From Nitrospira sp. CR1.2 (GTDB taxonomy: Bacteria; Nitrospirota; Nitrospiria; Nitrospirales; Nitrospiraceae), in NCBI GenBank assembly GCA_014055495.1, contig WIAG01000005.1, forward strand, positions 1 to 64,000: a stretch of DNA of 64,000 nt. Direction: 5' to 3'. A model generated the notes under the pieces. The model ran no database searches and was not told the origin of the DNA. It saw only the letters and a list, made by a program, of their open reading frames with translations. Numbering within the stretch: the first letter of the stretch is position 1; every line of letters begins with the position of its first letter. The position numbers were made by a program, and so were the translations under genes. Below are positions 1 through 64,000 of this stretch, piece by piece.

Positions 1-1621
1 CCTTCGCCGACTCGTGGGCGCCGGACGACGACTCTTTGGTCACCTTCGCCACGTTTTCGATGTCGCTCGCGATTTGTTGCGTCGCCACCGACTGCTCTTC
101 CGAGGCGACGGCGATCTGCCGGATCATGTCCGCGCTTTCCGAGACCATGCGGACGATCTGCGACAGCGCGTCCCCAGTCTTGTTGACCAGGTCCACCCCA
201 GCCGTGACTTTCTGTGTCCCCTGCTGCATCGACTCGACCGCGCCCCGCGTGTCCTGCTGGATCTGGCGGATCATATCGCCGATTTCCTTGGTGGCTTTGG
301 TCGTCCGCTCCGCCAGCTTCCGGACTTCGTCGGCGACGACTGCGAATCCCCGTCCCTGCTCACCGGCTCTGGCCGCTTCGATGGCGGCGTTCAAGGCCAG
401 CAAGTTGGTCTGGTCGGCAATATCCTCGATCGTTCGCACAATCTCGCCGATCTGGTCGGACGACTTGCCGAGATCGGAGATAATCGTCGCCGAGCTCGAC
501 ACCGCTTCGGACAACTGCTGCATCCCGGAGATGGTGCTGGTGACCACGGTGCCGCCCTCTTGCGCGGTTTTCACCGTCTCTTGCGCCAGCCCGGCCGCTT
601 TGCCCGAGTTCTGCGCCACCTGGCCGACGGTCGCATTCATCTCCTCTACCGCTGCCGCCGTCTGAGAGGCCCGCGACGTCAAGGTATCGGTCCCTTTCGA
701 GATTTCTTCGGCCGTGGCCGACAGCTCCACCGAGGCAGACGCCACCTTGTCCGTCACGTGGGCCACTTTCTTGATCATGTTCTGGAGTTTTTCGATGAAC
801 TCGTTGAAATATTTGCCCAACTGCGCGATTTCATCGCTGCCGTCGGCCGGCACACGTTTGGTGAGGTCCCCCTCGCCATTCGCGATATCGCGGGAGATTT
901 CGCTCATCTTCGTCATCGGTTGCAGGATCAGACTTCGAAGCAGCATATAGGTGATGAGCATGAGGAGCATGACGACCGCGACCATCAGTCCACCCGTCTG
1001 CCACATGGACTTTCCGGAGAGCGCGATGGCAGGGCCCATCGGCAGCGACACACTCAACATGCCGAGTGTGTCGCCGACCTGGTTACTGGTGTGGCAGCTT
1101 AGGCAAGCGGCGGTCGTGGCCTTGTCGACGACTGCCCGGCGATATGTCGGCACGCCGTTTACTTCGTCCCGACGCGCATAACTTTCAGCCCCGCTCATGA
1201 TGGCTCGGATGGCCTCAGTCTCGAAATTGTCTTTGGGAACATTCACGGGGTTCAGCGGATTCTGGCTGACCAATCTGGCGCTATACATGCCCGACCTGGA
1301 GGCTTCCTCGCCCATTTCACGCACGGCCGTGGCCGGTACGGGAATCGCGTCCACATTCCCGACATGATCCTTGAGGACTTGAATCTCGGAGCCGGCCTTC
1401 GACTTTTTAATCTTGGCGGCATAGTTGGTGGCGATGTAGGCCCGTCCGATCAGGATCTGTTGCGACAACACCTGGGAGCGTCCGGCAAGCATCGTGTCCA
1501 TCTTCTCTTCTTCTTGCTGGTAGAGCACGAACAGCCCTACGGCCATGGCCAGGCACGCCGCCAGGGACATCGACAGAATGAACTTCGGCCCGATCGACAT
1601 GTGCTTCATCATGCTCCCCAT
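1..1621 (-). CDS. Methyl-accepting chemotaxis protein, 3' end truncated by window; periplasmic DUF3365-like domain with CxxCH heme motif, HAMP, MCP signalling domain
   Basis: Minus-strand reading from ATG at 1619-1621 gives [18 protein letters not shown]..., ...[19 protein letters not shown]..., and the hallmark hairpin-tip sequence [48 protein letters not shown]. Not in the ORF track because it runs off the left edge. Confidence 0.95.
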
Positions 1622-1672
1622 AACTTCTCCTCCCACCTGACCACGCGTGAACGGTTGAACTGACGATCCCTG

Positions 1673-2770
1673 TCACACCATGTTTAGGATTTCGCCGACG
1701 ACATTCGAGAGCGACACCACCTTCTCTGCGCAACCTGCCTCGACAACGGCTTTGGGCATGCCGTAGACGACACTCGACGCTTCATCCTGCGCCACGGTTC
1801 GTCCCCCTGCCGCCTTGATGGCCTTCATTCCTTCGAGGCCGTCGTGCCCCATGCCGGTCAGAATCACCCCGATGCTTCGTTCCCCGAATAACGCCGCGAC
1901 AGATTGCAGCATGATGTCGACGGACGGCGCATGGGCATGGTGTTCGACGTTCGGCGAAAGTTTGACCACCGACTTCGTGATGGTCTCTTTCGCGACCCGG
2001 AACTGCATGCCGCCCGGCGCCACCAGCACCCGGCCTGGTATGACTTCGTCGCCGTCCTCCGCCTCCCGAACCTCCAAGGCACAGAGGTTGTTCAGGCGTT
2101 GAGCGAACGGTTTGGTGAAGTTACTCGGCATGTGTTGCACGATGACGATCCCGGCCCGGCAGTCGGCCGGAACCGTCGGGATGATTTCAAAGAGCGCTTG
2201 GGGACCGCCCGTGGAACACCCAATCGCGATAAGTTTTGTGCCGCGCGTCACCGTCACGGATCGACTGCTCAACGCCTTGGATGGACACATCGGGGCTTGG
2301 GCTGTGGCTGCAACTGTCAACTTTTTCAGTTTTCCGGTTGCATATCTGGCGGCCAGCACTTTTGACACCAGTTGTTTCTGGATGTCCACGATCCGCGAGA
2401 CCACACCGTCCAGTTGTTTGGGGATAAAATCGACCGCCCCCCATTCCAATGCCTGAAACGTTTCTTGCGCGCCTTCCACCGTGACGGAACTCACCATGAT
2501 CACCGGGACAGGGTTCTTCGTCATGATCTGCTGGAGTGCTTGCAGCCCCGTCATCCCAGGCATTTCCACGTCCATCGTCACGACGTCGGGTTTTAATTGT
2601 TGCACTTGCTGCACGGCTTCCTCGCCGTTGCGCGCCACTCCCACCACCTGAATCTGCTTTCCCTCTTCCAGCATCGTAGTCAGACTTTTCCGCATGAACG
2701 CGGAATCGTCGACGACCAGAACGCGAACCGGGCTCGCGGGGCTCTGAGACTGTGTTTGTGGTAGTGCCAT
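1673..2770 (-). CDS. cheB: Chemotaxis response regulator protein-glutamate methylesterase CheB
   Basis: 365 aa; N-terminal REC (VLVVDDSAFMRKSL, PDVVTMDVEMPGMTG) and methylesterase domain (IAIGCSTGGPQAL, IVQHMP, ILTGMGHDGLEGM). Confidence 0.97.
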   Translation of the reverse strand: MALPQTQSQSPASPVRVLVVDDSAFMRKSLTTMLEEGKQIQVVGVARNGEEAVQQVQQLKPDVVTMDVEMPGMTGLQALQQIMTKNPVPVIMVSSVTVEGAQETFQALEWGAVDFIPKQLDGVVSRIVDIQKQLVSKVLAARYATGKLKKLTVAATAQAPMCPSKALSSRSVTVTRGTKLIAIGCSTGGPQALFEIIPTVPADCRAGIVIVQHMPSNFTKPFAQRLNNLCALEVREAEDGDEVIPGRVLVAPGGMQFRVAKETITKSVVKLSPNVEHHAHAPSVDIMLQSVAALFGERSIGVILTGMGHDGLEGMKAIKAAGGRTVAQDEASSVVYGMPKAVVEAGCAEKVVSLSNVVGEILNMV

Positions 2771-2852
2771 AGGGCCTTTCCCGATACATCGGCCGTCGAT
2801 GGCAAAAGCTTGAATCGTCTCTTGCTCGGACAGCGACCTTCGGAGCCGGTGC

Positions 2853-3836
2853 TCAGGCTGCGTTTTTCATCTCTTGGTCGATTTCCCGAATATGCAGTGC
2901 CAGTTTCTCGCTCAGCATTTTTGCATCGAACTTGGTGATATAGTCCGTCGCGCCGACGGTTCGTCCCTTCTCCATGTTGCAGGCCCCAGTCAGGGAGGAG
3001 TGCAGCATCACCGGCAGGTGCGCCAGCCTCGGATCGGCACGGATGTGCTTCGTCAAGGTGAATCCATCCATCTCCGGCATCTCAATATCGCTGAGGATGC
3101 ACTGGATTTGATCGACTTTCGCCTTCCCCTCGGCGGTGGCCTGATCGGCGAGGGCCTGCAGCTTCTGCCAGGCTTCTCCGCCGGTCGTGGCGATCACATA
3201 CGACATGGAGAGACGGTCGAGCGCTTTACGAATCTGCATTCGGGCCACGGACGAATCGTCCGCGAACAAGACACACTTCGAACGCAGTTGCGGCGCAATC
3301 GTCATGCTGGCAAAGACATCGTCGTCCGTGCGAGGGCAGATATCGTTCAAGACCTTTTCCACATCGAGGATCAGGACCATGCGACCGTCGTCCAGCATCG
3401 TCACCGCGGTCACGGCACCCTTGTTGTTTTCCCTGACGATGGCCGGCGGCGTCTTGATGGCCGACCAGGAGAACCGGATGATTCGATCGACACCCGCCAC
3501 CAGGAAGCCTTGCAAGCTCCCGTTGTATTCGGAGACGATCAGATACGGATTCGACCCAGCCCCACTGTCTGCCTGTCCATCATGCTCCGTTCCTAGACCA
3601 AGGCTGCGTTTGAGTCCCACGACCGGCACCATGATGCCTCGGATATTGGCCATACCCACGATGCGGCTGTCGGCCTCCGGAATCTGAGTCAGTTCCGGGA
3701 GCTTCATCACCTCGCGCACCTTGAAAACGTTGATCCCGAAGATTTCGTTCGTACCCAACTTGAAGAGCAAGAGCTCCATTTGGTTCGCGCCGGCCAGCCT
3801 GGTCCGGGCATCGATTTCATTGATCAGTGTGGACAT
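2853..3836 (-). CDS. cheV: CheV-type chemotaxis coupling protein (CheW domain + REC)
   Basis: 327 aa; CheW-like N-terminus (LLLFKLGTNEIFGINVFKVREVMKLPELTQIP) and C-terminal receiver (LSDIEMPEMDGFTLTKHIRADPRL). Confidence 0.93.
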   Translation of the reverse strand: MSTLINEIDARTRLAGANQMELLLFKLGTNEIFGINVFKVREVMKLPELTQIPEADSRIVGMANIRGIMVPVVGLKRSLGLGTEHDGQADSGAGSNPYLIVSEYNGSLQGFLVAGVDRIIRFSWSAIKTPPAIVRENNKGAVTAVTMLDDGRMVLILDVEKVLNDICPRTDDDVFASMTIAPQLRSKCVLFADDSSVARMQIRKALDRLSMSYVIATTGGEAWQKLQALADQATAEGKAKVDQIQCILSDIEMPEMDGFTLTKHIRADPRLAHLPVMLHSSLTGACNMEKGRTVGATDYITKFDAKMLSEKLALHIREIDQEMKNAA

Positions 3837-3929
3837 ACTTCCTCCGATCTCGCGCGTCGCGGTATCTCTGACACGTTAGTGCGCCGCCGATGATTCCCTG
3901 TGTGAAACGAACTCCTACGCCATGCATTT

Positions 3930-5822
3930 TCAGGCAGCGATGCCCGGGTTGTGCCAGGCCTGCGCGTTCTGCACCAATTCCGACGTATCCAAGATGAGCA
4001 CCACCTTGCCTTCACCGGTGATCGTGGCCCCGGACACACCCTTGACGGTCTCCAGGTAATCCCAGATCGACTTGATCACCACTTCTTCCTGCGAACGCAG
4101 TTCGTCGACGACCACGCCGATACGGCGATCGCCCAGCGCGGCTACCACGACGTAGAATCGCTCCCGCTCTGCATCCGTCGGAATATCGAACTCCTGCGCC
4201 AAACGGATGAGCGGCAGGACGCGGTCCCGCAAGTGCAACACTTCCCGGCCGTTGATGGTCTTGATGTCGGTGCGGGAGATCCGTACCGCTTCGATCACGG
4301 TGCTCAACGGGATGGCAAAGATCGATTTTTCAACCTCAACCATCAAGGCCTGGATGATGGCGATGGTCAGCGGCAACTTGATGATGATCTGGCTGCCTTT
4401 TCCCGGTTCCGATTCCAACTCCACGCTTCCGTTGATCTTGCGAATGTTGGTGCGCACGACATCCATGCCGACGCCGCGCCCTGACACATCGGTGACCTGC
4501 TCGGCCGTGCTGAATCCCGGCAAAAAAATGAGATTCAGCATTTCACGATGTTCCATGGTCGCAAGTTCGGCCTCGCTGACCAGGCCTTTGCTCAAGGCCT
4601 TGGCTTTGATCTTCTCGACTTGAATGCCGCGCCCGTCGTCGTTGATGCGAATGACGATGCTGTTGCCTTCCTGACTGGCGGAAATGGTCAGTTGGCCTTC
4701 GGCCGGTTTGCCCTTCGCCTGGCGCTCAGCCGGCGTTTCAATCCCGTGGTCGATGGCATTGCGCACAAGGTGCACCAGCGGATCGCCGATTTCGTCCGCC
4801 ACGGACTTATCGAGTTCTGTCTCCTCACCATCCATCGCGAGATGGACCTGTTTATTCAGTTTCTGAGAGAGATCGCGCACCATGCGGGGCAACTTGGCAA
4901 ACACCTTCTTGATGGGCAGCATCCGGGTCTTCATGACGGCCAACTGTAAGTCGGTCGTCACCAGGTTGAGCTGCGCGAGGGTTTCGCTGAGGACTCGGAC
5001 CTGAGGATCCGACTCATGCTGCTGTTCCAGCTGAGTGCCGATCTTGATGAGACGATTACGTCCCAACACCAACTCACCGACGAGATTCATCACACCGTCC
5101 AACCGCTTGGTTTCCACCCGAATCGTAGCGTCTTCTTCGGCCGGCTTCGTCTGCTTTTCCTGCTTGTGCAGCGCTTGATCCAGCGCGCGCTCAGTGATGG
5201 CCTTCGCCTGAAGCAAGATCTCGCCTAACGGCGTCTTGGGTTCTGCTTGATGCTGCTGCGCCGTCAATGCATCGAACACCTGTTCTTTCGACGCCAACCC
5301 GTCATTGACGAGAATCTCGCCGATCGTCTGTGGAGGAGGAGCAGGAACGTCGTCAGGAGCCGTCGACGCGGCTGCCTGTGCGTGTGGCGCCGCTGTGGTC
5401 GCAACCGGTGCCGCCGGCGCAGGCTCGGCATGGTTTCCGTTCAGGATATCGTCGAGTTTTGCGGAGATGGCACTGGTCGGCACGTGACTGTCCGTTCCGG
5501 AGTCTTTAATGTCGGCCATGATGGCCTTGATGACGTCGACGGTTTCGAGGATGACGCTGATGATCGAGGGGCTGACCGCCATTTCCGCCTGCCGAAGCTT
5601 GTTCAGGATATTTTCCCCTCGATGGGCGACGTCGACCAAATGGTTGAACCCGAGAAATCCTGCCGACCCTTTCATGCTATGCATCGCACGAAAGATTTCA
5701 TTCAGTAGGTCGGTGTTGCCGGGATCGGCCTCCAGGGTGACAAACCGCTGATCGAGGACCTCGAGCATCTCGTTCGACTCGGTCAGAAAATCGTTGAGTA
5801 TTTCCTGCATTTCATCGCTCAT
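3930..5822 (-). CDS. cheA: Chemotaxis histidine kinase CheA
   Basis: 630 aa; HPt (FRAMHSMKGSAGFLG), dimerisation/HATPase (LVRNAIDHGIETPAERQAKGK, GRGVGMDVVRTNI) and CheW-like C-terminus. Confidence 0.97.
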   Translation of the reverse strand: MSDEMQEILNDFLTESNEMLEVLDQRFVTLEADPGNTDLLNEIFRAMHSMKGSAGFLGFNHLVDVAHRGENILNKLRQAEMAVSPSIISVILETVDVIKAIMADIKDSGTDSHVPTSAISAKLDDILNGNHAEPAPAAPVATTAAPHAQAAASTAPDDVPAPPPQTIGEILVNDGLASKEQVFDALTAQQHQAEPKTPLGEILLQAKAITERALDQALHKQEKQTKPAEEDATIRVETKRLDGVMNLVGELVLGRNRLIKIGTQLEQQHESDPQVRVLSETLAQLNLVTTDLQLAVMKTRMLPIKKVFAKLPRMVRDLSQKLNKQVHLAMDGEETELDKSVADEIGDPLVHLVRNAIDHGIETPAERQAKGKPAEGQLTISASQEGNSIVIRINDDGRGIQVEKIKAKALSKGLVSEAELATMEHREMLNLIFLPGFSTAEQVTDVSGRGVGMDVVRTNIRKINGSVELESEPGKGSQIIIKLPLTIAIIQALMVEVEKSIFAIPLSTVIEAVRISRTDIKTINGREVLHLRDRVLPLIRLAQEFDIPTDAERERFYVVVAALGDRRIGVVVDELRSQEEVVIKSIWDYLETVKGVSGATITGEGKVVLILDTSELVQNAQAWHNPGIAA

Positions 5823-5830
5823 AGCCCACC

Positions 5831-6493
5831 TCAGTTAAAACCGAATTGCTTCAAAATTTCGTCGGCGAGATCCTGATCCATCGATGTATTTTTGGTCGCT
5901 TCCAACTGCTTCAGCATTTGACTGGCCTTGCTCTGATCGGGCTTCGCAGTCTGTTTTTGATAGGGACCGAAAACCACCACAAGTTGAAGCAGCTTGTGTT
6001 CGACTTCATCCAAAATCGTCACGAGTTTGTTGACGCTCTGCGCCACCAGGTCCTGGAACGACAGGGCCGTCATGATGTCGAGCAATCGTTTGTCGTCCTG
6101 TCCGAGCATCTGTCCCAATGCCGCCATCTGTTGTATGAGCGCGGGGGAAGCCTTCGCCTGCTGCAGCGTCTGCGCCATGTCCTTCAGCATCTTGCTGATC
6201 TGGGCATGGTTGTCCTGGATGGCCTCCACTTCAAGCATGACCCTGTGTGTGCCCTGCTCAGTCTGGGCTTTCAGATTCAGCAGATGACTCTGTGCTTGCG
6301 GCAGCTGTTGCGTCGATGCATTAACCGGAGCGCTGAATTCGGAGAGCGTCTTCATCGTGGTATCGATGAATCGTGCCAGCTCTCCAAGTTCTTCATAGAG
6401 TTTTGTGTCGGGCGCTTTGTCCTCCTGATCATCCTCATCCACCGCTTCTTGCGCTTTCGGAGTCACGCGTGGTTGTGCCATCGTCGTCCTCAC
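5831..6493 (-). CDS. cheZ: CheZ-like CheY-P phosphatase
   Basis: 220 aa helical protein with the CheZ-like segment LLDIMTALSFQDLVAQSVNKLVTILDEVEHKLL and C-terminal DLADEILKQFGFN; between cheA and cheY. Confidence 0.85.
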   Translation of the reverse strand: MRTTMAQPRVTPKAQEAVDEDDQEDKAPDTKLYEELGELARFIDTTMKTLSEFSAPVNASTQQLPQAQSHLLNLKAQTEQGTHRVMLEVEAIQDNHAQISKMLKDMAQTLQQAKASPALIQQMAALGQMLGQDDKRLLDIMTALSFQDLVAQSVNKLVTILDEVEHKLLQLVVVFGPYQKQTAKPDQSKASQMLKQLEATKNTSMDQDLADEILKQFGFN

Positions 6494-6507
6494 CGGTTAA
6501 GAGCCGA

Positions 6508-6888
6508 TTACTTGAAGATCTTGTTGATTTTGTCTTGCATCGTCTCTGCGGTGAACGGCTTGACGACGTAGTTGCTCACACCGGCCTGAACGGCCTCCAT
6601 GAGATTTTCCTTCTGCGCCTCGGCGGTGACCATCAGCACGGGGATCTTTTTCAATTTCTCGTCGGCGCGAATGGCCCGGAGCATGTCGATACCCATCATC
6701 ACGGGCATGTTCCAGTCGGACACGACGAACCCATAGGTGTCGGCTTTCAACTTCGTCAACGCTTCCTGGCCGTTTTCGGCTTCTTCCAGGTTATTGAATC
6801 CCAGTTGTTTTAGGATGTTCTTGACGATGCGTCGCATCGTGGACATGTCATCGACGACAAGAATTTTCATATTTGGATCGGCTGGCAT
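6508..6888 (-). CDS. cheY: Chemotaxis response regulator CheY
   Basis: 126 aa single REC domain: [37 protein letters not shown]...[22 protein letters not shown]...VTAEA...[16 protein letters not shown]. Confidence 0.97.
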
Positions 6889-6900
6889 GCGGTATCCTCC

Positions 6901-7764
6901 TTACTGTTTCTCGTGAATCACTGATCGGCCTGCGTGAATGGTTTTGAACAGCCCGGCGGTGTCGTGGAGCGTTTCCGAAAACCCGATCATCAGATACCCC
7001 TTCGGGCGCAATGCATCTCGAAGGTCCGCCACGATCTGTGCCTTGGCTTTCTCGTCGAAGTAGATCAGGCAATTTCGACAGAAGATGATGTCGATGCCGC
7101 GGATGAGCTTGAGTCGTGGACGATCGTAGAGGTTCACGTTCATGAAGCGCACCAAGTCCTTCACCTGCGGCACCAGCGTCTGCTCTTCCTTTTTTCCGGT
7201 GAAGTACCGCGCCAGCATGGCCGGCGGAACCTTGCGGAGGGAATGAGAGCCATAGGTCGCGCTTCGAGCGACGTTCAATACGTTCTCGCTGATGTCCGTC
7301 GCGAGGATATCGATCGTCCACCCGGACAGCGGCGGGTAGTCCTTGAGCAGCATAGCCAGCGTATACGGCTCATCCCCCGTCGAGCAGGCGGCGCTCCAGA
7401 TGCGAATCTGTTTGGTGCCCGCGTTCGCTTTCATGACTTCCGGGATCATGACTTTCATGAAGCTGTCCAATTGTGCTTCGTCGCGGAAGAAGTACGTCTC
7501 ATTGGTCGTGATCACGATATAGAGCTCGGTGACTTCGCGGTCGCGGTAGGCGTCGAATCGCAGAAAGTTGAGGTAATTTTCGAACGTCTGACAGCGACAG
7601 GCGTGCAAACGCGGCAGCAGCCGGCTCTCGAGGAGGTACGTTTTATTGTCCTGAAAATAGATGCCGGTCTTCTCGTAGATGAGATCCCGCAATTGTTTGA
7701 AGGTGTCGGGACTCAGCTTCGGCGCAGGCGCGTCCGTCTTTCTCACTGCATTGCTCTCAGCCAT
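6901..7764 (-). CDS. cheR: Chemotaxis protein methyltransferase CheR
   Basis: 287 aa; TNETYFFRDEAQLDSF, RIWSAACSTGDEPYTLAMLL, DIIFCRNCLIYFD. Confidence 0.97.
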   Translation of the reverse strand: MAESNAVRKTDAPAPKLSPDTFKQLRDLIYEKTGIYFQDNKTYLLESRLLPRLHACRCQTFENYLNFLRFDAYRDREVTELYIVITTNETYFFRDEAQLDSFMKVMIPEVMKANAGTKQIRIWSAACSTGDEPYTLAMLLKDYPPLSGWTIDILATDISENVLNVARSATYGSHSLRKVPPAMLARYFTGKKEEQTLVPQVKDLVRFMNVNLYDRPRLKLIRGIDIIFCRNCLIYFDEKAKAQIVADLRDALRPKGYLMIGFSETLHDTAGLFKTIHAGRSVIHEKQ

Positions 7765-7875
7765 TGATGACCTCGTGTGGGCCGTGCGTCGTCATCGGTC
7801 GATCCGCCAGGGTCGGACCGGACCGGTGTTCGGAATCGACTTCCGCATGCCGGACCGTCTCTCTCCGAGGGGAGA

Positions 7876-8106
7876 TCAGTTGTGCTGGGTCCGGCCGTGC
7901 ATCCATTCGTGAATGTCGCGCTGGAGAAACCGCCAATGCTTCCCGATTTTCGAAGCCGGCAGGTCCCCCAAACGCGCGAGCTTGTACACCGTGGATTTCG
8001 GTACGCGGAGGAACCGCGCGACCTCCGAAACGGTGAGAATCTCGCTCTCCGAAGGCGACACACTGTCGAGGCTTATTCTGGCCGTAGTCGCGATAGCATC
8101 GTTCAT
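7876..8106 (-). CDS. Excisionase/MerR-type helix-turn-helix DNA-binding protein
   Basis: MNDAIATTARISLDSVSPSESEILTVSEVARFLRVPKSTVYKLARLGDLPASKIGKHWRFLQRDIHEWMHGRTQHN; start placed at internal ATG (8104-8106) of ORF 7876..8325 because the upstream part lacks family similarity and contains a promoter-like motif. Confidence 0.75.
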   Translation of the reverse strand: MNDAIATTARISLDSVSPSESEILTVSEVARFLRVPKSTVYKLARLGDLPASKIGKHWRFLQRDIHEWMHGRTQHN

Positions 8107-8116
8107 AACGGATATG

Positions 8117-8144
8117 GTATCGGTGTGCGCCGTCTCAAACTTTA
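8117..8144 (-). promoter_or_regulatory. Putative sigma-28 (FliA) promoter for HTH-cheRYZAVB-mcp operon
   Basis: Minus strand TAAAGTTT-N12-ACCGATAC; -35 is a perfect match to TAAAGTTT. Confidence 0.65.
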
Positions 8145-8239
8145 GTTGCCGGTTTCTGTCGGACAATAGGAACGCTCGGCGACCAGCTTGAGCGTGGTTT
8201 CCCAGCGCCCAGGCAGCGAGGGCGCCAGCAGGCGGGCTC

Positions 8240-9073
8240 TTATCGGCTCGTCTCCGTATTCCGGTTCTTCTGTATCGACGCCGATGCGCCAGGGCCACGG
8301 ACTCGGCGTACCTGTTCGGCTGCATCCAGCTGTCCGGCCAAGGTCAGAGCTCCGGCGAGATTCCGGGTTAAGCGTGGATGGTCGGGCGCATGGGCGTTAC
8401 CGAGGCGAAAACTGGCAATTGCGTCTTCGTAGCGACCCAATGCGACATAGGTTTGACCGAGGTTGTTGAGCAGGCCGGGATGCTCAGGCTTGAGGAAACA
8501 GGCGGTGTGGAAGGCGGCCAGCGCATCGGGATACCGTTCGTGCGCATAGGCGACAATGCCCAGCCACGCGTAGGCTCGCCAATCTTGCGGATTCAACACG
8601 ATGGCTCGGCGAAACGCTTGCTCGGCCTCTTCCCATCGGCCAAGACTTGCCAAGGAGCGCCCTTCCCCGTCCAATGCCGCAGCCGACGTCGGATTCTCGT
8701 CGGCCATGGCCGTGAATTCCAGGAGCGCATCCTCCGCCAATCTCTTCTTGAGAAACAGGATGCCGCGCTTCTCTCGGACACGTGCTCGAGCCGGATCGAG
8801 TCGCAACGCCTTTCCGTATTGCGCCATCGCCACCGTTAAATTACCCGCGGCCACGGAGTGATCGGCCAGATGTTCATATTCATCGGCCGTGAGTGAGGAG
8901 GATGCCGGCATGGACTCATCCGCCGACCTGGGCGATTCAGTCGGAACACCGATCCGGTCCGCGGTGGGGTGATGATGGTTCCACGGCGGAGGCACGTGCC
9001 CTCCGCACCCGTACACCGCCCCGCTCAGTGCCACGACGAAATACCATCTCGGATAACGCAGTGTATTCATCAT
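8240..9073 (-). CDS. tadD: TadD-like TPR lipoprotein of Tad/Flp pilus system
   Basis: 277 aa; lipoprotein-like N-terminus (FVVALSGAVYGCGG) followed by TPRs (AMAQYGKALRLDPARARVREKRG..., AEQAFRRAIVLNPQDWRAYAWLG..., AIASFRLGNAHAPDHPRLTRNLAGAL); next to tadC. Confidence 0.8.
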   Translation of the reverse strand: MMNTLRYPRWYFVVALSGAVYGCGGHVPPPWNHHHPTADRIGVPTESPRSADESMPASSSLTADEYEHLADHSVAAGNLTVAMAQYGKALRLDPARARVREKRGILFLKKRLAEDALLEFTAMADENPTSAAALDGEGRSLASLGRWEEAEQAFRRAIVLNPQDWRAYAWLGIVAYAHERYPDALAAFHTACFLKPEHPGLLNNLGQTYVALGRYEDAIASFRLGNAHAPDHPRLTRNLAGALTLAGQLDAAEQVRRVRGPGASASIQKNRNTETSR

Positions 9074-9078
9074 GATCG

Positions 9079-9105
9079 TTATCGGCGGCCGAGTCCAAGA
9101 CTTAA
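9079..9105 (-). promoter_or_regulatory. Putative sigma-28 (FliA) promoter immediately upstream of tadD
   Basis: Minus strand TTAAGTCT-N11-GCCGATAA; -10 is a perfect match to consensus. Confidence 0.7.
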
Positions 9106-9343
9106 CCCAGACATTTCATGCGCACTTCTACTGCCTTCGCTTGTTCCCTGGTATGACGAGCCTTTGCCGAGAAGCTCGCCCATCAGGTCCGGCCGGCTCA
9201 CCGCATTGCCCTTGTCCGCACGCATGGCTCGACTTCTTCGTCGAGCCGCCGATCTCGCCAAGTGACTGGGCGATTTCGCGACGAGTCGTCCTGAATAATG
9301 CGGGCTAAGACATCGGAGTATTGTGAAGGATGTGCGTCCCCGA

Positions 9344-10276
9344 TCAGGGAGCCACAGCATCGCTGAGAAGGCGTAGACCTCGAATCACCGCCGGCCCGAG
9401 GAGGATGACGAAGAGCCCAGGAAAAATGAAAAATATCAACGGAAAGAGGAGTTTGACTGGCAATTGGGACGCGATCTCTGTGGCGCGCAGGTCCTGTCTG
9501 TTGCGTAACCCCTCGGCATGAATCCGCAACGCCTGGCCGATGCTGGTGCCGAATCGTTCGGTCTGAATGACGACCGCCATGAACGCATGGACTTCCTCCA
9601 CCTGCATGCGTTGCGCCGCGCGACGAAACGCGTCTTGCCTCGATCGCCCGCTTCGGATCTCTACGCATAATACTTCAAGGTCTTGACTTAACTCCCGGTG
9701 CATCCTGGCCATCTCATGCGCCACCCTATTGAGGGCCACATCCAGGCTCAGTCCGGCTTCGACACAGACGACGAGCAAATCGAGCGCGGCGGGAAAACCT
9801 TCCACAATCTGTTGTTGTCGGGACGCCGTGCGGTATCGAAGCCACACATCCGGCCCATACCATCCCGCGAAGGAAGCGCCTGCAGCTATGAACAGATTGC
9901 TCCACCATGGACTATCCATCACTAGTTGCAGCAGAACGAACAGAGCAAGGGGACATCCGGTCGCGCCCAGCACTTTCGTGCCATAGAACACCAGCGGCGC
10001 ATTCCGGCTTCGCAAGCCGGCCGTCAAGAACCGCAGGGCGGTCGACTCGCCTTCGGTTGCGGACGGCGCCGCTCGCCGACCCCAGGTTGTCAGCAGCCCA
10101 ATACACAGTTGTCTCCACCGGCCTATGCCCGTCGCGCTTCCCTTCGCGGCTCTCCCCACGACTCGTCGCCGCCAACGACTGACCCTCACAAGATCTCCGG
10201 CCAGGAGTGTTCCTCCGCCGACCACGAGCAGACTGGCGAGCATCACACCGCCAATTAACGGCCACCAGGCATCCAT
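9344..10276 (-). CDS. tadC: Tad pilus inner-membrane protein TadC (T2SSF domain)
   Basis: 310 aa; GspF/TadC-type (FPAALDLLVVCVEAGLSLDVALNRVAHEM..., RNRQDLRATEIASQLPVKLLFPLIFFIFPGLFVILLGPAVI). Confidence 0.9.
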   Translation of the reverse strand: MDAWWPLIGGVMLASLLVVGGGTLLAGDLVRVSRWRRRVVGRAAKGSATGIGRWRQLCIGLLTTWGRRAAPSATEGESTALRFLTAGLRSRNAPLVFYGTKVLGATGCPLALFVLLQLVMDSPWWSNLFIAAGASFAGWYGPDVWLRYRTASRQQQIVEGFPAALDLLVVCVEAGLSLDVALNRVAHEMARMHRELSQDLEVLCVEIRSGRSRQDAFRRAAQRMQVEEVHAFMAVVIQTERFGTSIGQALRIHAEGLRNRQDLRATEIASQLPVKLLFPLIFFIFPGLFVILLGPAVIRGLRLLSDAVAP

Positions 10277-10287
10277 CTCGACACTCC

Positions 10288-11253
10288 CTAAATGCGAACG
10301 GTCACCATACGTTTTGTGACCGCGGCCCCGCCTATCATCAACAGCGCTCCCGTAGTGACCATCGTTCGTCCGAGCGGGTCCTGAAACAAAATCGTAATGT
10401 ATTCCTTGTTGATCAGGTACAAAAGGCCGGCAAGAACCAGCGGCAAGGCGAAGAGAATCATCGCTGAGAGCCGTCCTTCGGCCGACACCGCCCGTACCTT
10501 GGCGGCCAACTCAAAACGCTTACGCGCCATCTGGCTGATCGACGTGATGACTTCCACCAGGTTTCCACCCGATTCGCGTTGGATCATGACCGACGTGACG
10601 AAAAATCTGAGTGCCGCTGAATCGAAACGGTCCGTCAAATGACCTAGTGCCTCGCCCAGCGGCACTCCGAATGTCGCCTCCTCCACCACCCGTCCGAACT
10701 CGGGACCGACTGGTGCGGGAAATTCGTCCGACACCATTTTCATCCCAGCCAGAAGGGAATGGCCGGCCCGCAGCGATCGCCCCATCATGTCCAGTGCCTC
10801 TGGAAGCTGTCGTTGAAAATCGCGGAGTCTGCGGGCCGCGCGCTTGGCCAGAATGCCTCGAACGCCTCCCCAGATAAGAGCCACGATGATTCCTCCGCTC
10901 ATCGGATCGAGTCCGCCCATTGCCATCAGCAAGAAGATGAAGCTGGTCGGCCCGATCACACTGAGCACCAGCCAATCCAGAGACAAGGACATGCCGGCCT
11001 GCCGACGCAACCGCTCCCATCCTGCAATACCGGGCCACCAGGACAGGGTCGTGTCGACCCACGGAACTGGGCTGAACCGGCGCATCCGCGTGATGTTCGA
11101 CGCTCCTTCGATCGCGTATTCCATGCGCGCGAAGTCGCGCTGTGCAGACAACGCATGGTCTCGTTCGGAAGGGAACCATAGGTATAGCCCGGCAGCGGCA
11201 AGGCCGAACGACAGGGTGAAACCCACGACGAGCAGGGCAACAATCATGCGCAC
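10288..11253 (-). CDS. tadB: Tad pilus inner-membrane protein TadB (T2SSF domain)
   Basis: 321 aa; FQRQLPEALDMMGRSLRAGHSLLAGMKMVSDEFPAPVGPEFGRVVEEATFGVPLGEAL... typical of TadB. Confidence 0.92.
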   Translation of the reverse strand: MRMIVALLVVGFTLSFGLAAAGLYLWFPSERDHALSAQRDFARMEYAIEGASNITRMRRFSPVPWVDTTLSWWPGIAGWERLRRQAGMSLSLDWLVLSVIGPTSFIFLLMAMGGLDPMSGGIIVALIWGGVRGILAKRAARRLRDFQRQLPEALDMMGRSLRAGHSLLAGMKMVSDEFPAPVGPEFGRVVEEATFGVPLGEALGHLTDRFDSAALRFFVTSVMIQRESGGNLVEVITSISQMARKRFELAAKVRAVSAEGRLSAMILFALPLVLAGLLYLINKEYITILFQDPLGRTMVTTGALLMIGGAAVTKRMVTVRI

Positions 11254-11259
11254 ATCCTC

Positions 11260-12570
11260 TTACACTTCCCGAATACGTTTCGGATCGAAGAGATCCGGCG
11301 GCACAGCAATACCGAACGCATCCAACCGGGCCATGAAATGAGGTCGCACACCGGCGGCGATAAACCGCCCCCTTACACGCCTCGATTCGTCGAGTCCTGT
11401 CTGCTCGAAGCGAAAAATCTCCTGCAACACAATGACGTCTTGTTCCATGCCCACGACCTCCTGCACACTCATGAGCTTTCGGGTACCGTCGGAGAGCCGG
11501 CTCAGGTGGACAATGACGTCTAAGGCGGAGGCGACATAGTGCCGAAGCATGTGGATCGGCAAGTTGAGACCAGCCATCGCCACCATGGTCTCGATGCGTG
11601 TCACGGCGTCCCTGGCGCTATTGGCGTGAATCGTCGCAAGCGATCCATCGTGGCCGGTATTCATCGCTTGTAGCATGTCCAGGGCTTCGGGACCGCGGAC
11701 CTCGCCGAGGACAATGCGGTCCGGCCGCATCCGCAAGCTGTTACGGACGAGATCGCGCTGGGAGATTTCCCCCTTCCCTTCCACATTGCTGGGTCTGGTT
11801 TCGAGACGTACGACGTGCTCCTGGCGTAACTGTAGTTCGGCGGCATCCTCAATCGTGATGATCCGCTCCTCGGCCGGAATAAATCCGGATAGGAGATTCA
11901 GCATCGTGGTTTTCCCGCACCCGGTGCCGCCGGCAATGAGAATATTCAAGCGCCCGTAGACCATCGCCTTGAGCATTTCACCGATTTCTGGTGTCAAAGC
12001 TCCCCGTGTCACTAAGTGCTCCAGTTGCAGCCGTTCTCTACAGAACTTCCTGATAGACAGAATCGGACCATCGAGCGCAAGGGGTGGAATAATTGCGTTG
12101 ACACGAGAGCCGTCCTCCAATCTCGCATCGACCATCGGCGACGACTCGTCGATACGTCGGCCCACACGCGCCACGATTTTATCGATGGCGTCACGGAGGT
12201 GCTGATTGTCCCGAAAGCGCTTCGGACTCAAAGAGAGTCTTCCGCTCCGTTCTACGTAGATGCGCGCTGCCGTATTCACCAAAATGTCACTGACCTCCTC
12301 GTCCTTCAGCAACGGCTCCAGCGGGCCAAGGCCGAGTATTTCATTCATGACGTCGTTGATGACCTCATCTCGGTCGGCGTTGCTGAAGGCGGCGCCGTCC
12401 TCCTCGAGGATCTGCATGACCAGCATAGCCAATTGCGCGCGTAGCATGATCGGGTCCAGCAGGCTCATCGCGGAGAAATCCAAACGCCCCAACAATCGCT
12501 CTTGGATTCGTTGTTTGAGCGCATTGCGCCCCGCGATCGCCGACTCCATTGTTCTGTCCGTCGCTTCCAT
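11260..12570 (-). CDS. cpaF: Tad pilus secretion ATPase TadA/CpaF
   Basis: Walker [58 protein letters not shown]. Start set at ATG 12568-12570 with GGAGGGG upstream; ORF track start (12651) overlaps the upstream gene. Confidence 0.95.
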
Positions 12571-12605
12571 CTGCCCCTCCGCCTTTGTGAAGAATGGAAT
12601 GCGGG

Positions 12606-13460
12606 CTAGGCCGCATCGCCCCAGAGCCGGGAAATCCAACGGGAGTGCCACGAAGCCGGTCGAGGCAAAGCTTCCCGCTTGGTATCGATTACTCGTTCCG
12701 CCAAACGTTCATAGACCTTTACCACCGCGCCGCTCTTCTTGTCGGCGCACAACAAGCGCCCGGTCTCCAACGCCTCGTGCGCATCCTCAGGGACATTCGG
12801 GACAAGAAAGTCGATCGGTTGCCCGATCAACCCCTCGGCTTCAGCCTGCAGACCCTGATCCTCGCGTCGTGATCGATTCAGGACAACCACCACACGCTCA
12901 CGTCCGTGCCCGAGCGCCTTCAGCGCCTCCATCATGGCGAGGGTACGCCGCATCGCCGGCACTTCGAGCGTGGTCACGAGCAGAACGGTCGTGGCGGCAG
13001 TCAACACTGTGGTCACGGTCGAATTGAGGACTGTGCCGCAGTCGGCCACAATCATCGGAAACAATGATTGTGCAAGGCTGCACAATCGATTGATTTTATC
13101 GGAGGGGACGGACACCTCCGGCAGCCCGTCGTAGTCGGATGCCAACAGATGTAGCCCGGTCTTATGTTTCATGAGGACGCTCATCAAGAGCGTCGGATCC
13201 AGTACCAGAGGATCGCGCATCAATTCCCGCCAAAAATGCTCAGGCTCAAGACGCAACAACAAATGCAAGTCGCCCTCGTACAGATTGAGGTCGAGCAGAG
13301 CCGTTTCCCGATTCAGTTTGCCTCGTTGCGCGCAAAACGCCAGATTCGCGGAGACCGTGCTGACACCGACTCCGCTGTGTGCGCCCATCACACAGACCAT
13401 CGAACGACCGGACTCGGACGAGCCCACCGCCGGTCGATCCGCGTTCACATTGCCGGTCAT
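12606..13460 (-). CDS. cpaE: TadZ/CpaE-like pilus localisation ATPase
   Basis: 284 aa; CVMGAHSGVGVSTVSANLAFCAQ ParA/MinD-like P-loop; between tadG-like and cpaF. Confidence 0.85.
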   Translation of the reverse strand: MTGNVNADRPAVGSSESGRSMVCVMGAHSGVGVSTVSANLAFCAQRGKLNRETALLDLNLYEGDLHLLLRLEPEHFWRELMRDPLVLDPTLLMSVLMKHKTGLHLLASDYDGLPEVSVPSDKINRLCSLAQSLFPMIVADCGTVLNSTVTTVLTAATTVLLVTTLEVPAMRRTLAMMEALKALGHGRERVVVVLNRSRREDQGLQAEAEGLIGQPIDFLVPNVPEDAHEALETGRLLCADKKSGAVVKVYERLAERVIDTKREALPRPASWHSRWISRLWGDAA

Positions 13461-13536
13461 AGCAACCTTCCTCCGTGAGTCGACCGCGACTCGTTCTGTG
13501 ATTCACACACGACCGCCCCCAGGCTCGGTCCTGGCA

Positions 13537-14589
13537 TTACGACACCAGTCCGGGAAGACTCCCTTTGGTTCCATAGTCGGGCCCGCCGCCCCGCCCTACG
13601 GCCACGCTACCGCTCCTCAGCACCCCCTCAAGAACCGGTCCGTTCGGCGTCGACACCAAGGTGAGGACGGCGGTCGAAAACCCCGCGATTCGAAGAGAAC
13701 CGGACGGCGCCTGACAGGAACGCCGTTCGTAGATCGGCACGACCGTGACCCACTGACCGGTCGCCGGATTTTTCTTGGCATCGAACAACGCCTTGATCTG
13801 CGGAAACACTGGAGCAAGACTGCCGCGGACAAACTGGAATCGCGACCGATTTGCCGTCGCAACCGGGCTACTCACACCCCCTGTCGTCAATCCGGACACC
13901 AGCGCCTGAAGACTTGCGATAGTTGCCGGCGCCTGGGTGAAGGTCGTCCAACCGGTACAAGGTCCTGACCCGCCGGCCTGGTAGAACACGACTCGTTTGC
14001 CGTCGACCGTACCTTGGGCGAGAAATCCCGAGGCAATTCCGACAGGAGCCGCCAACCCGCCCAAAGGAACTTCTCCGAGCGGCGTGAGTGCAGCGGTAGC
14101 CGCAGCGGCAATATCCATGTGATGCATACCCAGAAGACCGGCCAGAAACGTCGGTGTGCGCCCGGAGGCGCGAACCAGCAATGCATCCGCCCCCACGTTG
14201 GTACTGACGACGGTTTGCGACACCGGATTCCACGAGCCGATCCGCAGTTCCGCAAGCGTGAGTGTCGTCAAGTTGTCTCGGTTCCGGGCCGCCACTTGCA
14301 CCGCCGACCTCAAGAGTCGTGTTCGATCTACGCCTGAGAGCGCGAGTGTCGGGGCCGTACTTGCAGCGCGTTCGTACACGCCTCCGAGCTGTCGCGCGCC
14401 GGCCAGTGCCGCTGCATCAACGACCGTCTGCGCATGATGGCGCGCCACGAGCGCCGCCCCGATGTCCACGACGACCGCCCCGACAAGGAGCAGGCCGGTC
14501 ATAGCAACGGCGACCACTACCGCCACCCCCCCTTGATCGTGACGCAGCGCAGAACGAGACTGGGCCGTTTCTCCCGTCGGCCTACTCAT
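13537..14589 (-). CDS. TadG-like pilus assembly/pseudopilin protein
   Basis: 350 aa; TadE/G-type N-terminal TM: DQGGVAVVVAVAMTGLLLVGAVVVDIGAALVARHHAQTVVDAAALAGARQLG. Confidence 0.85.
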   Translation of the reverse strand: MSRPTGETAQSRSALRHDQGGVAVVVAVAMTGLLLVGAVVVDIGAALVARHHAQTVVDAAALAGARQLGGVYERAASTAPTLALSGVDRTRLLRSAVQVAARNRDNLTTLTLAELRIGSWNPVSQTVVSTNVGADALLVRASGRTPTFLAGLLGMHHMDIAAAATAALTPLGEVPLGGLAAPVGIASGFLAQGTVDGKRVVFYQAGGSGPCTGWTTFTQAPATIASLQALVSGLTTGGVSSPVATANRSRFQFVRGSLAPVFPQIKALFDAKKNPATGQWVTVVPIYERRSCQAPSGSLRIAGFSTAVLTLVSTPNGPVLEGVLRSGSVAVGRGGGPDYGTKGSLPGLVS

Positions 14590-15046
14590 GTCTCATCAAC
14601 GTGCGCGATCGAAGCGTCACGGTCCCTCTGAGCGCCGGGACAATGTTTGCCATCACATAAAACTGATACGGCGCCGACACGGTCACGATCAGATCTGTTC
14701 CGCTCGGGCCGCCGGCGCCGCTGACCGCGATCGTGGGCGCCACCCCCGTCACGCCTGCTTGAACGAACACCCTGCGAGCCAGCGCCTGAATGTCCCCGGC
14801 GGTCGGTCTCGGCACAGCCTGACGGATGCCGAGACGCGCCCCTTCGTGGCTGGCGGTGTTCAACACCTGTTGCCGAGACAAAGCCAGTCCGAATTCGATG
14901 ATTCCAAACAGGAGCATGATCAGGACGGGTAGCAGGAGTGCGAACTCTACGGCGGCGACGCCTCGCTCATCCCTACCGAGAAATCTTGCGGTTGGACGGC
15001 AGTTGGTACGATGAAGCGCCATTGATACACATCGACCTAGCGGCAC
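14582..15046 (-). CDS. TadE-like pseudopilin
   Basis: 154 aa; DERGVAAVEFALLLPVLIMLLFGIIEFGLALSRQQVLNTASHEGARLG, classic TadE motif. Confidence 0.92.
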   Translation of the reverse strand: MPLGRCVSMALHRTNCRPTARFLGRDERGVAAVEFALLLPVLIMLLFGIIEFGLALSRQQVLNTASHEGARLGIRQAVPRPTAGDIQALARRVFVQAGVTGVAPTIAVSGAGGPSGTDLIVTVSAPYQFYVMANIVPALRGTVTLRSRTLMRHE

Positions 15047-15151
15047 CGGTACACCCTCCCTGTTCGTGGCGACGGCTCCGGGACTCCTTCAGGCACGACC
15101 ATCGTGGGCCTTAGGTCCGGGCCCGCAGCGCCCATACGCCAGGCGCTGCGC

Positions 15152-15472
15152 TCACGGATGTGGGTCCTCCCCAACCAAAGGCGTTGCGCCGGTGATCGGC
15201 TCTTTGGCTCCTGACGGCATCTGCAGCGGGGCCTCGCCCCCTGTTTGTGAACGATCGTACATTCCCAGATAGCCACGTATGACCATTTGCGCTGCACGAC
15301 CGTCCAGGCCTGGCCGGTCGCTTCGCCGGGCGTCGGCCGCTTCGATCTGAGCGGCCTTCATGGCTGTCAGCGATTTCCCGAGTTTCTCCTGTGGCGGCGC
15401 CGGACTTGCGCAGCCGTTGGACAACAGGGCCGTCAACGCAACCGCCCCGGCAATCGCTCTGCGTAGCGTCAT
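15152..15472 (-). CDS. Small predicted lipoprotein in tad operon (possible CpaD/RcpB-position protein)
   Basis: MTLRRAIAGAVALTALLSNGCASPAPPQEKLG...; lipobox LSNGC; start set at internal ATG of ORF 15152..15532. Confidence 0.65.
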   Translation of the reverse strand: MTLRRAIAGAVALTALLSNGCASPAPPQEKLGKSLTAMKAAQIEAADARRSDRPGLDGRAAQMVIRGYLGMYDRSQTGGEAPLQMPSGAKEPITGATPLVGEDPHP

Positions 15473-15535
15473 CGTCGATCCTTCCTTCCTCCCTGCCTCA
15501 TTGTGCCGCTGCCGACGCCCACGGATACCCATCGG

Positions 15536-17005
15536 TCAGGGAATCATGAGGCCTGTGGCCGAGCGTGGCTTTTCTTGACGTCCTGCTGTGGCCTCCGCAC
15601 CGCCCATGTTCGTTGCGCCGTCTTGCCGGCTTGGCAAGCGGCCTTTCAGGTAAAAGTCGACATCGTCCGGATCCAGGTAGCCGTCGGTGGGAAGCGTCAC
15701 CTGCGTCTCCCTCATCGGCGCGACGAAATGCGGCGTCACGATGATGACGAGTTCGGTCTCATTCTTTTGATACTGCGCGCTGCGAAATAGTGCGCCAAGG
15801 ACGGGAATATCGCCGAGTACCGGATACTTTGAAACGTTTTCCCGAACGTTTTCCCTCAACAATCCTGCAATGGCAAAACTTTGCCCATCTTCCAATTCCA
15901 CCATGGTTGAAGCGCGCCGTGTCGTAATGGCCGGGACGACAAATCCTTGTATCGAGAGGCCGTTTGCAAAATCCAACTCCGACACCTCCGGCGTGACGGT
16001 GACGGCGATTTGACGTGCGCTCAACACCACCGGGCGGAAATTGAGCTGAATCCCGAATTTTTGGAATTGAATCGTCGTCACTCCGAACGCCTGCGGAACA
16101 GGAATCGGAAACTCGCCTCCCGCAAGGAAGTGTGCGTCCTGCCCGCTCAGTGCAATCAGGGTCGGTTCCGCCAGCACCTTCACGAGGTTGTCTTCCTTCA
16201 AGGCGTCGATGAAACCCGTCCAGTTGGCCGATCCACTTTGAAAGCGAAAGAGCGCGCTCGCGGCTTGTCCCAACCCGAACCCAAACGGCGGCACGGCGCC
16301 AAGCGGAGAAATGGCTGAGGACGGATCGCCGGAAGGAAGCGGGGATGCCAATCTCTTGAGGACCGATGCACCAAATTGATTGCCGGATCCGCTCACATAG
16401 GACAGGTTCACGCCGATACGCCGCAGCATCGTACGATCCATTTCCGCGACGCGGACTTCCAACATCACTTGGTGGCTGCCGCCGACTTGTAACAGGTTCA
16501 GCACCTTACCCGGTGCGTAGGCCTCGGCGAGCGCGACGACTTGCGTCAAGACCGACGAACTGGTCGTCGTGCCGCTCAACGCGATATGTTCCTGGGACGG
16601 TACGATCCGAAGGGCCGTCTCATCAGGAAACAATTGTTGGAGCTGGTCGCGGAGTCGCGAAACGTCCGGCGACACCACGATGTCATAGGTGACCGATACC
16701 TCGCCCGCCGTATTCCACAATGTCACATTGGTGACCCCGACGCTTTTCCCCATGAGATACACCTGCCGAGGCGTAAGCACGAGGGCGTCGGCGACCTGGG
16801 GATTGGCCACAGAGACACGCGCCAACGGCGCCGGAGCCGAGATGAGCACCGACTTTCCGACGGTCACCGCGACTCGTTCGACAGCCTGCGCTTCCCACTC
16901 AGCCGCCATGGTCGACGGCGCGGCAGACACGAGCGTGGCGCTCACGCACGCCATGCTTACCCACCAGAATACGTGAGTCTGCCAGCTGGGGATGTTCGTT
17001 TTCAC
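15536..17005 (-). CDS. cpaC: Tad/Flp secretin RcpA/CpaC
   Basis: 489 aa; BON/secretin (QAVERVAVTVGKSVLI..., GVTNVTLWNTAGEVSVTYDIVVSPDVSRLRDQLQQLFPDE), secretin core (VMLEVRVAEMDRTMLRRIGVNL, LALSGQDAHFLAGGEFPIPVPQ, VPVLGALFRSAQYQKNETELVIIVTPHFV). Confidence 0.95.
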   Translation of the reverse strand: MKTNIPSWQTHVFWWVSMACVSATLVSAAPSTMAAEWEAQAVERVAVTVGKSVLISAPAPLARVSVANPQVADALVLTPRQVYLMGKSVGVTNVTLWNTAGEVSVTYDIVVSPDVSRLRDQLQQLFPDETALRIVPSQEHIALSGTTTSSSVLTQVVALAEAYAPGKVLNLLQVGGSHQVMLEVRVAEMDRTMLRRIGVNLSYVSGSGNQFGASVLKRLASPLPSGDPSSAISPLGAVPPFGFGLGQAASALFRFQSGSANWTGFIDALKEDNLVKVLAEPTLIALSGQDAHFLAGGEFPIPVPQAFGVTTIQFQKFGIQLNFRPVVLSARQIAVTVTPEVSELDFANGLSIQGFVVPAITTRRASTMVELEDGQSFAIAGLLRENVRENVSKYPVLGDIPVLGALFRSAQYQKNETELVIIVTPHFVAPMRETQVTLPTDGYLDPDDVDFYLKGRLPSRQDGATNMGGAEATAGRQEKPRSATGLMIP

Positions 17006-17031
17006 GTGACTCTCGCTATCCTATTCGCCTG

Positions 17032-18204
17032 CTAGAATTTTAGTTCCGTCCGCGAACTGCCGCGGATCAGTTCCACCGACACGGCCGGTGGTGGGGGCAT
17101 CTTGTTCTGACCTGGAGGATCTGGATTCATGACGGTGGGAACGCTGCTCTCCGCACAACTGTTTGTTTCACCCAGAGCCGTGGGCTGACCCATCGCGGAG
17201 TCCGACTGCACAGAACTGCAGGACTCTCCTCCTCCACGGAGTGGCACCACTTCAGCCCGCGGTGACTGCGCGGGGGGTACAGCCGGCACGTAAGGGGCGA
17301 GTTTCGGGATGGGGCCGGTGACCGATGCGGCTGCCGACTCGCTGTCTGTAGACGTTGCGCTTACTGGTCGCTTGATGGCAGGCGCCTCCCGCACCGCAGG
17401 CGATCGACGCGACATCACGCGGAGCGGACGGTCGGACTTGGGCGGCGGAGAGGCAAATAGTGAAGAGGCCGTCACGCCCGGTGTCGAAACCGTCTCCGCG
17501 CTATGCGGATTCCTGAGCGCCAGATGGACCTTCCCTTCCATGGACGCGAGCGACAGTGTCTCGGCTTCATGGGGGGTCACCTCCAACGTCACGATGGTCG
17601 GCGAGATGCGCGAGGCCTTCTGACTACCGATCAGCGGTTCATCGGCTTTTTCGCCGGATTGATCACTGCCGGTGGACAGCACCAGAATGTCGTTCAGCAC
17701 CAATTTCGTCGCCGGTTCGCCGCCGTTTTGCGTACGCGACATTGTGGTGAGGATGTCTACCCGATCTCCCGACTTGAGCACCCCACCGACTGCGGTGACA
17801 TCGTCGACTTTGATCGCCATTGCGCGCTTCGCGGGATGAGTGATCGCCGCGACGCCGCCGGTCACGACATCGGTGGACGCCAATTTGGACGCGAGGATCG
17901 GTTCCTGCGAGGCCAACGGCGCCAGCAAGACCCGCCCGACGAGTTCCTCGCTTGCCGAGAAGTGCCCATTAGGGACGCTCTCGGAAGGAAAGGGCACAAT
18001 GCGGACCGCATCGCCGGTAAGCACCGATCCCCATGGGAGTTGGCGGGCTGCCACCGCGACGTTGGTCTTTCGATCTCCGGCGGACAGCTCCGCTCGCGTC
18101 TCATCCAATAATTGCTGCACATACCCATAGGCGAACAGGCTGCTGAGCGCTCCCAGCATTCCTCCGATGCCCACCACCGCCAATGCTTTCTGTCGAGGCG
18201 TCAT
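17032..18204 (-). CDS. cpaB: Flp pilus assembly protein RcpC/CpaB (SAF domain)
   Basis: 390 aa; VAARQLPWGSVLTGDAVRIVPFPSESVPNGHFSASEELVGRVLLAPLASQEPILASKLA, GDRVDILTTM. Confidence 0.92.
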   Translation of the reverse strand: MTPRQKALAVVGIGGMLGALSSLFAYGYVQQLLDETRAELSAGDRKTNVAVAARQLPWGSVLTGDAVRIVPFPSESVPNGHFSASEELVGRVLLAPLASQEPILASKLASTDVVTGGVAAITHPAKRAMAIKVDDVTAVGGVLKSGDRVDILTTMSRTQNGGEPATKLVLNDILVLSTGSDQSGEKADEPLIGSQKASRISPTIVTLEVTPHEAETLSLASMEGKVHLALRNPHSAETVSTPGVTASSLFASPPPKSDRPLRVMSRRSPAVREAPAIKRPVSATSTDSESAAASVTGPIPKLAPYVPAVPPAQSPRAEVVPLRGGGESCSSVQSDSAMGQPTALGETNSCAESSVPTVMNPDPPGQNKMPPPPAVSVELIRGSSRTELKF

Positions 18205-18270
18205 GAGTTAGCCTTCTGTTTGTTCGCGCGTGCCTACTTCATGATGCCCAGACATCATGAGAGGATCGCG

Positions 18271-18783
18271 TCACTGTCCGCGCCACCACAGACTAAGTGT
18301 CGTCCCGAGCGCGATCGCAACGCCATATCGCAATACAAGCGGGGACGGCGAGTCCGATATCGCGCCAGGCCACGCGCGGCTAGTCAACAACGCCGTTAGA
18401 TACCAGGTCGCAATGTAGCGAGAGGTGGCGCGTATGCCCCATCGTCGGTAAGCCAGCACCAGAGCGTACATCCCGCCAAGGACAGCGGTGACAAGAGCTG
18501 CGTGTACTACCCCGAGCGGCCCCAAGCAACTTCCCACCGCACCCATGAGTTTTACGTCGCCGGCCCCCATCCCGCCGCAGACATACAATCCGATCAAGAG
18601 CGCAATCCCGAGGCACAACCCGGCAAAGCTGGCGAGAAAGCCATCCAGGCCGCCATGCACCGTATGCAGGCCGATTCCACCGACCACTCCCGCGGCCGTC
18701 AGCCAATTCGGGATCAGGCCCCTTGACATATCGCTGGCGGCGCCACCCAGCACCACCGTCAGCACAAACCACGTAACGTCCAC
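18271..18783 (-). CDS. cpaA: Prepilin peptidase TadV/CpaA
   Basis: 170 aa polytopic; RGLIPNWLTAAGVVGG, GGMGAGDVKLMGAVGSCLG (GxGD aspartic protease motif). Confidence 0.92.
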   Translation of the reverse strand: MDVTWFVLTVVLGGAASDMSRGLIPNWLTAAGVVGGIGLHTVHGGLDGFLASFAGLCLGIALLIGLYVCGGMGAGDVKLMGAVGSCLGPLGVVHAALVTAVLGGMYALVLAYRRWGIRATSRYIATWYLTALLTSRAWPGAISDSPSPLVLRYGVAIALGTTLSLWWRGQ

Positions 18784-18820
18784 CGTTGCCTCAGCTGAAC
18801 ATTTGGTTATATGGTGGCGA

Positions 18821-18985
18821 TCAGCGAATCAGATTGGCCAACCGGTTGAACATGTTCCGGATGTTGCCGCCGAGCGTAAAGGCTGCCGTGGCGATGACCA
18901 CCGCAATGGCAGATGCGATCAAGGCGTATTCGATGGCCGCTGCGCCGTCTTCCTCGTTCAAAAATCGTCGGATCGCCTTCCTCAT
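18821..18985 (-). CDS. flp: Flp/Fap-type major pilin
   Basis: 54 aa, absent from the ORF track: MRKAIRRFLNEEDGAAAIEYALIASAIAVVIATAAFTLGGNIRNMFNRLANLIR; Flp motif EDGAAAIEYALIA; SD-like AAGGAGAG upstream of ATG 18983-18985. Confidence 0.95.
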   Translation of the reverse strand: MRKAIRRFLNEEDGAAAIEYALIASAIAVVIATAAFTLGGNIRNMFNRLANLIR

Positions 18986-19053
18986 GTCAAACTCTCCTTT
19001 GTCAAAGACCGGATGTCTCGCGCGGACGACGCGTACCTACCCCTGCTCACTCT

Positions 19054-19080
19054 ATATCGGAGGATTATGGACAAACTTAA
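19054..19080 (-). promoter_or_regulatory. Putative sigma-28 (FliA) promoter upstream of Flp pilin
   Basis: Minus strand TTAAGTTT-N11-TCCGATAT. Confidence 0.6.
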
Positions 19081-19391
19081 CCTGCACGAGCCGTATGTTG
19101 CCGGCGCACGAGGCATCTACTCGTGCAGGATGAACAGGCCGCTGCTTCCGGCGATCGCTGCCGCACTTGTATGGTACGGCGCCTCTGCCGGCCTTCCACA
19201 CTTCGGTGCTTCAGTGCCACCAAGAATTCGCTGCGGCACCGACCAGACGCCAAGCGAGACCGCTCTTATCGCCGCGCCGAACGAGCTCGTCCATCGACAT
19301 GCCGGTCTATCGTGACAACCCGTGGGCGGGTATGAGAGAAGCCTGAGTCAACCCTGCGGGTTACACCACACCGTTCTGATTCCGACAATCG

Positions 19392-21074
19392 TCAGTCCCA
19401 GCTATAGACCGCCTCCACGCAGTTACCAACCCCCTGGTATGTCACGCTCCGGCACAGTGCGTGGACGAGTGCGAGGCCGCGACCGAACATCGACTCGTTC
19501 GCGGAGAGAGTAGAGGCGACGTGAGTCGCGTCGAATCCCGGCCCGCTGTCCTCGACGCGGATGACCATGTGCGTACCGACCGCAGACGGCGAATGCTTCA
19601 GACTGATTTGCACATACCCGTCTTGCAGTGCGGCCAAGCGTCGGTCGCGTTCCTGATAGTAGGCGCTGAATCCATCGGGCGCGGTTTTCAGAGTCGATTC
19701 CAGCTGCAGTACACCATGGTCGATGGCATTCGAGATCAGCTCCGTCAATACGGCGAAGAAGCGCTCACGGTGCCTGGCATGACCGGGCAGCAGGCTCACC
19801 AACTGCATCAAGTCCATGATCGGATCAGCCGTTCGCATCTCGTCCGGTCCCAGTCGAACCTCGATGTGCCACGGAAGGACCCTCGAGGGTTTAGGCAAGT
19901 CGGGCTGAATGCGTGCCGCGGCGTTTTCGATGACCTTATCGCAGGGCACATCGACGATCGTGATATCGTCTTCCTGAGCATCTTCGCCGCTGAACACAAC
20001 GAGTGCGGCCACGATCTCTTTGAATGCGCAATCCGTCGCCTGTCCCCGCTTCACACACTCATGCACACGGGCTTCGCCGAACATCTCCCCCGACGGACTG
20101 CGCGCTTCGAGCACCCCGTCCGTATACAGCAATAACCGGTCTCCCTCCTCCATATCGTACGGCTGCAGGTCGGAGTGAAACTCCCGATCGTGCAGCACCC
20201 CCAATGGAGGATGCTGCGATGCCCATTGCATTCGTGCTCCCGACCTGGGGTTGACCAGCAGGACCGGCGGCAGGCCGCCGTTCCACACCGCCGTTCGCCG
20301 ACGAACCGGGTCGATTTCGATTGCGCTGGCAGCACAGAACAGTCCGACCGGCATCGTGCGGTTCAATTTGGTGTTGATTTCCCGGAGAATATCCTGCAAA
20401 GCGTGTCCCCGCTCAGTCATTCGATAAAACACGTCGGCCAAGGGTAACGCGCCGATCGCCGAGGAGAGGCCATGCCCCGTAAAGTCTCCGAGGAACACAT
20501 GAAGCAGGCCGCTCGGAGTCGTGCCGGCTAAGACGAGATCGCCGCCGAGGATTGCCGCGGGCGCCACATGGTAGTTGATGGCCATGCGCTCCATGCAGGG
20601 GGTCGCCAGGATTCTTGTGCGGATCTCATTGGCTACATCGATTTCATGGAGTGAGCGGTCTCGATACGCTTCCAGTTCCTGCTTCTGATCGATCACGCGT
20701 GTGTGCAGTTCTTGCACTCGCGCCCACGCAGCCAGTTTCGCCCGCAACAGCGGCAAGCTATACGGTTTCGTGAGTATGTCATCTCCCCCGGAATCGAGAC
20801 ATTCGGTCAGACCTTTCTGATCGGTCACGGCCGTCAAAAAAATGATCGGGACAAAGCGCGCGCCGGATCGCTGTTTGATGAGCGACGTGGCCTCTTTTCC
20901 GTCCATTTCCGGCATCATTAGGTCCATAATGATGAGATCCGGCTGTTCTTGTTCAAATTGGGCGACTGCTTGTTTTCCGTCCTCAGCCAGCACCACGTTG
21001 TGCCCGTCCTTGCGCAACATGGTCTGTAAGACCTGTCGATTCACATGCGTATCGTCCGCCACAAGGACTTTCAT
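19392..21074 (-). CDS. Response regulator with SpoIIE/PP2C phosphatase and RsbW-like HATPase domain (HsbR-like)
   Basis: REC (MKVLVADDTHVNRQVLQTML, LIIMDLMMPEMDGKEA), PP2C (ILGGDLVLAGTTPSGLLHVFLGDFTGHGLSSAIGALPLADVF..., LLLYTDGVLEARSPSGEMFG), C-terminal HATPase (ELISNAIDHGVLQLES, RVEDSGPGFD). Start at ATG 21072-21074. Confidence 0.9.
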   Translation of the reverse strand: MKVLVADDTHVNRQVLQTMLRKDGHNVVLAEDGKQAVAQFEQEQPDLIIMDLMMPEMDGKEATSLIKQRSGARFVPIIFLTAVTDQKGLTECLDSGGDDILTKPYSLPLLRAKLAAWARVQELHTRVIDQKQELEAYRDRSLHEIDVANEIRTRILATPCMERMAINYHVAPAAILGGDLVLAGTTPSGLLHVFLGDFTGHGLSSAIGALPLADVFYRMTERGHALQDILREINTKLNRTMPVGLFCAASAIEIDPVRRRTAVWNGGLPPVLLVNPRSGARMQWASQHPPLGVLHDREFHSDLQPYDMEEGDRLLLYTDGVLEARSPSGEMFGEARVHECVKRGQATDCAFKEIVAALVVFSGEDAQEDDITIVDVPCDKVIENAAARIQPDLPKPSRVLPWHIEVRLGPDEMRTADPIMDLMQLVSLLPGHARHRERFFAVLTELISNAIDHGVLQLESTLKTAPDGFSAYYQERDRRLAALQDGYVQISLKHSPSAVGTHMVIRVEDSGPGFDATHVASTLSANESMFGRGLALVHALCRSVTYQGVGNCVEAVYSWD

Positions 21075-21373
21075 GGGATCGTCACCAACGATTGAAAATT
21101 TGCGATCGACAGAATGCTTCGTATTTGCGGAGAGCAACCCACGATATGCACACGCGTTTTCCCGCCGCCGGCAAACTCGCGTAATTTCAACAGCATGCCC
21201 AGTCCCGTACTATCGATATACTCCGTCTGTGCAAAGTCGACCACGTAATGACTTGATGGGACAGGTCGCGACGTATAGGCTTCCAGAAACGTACGATGCA
21301 TTCTTGCGTCGAAGCGTCCAGCCGGTACAATCGTCAGCGTCGCGCCATCGGCAGATTCCTCAATTGTGAACAT
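21071..21373 (-). CDS. STAS-domain anti-sigma factor antagonist (HsbA-like)
   Basis: MFTIEESADGATLTIVPAGRFDARMHRTFLEAYTS...VVDFAQTEYIDSTGLGMLLKLREFAGGG; overlaps the next gene by ATGA. GGAGGAG SD upstream. Confidence 0.9.
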   Translation of the reverse strand: MFTIEESADGATLTIVPAGRFDARMHRTFLEAYTSRPVPSSHYVVDFAQTEYIDSTGLGMLLKLREFAGGGKTRVHIVGCSPQIRSILSIANFQSLVTIP

Positions 21374-21406
21374 GGCTCCTCCGTTCTCTTTCTTCGGCCG
21401 CTTCCT

Positions 21407-21433
21407 GTATCGGCAAAGACGCGAGAAACTTAA
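21407..21433 (-). promoter_or_regulatory. Putative sigma-28 (FliA) promoter upstream of STAS/REC-PP2C operon
   Basis: Minus strand TTAAGTTT-N11-GCCGATAC (7/8 and 7/8 to consensus). Confidence 0.72.
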
Positions 21434-21575
21434 CGAAAACACCGCCGGTCGAAATCCCTGGTCTGTGCGTGAAGCGAGGGAGCAAACCGAAGTGAGGCGA
21501 CGGAGCTAAGGTTTTGAGCCTGACCGACCGAAGAAAGAACCAACAACCATATACAACGGTGAGAGACCAATCCGA

Positions 21576-22523
21576 ATGGCAACGATTGTATCGATCGGCT
21601 CAGGCAAAGGCGGTGTCGGGAAAAGCATTATCGCCGCCAATTTATCCATGTTGATGGCGAAACGGGGCAAGCGGGTCGTCCTCGCCGACCTGGACGTGGG
21701 GGGCGCCGACGCGCATATCTTGTTCGGCATGTTGAACCCGCCTCGGACGCTCACCGATTTCATCGACCGACGGGTGCAGCGACTGGACGAAGTGCTCCAA
21801 CCCATCTCGGCACATCCCTTCTTGCAGTTGTTGCCGGGTACCGGAGACACGCTGGCCACGGCCAACCTCCCCTACGCCAAGAAGAAGCGGCTGATTCGCC
21901 ACTTCGCTCAATTACAGGCCGATGTGATCGTAGTCGATATCGGAGCCGGCACCAGTTACCATGCGCTTGATTTTTTCCTTATGGCCGACCACTACGTGAC
22001 GGTAGCGACCCCCGATCCTACCTCGGTCCTCGACCTGTACCGCTTCATCAAACTTGCGGCGATCCGACGTGTGCTCTCGGCATTCCTCTCTCGCGATGCC
22101 GTGAGCGAAGCCCTCTCTGAGCGGGATTTTTCAAGTATCGAGGAAGTGATTCAGGCGGTCGGTGAGACGGATTCCAACGCCCGCGAGGTGGCCAGCCGCA
22201 CCCTGCAAGGATTTCGGCCGCACCTGGTCGTCAATCGGGTGTCGGGCAAATCGCGCGTCAACGTACTGCACTTGAAGAAGTTACTGCAGGAATATGTCGG
22301 AGGAGACCTGACGACGCTGGGGGAAATTCCGGACGATCCGGCCGTGACGCGCGCCGTCCGCAGCTTTCTTCCGGTCGTCGAATGCGAGCCGACGGCGCCT
22401 GCTTCGCTCGCCCTGAACCAGGCGGCCGACGCGCTGCTGGCGTCGATGGCCCACCGCATCGAAACGCCCGTCGAGCCTGCCCCCGCGGTGGAACAGGCGT
22501 CGCACAGCCCCATCGCTTCCTGA
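21576..22523 (+). CDS. MinD/ParA-family ATPase, FlhG/FleN-like flagellar number regulator
   Basis: 315 aa; GSGKGGVGKSIIAANLSMLMAKRGKRVVLADLDVGGADAHILFGM; flagellar neighbourhood. Confidence 0.85.
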   Translation: MATIVSIGSGKGGVGKSIIAANLSMLMAKRGKRVVLADLDVGGADAHILFGMLNPPRTLTDFIDRRVQRLDEVLQPISAHPFLQLLPGTGDTLATANLPYAKKKRLIRHFAQLQADVIVVDIGAGTSYHALDFFLMADHYVTVATPDPTSVLDLYRFIKLAAIRRVLSAFLSRDAVSEALSERDFSSIEEVIQAVGETDSNAREVASRTLQGFRPHLVVNRVSGKSRVNVLHLKKLLQEYVGGDLTTLGEIPDDPAVTRAVRSFLPVVECEPTAPASLALNQAADALLASMAHRIETPVEPAPAVEQASHSPIAS

Positions 22524-22542
22524 CAACGTCCCGCGACCGGAA

Positions 22543-23172
22543 TCAGTGCGCAGCTTTTCTTGCCCGGAGTCGTTCTGCCTGGACTTGAAGAATGTGCCGG
22601 ATGATGAGTTCTTGCTCGTCCGCCCCCAACTCGATGAATTGAGTGGCGACATGAAATTGGGCGGGATCGGTGTTGAGCGCTGTCACCCGAATAATACGGG
22701 CGGTGGTTTCGATCATGCTGAACGGCGGGAGAATACACTTGAGCACCAGGACATCGTCGGCTTCGAAGCGGCGCGGCGTATCAAATCCCAATCCACCGGC
22801 GCTGATGTCGACCTCGGTCAGTCTGGCGATCGACACACTCCCCGGATGACTCTTCACCAGCGACTTCAGAATCGTCTCCAGCATCCAATCGATTTTTGAG
22901 ACCCACGGCAGCAGCGGGGATCCGGCAAACGCTTCCCCGCCACGTATCACCAGGTCGAGCGTCGGTTTCGATACGGCCGTCGTGATCGTGTCCTCCGTGG
23001 CTGGCGGCAGATACGCATTCATCGCGTCGGCCGTCTCATCAATGCGTCGGTACTCGAGCAGCAACCGATCCTCGATGCGCAACCATTCGCGGCGCTCCTC
23101 GTTGTTCAATATGGATTGCATGTTCGGCATACCCGGTTTCTGTGAGAGGACCACAGCGTTTCTTGGCTGCAA
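22543..23172 (-). CDS. PilZ-domain protein
   Basis: 209 aa; NNEERREWLRIEDRLLLEYR..., LTEVDISAGGLGFDTPRRFEADDVLVLKCIL..., IRVTALNTDPAQFHVATQFIEL. Confidence 0.8.
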   Translation of the reverse strand: MQPRNAVVLSQKPGMPNMQSILNNEERREWLRIEDRLLLEYRRIDETADAMNAYLPPATEDTITTAVSKPTLDLVIRGGEAFAGSPLLPWVSKIDWMLETILKSLVKSHPGSVSIARLTEVDISAGGLGFDTPRRFEADDVLVLKCILPPFSMIETTARIIRVTALNTDPAQFHVATQFIELGADEQELIIRHILQVQAERLRARKAAH

Positions 23173-23211
23173 GATGTGAGCAAGCGGCCGTGAACCGTAA
23201 TGAACTCGCTA

Positions 23212-23556
23212 TCAGGCCTCATGGTGAAGGATTCCATGTCCGGCCTCAGGTTGTCCATGAGATTCGCGAAGTTTGCGCAGGTGCCGTCGTACCTGCGCGG
23301 CTTCGGCCAGCAAGCTGGTGAGGCCGGCTTGCGCCACCAGAATCGCCGCGCGGACCTGGTCGTCCACCGCCAGCATGCGTTCAGCACTTGCACGATCGAT
23401 CTGGGAAGAGGCCAACCTGACGGCTCGCGCGTCGTAACAGGCATCTACGCGATCCCAATCGCCCTGGCGGGCGGCTTCAAGCGCCTGAGTGGTCAAGATT
23501 TCGATGGTGTGAAGGTCGTCGCGAGAAGCTGCCTGAGAGGAACTACCCACCGACAT
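23212..23556 (-). CDS. fliT: FliT-like flagellar export chaperone
   Basis: 114 aa helical protein overlapping fliS; ALEAARQGDWDRVDACYDARAVRLAS. Confidence 0.6.
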   Translation of the reverse strand: MSVGSSSQAASRDDLHTIEILTTQALEAARQGDWDRVDACYDARAVRLASSQIDRASAERMLAVDDQVRAAILVAQAGLTSLLAEAAQVRRHLRKLRESHGQPEAGHGILHHEA

Positions 23557-23935
23557 GCGTCACCGATTCCTGCCGAGCCACGACTTGCCAGCCTTCGCGT
23601 AATGTGCTCAAGCAACGAATGGGGCCATCCAGCTGTTTACTGTTGTGGCGCAAATTCGCCTGGATACATTGCTGCACCATATAGTCGTACAGGCGGTGCA
23701 ACGACACGGCGATCTCCCCGCCCCGCTCAAAATCCAGGACGCTGGACAATTCTCCGACGATGGCGATACTACGGTCCAGGAACCGGGCCTTATCTTTGTA
23801 ATTGTTCGTCAGAATGGCCTCCCGGGCCAGTTCCATCGAATGAATGGCCGAGTCGTAGAGCAACACGATGAGTTGCACCCGGTTGGCGGTCATGACTTGC
23901 GTCTGTTGGTACGCGTTGGCAGCGGTGGCGATCAT
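23543..23935 (-). CDS. fliS: Flagellar export chaperone FliS
   Basis: 130 aa; ANAYQQTQVMTANRVQLIVLLYDSAIHSMELAREAI...IVGELSSVLDFERGGEIAVSLHRLYDYMVQQCIQANL. Confidence 0.96.
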   Translation of the reverse strand: MIATAANAYQQTQVMTANRVQLIVLLYDSAIHSMELAREAILTNNYKDKARFLDRSIAIVGELSSVLDFERGGEIAVSLHRLYDYMVQQCIQANLRHNSKQLDGPIRCLSTLREGWQVVARQESVTHVGG

Positions 23936-23949
23936 AGTAACCTTATGCG

Positions 23950-25344
23950 TTATTGGAGCGCCTGGAGCGCAGTGGATTGTCCTTGGAGCTTTTGCAAGAG
24001 CCCGTCGAGAGTCGCGAATTGAATGCGAAGCCGCTCCTCGTATTGTGCGGCGATATCTTCTTTGCGGCCGATCTCCGCGGTCAACCTGCTGATCTGACTG
24101 GTGATCGAGTTTTTTCTAATCGTAAATGACCCGGTGTCGACGGCATCGAGAAAATCCACGGCCTTGACCACACGGTCCGCAACTCCGTTCGACGTCGTTT
24201 GTGTAATGAAGAGGGCTTTGGTCGCGGAGTAATTGCTTGCGAGGGCGGTGTCCAACTTCGCGTCCTCGATGGTAATGGTCCCGTCGCGCTCCGTTTTGAA
24301 ACCCACAGCGCCTAAGGTTTTATAGATCGACAATTCGGGTACCTCTCCCGAGATGGCGGTGCGTAACTGACTCAAGACTCCTTTCGCCGTACTTTCATTG
24401 AAGAAGATGCCGCCGGTTTTTGTCGTGATGTCATACGTCGTTCGCTCATTGACGAACTTCACTACGTCGTTATAAGCCGTTGCTAAGGCTTTGATGTTTG
24501 TCTTGACGCTTTCGGGGTCGGTGGTGATGGTGACCGTCACCGGCTCAGGTGTCGGCGTCGTGACGGTCTTGGACTTCAAGGTCAGCGTCACATCGGGGAT
24601 CGCGTCGGTGATCGTATTGGATTCGCGCTCGATGGAAATCGTCGTCTCGCTGGGGTCGCCGATCACCACGATGGCATTCTGCCCCGCCTGCAGCGTATCG
24701 CTGCCGCCGGTGCCGCTGCTGTTGGTGAAATCCAGGCTGGTGGTATCAGTGACGACCGAAATGGTATTGCCTGCGCCGGACGCCGTGGCGGTTAATGTCA
24801 ACCGATAGGCCGGGCTTGCGGTGGTTCCCGTATTGATGACGGAGGCGGTCACCCCGGCTCCGAGATCATTGATGGCAAACCGAAGGTCGTCGAGCGTGGC
24901 GCCATCGGCCAAGGTGACCGTCTGATCGCTTCCACTACCGACCTTAAATGTGAATGTTCCCGTGCCGCCGGAGACGATGGCGGTGGTGGTGTCTGCCACG
25001 GCCTTCGCGGCTTTGTTGGTAATTTGGTTGGCTTTGGCCAGCTGGGACACCTGAATGCTATAGCTACCGGTCGCCGCACCGGCACCGGCTTGTGCCGTCA
25101 AGACCGTCTCATCGCTGACGGTTGTCGCACTACGATCGAAACTGCTTGAAAGCCGAAGCGCGTTGGCTGCACTCTGCAGCGCGAGGAGCTTGTTGCCGAG
25201 AGTCCCGTAATCCGTCAGCTTGGTCTGGAGATCCTTCTGCTTCGCCGTCAGGGCGTCGATGGGCAAGCGTTGGACTTTAGCCAGCTCGGTGACGACCTGG
25301 CCAAAGTCTACGCCATTGCCTAACCCGCCGAAACTGATCGCCAT
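23950..25344 (-). CDS. fliD: Flagellar hook-associated protein 2 (filament cap)
   Basis: 464 aa; ISFGGLGNGVDFGQVVTELAKVQRLPIDALTAKQKDLQTKLTDYGTLGNKL...; precedes fliS. Confidence 0.96.
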   Translation of the reverse strand: MAISFGGLGNGVDFGQVVTELAKVQRLPIDALTAKQKDLQTKLTDYGTLGNKLLALQSAANALRLSSSFDRSATTVSDETVLTAQAGAGAATGSYSIQVSQLAKANQITNKAAKAVADTTTAIVSGGTGTFTFKVGSGSDQTVTLADGATLDDLRFAINDLGAGVTASVINTGTTASPAYRLTLTATASGAGNTISVVTDTTSLDFTNSSGTGGSDTLQAGQNAIVVIGDPSETTISIERESNTITDAIPDVTLTLKSKTVTTPTPEPVTVTITTDPESVKTNIKALATAYNDVVKFVNERTTYDITTKTGGIFFNESTAKGVLSQLRTAISGEVPELSIYKTLGAVGFKTERDGTITIEDAKLDTALASNYSATKALFITQTTSNGVADRVVKAVDFLDAVDTGSFTIRKNSITSQISRLTAEIGRKEDIAAQYEERLRIQFATLDGLLQKLQGQSTALQALQ

Positions 25345-25371
25345 GACATCCCTTTCATGTCGCGAAACAGA

Positions 25372-25746
25372 CTACACCTTGTGATGCAAGAGCAGCCCGG
25401 TGGGCGTCTCCAGCCTCTTCGCCAGATCGATCACTTCCTGCTGCGGAATCTGGCGGATAACGGTGCCGGAGTCCCCGTCCATCACCTTGACCACCACTCG
25501 GTCCAGGTCGGGATCGATGGTGAACTCCAGTCTGGAATCCGCCTTTTGGAACACTTCGCGTACCCGCGACAAGGCTTGCTCCAGCTCCTTTGCCTCTGCC
25601 TTTCCCTCAGCCTTCGCAGGATCTGGTTCAGGCTCAGATTCAGACTTGCGTACCACCACCTTCTTGTCTGCAGAAGGCTGTGGCGCGTTATGACTCGTGT
25701 GCACAGCGGCGGGGAGGTCCTTCACGTTCGAAACCTCTGGGAGCAT
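25372..25746 (-). CDS. flaG: FlaG-family flagellar protein
   Basis: 124 aa; LEFTIDPDLDRVVVKVMDGDSGTVIRQIPQQEVIDLAKRLETPTGLLLHHKV. Confidence 0.92.
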   Translation of the reverse strand: MLPEVSNVKDLPAAVHTSHNAPQPSADKKVVVRKSESEPEPDPAKAEGKAEAKELEQALSRVREVFQKADSRLEFTIDPDLDRVVVKVMDGDSGTVIRQIPQQEVIDLAKRLETPTGLLLHHKV

Positions 25747-25770
25747 GTTACCCTCCTAGGACCAGTCCGT

Positions 25771-25799
25771 GGATAGCCCTCCCAGAGGGAGGGCTATCC
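25771..25799. terminator. Perfect 13-bp stem hairpin between fliC and flaG (terminator/attenuator-like, no U-tract)
   Basis: GGATAGCCCTCCC-AGA-GGGAGGGCTATCC. Confidence 0.6.
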
Positions 25800-25812
25800 G
25801 ACGGGTGATGCC

Positions 25813-26640
25813 TTATCCCTGCAGCAGCGCCAACGCTTGCTGTGGCAGCGAGTTGGCTTGCGCCAAAATCGCAATACCGGACTGAGTGAGGATCTGGTTC
25901 TTCGTGAACACAGATGTCTCTTGGGCAATGTCCGCGTCCCGGATTCGGGATTCCGCCGCCGTGAAGTTCTCAGCCGTGACCGTCAGATTCTGGATCGCGA
26001 CTTCGAACCGGCTCTGAATCGACCCGTAATTCGCGCGGGCCGTAGCCACGGCGCTGATTGCGCTGTCGATATTGGCCAGCATGCTTTGCGCCGCCACCGC
26101 CGTCGATACGCTGGCGCCGGTCAATCCGACCGCCGCGACGTCGAGGTCAGCCAAGGCCACATTCAACGAGTTGCCCGATCCGCTCTTGAAGCCGATGAAG
26201 ACTTCAAACGTGTTGCTGGCTCCGCTCAGAAGCGGCTGACCGTTATATTCCGTCGTCGTGGCAATGCGGTCGATTTCCGAACGCAACGACACGAATTCCT
26301 GGTCCAGATACGACCGCTCGGTCGCTCCCAGCGTACCGCTGGCCGACTGCGTCGCCAACTCACGCATACGAGACAACAGGCTGCCGATCGTCGCCGCGGC
26401 GCCGTCTGCGACCTGCGTCAAGCTGATGCCGTCTCCGGCGTTCCGGTTGGCCTGATTGATACTACGAATTTGGGCCCGCAATGTTTCGGACACGCCCAAT
26501 CCGGCCGCGTCGTCCGCTGCTCGGGTGATCCGCAAGCCTGACGACAACCGCTCAACGGAACGACCCAATTGAGCCTGGTTGATCGACAGGTTTCGCTGAG
26601 CTGCCAGTGACGCAACGTTGGTATTGACTACTAATGCCAT
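25813..26640 (-). CDS. fliC: Flagellin
   Basis: 275 aa; MALVVNTNVASLAAQRNLSINQAQLGRSVERLSSGLRITRAADDAAGLGVSETLRAQIRSINQANRNAGDGISLTQVADGA... and ...QSGIAILAQANSLPQQALALLQG. Confidence 0.98.
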   Translation of the reverse strand: MALVVNTNVASLAAQRNLSINQAQLGRSVERLSSGLRITRAADDAAGLGVSETLRAQIRSINQANRNAGDGISLTQVADGAAATIGSLLSRMRELATQSASGTLGATERSYLDQEFVSLRSEIDRIATTTEYNGQPLLSGASNTFEVFIGFKSGSGNSLNVALADLDVAAVGLTGASVSTAVAAQSMLANIDSAISAVATARANYGSIQSRFEVAIQNLTVTAENFTAAESRIRDADIAQETSVFTKNQILTQSGIAILAQANSLPQQALALLQG

Positions 26641-26646
26641 GACGTA

Positions 26647-26659
26647 CTTCCTCCTGAAG
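26647..26659 (-). promoter_or_regulatory. Putative CsrA-binding hairpin overlapping flagellin Shine-Dalgarno
   Basis: mRNA-sense CUUC-AGGAG-GAAG with GGA in the loop, just upstream of the fliC ATG. Confidence 0.5.
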
Positions 26660-26770
26660 CTTCCGCACTACTCTCGGAATCGCCAGCGTCCGTGCCGACG
26701 AGGTGGTAACCAGGTGTCATGAGGGTGTGGCCACATCCCCACCGGCCTTGTCACCGTGTTGCTGTGCCCC

Positions 26771-26797
26771 TTATCGGTAGCCTGGGAGGAAGACTTA
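26771..26797 (-). promoter_or_regulatory. Putative sigma-28 (FliA) promoter of fliC
   Basis: Minus strand TAAGTCTT-N11-ACCGATAA. Confidence 0.75.
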
Positions 26798-26875
26798 AGC
26801 GGTTCAGAGAGTGCAGAAAACGCCTGCAATGAGACGCACTCACGGTCGGCGTGCCCGATCGAACAACAATGGACA

Positions 26876-27418
26876 CTAAGCAGCCAGACCGGTGTCGGCG
26901 AGACGGGGCAATAATTCGTATTCGAGCAGATCCGCCACACGGATCGGGTCGGCCGTGGTTCGTGCCCCTAACAGCTCCTGGATCCATGGAAGTAGCGGGG
27001 CCGACGACAACCCCTCGACACCCTGGGCGTGCCCGGCTTCCAACATTTCGGTGTAGTCCGCCAGCCGTCCGAGCCAGGCATCGATGGTTCCGACATGGGC
27101 GGTTCCGGAACGCAAGGGGGCCAATAACACCTGCCCATCGGTTCGCAGCTCTGCGGCAAATCGCTCGAGGGCGTGCTGTGCCTCGACAATAATGGTGTGC
27201 AGCGACTGGGAGACGGCCTGCATCGCTCCGACATCCCTGGCCGGTTGGTTGAGAAACTGTGGAGTGAGGTCGCGATCACTGATCGCCTTTCCTCCGACGG
27301 TCAACGACGTCACGATGCGATGTTGGGCATGGGCCCTGTCGCTCAGCGCCGCAAGCGCGTTCATCATCAAGGTGTCATCCGGCAGTTGCAATTGTTCGCC
27401 ATCAAGAGTGATGTGCAT
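26876..27418 (-). CDS. Uncharacterised 180-aa protein between flagellin and glycosyltransferases
   Basis: ORF MHITLDGEQLQLPDDTLMMNALAALSDRAHAQHRIVTSLTVGGKAISDRDL...; fits operon spacing and strand. Confidence 0.75.
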   Translation of the reverse strand: MHITLDGEQLQLPDDTLMMNALAALSDRAHAQHRIVTSLTVGGKAISDRDLTPQFLNQPARDVGAMQAVSQSLHTIIVEAQHALERFAAELRTDGQVLLAPLRSGTAHVGTIDAWLGRLADYTEMLEAGHAQGVEGLSSAPLLPWIQELLGARTTADPIRVADLLEYELLPRLADTGLAA

Positions 27419-27454
27419 GATCAGACTCCTTTCGCACGACGTCTGTACCTGTCG

Positions 27455-29131
27455 TTACACGGAACGCGCCATGGGAAGGGGTCGGGATCTTTCCCGAAGA
27501 ACGAGCCCCTGCCCTACGCTGAAGGAACGAAAACTGGTCGCCACCCTGTGCAGGCGCGTGTGCCACCGTCGATACGTGGCGAGCCGGGATTGCGCCAGAT
27601 CGGTCAGTTCGCTTCCATCATCATTATGCGTATCCCGCACCATCGCCACGGCCAGAGAAGCAGCCGCTGGTGTCTGCGTGCTGAGCGCAAGGATCGTGTG
27701 ACGCTCTGCGATTTCCTCACGTTGCATGTGTTGCAATGCGGTGATCGGTAACGGACGTGTGGTCGTGAGGCGGACGAGCTCTTCAGCCTTCGACACCAAT
27801 CTCTTTGCCAGCGGCGCCAGGTGTTCCAGCAGGACGAGCGCTTCGGCTAAATCCGGAGGCGGGTCGTCATGAACAGGAACCCGGCTGGTACGGCCGGTGA
27901 ATTCTTCAAACCAGAACCGGCGCCAAAATCGACCATACCAATCGACCAGAGGATCTTCCCGTCCGGCATATAGTTCCGTACTCCCCAGCCCATCCTCATC
28001 GGCGCGGGAACGATACACTCGCGCGCCGGTGATCGATCGGGGGAATTCGGTTCCGGTCAGCACGTGCCGGCAGAGCGCAGCCATTTGGTCCGGCACAAGC
28101 CGATCCTTGCAGGCGTGCTGCAAACAGACCTGATCAAATCCGCATGGCGCGCAGCCGAGATCCGGCTGGACGATCCAGTGCCCCGGCCCATATGGTCCGG
28201 TTTCTCGAAAATCGACGTGCCCCACTGACAGATCGACCACCGGAGTGCCGACGCCCACCGCGAGATGCATGGGACCGGTGTCGTTGGTCAGCAGGAGTCG
28301 ACACTGTGCCAGCACGGCGGCGAGTTGCGGTAACGAGGTTTTGCCTACCGCGTCACACACCGGAGCGGTGCCTCCCGCCTGCCGGTATGTCATATGAGCC
28401 AGTTGAATGGCTTTTCGTTCTTCTTCGGTGCCGATCCATACGTAGCCGACCGGCACTTGCCGACTGAGCGTTGCTAACGTCTGACCGAACAATTCAGGTC
28501 GCCAGGCCTTCATCGGATCACTCGCACCCACCTGTACCGCCACCCAGGAGATCTGCCCTTCCCCATGAGGTGCCAAAAAATCGCGCGCCCACTGAGCGGT
28601 GTCAGGCGCAATCGTCAGCGAGAGCGGCGCAAACGGCCCGATGCCGCTGCCGCCCAGGGCATAGATGTCGACAAGATTGAAATGGTTGAAGCGACGTTCA
28701 TGATGCACATCCGTCAGATACGCCATCCAGGGGTTGTGAATGGTCACATCTCCATCCTTCGGGGCTGCGATGCCGCGTATCTCCTGTGCGCCGACGTATG
28801 ACGTGAGGAGTCCGCTCCGACGGTTGAAGGTCAGGTTAATAACCCGGTCATACCGTGCTTCAACAAGGGGTGCGGCCCACCGTGTCATGTCGTGGTAGAG
28901 CGTCACCACGTCTTTGGTTTGCGCGCGACTCTCGTCCACGAGACGATGGAAGTCGTACCCGACAATGTGCCGAAGGTGCGGCAGAAGCTTCGCCACCGGA
29001 GCAAACCGCTGGTCCACAACCAGATCGACGTCTGCTCCAGGCCATTCGTGCTGAAGGCGCTGGAGCAGCGTGCCCATTTGCACGAGGTCGCCCATCCGAG
29101 TGATATTGATGAGGAGCACTCGTTTGCTCAT
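27455..29131 (-). CDS. Glycosyltransferase family 9 (heptosyltransferase-like) with C-terminal extension
   Basis: 558 aa; MSKRVLLINITRMGDLVQMGTLLQRLQHEWPGADVDLVVD..., LLTNDTGPMHLAVGVGTPVVDL. Confidence 0.85.
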   Translation of the reverse strand: MSKRVLLINITRMGDLVQMGTLLQRLQHEWPGADVDLVVDQRFAPVAKLLPHLRHIVGYDFHRLVDESRAQTKDVVTLYHDMTRWAAPLVEARYDRVINLTFNRRSGLLTSYVGAQEIRGIAAPKDGDVTIHNPWMAYLTDVHHERRFNHFNLVDIYALGGSGIGPFAPLSLTIAPDTAQWARDFLAPHGEGQISWVAVQVGASDPMKAWRPELFGQTLATLSRQVPVGYVWIGTEEERKAIQLAHMTYRQAGGTAPVCDAVGKTSLPQLAAVLAQCRLLLTNDTGPMHLAVGVGTPVVDLSVGHVDFRETGPYGPGHWIVQPDLGCAPCGFDQVCLQHACKDRLVPDQMAALCRHVLTGTEFPRSITGARVYRSRADEDGLGSTELYAGREDPLVDWYGRFWRRFWFEEFTGRTSRVPVHDDPPPDLAEALVLLEHLAPLAKRLVSKAEELVRLTTTRPLPITALQHMQREEIAERHTILALSTQTPAAASLAVAMVRDTHNDDGSELTDLAQSRLATYRRWHTRLHRVATSFRSFSVGQGLVLRERSRPLPMARSV

Positions 29132-30945
29132 AACAGGTCGCGTGTTTCGCTCCGGTATTCATCCAGCATCAGCACCATCAACTCTTCACGTTTGAGCGTG
29201 GCGGAGGGCCCCTTGCTTCGAATCCGTGCGGCCACGTCTTTCAGTTCGAGACGTTGCCCGCTCGGGCAGTCCTTGAGCAGAGCCTCCAGCGGGCGATCCT
29301 CCGCGCAGCGCGCCACGAGAGATTCCTGCTGGCGGTCCCCTCGCAGCACGGATCCGATACGGTCCGGTTGAGACAATCCGATCTGTCCCAGAAGATCGTG
29401 CATCCGGTGCACATAGGTATGGGCTGCGAGCACACGCTCCCGTGCGACGTGCGCCATGGCCTGCCGGGCGGCCTGGTCTCCCAGCCATGTGGTCACCAGC
29501 GCTGGAACATCGCCGAACTTGCGGAATGACACGATTTCCCGATCGGAGAACACCTCAGGCAAATGCGACCGATGATCGACCAGCTGAAACGCGCCGCAGG
29601 CGGCCAGCTCAAACGTACGTGGGTTCACAAAATCTGCCTGAGGATCAAGCCCCTCACCGGTCGTCGAGTGAAGATTGAGATTGATCGTGGTCGCGTTGAA
29701 GACCTTCATGCACGTCGCGGTATCGATCCTGGCGCCGTTCAGCTGGATCACGGATCGCAGATCCTCCGCCCCCTCCCATTCGTTGCCCCACACCTTAAAC
29801 GACCAGGGCCGGCGCAGGAGAGCCGGGAAGAGGCGTCGCCGGTTCGCATATCCGGCGCCGACGAAGGAGAGGTCCGCCCCGAACATTCGGCGGTCGTCCC
29901 CTGAGAGGGTCATGGGGCAATGCACCTCAGGATCCGCCGCCATCGGCAAATAGCTCACGTGCCGTGCCCCCGCTTGTCGCAAGGCTTCGAAGCAGGACTC
30001 TTTCTGAATGACGAACCAGTACTCATACCCTGGCGCCATCTGTTGCCAATAGGTCAGGTGGCGGTAGTTCTCCACGAACCACATCGCGGCAAGAAACTTC
30101 TTCTTCCGCAGATGCTCCAACATCGGCAAAGTCAACGGAGCCTGGGCCAGCGACAGGACAAGGTCGGGTGGTGATTCGGCAAGCGACGCGAGGGTCCATT
30201 GGCTGAGGAGATCGGCCATGCGGCCCTGCATGACTTGCCGATTCCGCCCGTCTTTCAGTGAGCCCATGACCTCGTAACTGGCGGCATGCACGCTGTGATC
30301 GATCCACTGCACCGTGTGCCCGAGGGTTTCCAATGCCCGTTTCACATACCGCGCGATCGGAAGGGATCCTCCGTAAATCGGTCCTACGAGGGCGATCGTC
30401 AGCTGGCCACCGGCGCGCCGGGAAATTACCCGTCGCAACGCTTCTTCGAGGGCGCGATGGAACTCTGCATCCCACTGTGTGGCCGGCGTATAGGACAGGC
30501 AGCGTATCGGGCGGCCGGTCTTGGTCAGACGCTCGGCAACCTCGGTCGGCGATCCTGACAGCCAGAGAATAGATTCACTCCAGGCCTCGAATGAGCGTGC
30601 TGCGAGAGCATCGTGAAATTCGTCGAGGTTTGGAATCAGGACAGCGAGAGCCGCCTCGGGCGGCAACATCTTTCGAAGCAGCTCGACATGATAGAGCAGC
30701 CCTACCCCCGCCACGACAATCGTTTCTCCCGATTGACAGGCCGCTGCGTGGGTATCAGCCCAGGTCTGAGCTTCACGAAGTGGGTCGTACGCACTATGAA
30801 TCCACCGACCGGATCGACGCGCTGAAGGAGACCCGGTTTTCGAAGGTTCGATCGTCAGCACCCCACCGGCAGCGGACGTGACCGCTGTCGCGAGATCCTG
30901 CTGGCCCGGAGCCAGGCGGCTGAGGTTGTCCTGAAAGATATTCAT
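29128..30945 (-). CDS. CgeB/GT4-like glycosyltransferase
   Basis: MNIFQDNLSRLAPGQQDLATAV...; IALVGPIYGGSLPIARYVKRALETLGHTVQWIDHS..., FLAAMWFVENYRHLTYWQQMAPGYEYWFVIQK..., NPRTFELAACGAFQLVDHRSHLPEVF; start at internal ATG giving an ATGA overlap with the upstream gene. Confidence 0.8.
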   Translation of the reverse strand: MNIFQDNLSRLAPGQQDLATAVTSAAGGVLTIEPSKTGSPSARRSGRWIHSAYDPLREAQTWADTHAAACQSGETIVVAGVGLLYHVELLRKMLPPEAALAVLIPNLDEFHDALAARSFEAWSESILWLSGSPTEVAERLTKTGRPIRCLSYTPATQWDAEFHRALEEALRRVISRRAGGQLTIALVGPIYGGSLPIARYVKRALETLGHTVQWIDHSVHAASYEVMGSLKDGRNRQVMQGRMADLLSQWTLASLAESPPDLVLSLAQAPLTLPMLEHLRKKKFLAAMWFVENYRHLTYWQQMAPGYEYWFVIQKESCFEALRQAGARHVSYLPMAADPEVHCPMTLSGDDRRMFGADLSFVGAGYANRRRLFPALLRRPWSFKVWGNEWEGAEDLRSVIQLNGARIDTATCMKVFNATTINLNLHSTTGEGLDPQADFVNPRTFELAACGAFQLVDHRSHLPEVFSDREIVSFRKFGDVPALVTTWLGDQAARQAMAHVARERVLAAHTYVHRMHDLLGQIGLSQPDRIGSVLRGDRQQESLVARCAEDRPLEALLKDCPSGQRLELKDVAARIRSKGPSATLKREELMVLMLDEYRSETRDLL

Positions 30946-32135
30946 GCTGCCATCGATTCGCAAAGAACTGGTGCACACGCCCGCCAAATGTCGGCACGCG
31001 AGCTCTCAACGGCTGCCGTCTCTGAGCCGTCATCAAAAAACGCGCCCCATCGATCCATACGACTCCTCCAAAGCGTCCAATCGGCCAGGCTCTGACGCTG
31101 CTCGTCGCGCATCAGCGCGATGCTCTCCATGATCGGCCAACTGTGAGGTTGTGTCTGCGTGGCATGCTGAAACACCCAGTGCCCTTCGCCATAGGGACCG
31201 GTTTCGTGTACCCGGGCTCGGGAAAAGTACCATCCGATGGCACGCGTGCCCACCAGCGTGCCCAGATGAAGCGGACCGGTATCGGCGCCGATGATCCACT
31301 GGCATTTCTGAAGCAGGCACATCAACTGAGCCAGGGTCGTCCGACCGGTCGCATCCCATACACAGCCATGAAGTAACGTGGGAAGTGAGTCGAGGATCGC
31401 CTGCGCGCGTTCGCCTTCCGCTCTGCTTCCGATCAGCACGACATGTCCGTTCTGTGTCTGTGCCAGGAACTCACGAATCCATTGGTTCCATACGGCCGGG
31501 GCGATACATCGATCTGCCTCTCCTGCTCCAACGGCCAGTGCAACCCACAGTCCCCGGCGCTCGCCGATCCCGGCCAGGTCGTCTGGAAGTTCGGCAGCCG
31601 GTGGCACACACAACGGCGCCTGCCCTCGCGGCAGCACTCCGCACATGCCGCACCAGGCGTCAGCCAGATGCACGCGATTCGCCCCCCGCTCTTTGGCGAC
31701 CCACCGGAGATGCTGCGCCCATGGGCGCAGCTGTGCCTCCCAGGCTTCGGTGTCCGATACACGCCGGATCGGCTCGGCACACAATTGGGCAAGCACGCAG
31801 CACCGAGCATGTTGGTTCAAAGAATAGACCCGCTCATAGGACAATGGGCCGAGTGATTCGATGCAGCCCTCCGCCTCGTGTAATGTGCGCACAGGGTTGT
31901 CTGCCCAGCGGCTCGCCCAGGCATGCCACCTGGCCCCATCCCACGGAAGGACTCGATCGCAGAGGCCGCTTCCGGCCGCCACTGCCGTTAGGGGCTCGGG
32001 ACAGAGGAGGTCCAATCCCTGATGGGGATGGGCCTGCCGGAGGGCGTCCAGTGCAGGCAGCGTTTGCACGACATCGCCTAGTCTGGCCAATTGAATCACC
32101 AGACGCCGTGGCTCCCCCCTGCACTCACGCCGCAT
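30942..32135 (-). CDS. Glycosyltransferase family 9 protein
   Basis: 397 aa; RRLVIQLARLGDVVQTLPALDALRQAHPHQGLDLLCPEP..., WIIGADTGPLHLGTLVGTRAIGWYFSRARVHETGPYGEGHWV. Confidence 0.87.
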   Translation of the reverse strand: MRRECRGEPRRLVIQLARLGDVVQTLPALDALRQAHPHQGLDLLCPEPLTAVAAGSGLCDRVLPWDGARWHAWASRWADNPVRTLHEAEGCIESLGPLSYERVYSLNQHARCCVLAQLCAEPIRRVSDTEAWEAQLRPWAQHLRWVAKERGANRVHLADAWCGMCGVLPRGQAPLCVPPAAELPDDLAGIGERRGLWVALAVGAGEADRCIAPAVWNQWIREFLAQTQNGHVVLIGSRAEGERAQAILDSLPTLLHGCVWDATGRTTLAQLMCLLQKCQWIIGADTGPLHLGTLVGTRAIGWYFSRARVHETGPYGEGHWVFQHATQTQPHSWPIMESIALMRDEQRQSLADWTLWRSRMDRWGAFFDDGSETAAVESSRADIWRACAPVLCESMAA

Positions 32136-35100
32136 GATCCGATGCCAGCTGAGGTACTGCGAGTTGTTGCTTCAATTCGTCCAGTCCTTCCATGTCCGGC
32201 GCCAGAGCCCGCAGGCAATCGTATTCCCGCTGCGCATCCGCTCGGCGGCCTGCCCTCAACAGGACTCCGGCGAGGGCAAATCGCATTGCGAGGTTGCCGG
32301 GATTGCGGGCGATAAACGACGCCAGTCGCGACGCAAGGGCATCCCAGCTTTGAAGCGCCGTCCCGCATTTGAGCATCCAGTGCATGCACTCTTCATCATC
32401 TGGATATTCGGCGCAGAGACCCGACACGTGGGACCAGGCGGCTTCCGCCCGATTGCCGCCCATCGCCGCCATGACCAAACCGAGCGTAGCCTTGCGGAGA
32501 TTCGCGCCCGACGCTTTCGCCTGCTCAAACGCCTGCTCCGCATCGTGATAGGCATTGAGCTGCATGGCGAGGATACCGCGCAGGAACCACCCATCCCCAT
32601 GCAACGGTTCAGCCTGTAGCAGTGCCGTCACATGAGTATTCGCCTCGTCGATAGCGCCTGTTCCCAACGCCTGCTTCGCCAAGGCCAATCGGGCCTGCGG
32701 ATCGTTTTTCAGCGGCAGCACACGTCGCCAGAACGGAAGCGCCAGACCGGGATGACCGATACTCTCGCAGAGTAAGGCTCCCCAACGAAGAATCCATGCA
32801 TCGGCCGGCCATTGGTCGGTGCGACTGAGCAGCGCGACCACCTTTTCTTTCTCCTTGAGAGCCGTTGCCCGCTGCAGATCAGCAACCAGCGCCCGTTCCG
32901 CTCGAACGGCCGGATCGGTGATGCGGTAGAGCGTGTACCGGAGTTCAGCCTCTTTAAGGTAGGTATGCACGGAATAGCCGTCTTCGAAGTGCAGCCGATC
33001 TTCGTCCGTCAGCCACCACGATTGGCCCCAGCGCTCCCGGAAGCGGCGTGTATTCTCTTCTTCATGTGTTTTGCGACCTGGTGTTCGGCTTTCAAGATGA
33101 ATGAGCGTGCTCTGAGGTTGATACACAATCTTCCACTGCGTTTCACCGATCTTGAGGCACAGATCGACGTCTTCGAATCCGTTTTTGTAACCCTCGTCGA
33201 ATCCCCCGACCTGTGCGAACACCTGCCGACGGACGAGCATGCAGGCGGCCGTCACGCATTGAAGTTCGCGGCGGCGGGTGACGCAGTGCGCGTTCTCCGG
33301 CACGCCCGGATACATATGGTATGGCATGAGAAACTCGCGCGAAAACGCGACGCCTGCATGCTGAATCGTGCGGTCTTCATACAGCAGTTTACTTCCCACC
33401 ACCGCCACGTCGGAATGTGTGTTCACTTCCTCGACGAGGGCGCTGAGCCACCCTGCCTGTGGGATGGTGTCGTTATTCAGGAACACGAGGTACTCGCCTT
33501 TGGCCGCCTGAGCTCCCTGGTTGCAGGCCTTGGCAAATCCGAGATTCTCGTTGTTGGTGAGGACAGTGACGTCGCCGCCCAGCCCGGCGAAAAACGCGGG
33601 AGTTTCGTCCGTGGAGTGGTTGTCGACCAGGATCACTTCGTAGGTGATGCCGTGCGTGACCTCGGCCAGGGCCGTCACACACTGCCTGGTGAGCGCCAGA
33701 TTGTTCCACACCGGAATGATGATCGAACACTCGAACGTCTTTGCCTTCGCGTCAGCCTGCATACCGGCCAATTTCTTCTGCTGCGCTTCCAAGATGCCGG
33801 CAATCCGCTCAGCATACGGACGATATTTTCTGTAAATGATCTCGGTCGTGCGTCGGTAGGTGTCGCCGGTGCTGCTGGTCATCGTCGAACCATCACGGCG
33901 CCAGGTGAATGCCGCGGTGGTTTTCTTGAGATGGAGAAACGGATACAGCGTCGCCATCCGAATCCAGAGATCCCAGTCTTCGTGCGCGAAGAGTGATTCA
34001 TCGAAATACCCGACCTGATCGAGACACCGTCGGTCGTGCATTAAGCACAATACCGGCAAATAGTTGAAGAGCAGGAGATCGACACAATTGAAGTCATGCG
34101 AATAGGGCAGATCCCGCCCGGTCTCCACGTACCGGTCGCCCTGCCGCACTTCATGGATACGCCAAGCATCCGTGTAGGCGACCTTGTGTTCGCCGTCCTG
34201 AAGGCCCTTAACCAGGGTGTCCAGATGATCCGGCAGATAGGTATCGTCGTCGTCCAGATAAGCGATATAGGTGCCTTTCGCCGCCCGGATGCCCGTATTG
34301 CGGGCCGCCGCAAGTCCGCGGTTGCGATCGTGACGGATTGTGGTGATACGACCCTCTGCATTAAGCGCTGTTACGACCGCCTCGACATCCATCGCGCCGT
34401 CGTTGACGACGATGATCTCAAAATCACGGTAGGTCTGAGCCAGAATGCTGGAGAGGGCGACCTGCAGGCGGTCCGGTCGATTGTACGTGGGCACAATGAC
34501 CGACACCATGGGCGGGCGTGTAAAAAAGGGAGCGGGAGCGGCACCGCGACGCTGGCAGGCCCAGATCTGGTAGACGGGGACCAGCTCGAGCTTATTAAAA
34601 TCCGCCGGTGTCGGGGCCGGAATATACCGGAGCGAGGGAAGTTCGCAATGTACCCGTTCGAGGCCGAGTTCGCAAAATCCTTGCGACGTGAAGATGTCGC
34701 GCAGTTGCGCTTCCGTAACCCAATCCTCGACGGGCTGAGAGGGATGTGCGATCGTCTTCCACTGTTCCCAGATCTCTCCGCGCGGTGTCGTCAGAATGAC
34801 ATATCCATCCGGTTTCAGTAGCCTCGCCAACTCGGCCACAAAGGCATCTTTCCGGCCATAAGGAACATGTTCGATGACTTCAGAGCAGAGGACAACATCG
34901 TAGGGCGCGAAATCCGGTCGGCTGAGCACAGTCTGAGCGGTGCCCGCTTCAAATCGCAGGTGTGGAAACAGCCGTCGCGCGTGTTCGATCACGCCGGCCA
35001 CCGGTTCAATCCCTTCACAGGTGCCATAGGCCGTCGCCAGATTCGTCAGCCAACCGCGCCCGCACCCGACATCCAGTATTCGTAGGTGCCGATCCGGGTC

Positions 35101-38100
35101 CGCCTGCCGTACGCGCCGGAGCAGATATTCCAAGAATCCGGCGATCTTGCTCCAACGCGCCGCCTCGTCAGGATTTGGATCCGGGGACGACCACCCACGG
35201 CTGTTGACGAACATGTCGATGTAAAACTGATCTTGCTGTTTCTGTTCTTGAGGCGTCGGTGCGGAATCCGGTGAGTCTTGGCGAGCGGCCGAGCCGATCG
35301 GTGCATGCTTCACCTCTTCCATCGCAACCCCTTTCGTTTCGCCGTCCCGCCGATATGACGGCAAGCCGCTAACCGTTTCTTGTGGTGCCGACAGCCGGCG
35401 GAATCGTTCGCGAATTGCGTCCCGGCGTTCGGCAATAGAGATGGGTGTGGCAAAGGAATGGGAGACCGGCCGCCCTTCCACCACTGCTTCCCAGGCCGTC
35501 AGCACGGTCGTCCAGTCGTGTGACTGCGACCAATGCTCCCGGCCAAGGCGGCCGAGTTCCGCGCACAACTCAGGTTCGTGTTTAAGCACACGGACGGCCG
35601 AAGCGAACTGGGATAGAGGGAGCACCAGCCCGCCCCCGTGCTCGATCGCGGTTCCGCACTCCGGTGTCGCGAGCCAAGGTCGGCCGAGACTCATTGCCTC
35701 CAGCAGGCAAAGCGGAGAGACCTCCGCATGCGAGGCCAGCACGACGAGATCGGCCGCAGCCAACGCCGAGGCCACATCCGCGGTATCCAATCCTGAAAGC
35801 AACCGGACATCCGGTCTCGCCGCGATACAAGCCTTTACAGTCTCGACGTACTCGCGCTCATGGGTTTCGTTCCCAATCAAAATCAGTTGACACCCTTGCG
35901 GGAGATTCTTCAACGCGTCGAGCAAGTCCGGATGATTCTTGACCCGATAGAGATTCGCCAGATGGATCACCAGAAATGTCTCCCGGGCGATGCCGTAGCG
36001 CTGCCTGAAATCGTCGCGAGGCGTGAGCGCCGGGGTACCGTTCGGAATGACACAGGTTGGAATCTGACGTTCCCGGAAGAACTGTTCGTCGTATGCGTTA
36101 CCGCCGAACGTGACGACTACGTTCACTCGCTTTCCCAGTCGCGCCAACATGGTGCGCCCTTGCTCGCTTGTCTGCAGTGAGTCGTCAATCTCTTTGTTCA
36201 TGGTGGGTTGAAGAATGAAGCGGGTGGGACATTCCTCGGAAATCGCAAGAGGGGCATAAAACATCAAGTGCAGCGGGGCGCCCAGCAGAATACAGACCCC
36301 GTACCGCTTCGACTCAATAAGCCGCTTCACTTCCAACATGGGATAAGGACTGGTGGTGTCACAGTCGGCAGGAAAGGGAAGGTCGATGATGGGAATGCCC
36401 CGATGAGATGCGGCCTTGCGCCCCGCAAGCGTATAGGTCGCCACTTCGACGGCATGTCCTCTGGACTGGAGGCCGACAGCCACGCTTTCAGCCACTTTTT
36501 CCACACCGCCGACGGACGGCCAAAAATAAGGCGTCACAATCAGGATTCGCGCGGCATTCTCCCTCTGCGGCTGCGCTGCAGCGGCGTAAGCTTGGAACGT
36601 GGGAGGCTCAGGTATTCTCTCGATCGTCGCCTCCGCCGCCCAAGGCACCTCATGAGGCGCCAATGGAGAATGAGCCACGGGAACGTTGCCACGCTGTGCA
36701 TCATAGAGCTGGCTCGCCGGCGGGGCCTCCCGGAATAGACGGGAGAAGACGTCCAGTTCCTTCAGAGCATACGCTCGCGCATCTTTTTCACGATCGACCG
36801 ATCGCGGCCCTTCGATGATGCCGTGGACGGCACCCAGCAATGCAAACAGCGCAAGAAGATCCCCTGTCGCCCGAAACTGCTCCGCCTTGTGCCGAATGTC
36901 GGACGTCAGGGTATTCCATTCCCGGATGTCCTTCTCATACATGGTCTTATACCGGCGATAGATCGTCTCCGGCGTATACACCGTTCCGTGCTGGCCAACG
37001 ACATCCGGATGGAGGACCCACCGGACCCCGCGCTCGGCCATTTGTTCGAGTAGATTCATCTCACTGGCCTTCACGTCCCGAAAGAGCAGCGGCTTCATGG
37101 CTGCGGTGCGATAGATCTTGATGCCTTGGATCGGACGATCACGATCCTCGTCGTAGAGATGAAAACAAATCATCCCCACATCGGCAGGCGCCCGCCGCAT
37201 GAGGCTCTGCATCGTTGAGACGGCCTCGCGATGGAGAATCATGTCTTCATCGACCTGGATGAAAAACTCGGTGTCGCAGTCCACGATCATTTTCTGGGCG
37301 GCTGCGCTGAAGGGGCTGACGTTCCGGATGATGTCCAGCCTGAATGCTGGCCCGTCTTGCTTGCGCAGCGCATCCAGGCATGAGTGAAATGCCGGATCGT
37401 CCACCGTCAGCACATACACCGTGGTCTGAGGCGCTGTAGGCGCTTCGATCGTACCGGACCTGCGTTCCCGCACGTGCGGTCCCGCTTCCGCCGCGAAATT
37501 CACAGGTTTTGCCGTGGTCGGGTCTTCGCGCTGGAAATGTGGCTCCTGCCCCGACTGAATCCATGACAGCAATTGCCGAGCCCGGTGTTCCGCCGTGTGC
37601 GCCCGGAGCAGCTCCGCGCGCGCCGCACCGGCGAGTTCTTGCGCGTAGTCGGAGTCGCCCGCCACTCGAGCGAGATGGTCTGCCAGCAAGGCCGGTTGGT
37701 CCTTGGGATACAACAGAATCTCCTGCCCATCCCGGAACAGCTGTTGGGTCTTCGGCCGACCTTGTATCTCCCAGGAAATCGCCGGCCGTCCCGCCGCCAT
37801 CGCCTCCATCACACGCCCGGCATACGACTGAAACAAACTCGGCAGATTGACGATCGCGGTCCAGCGTTTCAGACTGTCCAACCAATTGCTAAAAATATTT
37901 TCCCGCAATCGGCGACACTGGCCGACATACTCGGTCAACGCGGCCGGATCGGGCCGCCACCCCTGCCGCAGCCGGTCGGCGATGCGTCGATGCAACAGAT
38001 CGAACTTTGCAGGGAATTCGGTTCCGGTCTCAGCCGAGGGAGGGTGGATCAACCGGCCTTTCATACGCGGATGTTCCAACCATGCACTCCTGTCCCCATA

Positions 38101-38658
38101 GAGTTCCCCGTAAAACGCCGCTTCGGCGTGAAGCGGCGGCTCGCTGGCCGGCGTGATAAAACGGGCGGGTACGGCCTGAAGCCAGAAGGCGGCTCGGAGA
38201 CGGCCCTCTTCGTTGAAGGCGTTGGCATCCCGCTCGTCAGCCGCCAGCATATGCGTCATGTACCGTGCCTGGCCCTCGACGCAACCCAGCCTCTCCCCAA
38301 GATGCGGCCAGCGGCGACACTCCTCTTCGCTGTAGCGCAGCGACTCCATGAGGACGCCGACCCTGACAGGAGCCAACCCGGCCACCCATTCCAAAAAGTC
38401 CTCAGAATACCGATTGTGGACGAGCCAGACCCACACTTGATCGAACCGCTGACCGGTGAGCAGGGACTTGGCGTGATAGAGCCAAGACTCCGGAGACGTA
38501 TCCGGGACATGAGCCAGTGCCGGGAGTGTCACGCACTCGCACCCATTGGCCCGAAGTCCCTCCTCGACGGAAAAATTGCCCACGTAGGACCAGGCTTTCG
38601 CCTGTGCCCATGTCGCAAACTCGAGTTGCACCAGCAAAATTCTTGGCTGTGCCATCAA
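32125..38658 (-). CDS. Giant multi-domain glycosyltransferase (CgeB-like GT, GT2-like, GT4, SAM methyltransferase, GT2, GT2, TPR)
   Basis: 2177 aa uninterrupted ORF; distinct module signatures: QSYAGRVMEAMAAGRPAISWEIQGR; CDTEFFIQVDEDMILH; ILIVTPYFWPSVGGVEKVAESVAVGLQSRGH; LRILDVGCGRGWLTNLATAYG; VSVIVPTYNRPDRLQVALSSILAQTYRDFEIIVVNDG; CSIIIPVWNNLALTRQCVTAL...VFLNNDT; C-terminal TPR-like repeats. Confidence 0.92.
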   Translation of the reverse strand: MMAQPRILLVQLEFATWAQAKAWSYVGNFSVEEGLRANGCECVTLPALAHVPDTSPESWLYHAKSLLTGQRFDQVWVWLVHNRYSEDFLEWVAGLAPVRVGVLMESLRYSEEECRRWPHLGERLGCVEGQARYMTHMLAADERDANAFNEEGRLRAAFWLQAVPARFITPASEPPLHAEAAFYGELYGDRSAWLEHPRMKGRLIHPPSAETGTEFPAKFDLLHRRIADRLRQGWRPDPAALTEYVGQCRRLRENIFSNWLDSLKRWTAIVNLPSLFQSYAGRVMEAMAAGRPAISWEIQGRPKTQQLFRDGQEILLYPKDQPALLADHLARVAGDSDYAQELAGAARAELLRAHTAEHRARQLLSWIQSGQEPHFQREDPTTAKPVNFAAEAGPHVRERRSGTIEAPTAPQTTVYVLTVDDPAFHSCLDALRKQDGPAFRLDIIRNVSPFSAAAQKMIVDCDTEFFIQVDEDMILHREAVSTMQSLMRRAPADVGMICFHLYDEDRDRPIQGIKIYRTAAMKPLLFRDVKASEMNLLEQMAERGVRWVLHPDVVGQHGTVYTPETIYRRYKTMYEKDIREWNTLTSDIRHKAEQFRATGDLLALFALLGAVHGIIEGPRSVDREKDARAYALKELDVFSRLFREAPPASQLYDAQRGNVPVAHSPLAPHEVPWAAEATIERIPEPPTFQAYAAAAQPQRENAARILIVTPYFWPSVGGVEKVAESVAVGLQSRGHAVEVATYTLAGRKAASHRGIPIIDLPFPADCDTTSPYPMLEVKRLIESKRYGVCILLGAPLHLMFYAPLAISEECPTRFILQPTMNKEIDDSLQTSEQGRTMLARLGKRVNVVVTFGGNAYDEQFFRERQIPTCVIPNGTPALTPRDDFRQRYGIARETFLVIHLANLYRVKNHPDLLDALKNLPQGCQLILIGNETHEREYVETVKACIAARPDVRLLSGLDTADVASALAAADLVVLASHAEVSPLCLLEAMSLGRPWLATPECGTAIEHGGGLVLPLSQFASAVRVLKHEPELCAELGRLGREHWSQSHDWTTVLTAWEAVVEGRPVSHSFATPISIAERRDAIRERFRRLSAPQETVSGLPSYRRDGETKGVAMEEVKHAPIGSAARQDSPDSAPTPQEQKQQDQFYIDMFVNSRGWSSPDPNPDEAARWSKIAGFLEYLLRRVRQADPDRHLRILDVGCGRGWLTNLATAYGTCEGIEPVAGVIEHARRLFPHLRFEAGTAQTVLSRPDFAPYDVVLCSEVIEHVPYGRKDAFVAELARLLKPDGYVILTTPRGEIWEQWKTIAHPSQPVEDWVTEAQLRDIFTSQGFCELGLERVHCELPSLRYIPAPTPADFNKLELVPVYQIWACQRRGAAPAPFFTRPPMVSVIVPTYNRPDRLQVALSSILAQTYRDFEIIVVNDGAMDVEAVVTALNAEGRITTIRHDRNRGLAAARNTGIRAAKGTYIAYLDDDDTYLPDHLDTLVKGLQDGEHKVAYTDAWRIHEVRQGDRYVETGRDLPYSHDFNCVDLLLFNYLPVLCLMHDRRCLDQVGYFDESLFAHEDWDLWIRMATLYPFLHLKKTTAAFTWRRDGSTMTSSTGDTYRRTTEIIYRKYRPYAERIAGILEAQQKKLAGMQADAKAKTFECSIIIPVWNNLALTRQCVTALAEVTHGITYEVILVDNHSTDETPAFFAGLGGDVTVLTNNENLGFAKACNQGAQAAKGEYLVFLNNDTIPQAGWLSALVEEVNTHSDVAVVGSKLLYEDRTIQHAGVAFSREFLMPYHMYPGVPENAHCVTRRRELQCVTAACMLVRRQVFAQVGGFDEGYKNGFEDVDLCLKIGETQWKIVYQPQSTLIHLESRTPGRKTHEEENTRRFRERWGQSWWLTDEDRLHFEDGYSVHTYLKEAELRYTLYRITDPAVRAERALVADLQRATALKEKEKVVALLSRTDQWPADAWILRWGALLCESIGHPGLALPFWRRVLPLKNDPQARLALAKQALGTGAIDEANTHVTALLQAEPLHGDGWFLRGILAMQLNAYHDAEQAFEQAKASGANLRKATLGLVMAAMGGNRAEAAWSHVSGLCAEYPDDEECMHWMLKCGTALQSWDALASRLASFIARNPGNLAMRFALAGVLLRAGRRADAQREYDCLRALAPDMEGLDELKQQLAVPQLASDHAA

Positions 38659-38679
38659 CTGCCCGCCTCTCCCCTGAAC

Positions 38680-40569
38680 TCAGGCCGCCAATTTTTGGCG
38701 TAACCGCCCCACCATCTGATCGAATTCGACGAGTGCGGGATCCGGAAGCAGCTGTGGCCGACCGCTCTCGTAATACGTGACCGCCTTGTGGTAATCACCT
38801 TGCTCACAGAGGGCCACCACGCGTTCCATGAACGCACGCACTTCGGCTTCAACATTGCGGCGGATCTCGGCTTCGCCCGATCCCTTCACACCAAGATCCG
38901 GAGCCTGCAATGCCGCCGGCGTCCCGGTCGCCGCGGCTTCACTCTCCACCGGGACCATCACGCCCTGTTCTTTCGTGACCGGTACATTCAAACGGACGCG
39001 CTTAGAGCACCGCGCACACCCTGCCACAACCTGCAGCCCTTGTACCGGCACGCGTTTCGGCTCGGTCAACTCCACATAAGAAAAACTCCGCGAGCAATGC
39101 GGGCACTCGGCAAACAGCTCCCAGAACTGCCGGGTGCCGTCAAGTGTCATGGGATTGCTGATCGCACGAATGACGATCCGACTGACATCCACCGTTCGAC
39201 AGAGCGGCAACGCTTCGAATGCAAGGATGGCCCGTACGTACCCTGCCCATTGTGCGTCGGTCATGGCGGTCATGTTGAACAGCTTTTGATCGATCGTTTT
39301 GTAAAAGGTCTCCTGATCGGGAATCAGGCCCTTTTCTCGGCATGTCACATACAAGGTACTGCCGGGATAGGGCTGTATTGCCGCCAGATAGCAATGAATG
39401 TCGGCGCAATACTTCCGGTAGAAGGTGAGCGTTTCGGAGATCGTTTCCGGAGTTTCTGCCGGGTCGCCGAAAATAAAATTTCCGCCGAACCCAATCTCCA
39501 CCTGATCCGCGAGTTCGATCGCCTCGGCATATTGCTCGGGCTGGGTCCCCTTCTTCATACTTTTGAGCACCCGCTGACTCGCGCTCTCCATACCGTAACT
39601 GAAGTAGGTACATCCCGCCTGCTTCGCCAACTGCAAGGCCTCTCGATTGAGTCTGGCATTCGCATGGGTCTGAAACTGCCAGTCAAAGTCCCATCCATAC
39701 CGCTCCCGGTATTGAATCAAGGTGCGGCAGAACTCATCCAGTTTCTGCTTGTTCACGGCGAATAGCTCGTCGAGGATCATAAGAATATTGAACGAATACG
39801 ATTCATAGAGGTGCTTGATTTCCTCCATGACATTTTCCGTGGTTCTGGCCCGGTACTTGGCCCGCCCGCCATGCCCATGCAGGCAGAAGGTACAGGCGAA
39901 TGGACATTCTCTCGCCGTCACGATCGGCATAAGCCTGGGAGTGCTGCGGCTGTAGCGAAACAACGGTCTGGCCCCCCAGGAAGACTCCAGCATTTTTTCG
40001 ATGTCGAATATCGAGTAGTCTGGAAACGGTTGCGCATTGAGATCGCCTCCGAACTTCAAATTTTTCTCGGTGAAGACCAGACCACCGTTTTTCCGATAAC
40101 ACAGATTGGGAATGGCGTTGAGGTCGCCCCGCCCCTCGAGCGCATGCAGGAGCATGACCACCGTCTCGTCGGCTTCGCCCGCCAGCGAATAATCCGGCTT
40201 GAGGGCGGAATGGATAAACTCCTGGTCGTACGTGATGATGGAGCCACCCATGAGCAGAGGAACGGTGGGCGCGTAATGCCGGATAATGCTCACCGCGTCC
40301 TGCAGAAAAGGATAGTCCGTGCAAATGCCCCCCACGCCGATCAGATCGGGTTTGGTTTCAGCGATCGCCCGCGCAATCTTGTCATGGATCATGTCGAATG
40401 CGGAGTCATAGCCCGGCGCGTTGTTGGGATTGCAGCCGAACACCCGATGTCCGGCGGCTTTCAACGCCGCGGCGATATAGGCAAATCCGCAGGAGAAATC
40501 AGACGCCGCCAGGAATGAAGGGTACTGCGTCGTGTATCGGTATGTGGGAGGAATCAGTAGGACCTTCAT
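38680..40569 (-). CDS. B12-binding-domain radical SAM protein with C-terminal Zn-ribbon-like segment
   Basis: 629 aa; B12-binding-like N-terminus (LLIPPTYRYTTQYPSFLAASDFSCGFAYIAAALKAAGHRVFGCNPNN), radical SAM ARECPFACTFCLHGHGG, later FAECPHCSRSF...VAGCARCSKRVRL. Confidence 0.88.
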   Translation of the reverse strand: MKVLLIPPTYRYTTQYPSFLAASDFSCGFAYIAAALKAAGHRVFGCNPNNAPGYDSAFDMIHDKIARAIAETKPDLIGVGGICTDYPFLQDAVSIIRHYAPTVPLLMGGSIITYDQEFIHSALKPDYSLAGEADETVVMLLHALEGRGDLNAIPNLCYRKNGGLVFTEKNLKFGGDLNAQPFPDYSIFDIEKMLESSWGARPLFRYSRSTPRLMPIVTARECPFACTFCLHGHGGRAKYRARTTENVMEEIKHLYESYSFNILMILDELFAVNKQKLDEFCRTLIQYRERYGWDFDWQFQTHANARLNREALQLAKQAGCTYFSYGMESASQRVLKSMKKGTQPEQYAEAIELADQVEIGFGGNFIFGDPAETPETISETLTFYRKYCADIHCYLAAIQPYPGSTLYVTCREKGLIPDQETFYKTIDQKLFNMTAMTDAQWAGYVRAILAFEALPLCRTVDVSRIVIRAISNPMTLDGTRQFWELFAECPHCSRSFSYVELTEPKRVPVQGLQVVAGCARCSKRVRLNVPVTKEQGVMVPVESEAAATGTPAALQAPDLGVKGSGEAEIRRNVEAEVRAFMERVVALCEQGDYHKAVTYYESGRPQLLPDPALVEFDQMVGRLRQKLAA

Positions 40570-40722
40570 GCAGGGGTCTCCTTGCCGTGTCTCATGCCGT
40601 ATGATCCCGCTTGACTGTCAGGGCACGCTGCAACGCTCACTGAAGTGCCGGCTCAGCCTAGCCGGCGTGACACCATCTGAAATCTCCGACGCTCGCTCAC
40701 GCCATGCGTGACCTCCTGATTC

Positions 40723-42282
40723 CTAAATCCCCTTTGAGATTGTCCGACCGACTGCCCCCGTCGCGAGACCAAGCCGGTCCAGCTTTTTGGCGGCCATGTC
40801 TTTCACGTGGCGGGCCGTGTCCGGTCCAAATCTGACGGTGAGCATGTCGTGATAGGCTTGTCGGTCGAAATAGGTATGAAACGCTTTATCCCGAAACGCC
40901 AGCACTTCATGCGCAGACACATGCCTGGTCGGAAGCGGAAGCGAATCAACGGCATGTTGCGAATACGCGGTCCAGGAATCCGGCAGCGGCCACCCTTCCT
41001 CCACGGCTCGGCGGTAGAGCGCCGAACCCGGATAAGCCATGGTGCAGTAGAAGTTGGCAAACTCGCAGTTCAGATCGATCGCCAGATCGAGCGTCGCTTG
41101 CATCGTGTCATGGTCGTCTTCGGGAAGGCCGAAGATGTAGTTCGCGATGACGCTGATGCCGGCTTCGCGAACTCGCTTGATGGTCCGCGCGATTTGGTCT
41201 TGCTCAAACGTCTTGAGCACGTCGTTGCGGACTTTCGCGCTTCCCGACTCGATGCCGAAGCAGAGCCAACGCACGCCGGCGCGGACCAGCGTCTCCTCCA
41301 TGCCGTCCTTCACCGAATCCACGCGCGCATAGGCCCAGATGTTCAGGTCATACCGGCGCTCGATCAGCAACCGGCACAGTTCCATGACATGCCGTCGATT
41401 GAGCACGAACATCTCATCGGCAAATTTGATATTCCTGACCCCGTACTGCAGCACCAGTCGATCGATGTCCGCCGCGATCGTCTGAGGAGACCAGAAGCGA
41501 TAGCTGTTCACTTCCTTCTGGTACCCTAACGCCGCCTCTCCGCTCTTGAACGGCGCTTGAATACAACAATACGAACAGTGGTACGGACAGCCCAAGGTGG
41601 TGTACAGCGATGCATAGGGGCTGCGTCGGTCGAGAAAGCCGAAACAGTGCCAGTTGTGAGCGCGATAGCGGTCCATGGGGAGAAGGTCCCAGGCCAGTCC
41701 GGGCATCTCCTCATCCAACCGCTCGATGTTGGGTGCAGGAGTAGACTTGCGGATCGTTCCGTCGTTCCAGTAATAGACACCCCTGACGCGGTTCCAATCG
41801 CTGGAGTCTTCCTTCAAGGCTGCCACCAAGTCCGTGATGGTATGGAGCCCTTCCCCGTCACAGACAAAATCGGCGGCCTCCTCGCGCAAGGTGCGTTCCG
41901 GGAGCGCCGCCACATGGCCGCCCACCAGCAGGACCTTACTCGAAAGGCCCTGCTCCTTGATGGATCGACAAATGGCTCCGGCCGACGGCATGACCTGCGT
42001 GGACGCAGAAGGATTGTGGCCGTAGACCAGCACCACGACGAGTCGAGGTGATCGTTCCTTCACCCGCGCAGCCACATCCCCGGGAAGCAGGTCTTCGGCA
42101 TTGGCATCGAGCACATCCACTGCAATCCTACGTCGACGCAGGAAAGTGGCGATGAGCCCGCCCCAGACGGGAGGCTCAATCGCGCTCAGGGTGCTTCCCA
42201 AGGCCTGATAGATCTGGGTCCGACTCCCGGGGTTGACCAGAAGTACGTCCAGTCCTGCTTGCGGCATCAGGACGGCTCCCAT
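40723..42282 (-). CDS. B12-binding-domain radical SAM protein
   Basis: 519 aa; DVLLVNPGSRTQIYQALGSTLSAIEPPVWGGLIATFLRRR..., CPYHCSYCCIQAPFKSGE, RWLCFGIESGSAKVRNDVLK. Confidence 0.9.
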   Translation of the reverse strand: MGAVLMPQAGLDVLLVNPGSRTQIYQALGSTLSAIEPPVWGGLIATFLRRRRIAVDVLDANAEDLLPGDVAARVKERSPRLVVVLVYGHNPSASTQVMPSAGAICRSIKEQGLSSKVLLVGGHVAALPERTLREEAADFVCDGEGLHTITDLVAALKEDSSDWNRVRGVYYWNDGTIRKSTPAPNIERLDEEMPGLAWDLLPMDRYRAHNWHCFGFLDRRSPYASLYTTLGCPYHCSYCCIQAPFKSGEAALGYQKEVNSYRFWSPQTIAADIDRLVLQYGVRNIKFADEMFVLNRRHVMELCRLLIERRYDLNIWAYARVDSVKDGMEETLVRAGVRWLCFGIESGSAKVRNDVLKTFEQDQIARTIKRVREAGISVIANYIFGLPEDDHDTMQATLDLAIDLNCEFANFYCTMAYPGSALYRRAVEEGWPLPDSWTAYSQHAVDSLPLPTRHVSAHEVLAFRDKAFHTYFDRQAYHDMLTVRFGPDTARHVKDMAAKKLDRLGLATGAVGRTISKGI

Positions 42283-43305
42283 TTAGTAGGCCGTCCCCTG
42301 CGGAACTCCATGTGCCTCCTGCCGAGGCACTGGAACCGCCTTTCCGGACTCCCCACGCATCCAGCCGGCGATCCTCGCGACCACCGCCCCAACATCCAGG
42401 CCATACTTTTCCCAGATCGCCTTGCGGCCGCCGTAATCGAATACAAACCGATCGTCCTGGCCGATTCTCATCGTCGGCATACGCAGGTCTTCATCGATCA
42501 TCCATTCGGCAACCAGACTTCCCAGGCCGCCGGCCAACAGATGCTCCTCCAGGGTCACGACTCGCGCCACATTGCGCAGATGTTGCTTGAGCGCGTCGCC
42601 GTTGAGCGGTTTGAGCCGGAACACATCGATCACACCCACCTTCAATCCCGCGCTCTGATGGAGCAGATCGGCTGCCGTCAGGGCTTGATGCACCATGACG
42701 CCCGACGTGATGATGCACAGATCGTTGCCGGATCGCAGCTGAGTCAGCCCCTCCCCGATCTCGATGTTCCGCTCGGCGTACACCTCCGGTAAGCCCGCGC
42801 GATCGAATCTGATATATTGCGGCGATCGGTCGCGATGTACCTGGGCCGCCAATTCGCCTGCGCTGCTCCCATCCGCCATGCTGTAGATCTTCAGGTTGGG
42901 CAACGCGCGCATGATGGAGACGTCTTCCACCGTATGATGGCTCGGCCCCATGATGTCGTAGGCATATCCGGCTCCGACGCCGATCAAAACAATCGGGAGA
43001 TTCATGGCGCACACATCCAATTTCACCTGTTCGTAACAGCGGAGACTCACGAACGGGGCGATGGCGTAGACGTAGACTTTCTTCCCTTCGAAGGCCATGC
43101 CGCACGCCATGCCGATCAATTGTTGCTCAGCGATCCCGACGTTGAAGAACCGATCGGGAAAATCGCGGGCGAACTGATCGAGCGTCGGAGCGCCGTTGTC
43201 CGCCGTAATAAAAACCGCATGAGGGTCTTCCTGGAACAACTTGTACAACTCGTTGAAGAACTGGTCTCGCATGCCGAGAATGAATTTGGTCGATCCCATG
43301 TACAC
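42283..43305 (-). CDS. Transketolase C-terminal (Pyr + C-domain) subunit
   Basis: 340 aa; RDFPDRFFNVGIAEQQLIGMACGMAFEGKKVYVYAIAPFVSLRCYEQVKLDVC..., VTLEEHLLAGGLGSLVAE. Likely start a few codons inside at MGSTKFILGM. Confidence 0.93.
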   Translation of the reverse strand: MYMGSTKFILGMRDQFFNELYKLFQEDPHAVFITADNGAPTLDQFARDFPDRFFNVGIAEQQLIGMACGMAFEGKKVYVYAIAPFVSLRCYEQVKLDVCAMNLPIVLIGVGAGYAYDIMGPSHHTVEDVSIMRALPNLKIYSMADGSSAGELAAQVHRDRSPQYIRFDRAGLPEVYAERNIEIGEGLTQLRSGNDLCIITSGVMVHQALTAADLLHQSAGLKVGVIDVFRLKPLNGDALKQHLRNVARVVTLEEHLLAGGLGSLVAEWMIDEDLRMPTMRIGQDDRFVFDYGGRKAIWEKYGLDVGAVVARIAGWMRGESGKAVPVPRQEAHGVPQGTAY

Positions 43306-43369
43306 TTCCTTTCAGCAATCGACGGAGCTGGACACGTCTCGCGTCGTGTGCGTTCGAATGACCACGAGG

Positions 43370-44257
43370 TCACATCTCGTTGATGTCGCGCCGTGTCAAT
43401 TCCAGATCCGCCCCTTCCGGGACGCGGTAATGCCACAAGCGCTTCCCCTCCATGAGCGATGCGCCATGCCCCTTGCGGGTGTTGGCGATAATCATGAGCG
43501 GTTTCTTTCGTTTCGCTGATCGCATATCGCGGAGTGCCTCGAAGATCTCGGCGAAGGAATGGCCGTCGATCTCGCGTGTCTCGAATCCGAACGCCTTGAA
43601 TTTCTTATCGATCGGATTCAGGCGCGGATTGTCGGCGGCCAAGCGTCGATCCGTCGGATCCGTGGGACCGAGCACGCCCTGTCCGTTACGATCGACGATG
43701 CAGACGAGATTGCGATAGCCGCGATGGCCGGCATAAATCGCGGCCTCCCAATTGGATCCCTCGAACAGCTCGGCATCTCCCAGGAAACAGACGATCAGGT
43801 GTTCGTCCCGATTCATCAAGGCCGCTTCTGCCATGCCGGTCGCGATCGGAAGACCATGACCTAGGGAGCCGGTGATGACTTCGATTCCGGGAATGTTCCA
43901 TTCGGCGTGGACACCGAGCAGATTCCCGACGCCGGCGAAGTTCTCCAGCTCAGAGAGGGGGAAATATCCGAGATCCGCCAGAATCGGATAGAGGCCGATT
44001 CCTCCCTGCCCCTTGCTGAGAATGAACCGGTCGCGCCCGTTCCACTTCGGATTTCGAGCATCGAAGCGCAGGAGCCCTCCGTAGTACAACGCCACTAACA
44101 GTTCAGTTTGTGAATAGGCCGTGCTGATATGGCCGCTGTGCGCCTTGACGGCCATTTCCAGAACCGTTGAGCGCACCCATTGCGCCTTGCGTCGCAGCCG
44201 CTCTTCCATGTCCGACGCGTTGTTGTGTGATGCGGATGCGAGTGGTGCCGTTTTCAT
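43370..44257 (-). CDS. Transketolase N-terminal (TPP-binding) subunit
   Basis: 295 aa; AHSGHISTAYSQTELLVALYYGG..., ITGSLGHGLPIATGMAEAALMNRDEHLIVCFLGDAELFEGSNWEAAIYAGHRGYRNLVCIVDRNGQG. Confidence 0.94.
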   Translation of the reverse strand: MKTAPLASASHNNASDMEERLRRKAQWVRSTVLEMAVKAHSGHISTAYSQTELLVALYYGGLLRFDARNPKWNGRDRFILSKGQGGIGLYPILADLGYFPLSELENFAGVGNLLGVHAEWNIPGIEVITGSLGHGLPIATGMAEAALMNRDEHLIVCFLGDAELFEGSNWEAAIYAGHRGYRNLVCIVDRNGQGVLGPTDPTDRRLAADNPRLNPIDKKFKAFGFETREIDGHSFAEIFEALRDMRSAKRKKPLMIIANTRKGHGASLMEGKRLWHYRVPEGADLELTRRDINEM

Positions 44258-44285
44258 CGATCTCCTCCTTACGTGTCAGGAACGT

Positions 44286-45002
44286 TCAACCTGCGCCCAT
44301 TCTGTCTGCATAGGCCGCCAACCGTTCCGGGGTACCGATATCGAACAGCGGACTGGCCGTCACAAATCCGTAGAGTGGCCCTGAAACCAACCGCGGAATG
44401 AACTCCCGCTCCAGCGACCAGGCCGGGGTCGCTGGAAATAGTGCATTAACTGACCGTTCGAACACGTAGACGCCCGCGTTCACGTAGCCTCTCGGGCCGT
44501 GCTCGGGTTTCTCCACCATCGACAGCACACGATCGTCGGGCCCCAGCTCCACGTCTCCGGCATCGGTGCGGGCATCCGGACGAGCGAGGACCAGAGTCCC
44601 CTGGGCACGTTTCATCAGATGAAAGTGAAGTAACGGTGCAGGATCGACTTCGCAGAACGAATCGCCGTTGACGACGAACACCTGCTCGCTGCGCGTCACC
44701 CGGAATGCTTGTGCCATGGCGCCTCCGGTACCGAGAGGATAGGGATCCCGCACAAACACAGCTTCATAGGAGTCACCGGCCGAGCGGACCCAGCCTTCGA
44801 TAGAGTCGCCCATGTATCCGGTGCAGAAAATGAACCGGTGCGCTCCGTGCCTGCGCCAGTGTTCGAGAAGCAACGACAGAAACGGCCGCCCGTGAATGTC
44901 GGCCATCGGTTTCGGACGATCGGACAGGACGGACTTCAGCCTGGTGCCGAGGCCGCCACACAGAATGATCACATCACAGTCTGCCGTGTGGCTCTTGGTC
45001 AT
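44286..45002 (-). CDS. Sugar-phosphate nucleotidyltransferase (HddC-like)
   Basis: 238 aa; DVIILCGGLGTRLKSVLSDRPKPMADIHGRPFLSLLLEHW, FVVNGDSFCEVD; adjacent to HddA-like kinase. Confidence 0.85.
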   Translation of the reverse strand: MTKSHTADCDVIILCGGLGTRLKSVLSDRPKPMADIHGRPFLSLLLEHWRRHGAHRFIFCTGYMGDSIEGWVRSAGDSYEAVFVRDPYPLGTGGAMAQAFRVTRSEQVFVVNGDSFCEVDPAPLLHFHLMKRAQGTLVLARPDARTDAGDVELGPDDRVLSMVEKPEHGPRGYVNAGVYVFERSVNALFPATPAWSLEREFIPRLVSGPLYGFVTASPLFDIGTPERLAAYADRMGAG

Positions 45003-46069
45003 GCCGCCTTTCCGATGAGCGCGCTCTTAAGCAGGGAAGCCGTCTGCGCCGAACTCTGTGCCCAGACATCGTCCAACATCAGTTGATCTTCCTCATAAAA
45101 CACGATGTGCGTGCCAAGACTTTCGAACCTGAAGGGAACCTGTAATAAGCCAGGAAGAGCCATCCGAATGCGTTCGTGGTCTTCGGGGCGAGCAAACAAC
45201 AGCATAAACCCGCCGCCGCCGGCCCCAAGCAACTTGCCTCCCAGCGCTCCCGCCTGCCGGGCCGCCGCGTAGATCTCATCAATGGCCGGCGTGGTGATAC
45301 GCGAGGTCAGGCGGCGTTTGAGCATCCAGGCCTCATGGAGCATGGTGCCGAAGTCGGCCAGGTCGCGATCACCGGTCAGGATCGCAATCCCCTCCTCGAC
45401 CATCTGTAACATCGTGCTGAGTTCCCGTTGCCGGTGCTTGGTGCGATCGATTTGTTCGCGGGCTACTTCGGACGCGATTCGGGAGAATCCCGTGAAATAG
45501 AGTTGCAGATGACTCTGAAACGAGGCCAGACGATCCGGCCGCATGATGATCGGGGTGTAGCCGATGTCTCCGTTGGGGAAAAATGTCGCTTTGCAGAGGC
45601 CGCCGTGGGCCGCGAGGACTTGATCCTGGCAGCCTACGGATTCCCCGAGCACATCCTGTTCGACATGAATCGCCGCTTGAGCCAACTGAGCCTTGCTGGG
45701 CATGATGTGTTGCAACGCATAGAGGGTATGGAGTAGCCCGACGGTGAAGGAAGAGCTGGATCCCAATCCTGTTCGCGCGGGCAGGTCCCCGTCATGGTGA
45801 ATTTCCAGACCTTCATTGATATTGAGGTACTTGAGCACCCCGCGAACGGCCGGGTGCTCGATCTCGGCGTTGTCCTTCACCAGTTCGATCCGCGAGTAGG
45901 CGATGCGCGTGCGATGTTCGAAGAACGGCGGCAGTTGGCGGCAGCTGATGTAACAATACTTATCGATGGTGGTGGCCAGCACCGCCCCGCCATGTTCACG
46001 GAACCAGACGGGATAGTCGGTGCCGCCGCCGAAGAAGGAGATTCGAAACGGCGTTCGGCTGATAATCAT
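44999..46069 (-). CDS. GHMP kinase, D-glycero-D-manno-heptose 7-phosphate kinase-like (HddA)
   Basis: 356 aa; MIISRTPFRISFFGGGTDYPVWFREHGGAVLATTIDKYCYISCRQLPP, PARTGLGSSSSFTVGLL, GALGGKLLGAGGGGFMLLF. Confidence 0.9.
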   Translation of the reverse strand: MIISRTPFRISFFGGGTDYPVWFREHGGAVLATTIDKYCYISCRQLPPFFEHRTRIAYSRIELVKDNAEIEHPAVRGVLKYLNINEGLEIHHDGDLPARTGLGSSSSFTVGLLHTLYALQHIMPSKAQLAQAAIHVEQDVLGESVGCQDQVLAAHGGLCKATFFPNGDIGYTPIIMRPDRLASFQSHLQLYFTGFSRIASEVAREQIDRTKHRQRELSTMLQMVEEGIAILTGDRDLADFGTMLHEAWMLKRRLTSRITTPAIDEIYAAARQAGALGGKLLGAGGGGFMLLFARPEDHERIRMALPGLLQVPFRFESLGTHIVFYEEDQLMLDDVWAQSSAQTASLLKSALIGKAA

Positions 46070-46099
46070 CGGCGCCTCCCCTCTCCGTTTATGCCGGCA

Positions 46100-47047
46100 C
46101 TACACATTGGCGTACTGTCCTGGCTTGACGATCGTGTAACACTTGATCAGCTCACGGATGCCCCGTTCGAGCGACCAGTCCGGCCGAAAACCGGATTCCA
46201 ACAGGCGCTGATTCGAGACGATGTAGTCGCGTTTGTCCGGGTCTTCTCCGATCGGCGCCTCGAAGGACACGAAGCTCGGAATCAATCGTTGAATTTCACG
46301 GCAGAGTTCGAGCTTGGAGAGATTCGCATCATCAAGCCCGACGTTGTACGGGCGATCTTTCATCTGCTCGAAGTGGTCGATCGCGTGCAGAAACGTCCGC
46401 ACCACATCCCGGATATGGATGTAGTTCCGCTTGCAGTGGCCTTCAAATACGACGACCGCGCGGTCGTGCACGGCCCGCCAGACGAAATCGTTCACGAGCA
46501 GGTCCATGCGCATCCGCGGCGATACCCCGAATACCGTCGCCAGGCGCAGCGTGACGGCGTTGCCGCGATCCAGCACGACCTTCTCCGCCTTCACCTTGGT
46601 CTCGCCGTACAGACTGATGGGGCGAAGCGGCGACTCCTCCGTGCAGGGCACTCCTGGTTGGCCGATGCCATACCCGCTGTTCGTCACGGGGAAGATGATC
46701 CGTTGCGCCGGCGACGACAATTTGCAGAGTAGTTGGACGGCTTCAAAGTTGACTGTGTACGCACCGATCCGGTCTCTGTCGCAGAGCGGCGCGCCTACCA
46801 GAGCGGCTAATGGAATGATAATGTCCGCGTCCCTGAGAAGATCCGTAACTATGCGTTCGTCCCGGCAGTCTCCCCGCACAATTCGAAAGGATTCGTCGGC
46901 ACAACAGTCCATCAAACTGTTCTGCCGGTACATGAAATTGTCGAGCACGGTGACGGCGTAACCCCGGTCGAGCAATCGTCTAGTCAAAACCGAGCCGAGA
47001 TACCCGGCGCCTCCGGTGATGAGGACCTGTGTTGAACCTGTCGTCAT
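46100..47047 (-). CDS. NAD-dependent epimerase/dehydratase (extended SDR)
   Basis: 315 aa; VLITGGAGYLGSVLTRRLLDRGYAVTVLDNF; SLYGETKVKAEK (YxxxK). Confidence 0.93.
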   Translation of the reverse strand: MTTGSTQVLITGGAGYLGSVLTRRLLDRGYAVTVLDNFMYRQNSLMDCCADESFRIVRGDCRDERIVTDLLRDADIIIPLAALVGAPLCDRDRIGAYTVNFEAVQLLCKLSSPAQRIIFPVTNSGYGIGQPGVPCTEESPLRPISLYGETKVKAEKVVLDRGNAVTLRLATVFGVSPRMRMDLLVNDFVWRAVHDRAVVVFEGHCKRNYIHIRDVVRTFLHAIDHFEQMKDRPYNVGLDDANLSKLELCREIQRLIPSFVSFEAPIGEDPDKRDYIVSNQRLLESGFRPDWSLERGIRELIKCYTIVKPGQYANV

Positions 47048-47138
47048 GATCGAGCGAGCTCCCTCTGCGTGAAAGTAGGATCTGTCCCTGGGTGAATCGA
47101 CTGCGGGATGGACAGGCCATTGCCGGGCTTGGTCCTGC

Positions 47139-48332
47139 TCACGCGGCCTCCATCACAAGTCTGGAAATGTGCAACACATCCTCCTCGGTCATTGAGGCGT
47201 GATTGGGCAGGAAGAATCCGCAGTGATGGACTCGATCCGCCACGGGGAAACTGGTTTTGCCGTACCGGTTCATCCAGAAGGGATGCAGCCCCAAATTGCC
47301 CGCCGAAAAAATTCTCGTTTCCACCCCTTCCGTGACCAGGGCGCTGACGATGCGCTTCCGTTGATCCGGGGAATCGGCCAGCAATCCGAAGGAAATACTC
47401 GCCACCTTGCTGTCACGCGGCGGACGCTGCGTGTAGAATCGGCCACCCAATTGCTGCAGATAGCGCTCATGGTTGGCCTGTCGCCGTCCGGTCATCCAAT
47501 CGAGCTTCCGCACCTGTTCAATACCGATGAACGCATTGAGGTCGGTCGAGCGCAGGTTGAATCCTGGCTCGTAAAACACGAAGGGCGAATGAAAGTCGTC
47601 GATCTGATACTGTTCCACCAATTCCTCATGGCGTGCGGTGGGCAGATCCTTGCTCCACCCGTGGCTGCGCAGCATAAGCAGAAGATCGGCCAACTGCCGG
47701 TCGCTGCAGGACACCATGCCGCCTTCAATCGTGGACATCTGGTGGCCGAAGTAGAAGGAAAAGCTGGCCATGTCGCCGAAGGTTCCCACCTTCTTCCCTT
47801 CGTATTCAGCCCCGATGGCTGCACAGGCGTCTTCCAGGAGATAAAAGCCATACCGATCCTTCAGCGTCTGCAGTTCGCGCATGCGATGCGGCACGCCCAG
47901 GACCTGCACGAGCAGAACGGTCTGCGCCTGGTGGCGCTTCAGGAGATCTTCAAGATGGTTCAGGTCAAGCCCGAACGTGTCCGGGTCCGCCTCACACATA
48001 TAGGGCGTAAAGCCGAACTGAATGGCCGGGGCGATAGACGTGACCCATCCGACGCTGGGGACGATGACATTCGTATTGCGCAACTTGCCAGAAAGGAGCA
48101 AGGCGTAATACATGAGCAAGTTGGCGGAGGACCCGGAATTACAATTGACGGAGTGCGGACGCCCGAGCCACTCGGACCAATGTCGTTCGAAATCCAGGGT
48201 GACCGCGCCCTTGGTGAGCCTCGGATAGGTCTTGAGCCAGTCGATTAATCGGTCGATATCCTGACGGTCGATGGTGTCCTGCGCGAGGCACCATCGCGGA
48301 TTAAGCTTGGCCTTCTGGGCATGAATCGTCAT
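47139..48332 (-). CDS. DegT/DnrJ/EryC1/StrS-family PLP enzyme with His at the usual Schiff-base Lys position (3-dehydratase-like)
   Basis: 397 aa; VTLDFERHWSEWLGRPHSVNCNSGSSANLLMYYALLLSG, LLEDACAAIGAEYEGKKVGTFGDMASFSFYFGHQMSTIEGGMVSC, LRSTDLNAFIGIEQ. Confidence 0.92.
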   Translation of the reverse strand: MTIHAQKAKLNPRWCLAQDTIDRQDIDRLIDWLKTYPRLTKGAVTLDFERHWSEWLGRPHSVNCNSGSSANLLMYYALLLSGKLRNTNVIVPSVGWVTSIAPAIQFGFTPYMCEADPDTFGLDLNHLEDLLKRHQAQTVLLVQVLGVPHRMRELQTLKDRYGFYLLEDACAAIGAEYEGKKVGTFGDMASFSFYFGHQMSTIEGGMVSCSDRQLADLLLMLRSHGWSKDLPTARHEELVEQYQIDDFHSPFVFYEPGFNLRSTDLNAFIGIEQVRKLDWMTGRRQANHERYLQQLGGRFYTQRPPRDSKVASISFGLLADSPDQRKRIVSALVTEGVETRIFSAGNLGLHPFWMNRYGKTSFPVADRVHHCGFFLPNHASMTEEDVLHISRLVMEAA

Positions 48333-48403
48333 GGTCGTCGTCCCCTCTCGGTCGAATCAGGCACGGCCTCGTCACAAGACGAAGGGTGGCATTGGGGAAC
48401 TAA

Positions 48404-48418
48404 TCAAGATGCATGCCA
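48404..48418 (-). promoter_or_regulatory. Possible sigma-54 promoter upstream of DegT-family gene
   Basis: Minus strand TGGCATGCATCTTGA; one mismatch to TGGCAYRNNNNTTGC. Confidence 0.4.
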
Positions 48419-48527
48419 CTTGAGAGCTGCAGCTGTGTGAGGGAAAACGGAGGAGTTTCAGAGGATGAGGAACAAATGACCTGCATGACCGGGCAAAAAA
48501 TTCCCAGTCGGCGGCAGCCGCTGCAGT

Positions 48528-49241
48528 CTAGGCCGATTCGACGGAGTGTTTCTGGAGCACGAAGGATTCGAGGGCCTTTTTGACCGACCCGCCCCACCCG
48601 CGGTACTCGATCGTTTCCTTGCCGTCGAACCGGAATTCCAGGCCGAGGTGCGTGCCGTCCCCTTGCATTGACACGTTTCGCACGAGGGCCGTCAGATTGT
48701 TGACGTGTCCGGTCCCGACGATTTCAAATTCTGCCCGCAACACCATTCCCAGGAAAAAGTCCTGCATCGGCCGCTGCAGGCGGACGGCGCATCCGGATGC
48801 GCTCAGGTCCGTCAACAGCCCGCCGATACGGGGTTGGTGTGCGGATGGGCGGTCGTCGCTGCCGGCGGCGACGTGTAACAGGACAACAGGCTCCTGTGCC
48901 GACACGCGTCCCTGCTTACGCAACAAGACGGCGTCTATGCGCGAGGGAAACGCCAAGAGAAGAATAGGAACAGGCTGCAGCTGGACGTGCAACACCTCGG
49001 TGCGATAGCCGAGGATTCGTCCGGCATAGATGTACCGCAGAAGACAGGTGGTGCCGGCCGCACAGGCAATCGGTTGCCCGAAATGAAACGGCCATTCACA
49101 GATGATCCAACTGCGGTGCTTCCAGCCGAGGATCGTAGAGCCGTACTGCGCGCCGTGCTCTTCCCCGGCCAAACTCAGCTGAAGCGAGAGCCCGACTTCA
49201 AGAAATGACGCGGGATGACGATGCACCGCCAGGTCGCTCAT
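48528..49241 (-). CDS. PilZ/YcgR-like protein
   Basis: MSDLAVHRHPASFLEVGLSLQLSLAGEEHGAQYGSTILGWKHRSWIICEWP..., GGLLTDLSASGCAVRLQRPMQDFFLGMVLRAEFEI, NVSMQGDGTHLGLEFRF; start at ATG 49239-49241. Confidence 0.8.
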   Translation of the reverse strand: MSDLAVHRHPASFLEVGLSLQLSLAGEEHGAQYGSTILGWKHRSWIICEWPFHFGQPIACAAGTTCLLRYIYAGRILGYRTEVLHVQLQPVPILLLAFPSRIDAVLLRKQGRVSAQEPVVLLHVAAGSDDRPSAHQPRIGGLLTDLSASGCAVRLQRPMQDFFLGMVLRAEFEIVGTGHVNNLTALVRNVSMQGDGTHLGLEFRFDGKETIEYRGWGGSVKKALESFVLQKHSVESA

Positions 49242-49291
49242 CAGGTCCCCCCCCACCCGTAATGCAGGGCACAGATGCGCCCCGATCCCCT

Positions 49292-49318
49292 GTATCGGTC
49301 ATATTCCTCAAAACCTGA
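49292..49318 (-). promoter_or_regulatory. Putative sigma-28-like promoter for PilZ gene
   Basis: Minus strand TCAGGTTT-N11-ACCGATAC. Confidence 0.45.
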
Positions 49319-49350
49319 ACCGAGGCAGGACCCTTCTGCTGGCTTTCCTG

Positions 49351-49378
49351 TAAAGGAGCTCCCTGCATCAACCGATAT
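49351..49378 (+). promoter_or_regulatory. Putative sigma-28-like promoter for HD-GYP/hybrid-kinase operon
   Basis: Plus strand TAAAGGAG-N12-ACCGATAT, 77 nt upstream of the HD-GYP ATG. Confidence 0.45.
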
Positions 49379-49454
49379 GTATTCTGCGGCAACCTCACGC
49401 ATCGTCAGCGGGTACCTTTGCAGCGGTTCTTAAGGGGATTGAACTGTACCGACT

Positions 49455-50711
49455 ATGGATTCGATCAAACGCATTCCCATCGATCAGTTGACTGTCGGCA
49501 TGTTCATCGCCGGCTTGGACCAACCTTGGTATCGGACGCCGTTTCTTCTCCACAAATGGCTGGTGTCCAATCCCGACGATATCGTGCAGCTCAAACGGCA
49601 CGGCATTCAGATCGTCACCATCGACACGAAGCGGGGGCTGGACGTCGGCGCCGCGCCCGCCCCGACGTTGGAGCCTCCATCCATTGAAGCCGAACCCGCA
49701 CCAGCCCCGGCAGAGACCGCCACGCTTCCAACCGACGGACAGGCTTCTCCGGCGGCGGCTTCTGCCGCTGTCTACCGGCAGGCGATGGAAGCCGTCGATC
49801 GGGTCTTTCGCGACATTGAGGCCGGTCAGCCGCCGAAAATCGCAGCATTGAAGCCGGTGGTGCGCGAACTCCTCACACAGATCATCGAACAACCCGAAGC
49901 GATGATGATTCAGTTCTGCCTGGATAAGATGCGCCGCTTCGACGGCACCCTGGCCAATCATGGCATGGATGTCTGCGTCCTGACGCTGATTCTGGCCGTG
50001 GAAAACGGATGCACGGAACCGGACATGGAAGCGCTCGGCCTCAGCGCGCTGCTCCACGACATCGGATTCGTCCGCCTCCCCCGGAACCTCTATCGAAAAA
50101 CCACCGCCTTGACCGAGCAGGAACAGGTGCTCATGCGGCAACATCCGCAACTTGCGGCCTCCGTCCTGTCGCAGGGCGACCGGGTGCCGGAGACGGTGAC
50201 GAAGATCATCGCGGAGCATCACGAATATCAAGATGGCACCGGGTTTCCCAAACTAGTGAAGGCCGGCGCGGTATCATCCTTGGCCCAACTGATGGCCTTG
50301 GCAGACGCCTATGACGACCTGGTCACGACCAGATATGGCCGACCGCCCCTGCTGCCTCATGATGCCATTCGCCAGCTATTCGTGCTGGGTGCGAAAGGGC
50401 GATACGACAAGAACTTGGTTGAGGTCGCCATCAAAGTGCTGGGCGTCTATCCTCTCGGGAGTCTCATCAAACTCAATACCAACGAATGCGCCGTGGTGAT
50501 CGGCCTGAACCATGAAGATCGCTTGCGACCGCGTGTGCGCATCATCAAAGGCGCGGATGGAGAACGTCAGCAGCAGCCGGTGGATATCGACCTACAGAAT
50601 CAGCCGGCCGACCAGCCCGCTCGATCCATCCTTCGGGCGCTGGATCCCGGCACCGAACACATAGACCTGCCGCAATACCTTGACCTTGCGGTGGGTGGAG
50701 CGTCCCTATGA
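49455..50711 (+). CDS. HD-GYP domain protein with N-terminal DUF3391-like domain (probable c-di-GMP phosphodiesterase)
   Basis: 418 aa; [79 protein letters not shown]. Confidence 0.9.
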
Positions 50712-53548
50712 GCCCCCGAACACATTCGCCGTTTCCTCATGCGGAACCGCCGGGAGGTCAGGACCTACCCATCGAAGCACTCTCTCTCCTGTGGGACGCC
50801 GTACCCCTGGGCATGTGTCTCCTCACGGCGGACTCCCGCATCGCCTTCGCCAACCGAGCCGCCACCCGCCTGTTTCATCGAACAGCCGGAGAATGCCTGC
50901 ACGTCTCCCTGTCCGATCTGTTGGGTCAGCCCGTCAAATTGAACGACTCGTTGCGGTCGTCCGGCGTGTGGAAAGTCGCGGAAGAGGCCGGCTTAGCGTT
51001 GGAAGAGACGACGGAAAGCGAGGACGCCGAGTCTCCTACCTATGCCCTGATCGAATGGGAGCAATTACGCATGTCGGGTATCCCGGGCGTCGCTGCGCTG
51101 CTGACGCTGCGGGATGTCACCCGCGAATGCGAGTTGGAAACGGATCGTGACCGGCTGGCGACCGTGGCTGAGGAAAGCCCCTATCCGATCGTCGAAATCG
51201 ATCGGCACGGCAACCTCCTCTATGTGAATCCGGCCATGGTGGAGGTGCTCTGCCGATTCGGGTATGACCTCAGCGGCAGACCGGACATTCTACCGGATAA
51301 TCTCCCTGCACTGGTCGCGACGTGCCTGCTCGAGGGACGAACGCTGCGTTCGCAAGACGTGGTCAGAGGCGAGGCCTGCTACAGTTGGACCCTGTGCCCG
51401 GTGCCCAGCAGCCAACTCGTGCGCGCGTACGGCATCGACCTCACCGAAGTGCATGCCACCCATCGAACCTTGAACGCCACGGCGGATCATCTGCGTGAAA
51501 GCAACCGTCAATTGGACCAGGCGCTCCAGCAGGCGCAGGCGGCGGCGCAAGCCAAGTCGTCCTTCCTGGCCATGATCACGCATGAGTTGCGCACGCCGAT
51601 GAACGGCGTCATCGGCATGGCCAGCTTGTTGCTCGACACCTCCTTGACGGAAGAACAGCGCTCGTTCACGCACACAATCCAGCAATGCGGCGAAGCGCAG
51701 TTGTCGCTGATCAACGACGTCCTCGAGTGCAGCAAAATCGAAGCCGGTAAGCTGGAACTTGAAAGCCTCGACTTTCAGTTACGCACCACGGTGGAAGACG
51801 TCTTATCACAATTCGCTGAACGGGCTCAGCGCAAGGGGCTTGAGATCACCGGACTGGTCCATGCCTCCGTCCCCAATGCACTACGCGGCGACCCCGGCCG
51901 ATTAAGGCAGGTGCTGACGAATTTCGTGGGGAACGCGGTGAAGTTCACCGAGCAGGGTGAAGTCACGGTACAAGCCTTCCTGGAGCAGGATAGCCCGGCC
52001 GGCGTGACGATCAAGTTTGAGGTCACCGACTCCGGTATCGGCATCAGTGAAGAGGTGCAAGGTCGACTCTTCCAGGCCTTTGCACAAGCCGACAGTTCCA
52101 CCACCCGTAAGTACGGCGGAACGGGCCTTGGACTCGCAATTTCCAAACAGCTCGTGGAACTGATGGGAGGCCAGGTCGGCTTGCGGAGCCGCCCCGGTGA
52201 AGGGACGACCTTTTGGTGCACGGCCGTCTTCCAGAAGCAACCCGTCTGTACTCCGGCCATCGTGCGATCCGCCGAATTGAGCGGGCAGCGTGTGCTCATT
52301 GTCGACGACAACGAGTCCAATCGCACGATTCTGCACCACCTCATTTCAGGATGGGGCATGCAGGACGGTCAGGCCCGCGATGCGGCGGAGGCGCTGGAGA
52401 TGCTGACCCAGGCTGCGGCCAAGGGAGAGCCCTACGATGCGGCCATCCTCGACATGCTGATGCCGGGCAAGGACGGACTTCAATTGGCCCAGGAGATCAA
52501 GGCCCACCCGCATGGCGCTGGGGTGCGATTGGTCATCCTGACCTCATTGATTCAGCCCGGCCATGCGGAACGGGCCCGCCGCGCCGGCTTCTCCGCGTAC
52601 CTCACGAAGCCGGTTCGTCATGACCAACTGCAGGGGTGTCTTCGCGTTGTATTCGGGATCCAGCACGGCCCCGGAACCGCCGGAGCCGGCACCGGCACGA
52701 GCCAGACCGCCGCGCCTCCCCTCATTACCAGGCACACATTGGCGGAACAGTCTCAACGACCGAGAATCCTGGTTGCTGAAGACAACGTCGTCAATCAGAA
52801 ACTGGCCGTCCGCATGCTCGATCGACTCGGCTACCAACCGGATGTCGTTTCCAACGGCCAGGAAGCGGTCACGGCGTTTGAACGGGAATCGTATGCCGCG
52901 ATCGTGATGGATTGTCAGATGCCGACGATGGACGGATACGAGGCCACCAGGCAGATCCGCGCGCAGGAGCAACGTCCGGATCATCCTCGAACACGTGCAC
53001 ACATTCCGATCATTGCATTGACGGCCAATGCCATGCCGGGCGACCGCGAGCGATGCAAGGCCGCGGGCATGGACGACTACCTGACCAAGCCGGTCAAGAC
53101 GGACAATCTGGGGCTGATTCTACAGCGTTGGGCTCCATTGCCGTCCCCGACGGACGCTCCCGCGCCGGTGCCACGGCGCGAAACGACCAAAACCGATGCA
53201 CTTGTGTTTGATGCAGGGGCGATGTTGGCTAATATCGGCGGAGATGCCGAACTCTTCGAACAACTGATCCGACTGTTCCTCGACCGCCACGGCCTCTTGA
53301 TGAAAGACATTGAAACGGCCATCGGCCAAGCCGATGCATCCGCCCTTGAACGGGCGGCACACAGCCTCAAGGGCACCGCCGCTAATCTCTGCGCACCGGA
53401 GGTCGTCCTGCTGGCTGGCCAGCTGGAAGCGAACGGTCGTCTCGCGAGCTTGACGGATGCCCCTTCCCTCCTTGTGCAATTGGACCGCACGGTTCAGGAA
53501 CTGGTGTCGGTCTTGTCACGTCAACTCGCACCTCCGCCCTCAGCGTAA
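50708..53548 (+). CDS. Hybrid sensor histidine kinase (PAS-PAS-HisKA-HATPase-REC-REC-HPt)
   Basis: 946 aa; [91 protein letters not shown]...[28 protein letters not shown] overlap with the HD-GYP gene. Confidence 0.96.
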
Positions 53549-53667
53549 GTCCTCCGACCTCTCAAACAGCATCCGTGCGAGACCAGTTATACGATAGCCG
53601 CACCCAGCCATCCTGGACCGGAGACGGCACTCGATGAAAGGATGTTGGGAGCGTGGCGAGCGGAAAC

Positions 53668-54126
53668 TTACACCGCTACTGCAGTTGCATGAGTAGAAAC
53701 AGACGGTGTGAACAGGGGGTACCGTGTGGGGAGATCTTCAGAGAGCACCAGTTGTTTGCAAAGCCTGGTGCGGTGATTCATGACCAACGGACCGCGCAGA
53801 TTGGCGGTGACGGCGGTGGGATCGTCGGAGGGGATCGTGAGGATCGTCACCACCGAGAGCTCGTCGTCATCCTTCTTTTGAATCTCGATTAAGGCATCTG
53901 TTGCAATCGTAATCTGATAGTCCGGCTTGAAGTACGCCGGATCCAGAATGACGAACGCCAGTTGCGGTTCTTCGACACACTGCAGCCATTTGAACGGCGC
54001 ATCCGTGTCATGATCCAGCATGACGTATTTGGTCCAGTCCGGGAATCCCAGGATCCCGGAGGGAAACACCAGCAGAGTCTCATCCTTGACGTCAAAGGTC
54101 CCGAACCTGGCCGACTGACACTTCAT
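53668..54126 (-). CDS. fliW: Flagellar assembly factor FliW
   Basis: 152 aa; LLVFPSGILGFPDWTKYVMLDHDTDAPFKWLQCVEEPQLAFVILDPAYFKPDYQ...VVTILTIPSDDPTAVTANLRGPLVMN. Confidence 0.97.
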   Translation of the reverse strand: MKCQSARFGTFDVKDETLLVFPSGILGFPDWTKYVMLDHDTDAPFKWLQCVEEPQLAFVILDPAYFKPDYQITIATDALIEIQKKDDDELSVVTILTIPSDDPTAVTANLRGPLVMNHRTRLCKQLVLSEDLPTRYPLFTPSVSTHATAVAV

Positions 54127-54135
54127 AAATGGTTT

Positions 54136-54381
54136 TCAGCCTCCCCGGCGGCCGGTTTTATTGGACAATTGGCGGAAGGCTTCAAGCGGAATCACTCCCG
54201 GCCCCGCCGCGATGCGATTTTCATCCTGGATCCGCGCATGCACTTCATCGCGATGCACCTGCACATTGGGCGGTGCTTCGATGCCGAGCCGCACTTGCCC
54301 GCCTTTGATGCCGAGCACCACGATGCGGACATCGGGTCCGATGGTGACGCCTTCGCCCCGACGTCGTGTTAAGACCAGCAT
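54136..54381 (-). CDS. csrA: Carbon storage regulator CsrA
   Basis: 81 aa; MLVLTRRRGEGVTIGPDVRIVVLGIKGGQVRLGIEAPPNVQVHRDEVHARI. Confidence 0.98.
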   Translation of the reverse strand: MLVLTRRRGEGVTIGPDVRIVVLGIKGGQVRLGIEAPPNVQVHRDEVHARIQDENRIAAGPGVIPLEAFRQLSNKTGRRGG

Positions 54382-54455
54382 ACAAGCCTTCCTTGGCGTG
54401 TGGATACGGGTACATTGGGTATATCGGTTCCGGTGAGGATGAACTTGAGCGCTGG

Positions 54456-55346
54456 TTAGGGTAGATAGTTGAGTAATGAGGCGTCAAAAATCTTGCTGAA
54501 TGACTGGCTGGCGGCCTGCACGGCAACCTGCTGAAGGCTCAACTGGCTGATCGCCGTGGCAAGATCGGCATCCTGATTATCGGAGATAGCCTTGGAAATC
54601 GTCAGGGTTGCCGTATCCAGCGCGTCATGGGTGACCTGCAGACGGTTGGCCAGGGCCCCGACGGTTCCTTGCACGTCGCTGATCTGCGCCGTGGCCAGGT
54701 CAAGATCGCCGATCCCCGCCTGGATGCCCGAGCGATCGTTACTTTCCATCGCGGTCAGCAAATCCCGGATCGAGTCGAAGATGTTTGTCGTCGCACCGGT
54801 GAAAATACTGCTTCCCGGGACCAGAATCTGCACGGTTTGATTTTCTCCCACCGCGATCGATTGGCTCTCCGCATTGCCCTGATAGGTCACCGTATCTCCG
54901 CTGGCGATCACAAACGGGCTGACATCAGTTTTGGTACCGCCGAACACCGCCTGTCCGGCCACTTCAGTATTCCCGAGTTGGACCAATTGCCGCTGCAATT
55001 GGCGCACTTCCTTGGCGATGCTTTGACGCCCTTCCGCCGAGGTCGTGTCGCTGCTCGCCTGAATGGTCAGTTCACGTACCCGAGTGATGAGGTTCTGCAC
55101 CTGCCCCAACGCCTGATCGGCCGCATTCACACGAGAGGTGCCGAAATCGATGTTGCGCAGCCATTGAGCGGTTTGCGAGAGGGCCGACTTGTCGAGCACG
55201 ATCTGACCATAGGAACTCGGATCGTCCTCCGGCCTGTTCACTCGCTTCTGGCTGGAGATCTGCTCCTGCGAGGTCAGCATCTGCAGGCGGGATCGTTGGA
55301 GATTGCCGAGGAGGGTATTAAACATCTGTTGATCGGCGACTCTCAT
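54456..55346 (-). CDS. flgL: Flagellar hook-associated protein FlgL
   Basis: 296 aa; MRVADQQMFNTLLGNLQRSRLQMLTSQEQISSQKRVNRPEDDPSSYGQIVLDKS.... Confidence 0.97.
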   Translation of the reverse strand: MRVADQQMFNTLLGNLQRSRLQMLTSQEQISSQKRVNRPEDDPSSYGQIVLDKSALSQTAQWLRNIDFGTSRVNAADQALGQVQNLITRVRELTIQASSDTTSAEGRQSIAKEVRQLQRQLVQLGNTEVAGQAVFGGTKTDVSPFVIASGDTVTYQGNAESQSIAVGENQTVQILVPGSSIFTGATTNIFDSIRDLLTAMESNDRSGIQAGIGDLDLATAQISDVQGTVGALANRLQVTHDALDTATLTISKAISDNQDADLATAISQLSLQQVAVQAASQSFSKIFDASLLNYLP

Positions 55347-55377
55347 AGTAACGACTCCCTGTCCCGTCCCGACACGA

Positions 55378-56772
55378 TTAACGTTTTAACGATATGATCG
55401 TCTGCAACATCTCATCACTGGTGGTGATGAGCCGCGAGGCGGCTTGAAACGCCCGCTGATACTTCAACAAATTAATGAGCTCTTCATCCATGGACACACC
55501 GGAAATTTCCGCTCGATGTGCCAACAATTGGTCGTTCAAGATTTCCTGTCCCTGCAGGTCGCGCGTCGCGCCCTGCAGCGTCGCACCGAAACTCCCCGCC
55601 ATCGCGCTGTAATAGCTCTGAAACGTCGTGTTGCCCAACCCAGCCACGGCAGTGGTCTGGAGATCAGCCATGGCCAACGCATTCACATTGTTCCCCGGCA
55701 CGCCTGCGGCGGTCGAGGACGCGGCGATTTTTTGCCGATCGGTGAGCGCCATGCTGATCGTGCCGGCGGTGGTTCCCGAGGCCGTAAAAAAATCCTGCGT
55801 GGTGGAGCCATCCAGCCCGTAGCCCAGACGGTGTTGCGTGTTGACTTGCGACACAAGTTGCGACGTGAGCGTGTCCAAGGAGCTCTGCAACCCTGCGGCG
55901 GTGGTATCCCGCGCATCGAGCAGTCCCTTCAGACGGCCTCCGCTGATCGAGGACGTAATATCCGTGTTGGGACCGGTTCCGCCGTCGTACCGCACGTCGA
56001 GCAACCCACCGTTGGTCACGTCGGGAACGCCGGTGAGCTGGTACGCCGTGTGATCGGTCACCAGGATCTGTCCGATCCCGACAAACACCGTCACCTGCCC
56101 GCTTCCATCTTCGATCGACGAAATATCGATCAGACCGGCTAAGTCGTTCAAGAACCGGCCGCGCTGGTCTCGAAGGTCGTTTGCCTGTTGCCCGCTCACT
56201 TCGGTCAGCTTGATCTGGGCGTTCAAATCGGCAATCTTGCCGGCCAGCGCATTGATGTCGGTAATCCCGCTCTCAACCTGGCCATCGAGCGACAGACGTT
56301 GAGCCGACAGTTGGGAAGACGCCTGGTTCAATAGTTTGGTCAGTCCATCGGCCTTCGTCAGGAGCACGGTGCGCGCGGTCAGGTCCGCCGGATTGGTCGC
56401 CACATCCTGCAAGGCCTTAAAGAAATCGTTCAGCCCTGCCGCAATACCCTGGTCGTTCGAATCGTTGAACAGGATCTGGATTTGCGAGAGTGCCTTCTGG
56501 GATGCACCGAATTGCCCGATCCGTTCGCTGGAACCCAGCAACTGCTGTTCCACAAAGCTGTCGACGGAGCGGCGGATTTCCGCAACCTGAACGCCGGTTC
56601 CGATCTGGCCCGGGCGGCCGTTCTCGGGCAGGGTTTGGGTAAGCACAGCTTCCTGGCGTGAATAGCCGGGGGTGCTGACGTTGGCGATGTTCTGCCCCGT
56701 GACGGACATGGCGCGCTGGAAACTGGCCAGTGCATTGGAGCCCACACTGAATAAGCCGTTTAGTCCTGACAT
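55378..56772 (-). CDS. flgK: Flagellar hook-associated protein FlgK
   Basis: MSGLNGLFSVGSNALASFQRAMSVTGQNIANVSTPGYSRQEAVL...; SMDEELINLLKYQRAFQAASRLITTSDEMLQTIISLKR; start at ATG 56770-56772. Confidence 0.98.
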   Translation of the reverse strand: MSGLNGLFSVGSNALASFQRAMSVTGQNIANVSTPGYSRQEAVLTQTLPENGRPGQIGTGVQVAEIRRSVDSFVEQQLLGSSERIGQFGASQKALSQIQILFNDSNDQGIAAGLNDFFKALQDVATNPADLTARTVLLTKADGLTKLLNQASSQLSAQRLSLDGQVESGITDINALAGKIADLNAQIKLTEVSGQQANDLRDQRGRFLNDLAGLIDISSIEDGSGQVTVFVGIGQILVTDHTAYQLTGVPDVTNGGLLDVRYDGGTGPNTDITSSISGGRLKGLLDARDTTAAGLQSSLDTLTSQLVSQVNTQHRLGYGLDGSTTQDFFTASGTTAGTISMALTDRQKIAASSTAAGVPGNNVNALAMADLQTTAVAGLGNTTFQSYYSAMAGSFGATLQGATRDLQGQEILNDQLLAHRAEISGVSMDEELINLLKYQRAFQAASRLITTSDEMLQTIISLKR

Positions 56773-56783
56773 ACGATCACTCG

Positions 56784-57233
56784 TTATCCTTTGGCTCTCA
56801 CGAGGCCGGCGCCTGTCGCGACGGCTGCGCCGGACGACGAATAGAGGGCGGCCGACTCCGGGGAGTGTTGCCACCGCTTGAGCGCTCCGTGCAAGAAGTC
56901 GAGCGACTGCCCGATGAGAGTCGCGTTGAACCGATTTAATCGATCCGTTTCGCCGATCGCGGCCACCAACTCCTGCTCACGCCGATTCCGATCGGAAAGG
57001 CCGGCAACGGTCGTCGCTGAAACCGGTCTGGTCCGACGTTCCTGCTCCAGATCACGGATCTCATCTAATAATTGTGCTTTTCGCATCGTGACAGAGGTGA
57101 ACTGGCCGAACGACAGGCAGCGAATCGCCTCCTGCTCTTCACGCAACAATGACTGGAAGGCAAGGATCCGCTCGAGCATGCGCTGCATGAGCGCGTCGGA
57201 CTCGGTAGAGAGAACATGTGACACGGTCGACAC
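56784..57233 (-). CDS. flgN: FlgN-like flagellar chaperone
   Basis: 149 aa helical; LMQRMLERILAFQSLLREEQEAIRCLSFGQFTSVTMRKAQLLDEIRDLEQER; between flgM and flgK. Confidence 0.85.
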   Translation of the reverse strand: MSTVSHVLSTESDALMQRMLERILAFQSLLREEQEAIRCLSFGQFTSVTMRKAQLLDEIRDLEQERRTRPVSATTVAGLSDRNRREQELVAAIGETDRLNRFNATLIGQSLDFLHGALKRWQHSPESAALYSSSGAAVATGAGLVRAKG

Positions 57234-57309
57234 CTTGCCTCCTCCTCGACGATGGGGTTCCGGCCTACGAGGACATACGAGCGAAGGGGCCGATCGCCGG
57301 TGTGGTCGA

Positions 57310-57615
57310 CTACAGCACCGCGTCCGTCAAGACGTGACGGATCATGGAATCTGCAACCTTCTTTCCGTCGACGGTGTACGTACCCCCTTCGACCGACTGC
57401 TGAATCTGGCCGACTCTGGCATCACGTTCAGTATCCGGCTGTTCAGCTGCCGCCCTCAGGCGCTGGAGTTCTTTGGCACGCTCGGAAATCTGGACGCGGT
57501 CTTGTGACTGCGTCTGCTGAGATGCGGTCTTCTTATCGTGCGTCCGATCCGTTTCCTGAACGCCCAATAGAATTTTTGCGAGATCCGCCGCCCGGCCGTT
57601 GTTTGAGATCTCCAT
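57310..57615 (-). CDS. flgM: Anti-sigma-28 factor FlgM
   Basis: 101 aa; QSQDRVQISERAKELQRLRAAAEQPDTERDARVGQIQQSVEGGTYTVDGKKVADSMIRHVL. Confidence 0.94.
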   Translation of the reverse strand: MEISNNGRAADLAKILLGVQETDRTHDKKTASQQTQSQDRVQISERAKELQRLRAAAEQPDTERDARVGQIQQSVEGGTYTVDGKKVADSMIRHVLTDAVL

Positions 57616-57673
57616 AACTGCTTGTCCTCCCCTTGCCAGGGTGTTCCGAAAGGCTTTCCCCTAGTCGAGTACT

Positions 57674-57701
57674 CTATCGGCGGGGAAGGCAGGGAACTTT
57701 A
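57674..57701 (-). promoter_or_regulatory. Putative sigma-28 (FliA) promoter upstream of flgM
   Basis: Minus strand TAAAGTTC-N12-GCCGATAG (7/8 and 7/8 to consensus). Confidence 0.72.
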
Positions 57702-57716
57702 GGACAAACAGACGAA

Positions 57717-58046
57717 TCAGCGGTTTTTTTCCACGTAGGCATCCACAAAGGCCGTAATACCGATTCCTCCTGCCTGCGTGGCCAATTTGGCAATTTCCTG
57801 GTCGTAGAAGGAGTACCAGACCTGCTCTCCCTTCCGATCCAGAAGCCCTTTCGGCACAGTTTCTCGCATGTTTTTAATGAGATACGAGATAAAATAGGCT
57901 TCGAATTCCTGCCCGGCTTTATGTAGAGCCGAGGGGGATGTCTGTGTAATCCGGCCCTGACCCTCCGTATGCTCCAGCCCGGCCGGTTGCGTGGCGGACA
58001 TCTTCGCCAGATCCATTTGTCCGGCCAAAAAATCTCGTATTTCCAT
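57717..58046 (-). CDS. flgJ: FlgJ N-terminal-type rod-binding protein
   Basis: 109 aa; LHKAGQEFEAYFISYLIKNMRETVPKGLLDRKGEQVWYSFYDQEIAKLATQAGGIGITAFV; no muramidase domain. Confidence 0.9.
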   Translation of the reverse strand: MEIRDFLAGQMDLAKMSATQPAGLEHTEGQGRITQTSPSALHKAGQEFEAYFISYLIKNMRETVPKGLLDRKGEQVWYSFYDQEIAKLATQAGGIGITAFVDAYVEKNR

Positions 58047-58065
58047 AGCGTTATAGGATCATCTC

Positions 58066-59376
58066 TTACACAATCTCAAGATTCGCTTGAAGAGCACCGG
58101 CAGCCCGGAGGGCCGACAAGATCGCGACAAGATCCCGGGGTGTTACCCCGACGGCATTCAGTGCCCGCACGACTTCCCCAAGGGTGACCGTCTGATCCAC
58201 GACGATGAGACGCGACTCCTGTTCGGCAACCTCGGTCTGGACGTCTGGCGTGACGGTGGTCTGCCCCTGAGTCGAACCGATCACCGGAGCCGGAGGCTGC
58301 GACACGTTCAGGGTGTTCTTCACAGAGATCGTGAGGTTCCCATGCGAAATCGCGCAGGTAGAAAGCCGCACGTGCTCGCCGAGGACGACGGTGCCGGTGC
58401 GTTCGTTCACCACTACTTTCGCGGCGACGTCGACGCTGACATCCAGACCTTCCATCGTGGCGATGTATTCCACCACCCGACCGTGAAACGATGAGGGCAG
58501 CGTGGTCTTGACCAGGCCTGCATTCACCGGCACTGCCGTGCCCTTGCCGAAGGTCCCGTCGATCGCTTCCGCCGTACGAATGGCTGTGGTGAAGTCCGGG
58601 TGCCGCAGTAATACGGACACGGTGTCCCAGGTGTCGATATCCACGGTGACTTCCTTCTCCACGATGGCGCCGGCGGGAACCACACCGGCCGCCTGATGAT
58701 TTTTCGTGACCGTCGCCCCGCCCGCTCCTCCGGTGCCTCCCAGAAACCCGCCGATGGAGACGGGCCCTTGCGCCACGGCAAAGACTTGCTGGTTCGGCGC
58801 TTTCAACGGGGTCGAAAGCAAGGTCCCGCCTTGCAGACTCTTCGCATTCGCCATCGAGGAGACCACGGCGTCGAGCGTCATCCCGGGCTTCACAAACGGC
58901 GGCAACTTGGCCGTGACCATCACCGATGCAATGTTGCGCGTCAGCAATTGGATGGGGTCGATCACCAGGTTGATGCCCATCTTATTCAACATGGACATCA
59001 TGGCTTGAATGGTAAACTGTCCGCCGATGACCTGATCGCCGGTGCGGTCGAGGCCGACGACCAAGCCATACCCGATCAATTGGTTTTCCCGCACGCCTTC
59101 GATGGTGGCCACATCCTTCACGCGCACCGCGTGGGCCATCGACACGCTGAAGAGCGAGACCGTCAAAAAGGCAAGCATCCCGACCGCGGTTCGACGAAAC
59201 CACGCGTTGATCGGTGCCCGTGGCGCGGCGGCGGGAGCGGCTTTCGGCTGAGGGGGCATCCAGGAGCGCGTCAATTGCTCCGGATCCACGGCCGGCGTCC
59301 GCAGCACGCCGCTGGACATCATCAGACGAAAACTTTGCATGATCATCGCCCGTTGCTGTTTACGTGGCATCGACAT
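58066..59376 (-). CDS. flgI: Flagellar P-ring protein FlgI
   Basis: 436 aa; VRVKDVATIEGVRENQLIGYGLVVGLDRTGDQVIGGQFTIQAMMSMLNKMGINLV.... Confidence 0.97.
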   Translation of the reverse strand: MSMPRKQQRAMIMQSFRLMMSSGVLRTPAVDPEQLTRSWMPPQPKAAPAAAPRAPINAWFRRTAVGMLAFLTVSLFSVSMAHAVRVKDVATIEGVRENQLIGYGLVVGLDRTGDQVIGGQFTIQAMMSMLNKMGINLVIDPIQLLTRNIASVMVTAKLPPFVKPGMTLDAVVSSMANAKSLQGGTLLSTPLKAPNQQVFAVAQGPVSIGGFLGGTGGAGGATVTKNHQAAGVVPAGAIVEKEVTVDIDTWDTVSVLLRHPDFTTAIRTAEAIDGTFGKGTAVPVNAGLVKTTLPSSFHGRVVEYIATMEGLDVSVDVAAKVVVNERTGTVVLGEHVRLSTCAISHGNLTISVKNTLNVSQPPAPVIGSTQGQTTVTPDVQTEVAEQESRLIVVDQTVTLGEVVRALNAVGVTPRDLVAILSALRAAGALQANLEIV

Positions 59377-59419
59377 GATGGCTCCTGTCCCGCTTCACAC
59401 TCTTGCCCTGATCCTGCGA

Positions 59420-60190
59420 TCAGAACGGATACACCCAGTCCAGTATTCTCACCAACCAGCCCGGCCGTTGGACATCGTCGACAACCCCGAGCCCGGAGTA
59501 TTCAATCTTGGCATCGGCGATCGCGCTGGATTGCACGGTATTTTTGGTGTTCACGTCGACTCGTCGGACAATGCCGCCGATCGTCATGATCTGCCGCTCC
59601 GAGTTGACGGTGACCTCGCGACGTCCCTCGATCCGGAGGTCGCCGTTCGGGAGGACTTCAGTCACAGTGGCGGAAATCGTTCCGGTCAACGTATCCTCGC
59701 GGTTGGTCGCCCCTTTCCCGCCGAATTTATTCTTTGCGCTCGCGTCGATGCCGAATCCACGTTTGGCCTCTCCGCCCAACCGGATTCCAGGAAGACCGAG
59801 GTACCCCATGCCGGTCCCGCCGAAGCCGTTGGAAATCGTGGAGTCCTTCTCCGCGCTCGTGTCTGCGCTCTTCGACCCCTTGTGTTTTTCAGAGATCAAA
59901 ATCGTGATGATGTCGCCCGCCCGCATCGCCCGCAGGTCTTCATAGAGGTACGCGCGACCGTTTTCCTCCTGCCACAGCGACCCCGTCGTCTTCGGCGGCG
60001 GCAGTTTCGCCACTTCGGTTTTGCTCGGCTTCGCGGCCGGCGAACTCGAACAGCCGGTGACGACGCAGAGCGTCAGGCCGCACAGCAGCCAGCCGACCCG
60101 GCGGGACTCGGCGCAGCATAGGTTAAAAGCTGACACGGACCACCCCCGGAGCGACGACCGTCGCCCGCAAATCCTTCCCGGAATCGACAT
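59420..60190 (-). CDS. flgH: Flagellar L-ring lipoprotein FlgH (true start uncertain; GTG at 60134-60136 possible)
   Basis: LCVVTGCSSSPAAKPSKTEVAKLPPPKTTGSLWQEENGRAYLYEDLRAMRAGDIITILISEKHKGSKSADTSAEKDS...; ORF-track start overlaps flgA by 68 nt. Confidence 0.93.
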   Translation of the reverse strand: MSIPGRICGRRSSLRGWSVSAFNLCCAESRRVGWLLCGLTLCVVTGCSSSPAAKPSKTEVAKLPPPKTTGSLWQEENGRAYLYEDLRAMRAGDIITILISEKHKGSKSADTSAEKDSTISNGFGGTGMGYLGLPGIRLGGEAKRGFGIDASAKNKFGGKGATNREDTLTGTISATVTEVLPNGDLRIEGRREVTVNSERQIMTIGGIVRRVDVNTKNTVQSSAIADAKIEYSGLGVVDDVQRPGWLVRILDWVYPF

Positions 60191-60929
60191 TCGAGACGGT
60201 AATGGTTTGCCCTACCTCACCGTGCGACTTGGTCACACCGACGGTTTGGATCGACAGCCCTCCCTGGCGCGCTTCAATCGTGACCCGGTCGCCTTTGCGA
60301 ACGGCAAAGGGGCGACGGACCGAGGTGAGCCTGATCGCATTCTGCGGCGGCAACGGGCGAATGGCGGCTTTCCCGATGACGTCGGCCGGATTGGTCGCAA
60401 AGGGTTGCTTCAAGTCGAACAGCACAATCCGCTCGATGGTGACGTCGTCGACCGCAATCTCCTCATCGACCTTGATGGCACGCACCGGGACCACCACATC
60501 GACCAGGGCGGCCACATCGGCGGTGGCATCGACGGTCTTGATGAAGCGTCCGTTCACCGCCAGATGAATCTGAAACACGCGCCGGCCGAGCGGTTCGTCC
60601 GACCGACCGCCGCCGACCTGCAAGTCGAGGGTCCCTGCCGGCACCACTATCGGCTCTTGCGGCTCCCCCAGCATCACCTGACAATCGGCGGCCCGGCCTG
60701 CGAGTTCCCGCTTCACGAAATCGTGAATGACGCCTCGCAGCTGCTCCGGATAGATCAGACGTTTTCCGCGCGCGTGCGGCTGTGCCTGCGCGCTGTGGAC
60801 CAACGCTTCGTGTACGCGAAATAACGGCCGGACCGGAGTCCGCTCTCCTGCCGATACAGGCAGGACCATGCCGATCGCGAGACTGAGCGTCACAACTGTG
60901 ATGAGGCCGACTCGATTCACGGATATCAC
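60123..60929 (-). CDS. flgA: Flagellar P-ring assembly chaperone FlgA
   Basis: 268 aa; SAF domain: VVPVRAIKVDEEIAVDDVTIERIVLFDLKQPFATNPADVIGKAAIRPLPPQNAIRLTSVRRPFAVRKGDRVTIEARQGGLSIQTVGV. Confidence 0.95.
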   Translation of the reverse strand: MISVNRVGLITVVTLSLAIGMVLPVSAGERTPVRPLFRVHEALVHSAQAQPHARGKRLIYPEQLRGVIHDFVKRELAGRAADCQVMLGEPQEPIVVPAGTLDLQVGGGRSDEPLGRRVFQIHLAVNGRFIKTVDATADVAALVDVVVPVRAIKVDEEIAVDDVTIERIVLFDLKQPFATNPADVIGKAAIRPLPPQNAIRLTSVRRPFAVRKGDRVTIEARQGGLSIQTVGVTKSHGEVGQTITVSNVDSGKDLRATVVAPGVVRVSF

Positions 60930-60953
60930 CCTTCGTTGAAGGTGCGGCGCCGA

Positions 60954-61745
60954 TTACCGGCGTAGATTGTTGGCGATCTGCATCATTTCATCGGATGCCT
61001 GGATCGTCTTCGAGTTAATTTCGTAACTCCGTTGAGCGATGATCATGTTGACCATTTCTTCCGCCAGGTTGACGTTCGAACTTTCCAGGAATCCCTGCTG
61101 CAAGGTGCCGAAACCGGTCGAGAATCCGCCGGTTCCCTGCTGCGCCGGGCCGGAGGCAAAGCTGTCCAGGAACAGATTGCTGCCCATCGCCACCAGGCCG
61201 GAGGGATTGTCGAACCGCACAAGCTGAATCTGACCCACCTGTGAAGCTTGAGTCACACCGGGAAGCAGCACGGAGACGGTGCCGTCCTGACCGATGTCGA
61301 TCTTCAGCGCGCCGGAGGGAATCGTGATGACGGGAGTGAGTTGGTCGCCGTCGCCGGTCACGAGGTTGCCGACGTTATCGCGCTTGAACGAGCCGTTGCG
61401 CGTATACATGATCGTTCCATCCGGTCTGGCAACCTGGAAAAAGCCGGCGCCGTCGATGGCCAGATCGAGATCGTTACTCGTCTGCCGCATGTTGCCCTGC
61501 ATCCACTCTTTGGCCACGGTGATGGGACGCACGCCGCCGCCCACCTGCACACCGACGGGAAACACACCGACATTGGACGCGTTGGTGCCGGGCAACCGTT
61601 GGATTTGATACAGCAGGTCGCCGAATTCCGCACGGCTGCGCTTGAACGCGTTGGTGTTGACGTTCGCAAGGTTGTTGGCGATGGTGTCGACGTTGAGCTG
61701 CTGAGCCGTCATGCCCGTCGCTGCTGTCCACATTGCGCGAATCAT
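60954..61745 (-). CDS. flgG: Flagellar distal rod protein FlgG
   Basis: 263 aa; MIRAMWTAATGMTAQQLNVDTIANNLANVNTNAFKRSRAEFGDLLYQ...; EEMVNMIIAQRSYEINSKTIQASDEMMQIANNLRR. Confidence 0.98.
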   Translation of the reverse strand: MIRAMWTAATGMTAQQLNVDTIANNLANVNTNAFKRSRAEFGDLLYQIQRLPGTNASNVGVFPVGVQVGGGVRPITVAKEWMQGNMRQTSNDLDLAIDGAGFFQVARPDGTIMYTRNGSFKRDNVGNLVTGDGDQLTPVITIPSGALKIDIGQDGTVSVLLPGVTQASQVGQIQLVRFDNPSGLVAMGSNLFLDSFASGPAQQGTGGFSTGFGTLQQGFLESSNVNLAEEMVNMIIAQRSYEINSKTIQASDEMMQIANNLRR

Positions 61746-61758
61746 AGCACTCCTCCTC

Positions 61759-62523
61759 TTACACCCGACCCAGATCCTGAATCGCCGTCTCCGTCATACG
61801 ATCGAGTGTTTGAATCAGCTTCTGCGCCGACTCATAACTCCGCATGCCCTGAATCATCTTGACCATCTCGGTCAATGAATTGACGTTGGATTCTTCGATG
61901 TGCCCCGGTTGAAGCCGTGGCTTCGCGACGGTGGTCGGTTTGCCCCCGGCGAACAGACCTTCCGCGTACTTCTGCGGCATGTCCGATTCCGGAAATTCGA
62001 CCACCTTGATGGTGCCGATGGTGTTCCCGTCGACCTGAATCGCGCCTTCGGTATTGATCTGGATATTCCCCGGTGGAACCGTGATCTCCCCTTTCGTGCC
62101 CATCACAGGCTGTCCGAGGTTCGTCACCAATCGGCGCTTGCTGTCGAGAGAGAAGATGCCGTTGCGGGTATACCCGGCCCCGTCGGGAGTTTTGACCTCA
62201 AAAAACCCGTCGGTCTGAATGGCGACATCGAGCGGATTTCCGGTGATACGGATGCGGCCCGGCTCAAACGTAGTGCGCACACCATGCGCCTCCGCAAACA
62301 CCCGTTCGCTCGGACCGGCAGGACGTGTGGAGATTGTCGACACGATCCCCGGTGCGGAACCGCCCATTCCACTCGAGCTCGCGCGGGCAAAGAGGCCGCG
62401 GAACCCTTGTTGATCCTGTTTGAAACCGGCCGTATTGACGTTCGCCAAATTGTTGGCGAATACCTGGAGTTGCTTTTCTTGAGCAACTGCGCCGGAAAGA
62501 ATGGGATAGACGGCTCGATTCAT
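61759..62523 (-). CDS. flgF: Flagellar rod protein FlgF
   Basis: MNRAVYPILSGAVAQEKQLQVFANNLANVNTAGFKQDQQGFRGLFA...; start at internal ATG of ORF 61759..62574. Confidence 0.95.
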   Translation of the reverse strand: MNRAVYPILSGAVAQEKQLQVFANNLANVNTAGFKQDQQGFRGLFARASSSGMGGSAPGIVSTISTRPAGPSERVFAEAHGVRTTFEPGRIRITGNPLDVAIQTDGFFEVKTPDGAGYTRNGIFSLDSKRRLVTNLGQPVMGTKGEITVPPGNIQINTEGAIQVDGNTIGTIKVVEFPESDMPQKYAEGLFAGGKPTTVAKPRLQPGHIEESNVNSLTEMVKMIQGMRSYESAQKLIQTLDRMTETAIQDLGRV

Positions 62524-62564
62524 GTGTTTTTGTCGTTCCTTCCTGATGCTCCACCGGGAGAGAT

Positions 62565-62580
62565 AGCAATGCACATGCCA
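62565..62580 (-). promoter_or_regulatory. Putative sigma-54 (-24/-12) promoter upstream of flgF
   Basis: Minus strand TGGCATGTGCATTGCT, full match to TGGCAYRNNNNTTGCW, about 42 nt upstream of the flgF ATG. Confidence 0.75.
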
Positions 62581-62793
62581 TTTCTCTCAGGCGATGTTCG
62601 CAACAGGTGTGCGATCGCGATCCGAAAGAAAATGTGAACGATTGCCGGTAGATGTGCGTGGAACGGCAGCGACGGACGCAGATGAGGCGCGTGCGTGAGC
62701 CCAGCGGAGGCCGTCAAGGAATGAAGCGATGGGGAACTCTTTGCCGGTGACTAGGAAAGTCCTGCCTACAAATGCGGAGAACGACGCGGCACG

Positions 62794-63672
62794 TCAGGCG
62801 GCAATCGTGGAAGTCGAATCGGAGGTCGACGTCTCAGGCGTACCGGCAACCCCGCTGAGACTGTCGCCGGCTCCATGCGTGCGTTCCATGGCGTGCAGGG
62901 CAGCATCGACCAACCCATGGGCATCGTGTCCATCACGGCTGGAGAGAGCGATGCCGATGCGGCTGCTGAGGAGTAGCTCATGGCGATCGAGGGTGACCGG
63001 ATGGGCGATCGTGCACTGCATCTTCTTCGCAATCGCCAGGACCTCCTCCGACCCCGTCACATGCTCCAACAGAACCGCAAACCGCGCGTCCGCAAGCCTC
63101 GCGACCACGTCGGTCGTCTTCACCGCGCTCTTCACGCGTGCGGCCTGCACACGGTACATCAAATTCCTGTTGAGCATCGCATAGGCGTCGGTTTCAGGGG
63201 TGAAGTGCTCAAGCTCAATCACCAGAACGGCTGCCTGCCCTTCTTCCTTCTGAGCCCGGATCAGGGCCTGGCTTAAGAGGGCGAGAAACAAGCGATGCAT
63301 CGGCAACCCCGTCACCGCGTCGTACGTGTACGCCGCGCCGACCAACGAGATCGGCGCCGCCGTATCCGTAGCGGAATCAGTCCCGTGGTTGCGTGCGGTC
63401 CAGTTGGCCGCCCCGAAAATCATGACGGACACGACCACTCCCAGCATGACCATGAGTGGATACGCGGTCAATGCCGAAAGGGTGAGGAGCCCTACCGACG
63501 CGGTCCAGTACAACCCGCCCGCCATAAACAGGACACAGGCCACGACGCCGAACCTGGCGGCATCGTTCGAACCTGCATGGCTGAGGGACTCCGTTCCATG
63601 GACAGCCCTCGATCCGTTGGCGTTGCGGCTGTCGATGGAGGTAGATGGGGACGCGTTCATAGACGCAGGCAT
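62794..63672 (-). CDS. Membrane protein with degenerate GGDEF domain
   Basis: 292 aa; two N-terminal hydrophobic segments; YDAVTGLPMHRLFLALLSQALIRAQ...RLADARFAVLLEHV, with GGDEF replaced by ADARF. Confidence 0.8.
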   Translation of the reverse strand: MPASMNASPSTSIDSRNANGSRAVHGTESLSHAGSNDAARFGVVACVLFMAGGLYWTASVGLLTLSALTAYPLMVMLGVVVSVMIFGAANWTARNHGTDSATDTAAPISLVGAAYTYDAVTGLPMHRLFLALLSQALIRAQKEEGQAAVLVIELEHFTPETDAYAMLNRNLMYRVQAARVKSAVKTTDVVARLADARFAVLLEHVTGSEEVLAIAKKMQCTIAHPVTLDRHELLLSSRIGIALSSRDGHDAHGLVDAALHAMERTHGAGDSLSGVAGTPETSTSDSTSTIAA

Positions 63673-63709
63673 CCAGGATTGATGGCTGATGCGCTACAAG
63701 GTCTAGACG

Positions 63710-63737
63710 ATATCGGAGGAGTCTCGGGGAAACTGTA
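63710..63737 (-). promoter_or_regulatory. Putative sigma-28-like promoter upstream of degenerate GGDEF gene
   Basis: Minus strand TACAGTTT-N12-TCCGATAT. Confidence 0.5.
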
Positions 63738-63811
63738 GGAATGCCGCTGCACGACCCTGTCGGTAAAGCCGGCGACGGACAGGAACGTAAACCAGCGTTT
63801 ACAGCGGGAGG

Positions 63812-64000
63812 CTACACATCGACCGGTTCAAGCCTGGCCTTGAGATGGAGAATGGCCTTGGAATGAATCTGACAAACTCGCGACTCAGTCACCTTGAGCG
63901 CCTGCCCGATCTCTTTCATGGTCAGTTCCTCAAAGTAGTAGAGCGACAAGACGAGCCGTTCCTTTTCAGGAAGATCTTGGATCGCGGTTTCGAGCACATG
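63812..64000 (-). CDS. fliA: RNA polymerase sigma-28 factor FliA, C-terminal region 4 (5' end beyond window)
   Basis: LETAIQDLPEKERLVLSLYYFEELTMKEIGQALKVTESRVCQIHSKAILHLKARL; region 4.2 typical of FliA; followed by flagellar genes. Confidence 0.9.
   Translation of the reverse strand, partial: HVLETAIQDLPEKERLVLSLYYFEELTMKEIGQALKVTESRVCQIHSKAILHLKARLEPVDV

Follow-up and report, generated by a model that had tools for sequence, protein, structure and literature searches.

A predicted FliA (sigma-28) regulon in Nitrospira that includes flagellar, chemotaxis, c-di-GMP and Tad pilus genes

A recurrent sigma-28-type motif stands ahead of flagellar, chemotaxis, csrA, c-di-GMP, partner-switch and Tad pilus genes in a 64,000-nucleotide stretch of Nitrospira sp. 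CR1.2 (the window, i.e., the whole stretch analyzed), and these sites are very likely FliA promoters that form a late-flagellar regulon in Nitrospira. Given that the same FliA signal fronts Tad, c-di-GMP and switch genes, the genes for swimming and for surface attachment are probably switched on together. The gene for FliA lies at the right edge of the window (63812 to 64000, the 3′ part; whole gene 63812 to 64582 of the contig) and matches TIGR02479 with 261.8 bits (cut-off, 189.6), being the sole FliA/WhiG family gene of the genome above the curated cut-off. The genome encodes one FliA and one FlgM, the two proteins taken as the mark of the sigma-28 class, in agreement with the sigma-28 reading of an earlier note on this DNA. 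The window genes and sigma-28 sites given below lie on the minus strand unless marked (+).

The sites combine a TAAA-like −35 with a CCGATA-like −10 and N11-12 between the octamers, a form that the site ahead of the HD-GYP gene shows weakly. All nine motifs listed in the earlier note are present, that of fliC with its register off by one base (correct form N12, 26771 to 26798). The window was searched for a core pattern (the octamer, 12 or 13 bases, and CCGATA, with up to 2 mismatches) and compared with 100 shuffles. The 13-base gap gave 7 matches (0.36 expected from the shuffles) and the 12-base gap gave 4 (0.31 expected), and the observed count was reached by 0 of the 100 shuffles. The −10 pattern CCGATA by itself is uninformative, because it occurs 37 times in the window. 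Genome-wide density (4.06 Mb) was measured by pattern searches with reversed-pattern controls. Five of the six exact matches in the genome fall inside the 64-kb window. With up to 2 mismatches, the reversed controls gave 24+21 and 19+21 matches versus 12+21 and 11+35 for the real pattern, which indicates that this class is mostly background genome-wide. One exact motif, at C123:36834, adjoins dtd and has no clear target gene.

A matrix was trained on the fliC, flgM, cheR and csrA sites from Nitrospira genomes other than CR1.2. Over 118 kb and both strands, it ranked the STAS, TPR, flp, GGDEF and ycgR sites directly behind those of fliC, flgM, cheR and csrA and above all other positions; these five were recovered without their own promoter in the training set. 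At 18.8 bits the matrix gave nine matches in the window (csrA included, HD-GYP not), all of them shortly before a gene that reads in the matching direction; coding DNA, 93% of the window, had no match, and neither did any other intergenic position. Column-permuted matrices at 17 bits gave a mean of 0.008 correctly placed upstream matches in the window. The observation of the earlier note is confirmed, and eight of its nine sites score far above chance, the exception being HD-GYP. A site upstream of the parA-like gene (14.7 bits, −10 ACCGAAGA) was excluded from the set because several congeners have no such site. Sigma-54 sites are no more frequent in the window than chance predicts (9 found, 11.4 expected); one with 1 mismatch, at 62565 to 62580, overlaps the annotated start of flgF. 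No Rfam families were found in the 64-kb window.

The canonical targets carry some of the strongest sites. Flagellin (fliC, 25813 to 26640, Pfam), followed by flaG (25372 to 25746, Pfam) and fliD (23950 to 25344, Pfam), is preceded by TTAAGTCT-N12-ACCGATAA (26771 to 26798, 25.6 bits), kept 128 to 134 bp before the gene in 17/17 congeners. The anti-sigma-28 factor gene flgM (57310 to 57615, PF04316, with TIGR03824 above cut-off) heads flgM-flgN-flgK-flgL behind TAAAGTTC-N12-GCCGATAG (57674 to 57701, 25.1 bits), kept 56 to 64 bp before the gene in 18/18 congeners; in both cases the site is present in the host genome too. A further site overlooked in the earlier note, TCAAGTTC-N12-ACCGATAT (54421 to 54448, 25.2 bits), lies ahead of csrA (54136 to 54381, Pfam) and fliW (53668 to 54126, Pfam) and is kept 37 to 40 bp before csrA in 18/18 congeners.

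The top score of the contig, 26.8 bits, belongs to TAAAGTTT-N12-ACCGATAC at 8117 to 8144. Revision of gene starts placed a small gene for an HTH_17 DNA-binding protein (7876 to 8106, PF12728, 3e-18) directly behind this site and before cheR, with a start codon only about 11 nt past the −10. The operon cheR, cheY, cheZ, cheA, cheW-receiver and cheB follows (1673 to 7764; Pfam, with cheY recognized from its translation and matching orthologues). The site is kept 349 to 356 bp before cheR in 13/13 genomes, and in two further genomes the same promoter and HTH_17 gene head motAB. A weak sigma-28-like site ahead of cheB, TCAAGCTT-N12-GCCGATGT (2786 to 2813, 13.7 bits), is kept in 12/13 genomes and had also been overlooked.

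Three genes with c-di-GMP domains follow sites of different strength. The PilZ flagellar brake of the YcgR type (48528 to 49256; Pfam PilZNR and PilZ, with RxxxR and DxSxxG motifs) lies behind TCAGGTTT-N11-ACCGATAC (49292 to 49318, 18.9 bits), kept about 36 bp before the start in 17/17 congeners. On the opposite strand, an HD-GYP phosphodiesterase gene (49455 to 50711 (+); Pfam DUF3391 and HD), followed by a hybrid kinase gene (50708 to 53548 (+)), has the weak site TAAAGGAG-N12-ACCGATAT (49351 to 49378 (+)), which at 12.5 bits and with a poor −35 is among the chance matches; its position, ACCGATA and the TAAAG/TTAAG −35 core are kept in 18/18 congeners. The protein has the phosphodiesterase residues, with HDIG and HHExxDGxGFP, where the final Y of HHExxDGxGYP is F, as in many orthologues. 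The third gene (62794 to 63672, PF00990), behind TACAGTTT-N12-TCCGATAT (63710 to 63737, 19.1 bits, kept in 17/17 congeners), had been counted as a GGDEF gene in the earlier note. Its product has ADARF at the active site in place of the GG[DE]EF of active diguanylate cyclases, and the motif is absent in all congeners with an orthologue checked, so that c-di-GMP synthesis has no evident place in the regulon. Among the c-di-GMP parts, those whose motifs are intact indicate sensing (YcgR) and breakdown (HD-GYP).

Conservation of the fliC, flgM, che, csrA, ycgR, HD-GYP and degenerate GGDEF sites was followed in 13 to 18 congeneric genomes. In aligned promoters the −35 and −10 stay and the spacer drifts, with conservation of −35, spacer and −10 of 1.00, 0.65 and 0.96 for fliC, 0.84, 0.48 and 0.94 for ycgR, and 0.88, 0.52 and 1.00 for the degenerate GGDEF gene. 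The control genes fliD, flgK, parA-like, hybrid kinase, flgJ, tadC and u180 have no comparable conserved CCGATA site in the congeners. Three targets outside the window, an HD-GYP paralogue, a receiver-HATPase protein and an OmpR-like regulator, are conserved as well (25/27, 15/18 and 20/22 genomes).

The Tad cluster (9344 to 18783; Pfam and NCBIfam) encodes TadC, TadB, the ATPase TadA, TadZ, TadG, TadE, a TadE/F-like protein, the secretin RcpA, RcpC and the prepilin peptidase TadV, together with a 54-residue Flp pilin (flp, 18821 to 18985, translation MRKAIRRFLNEEDGAAAIEYAL...). A site, TTAAGTTT-N11-TCCGATAT (19054 to 19080, 19.2 bits), lies 69 bp directly before flp. At the end of the cluster, a TPR protein gene (8240 to 9073; TPR by Pfam, lipoprotein-like N-terminus by translation) is preceded by TTAAGTCT-N11-GCCGATAA (9079 to 9105, 20.7 bits), an exact genome-wide match whose position would yield a leaderless mRNA; it was seen in this genome only, and no close TPR orthologue was found among the congeners compared. 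Tad is an accessory module in 9/29 congeners, five with the sigma-28 site.

Next to flp lies a candidate partner-switch pair. A response regulator with receiver, PP2C (SpoIIE) and HATPase_c_2 domains in an HsbR-like architecture (19392 to 21137, Pfam) accompanies an HsbA-like STAS anti-sigma-factor antagonist (21071 to 21373 after revision of its start; PF13466/PF01740) with a conserved Ser in IDSTGLGML. The STAS site, TTAAGTTT-N11-GCCGATAC (21407 to 21433, 21.3 bits), is partly conserved, with weaker forms at the corresponding position in G019 and in the two G021 modules and none in G015 or G022. As an addition to the FliA regulon rather than an alternative to it, the pair might act on FlgM like Pseudomonas HsbA and so set FliA activity, in which case the Tad module would feed the flagellar sigma factor in a self-amplifying way. 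We regard this as possible but doubtful: the domain order of HsbR is matched, the STAS partner has a phosphorylatable Ser (PMC6482189), and each of the six sigma-28-type Tad modules has the pair, but receiver-PP2C-HATPase proteins also act on RpoS and other targets, and the STAS protein, below the cut-off of TIGR00377, is similar at the superfamily level only.

It is improbable that the flagellar, chemotaxis, csrA and c-di-GMP sites alone are functional and that those of flp, STAS and TPR are chance resemblances. Such a reading draws on the poor conservation of the STAS site, on the TPR gene having no close orthologue for comparison and on the other Tad types of the genus, of which those in four congeners (G001, G004, G011 and G013) have no site above 17 bits. 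Against it, the flp site is found in 6/6 modules of this type in five genomes (G000, G015, G019, G021 with two, and G022), above 18 bits and within 40 to 73 bp of pilin genes with 67 to 87% identity, despite differing spacers and flanks, and random sequence of equal dinucleotide make-up, both strands counted, yields about 0.5 matches above 16 bits in 118 kb. The site also persists where the module is outside the flagellar locus (contig C29 of G015; about 220 kb away in G022). Use of the sites by another sigma factor, or by a repressor or activator overlapping the sigma-28 consensus, is very unlikely, since the other sigma-70 family proteins of the genome match the FliA/WhiG model below the cut-off that FliA alone exceeds, and the fliC and flgM sites fit the classical FliA consensus and spacing.

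The FliA regulon is the reading we prefer. Conservation across related genomes holds for the fliC, flgM, che, csrA, ycgR, HD-GYP, GGDEF and flp sites and partly for STAS, and the TPR site occurs in this genome only; by this measure FliA control is supported for flagellin, FlgM, chemotaxis, PilZ, HD-GYP and the Tad pilin, and less so for STAS and TPR. The integrated motile-to-sessile regulon of the earlier note survives in YcgR sensing and HD-GYP breakdown and loses ground at the degenerate GGDEF protein, STAS and TPR. From the sites we infer binding and transcription by FliA as follows. Export of FlgM would release FliA, which would then transcribe flagellin, flgM-flgN-flgK-flgL, the chemotaxis operon behind the HTH_17 gene and csrA-fliW, along with ycgR, the HD-GYP phosphodiesterase, the degenerate GGDEF protein and the three targets outside the window. 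In this genome and four congeners FliA would also drive flp of a Tad module bearing its own HsbR/HsbA-like switch, so that cells would build the attachment pilus at a late stage of flagellar assembly, when they swim and are prepared to attach. HD-GYP would favor low c-di-GMP, with the YcgR brake already in place.

In enteric bacteria, FliA control of fliC and flgM is established, and the class 3 regulon shares the consensus and includes chemotaxis genes and c-di-GMP effectors such as ycgR. The Nitrospira set differs in its phosphodiesterase, HD-GYP and not EAL, and in including csrA-fliW and a Tad pilus. In Bacillus subtilis, sigma-D controls fliW-csrA; csrA and fliW are likewise predicted to follow a flagellar sigma site here, in the order csrA-fliW and with their own conserved site. 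The HsbR-HsbA-FlgM system of Pseudomonas aeruginosa also pairs a receiver-PP2C-kinase regulator with a STAS partner, with FlgM and FliA in the organism (PMC6482189); the Nitrospira pair, alike as judged from genes, sits inside the Tad cluster. A Tad operon under FliA has a precedent in Bdellovibrio, whose FliA switches on the Tad operon promoter in an E. coli reporter (PMC5430801). The likeness to B. bacteriovorus and B. exovorus, read in Nitrospira from sequence, is a flagellar sigma factor at the Tad pilin promoter, whereas FliA of that predator is essential and the master regulator of attack phase (PMC5430801). Tad in Nitrospira is accessory and has its own partner-switch pair.

In a sister family (G049 and G058), a sigma-28 site lies 26 to 29 bp ahead of a c-di-GMP-I-GGC riboswitch at a divergent Tad locus, an arrangement that would make pilin synthesis depend on a completed flagellum as well as on a second-messenger signal. 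We tentatively suggest, as a conjecture of low probability, that Tad came under the flagellar sigma factor on more than one occasion within the order to which Nitrospira belongs, and that the module of the genus travels from genome to genome together with a sigma-28 site and a switch of its own, the switch feeding back on FlgM and FliA.

Nitrospira are major nitrite oxidizers that dwell in biofilms and are genetically hard to study. The conserved promoter set indicates which genes for attachment, c-di-GMP and post-transcriptional control (CsrA-FliW) are coupled to the building of the flagellum, and which accessory pilus was plugged into the flagellar program. Following Bdellovibrio, Nitrospira is a second bacterial lineage whose Tad pilus appears to be governed by the flagellar sigma factor.

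The window occupies positions 1-64000 of contig C29 (117,938 bp; genome 4.06 Mb). Pfam and NCBIfam searches identified in it the flagellar genes fliD-flaG-fliC, flgL-K-N-M, flgJ-I-H-A-G-F and fliA, as well as a glycosylation island, ycgR, an HD-GYP gene, fliW-csrA and a GGDEF-domain gene, together with a chemotaxis operon, a Tad pilus cluster and genes for receiver-SpoIIE-HATPase, STAS and PilZ proteins. The left edge (1-1670, minus strand) carries a partial methyl-accepting chemotaxis protein gene (PF00015, C29:38-592, minus strand), and the plus-strand ORF at 14-1102 is probably spurious. At 62565-62580, overlapping the annotated flgF start, there is a one-mismatch sigma-54-like sequence, TGGCATGTGCATTGCT.

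All nine sigma-28 (FliA)-like motifs claimed by the earlier note are present, and the sites in the window are real and above chance. Searches for TWAAGTYT-N12/13-CCGATA with up to two mismatches returned four (N12) and seven (N13) matches in the window versus 0.3-0.4 expected, and five of the six exact matches in the genome fall within it. The sole exact motif beyond the window (C123:36834-36859) adjoins dtd, without an evident target. Using a matrix trained on the fliC, flgM, cheR and csrA sites of other genomes, with the genome itself left out, the STAS (21407), TPR (9079), flp (19054), GGDEF (63710) and ycgR (49292) sites were the next-best positions in 118 kb. At 18.8 bits this matrix gave nine matches in the window, each of them intergenic and pointing into the gene that follows; with 2000 column-permuted matrices at 17 bits, the highest number of such matches was one.

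The list of nine was nonetheless incomplete, having overlooked a csrA site (54421; 25.2 bits), and some of its details were revised. The fliC site (26771) has an N12 rather than an N11 spacer, the HD-GYP site (49351) scores only 12.5 bits, and the first gene behind the site at 8117 encodes an HTH_17 protein, with cheR next. The STAS gene start was corrected to 21373, which makes the leader normal, with GGAGGAG as ribosome site, and the TPR start lies 6 nt downstream of the -10 element, so that the TPR message is predicted to be leaderless.

In the textbook case, FliA controls flagellin, flgM, chemotaxis and ycgR genes. Orthologue upstream regions from up to 18 congeners, this genome included, showed a site at near-constant distance for fliC (17/17), flgM (18/18; window site 57674), csrA (18/18), ycgR (17/17), HD-GYP (18/18), GGDEF (17/17) and che (13/13). 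Both promoter elements are retained in the alignments while the spacer drifts, and beyond the genus some members of the same family, in other genera, also keep the fliC, flgM, csrA or HD-GYP site. Control genes from the same loci had no comparable conserved site in the congener upstream regions. Behind the strongest site there is invariably the HTH_17 gene (7876-8106), followed by che in 13 genomes and by motAB in two (G012, contig C7, and G019, contig C37), where STAS and receiver genes come after motAB. This indicates that the promoter is retained while the motility operon behind it changes.

Genome pattern matches led to candidates outside the window. An HD-GYP paralogue, which in this genome carries a degenerate HD pair, has a site of at least 16 bits 52-61 bp upstream in 25 of 27 genomes; a receiver-HATPase_c_2 protein (C42:90237-91172), possibly another partner-switch kinase, has a conserved site exceeding 17 bits in 15/18; and an OmpR-like response regulator has one about 20 bp upstream in 20/22, with CCGATG/C instead of CCGATA as the -10 element. 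These conserved sites strengthen the case for a genus-wide sigma-28 regulon.

RcpA/RcpC searches found Tad in 9 of 29 congeners, G021 being counted from RcpC alone because its contigs break off within rcpC. The modules are of two types. The window type is found in this genome, G015, G019, G021 (two copies) and G022, always with STAS, receiver-SpoIIE-HATPase and flp together, and the flp sigma-28 site lies 40-73 bp upstream in 6/6 modules. Here the module sits between the che promoter and a parA-like gene, and the distance from the latter to cheR is 13.8 kb versus 0.54 kb in twelve other genomes; in G021 STAS adjoins the same parA-like gene. The module of G015 and G022 is located elsewhere and retains the flp site, with a second site ahead of rcpC, which argues that the site travels with the module. 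In G019 rcpA is in two overlapping pieces (C22:11506-12940), through a frameshift or else an error in the assembly. For the second type (G001, G004, G011, G013), no site above 17 bits was present in the fetched stretches, that of G011 being short.

In four same-order genomes (G049, G055, G058, G060), c-di-GMP-I-GGC riboswitches (RF03167) precede flp genes in divergent Tad loci, at positions 1575-1656 (plus strand), 2417-2497, 14471-14550 (minus strand) and 12825-12905 of the fetched loci L134, L135, L136 and L137, respectively. The G049 and G058 loci, from a sister family, combine the riboswitch with a sigma-28-like site (18.9 bits) placed 26-29 bp ahead of it and carry tandem flp genes behind it; no such site accompanies the riboswitch in G055 or G060.

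The HD-GYP protein of the window retains its catalytic residues and YcgR both PilZ motifs. The sigma-28 site of the GGDEF-domain gene next to fliA (62794-63672) is conserved, yet its product has lost the active-site motif in every congener checked; by this motif the protein is not a cyclase, and its role may be to bind a ligand or partner. On the c-di-GMP side, the regulon thus appears to comprise sensing and breakdown, with synthesis not evident.

A Tad operon under FliA control is already known from Bdellovibrio, where this has been demonstrated (PMC5430801). What appears to be new is the gene combination, its conservation across the genus and a mobile Tad module that carries a switch of its own; the literature searched contained no earlier account of such a FliA-Tad regulon in Nitrospira, and papers elsewhere are possible. 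The pair beside flp shares its receiver-PP2C-HATPase plus STAS layout with HsbR-HsbA of Pseudomonas, where unphosphorylated HsbA binds FlgM, freeing FliA (PMC6482189). Feedback of the Tad-side switch on FliA is something we infer only by analogy: if the pair acts like HsbR-HsbA, the Tad module would boost the very sigma factor by which it is transcribed.
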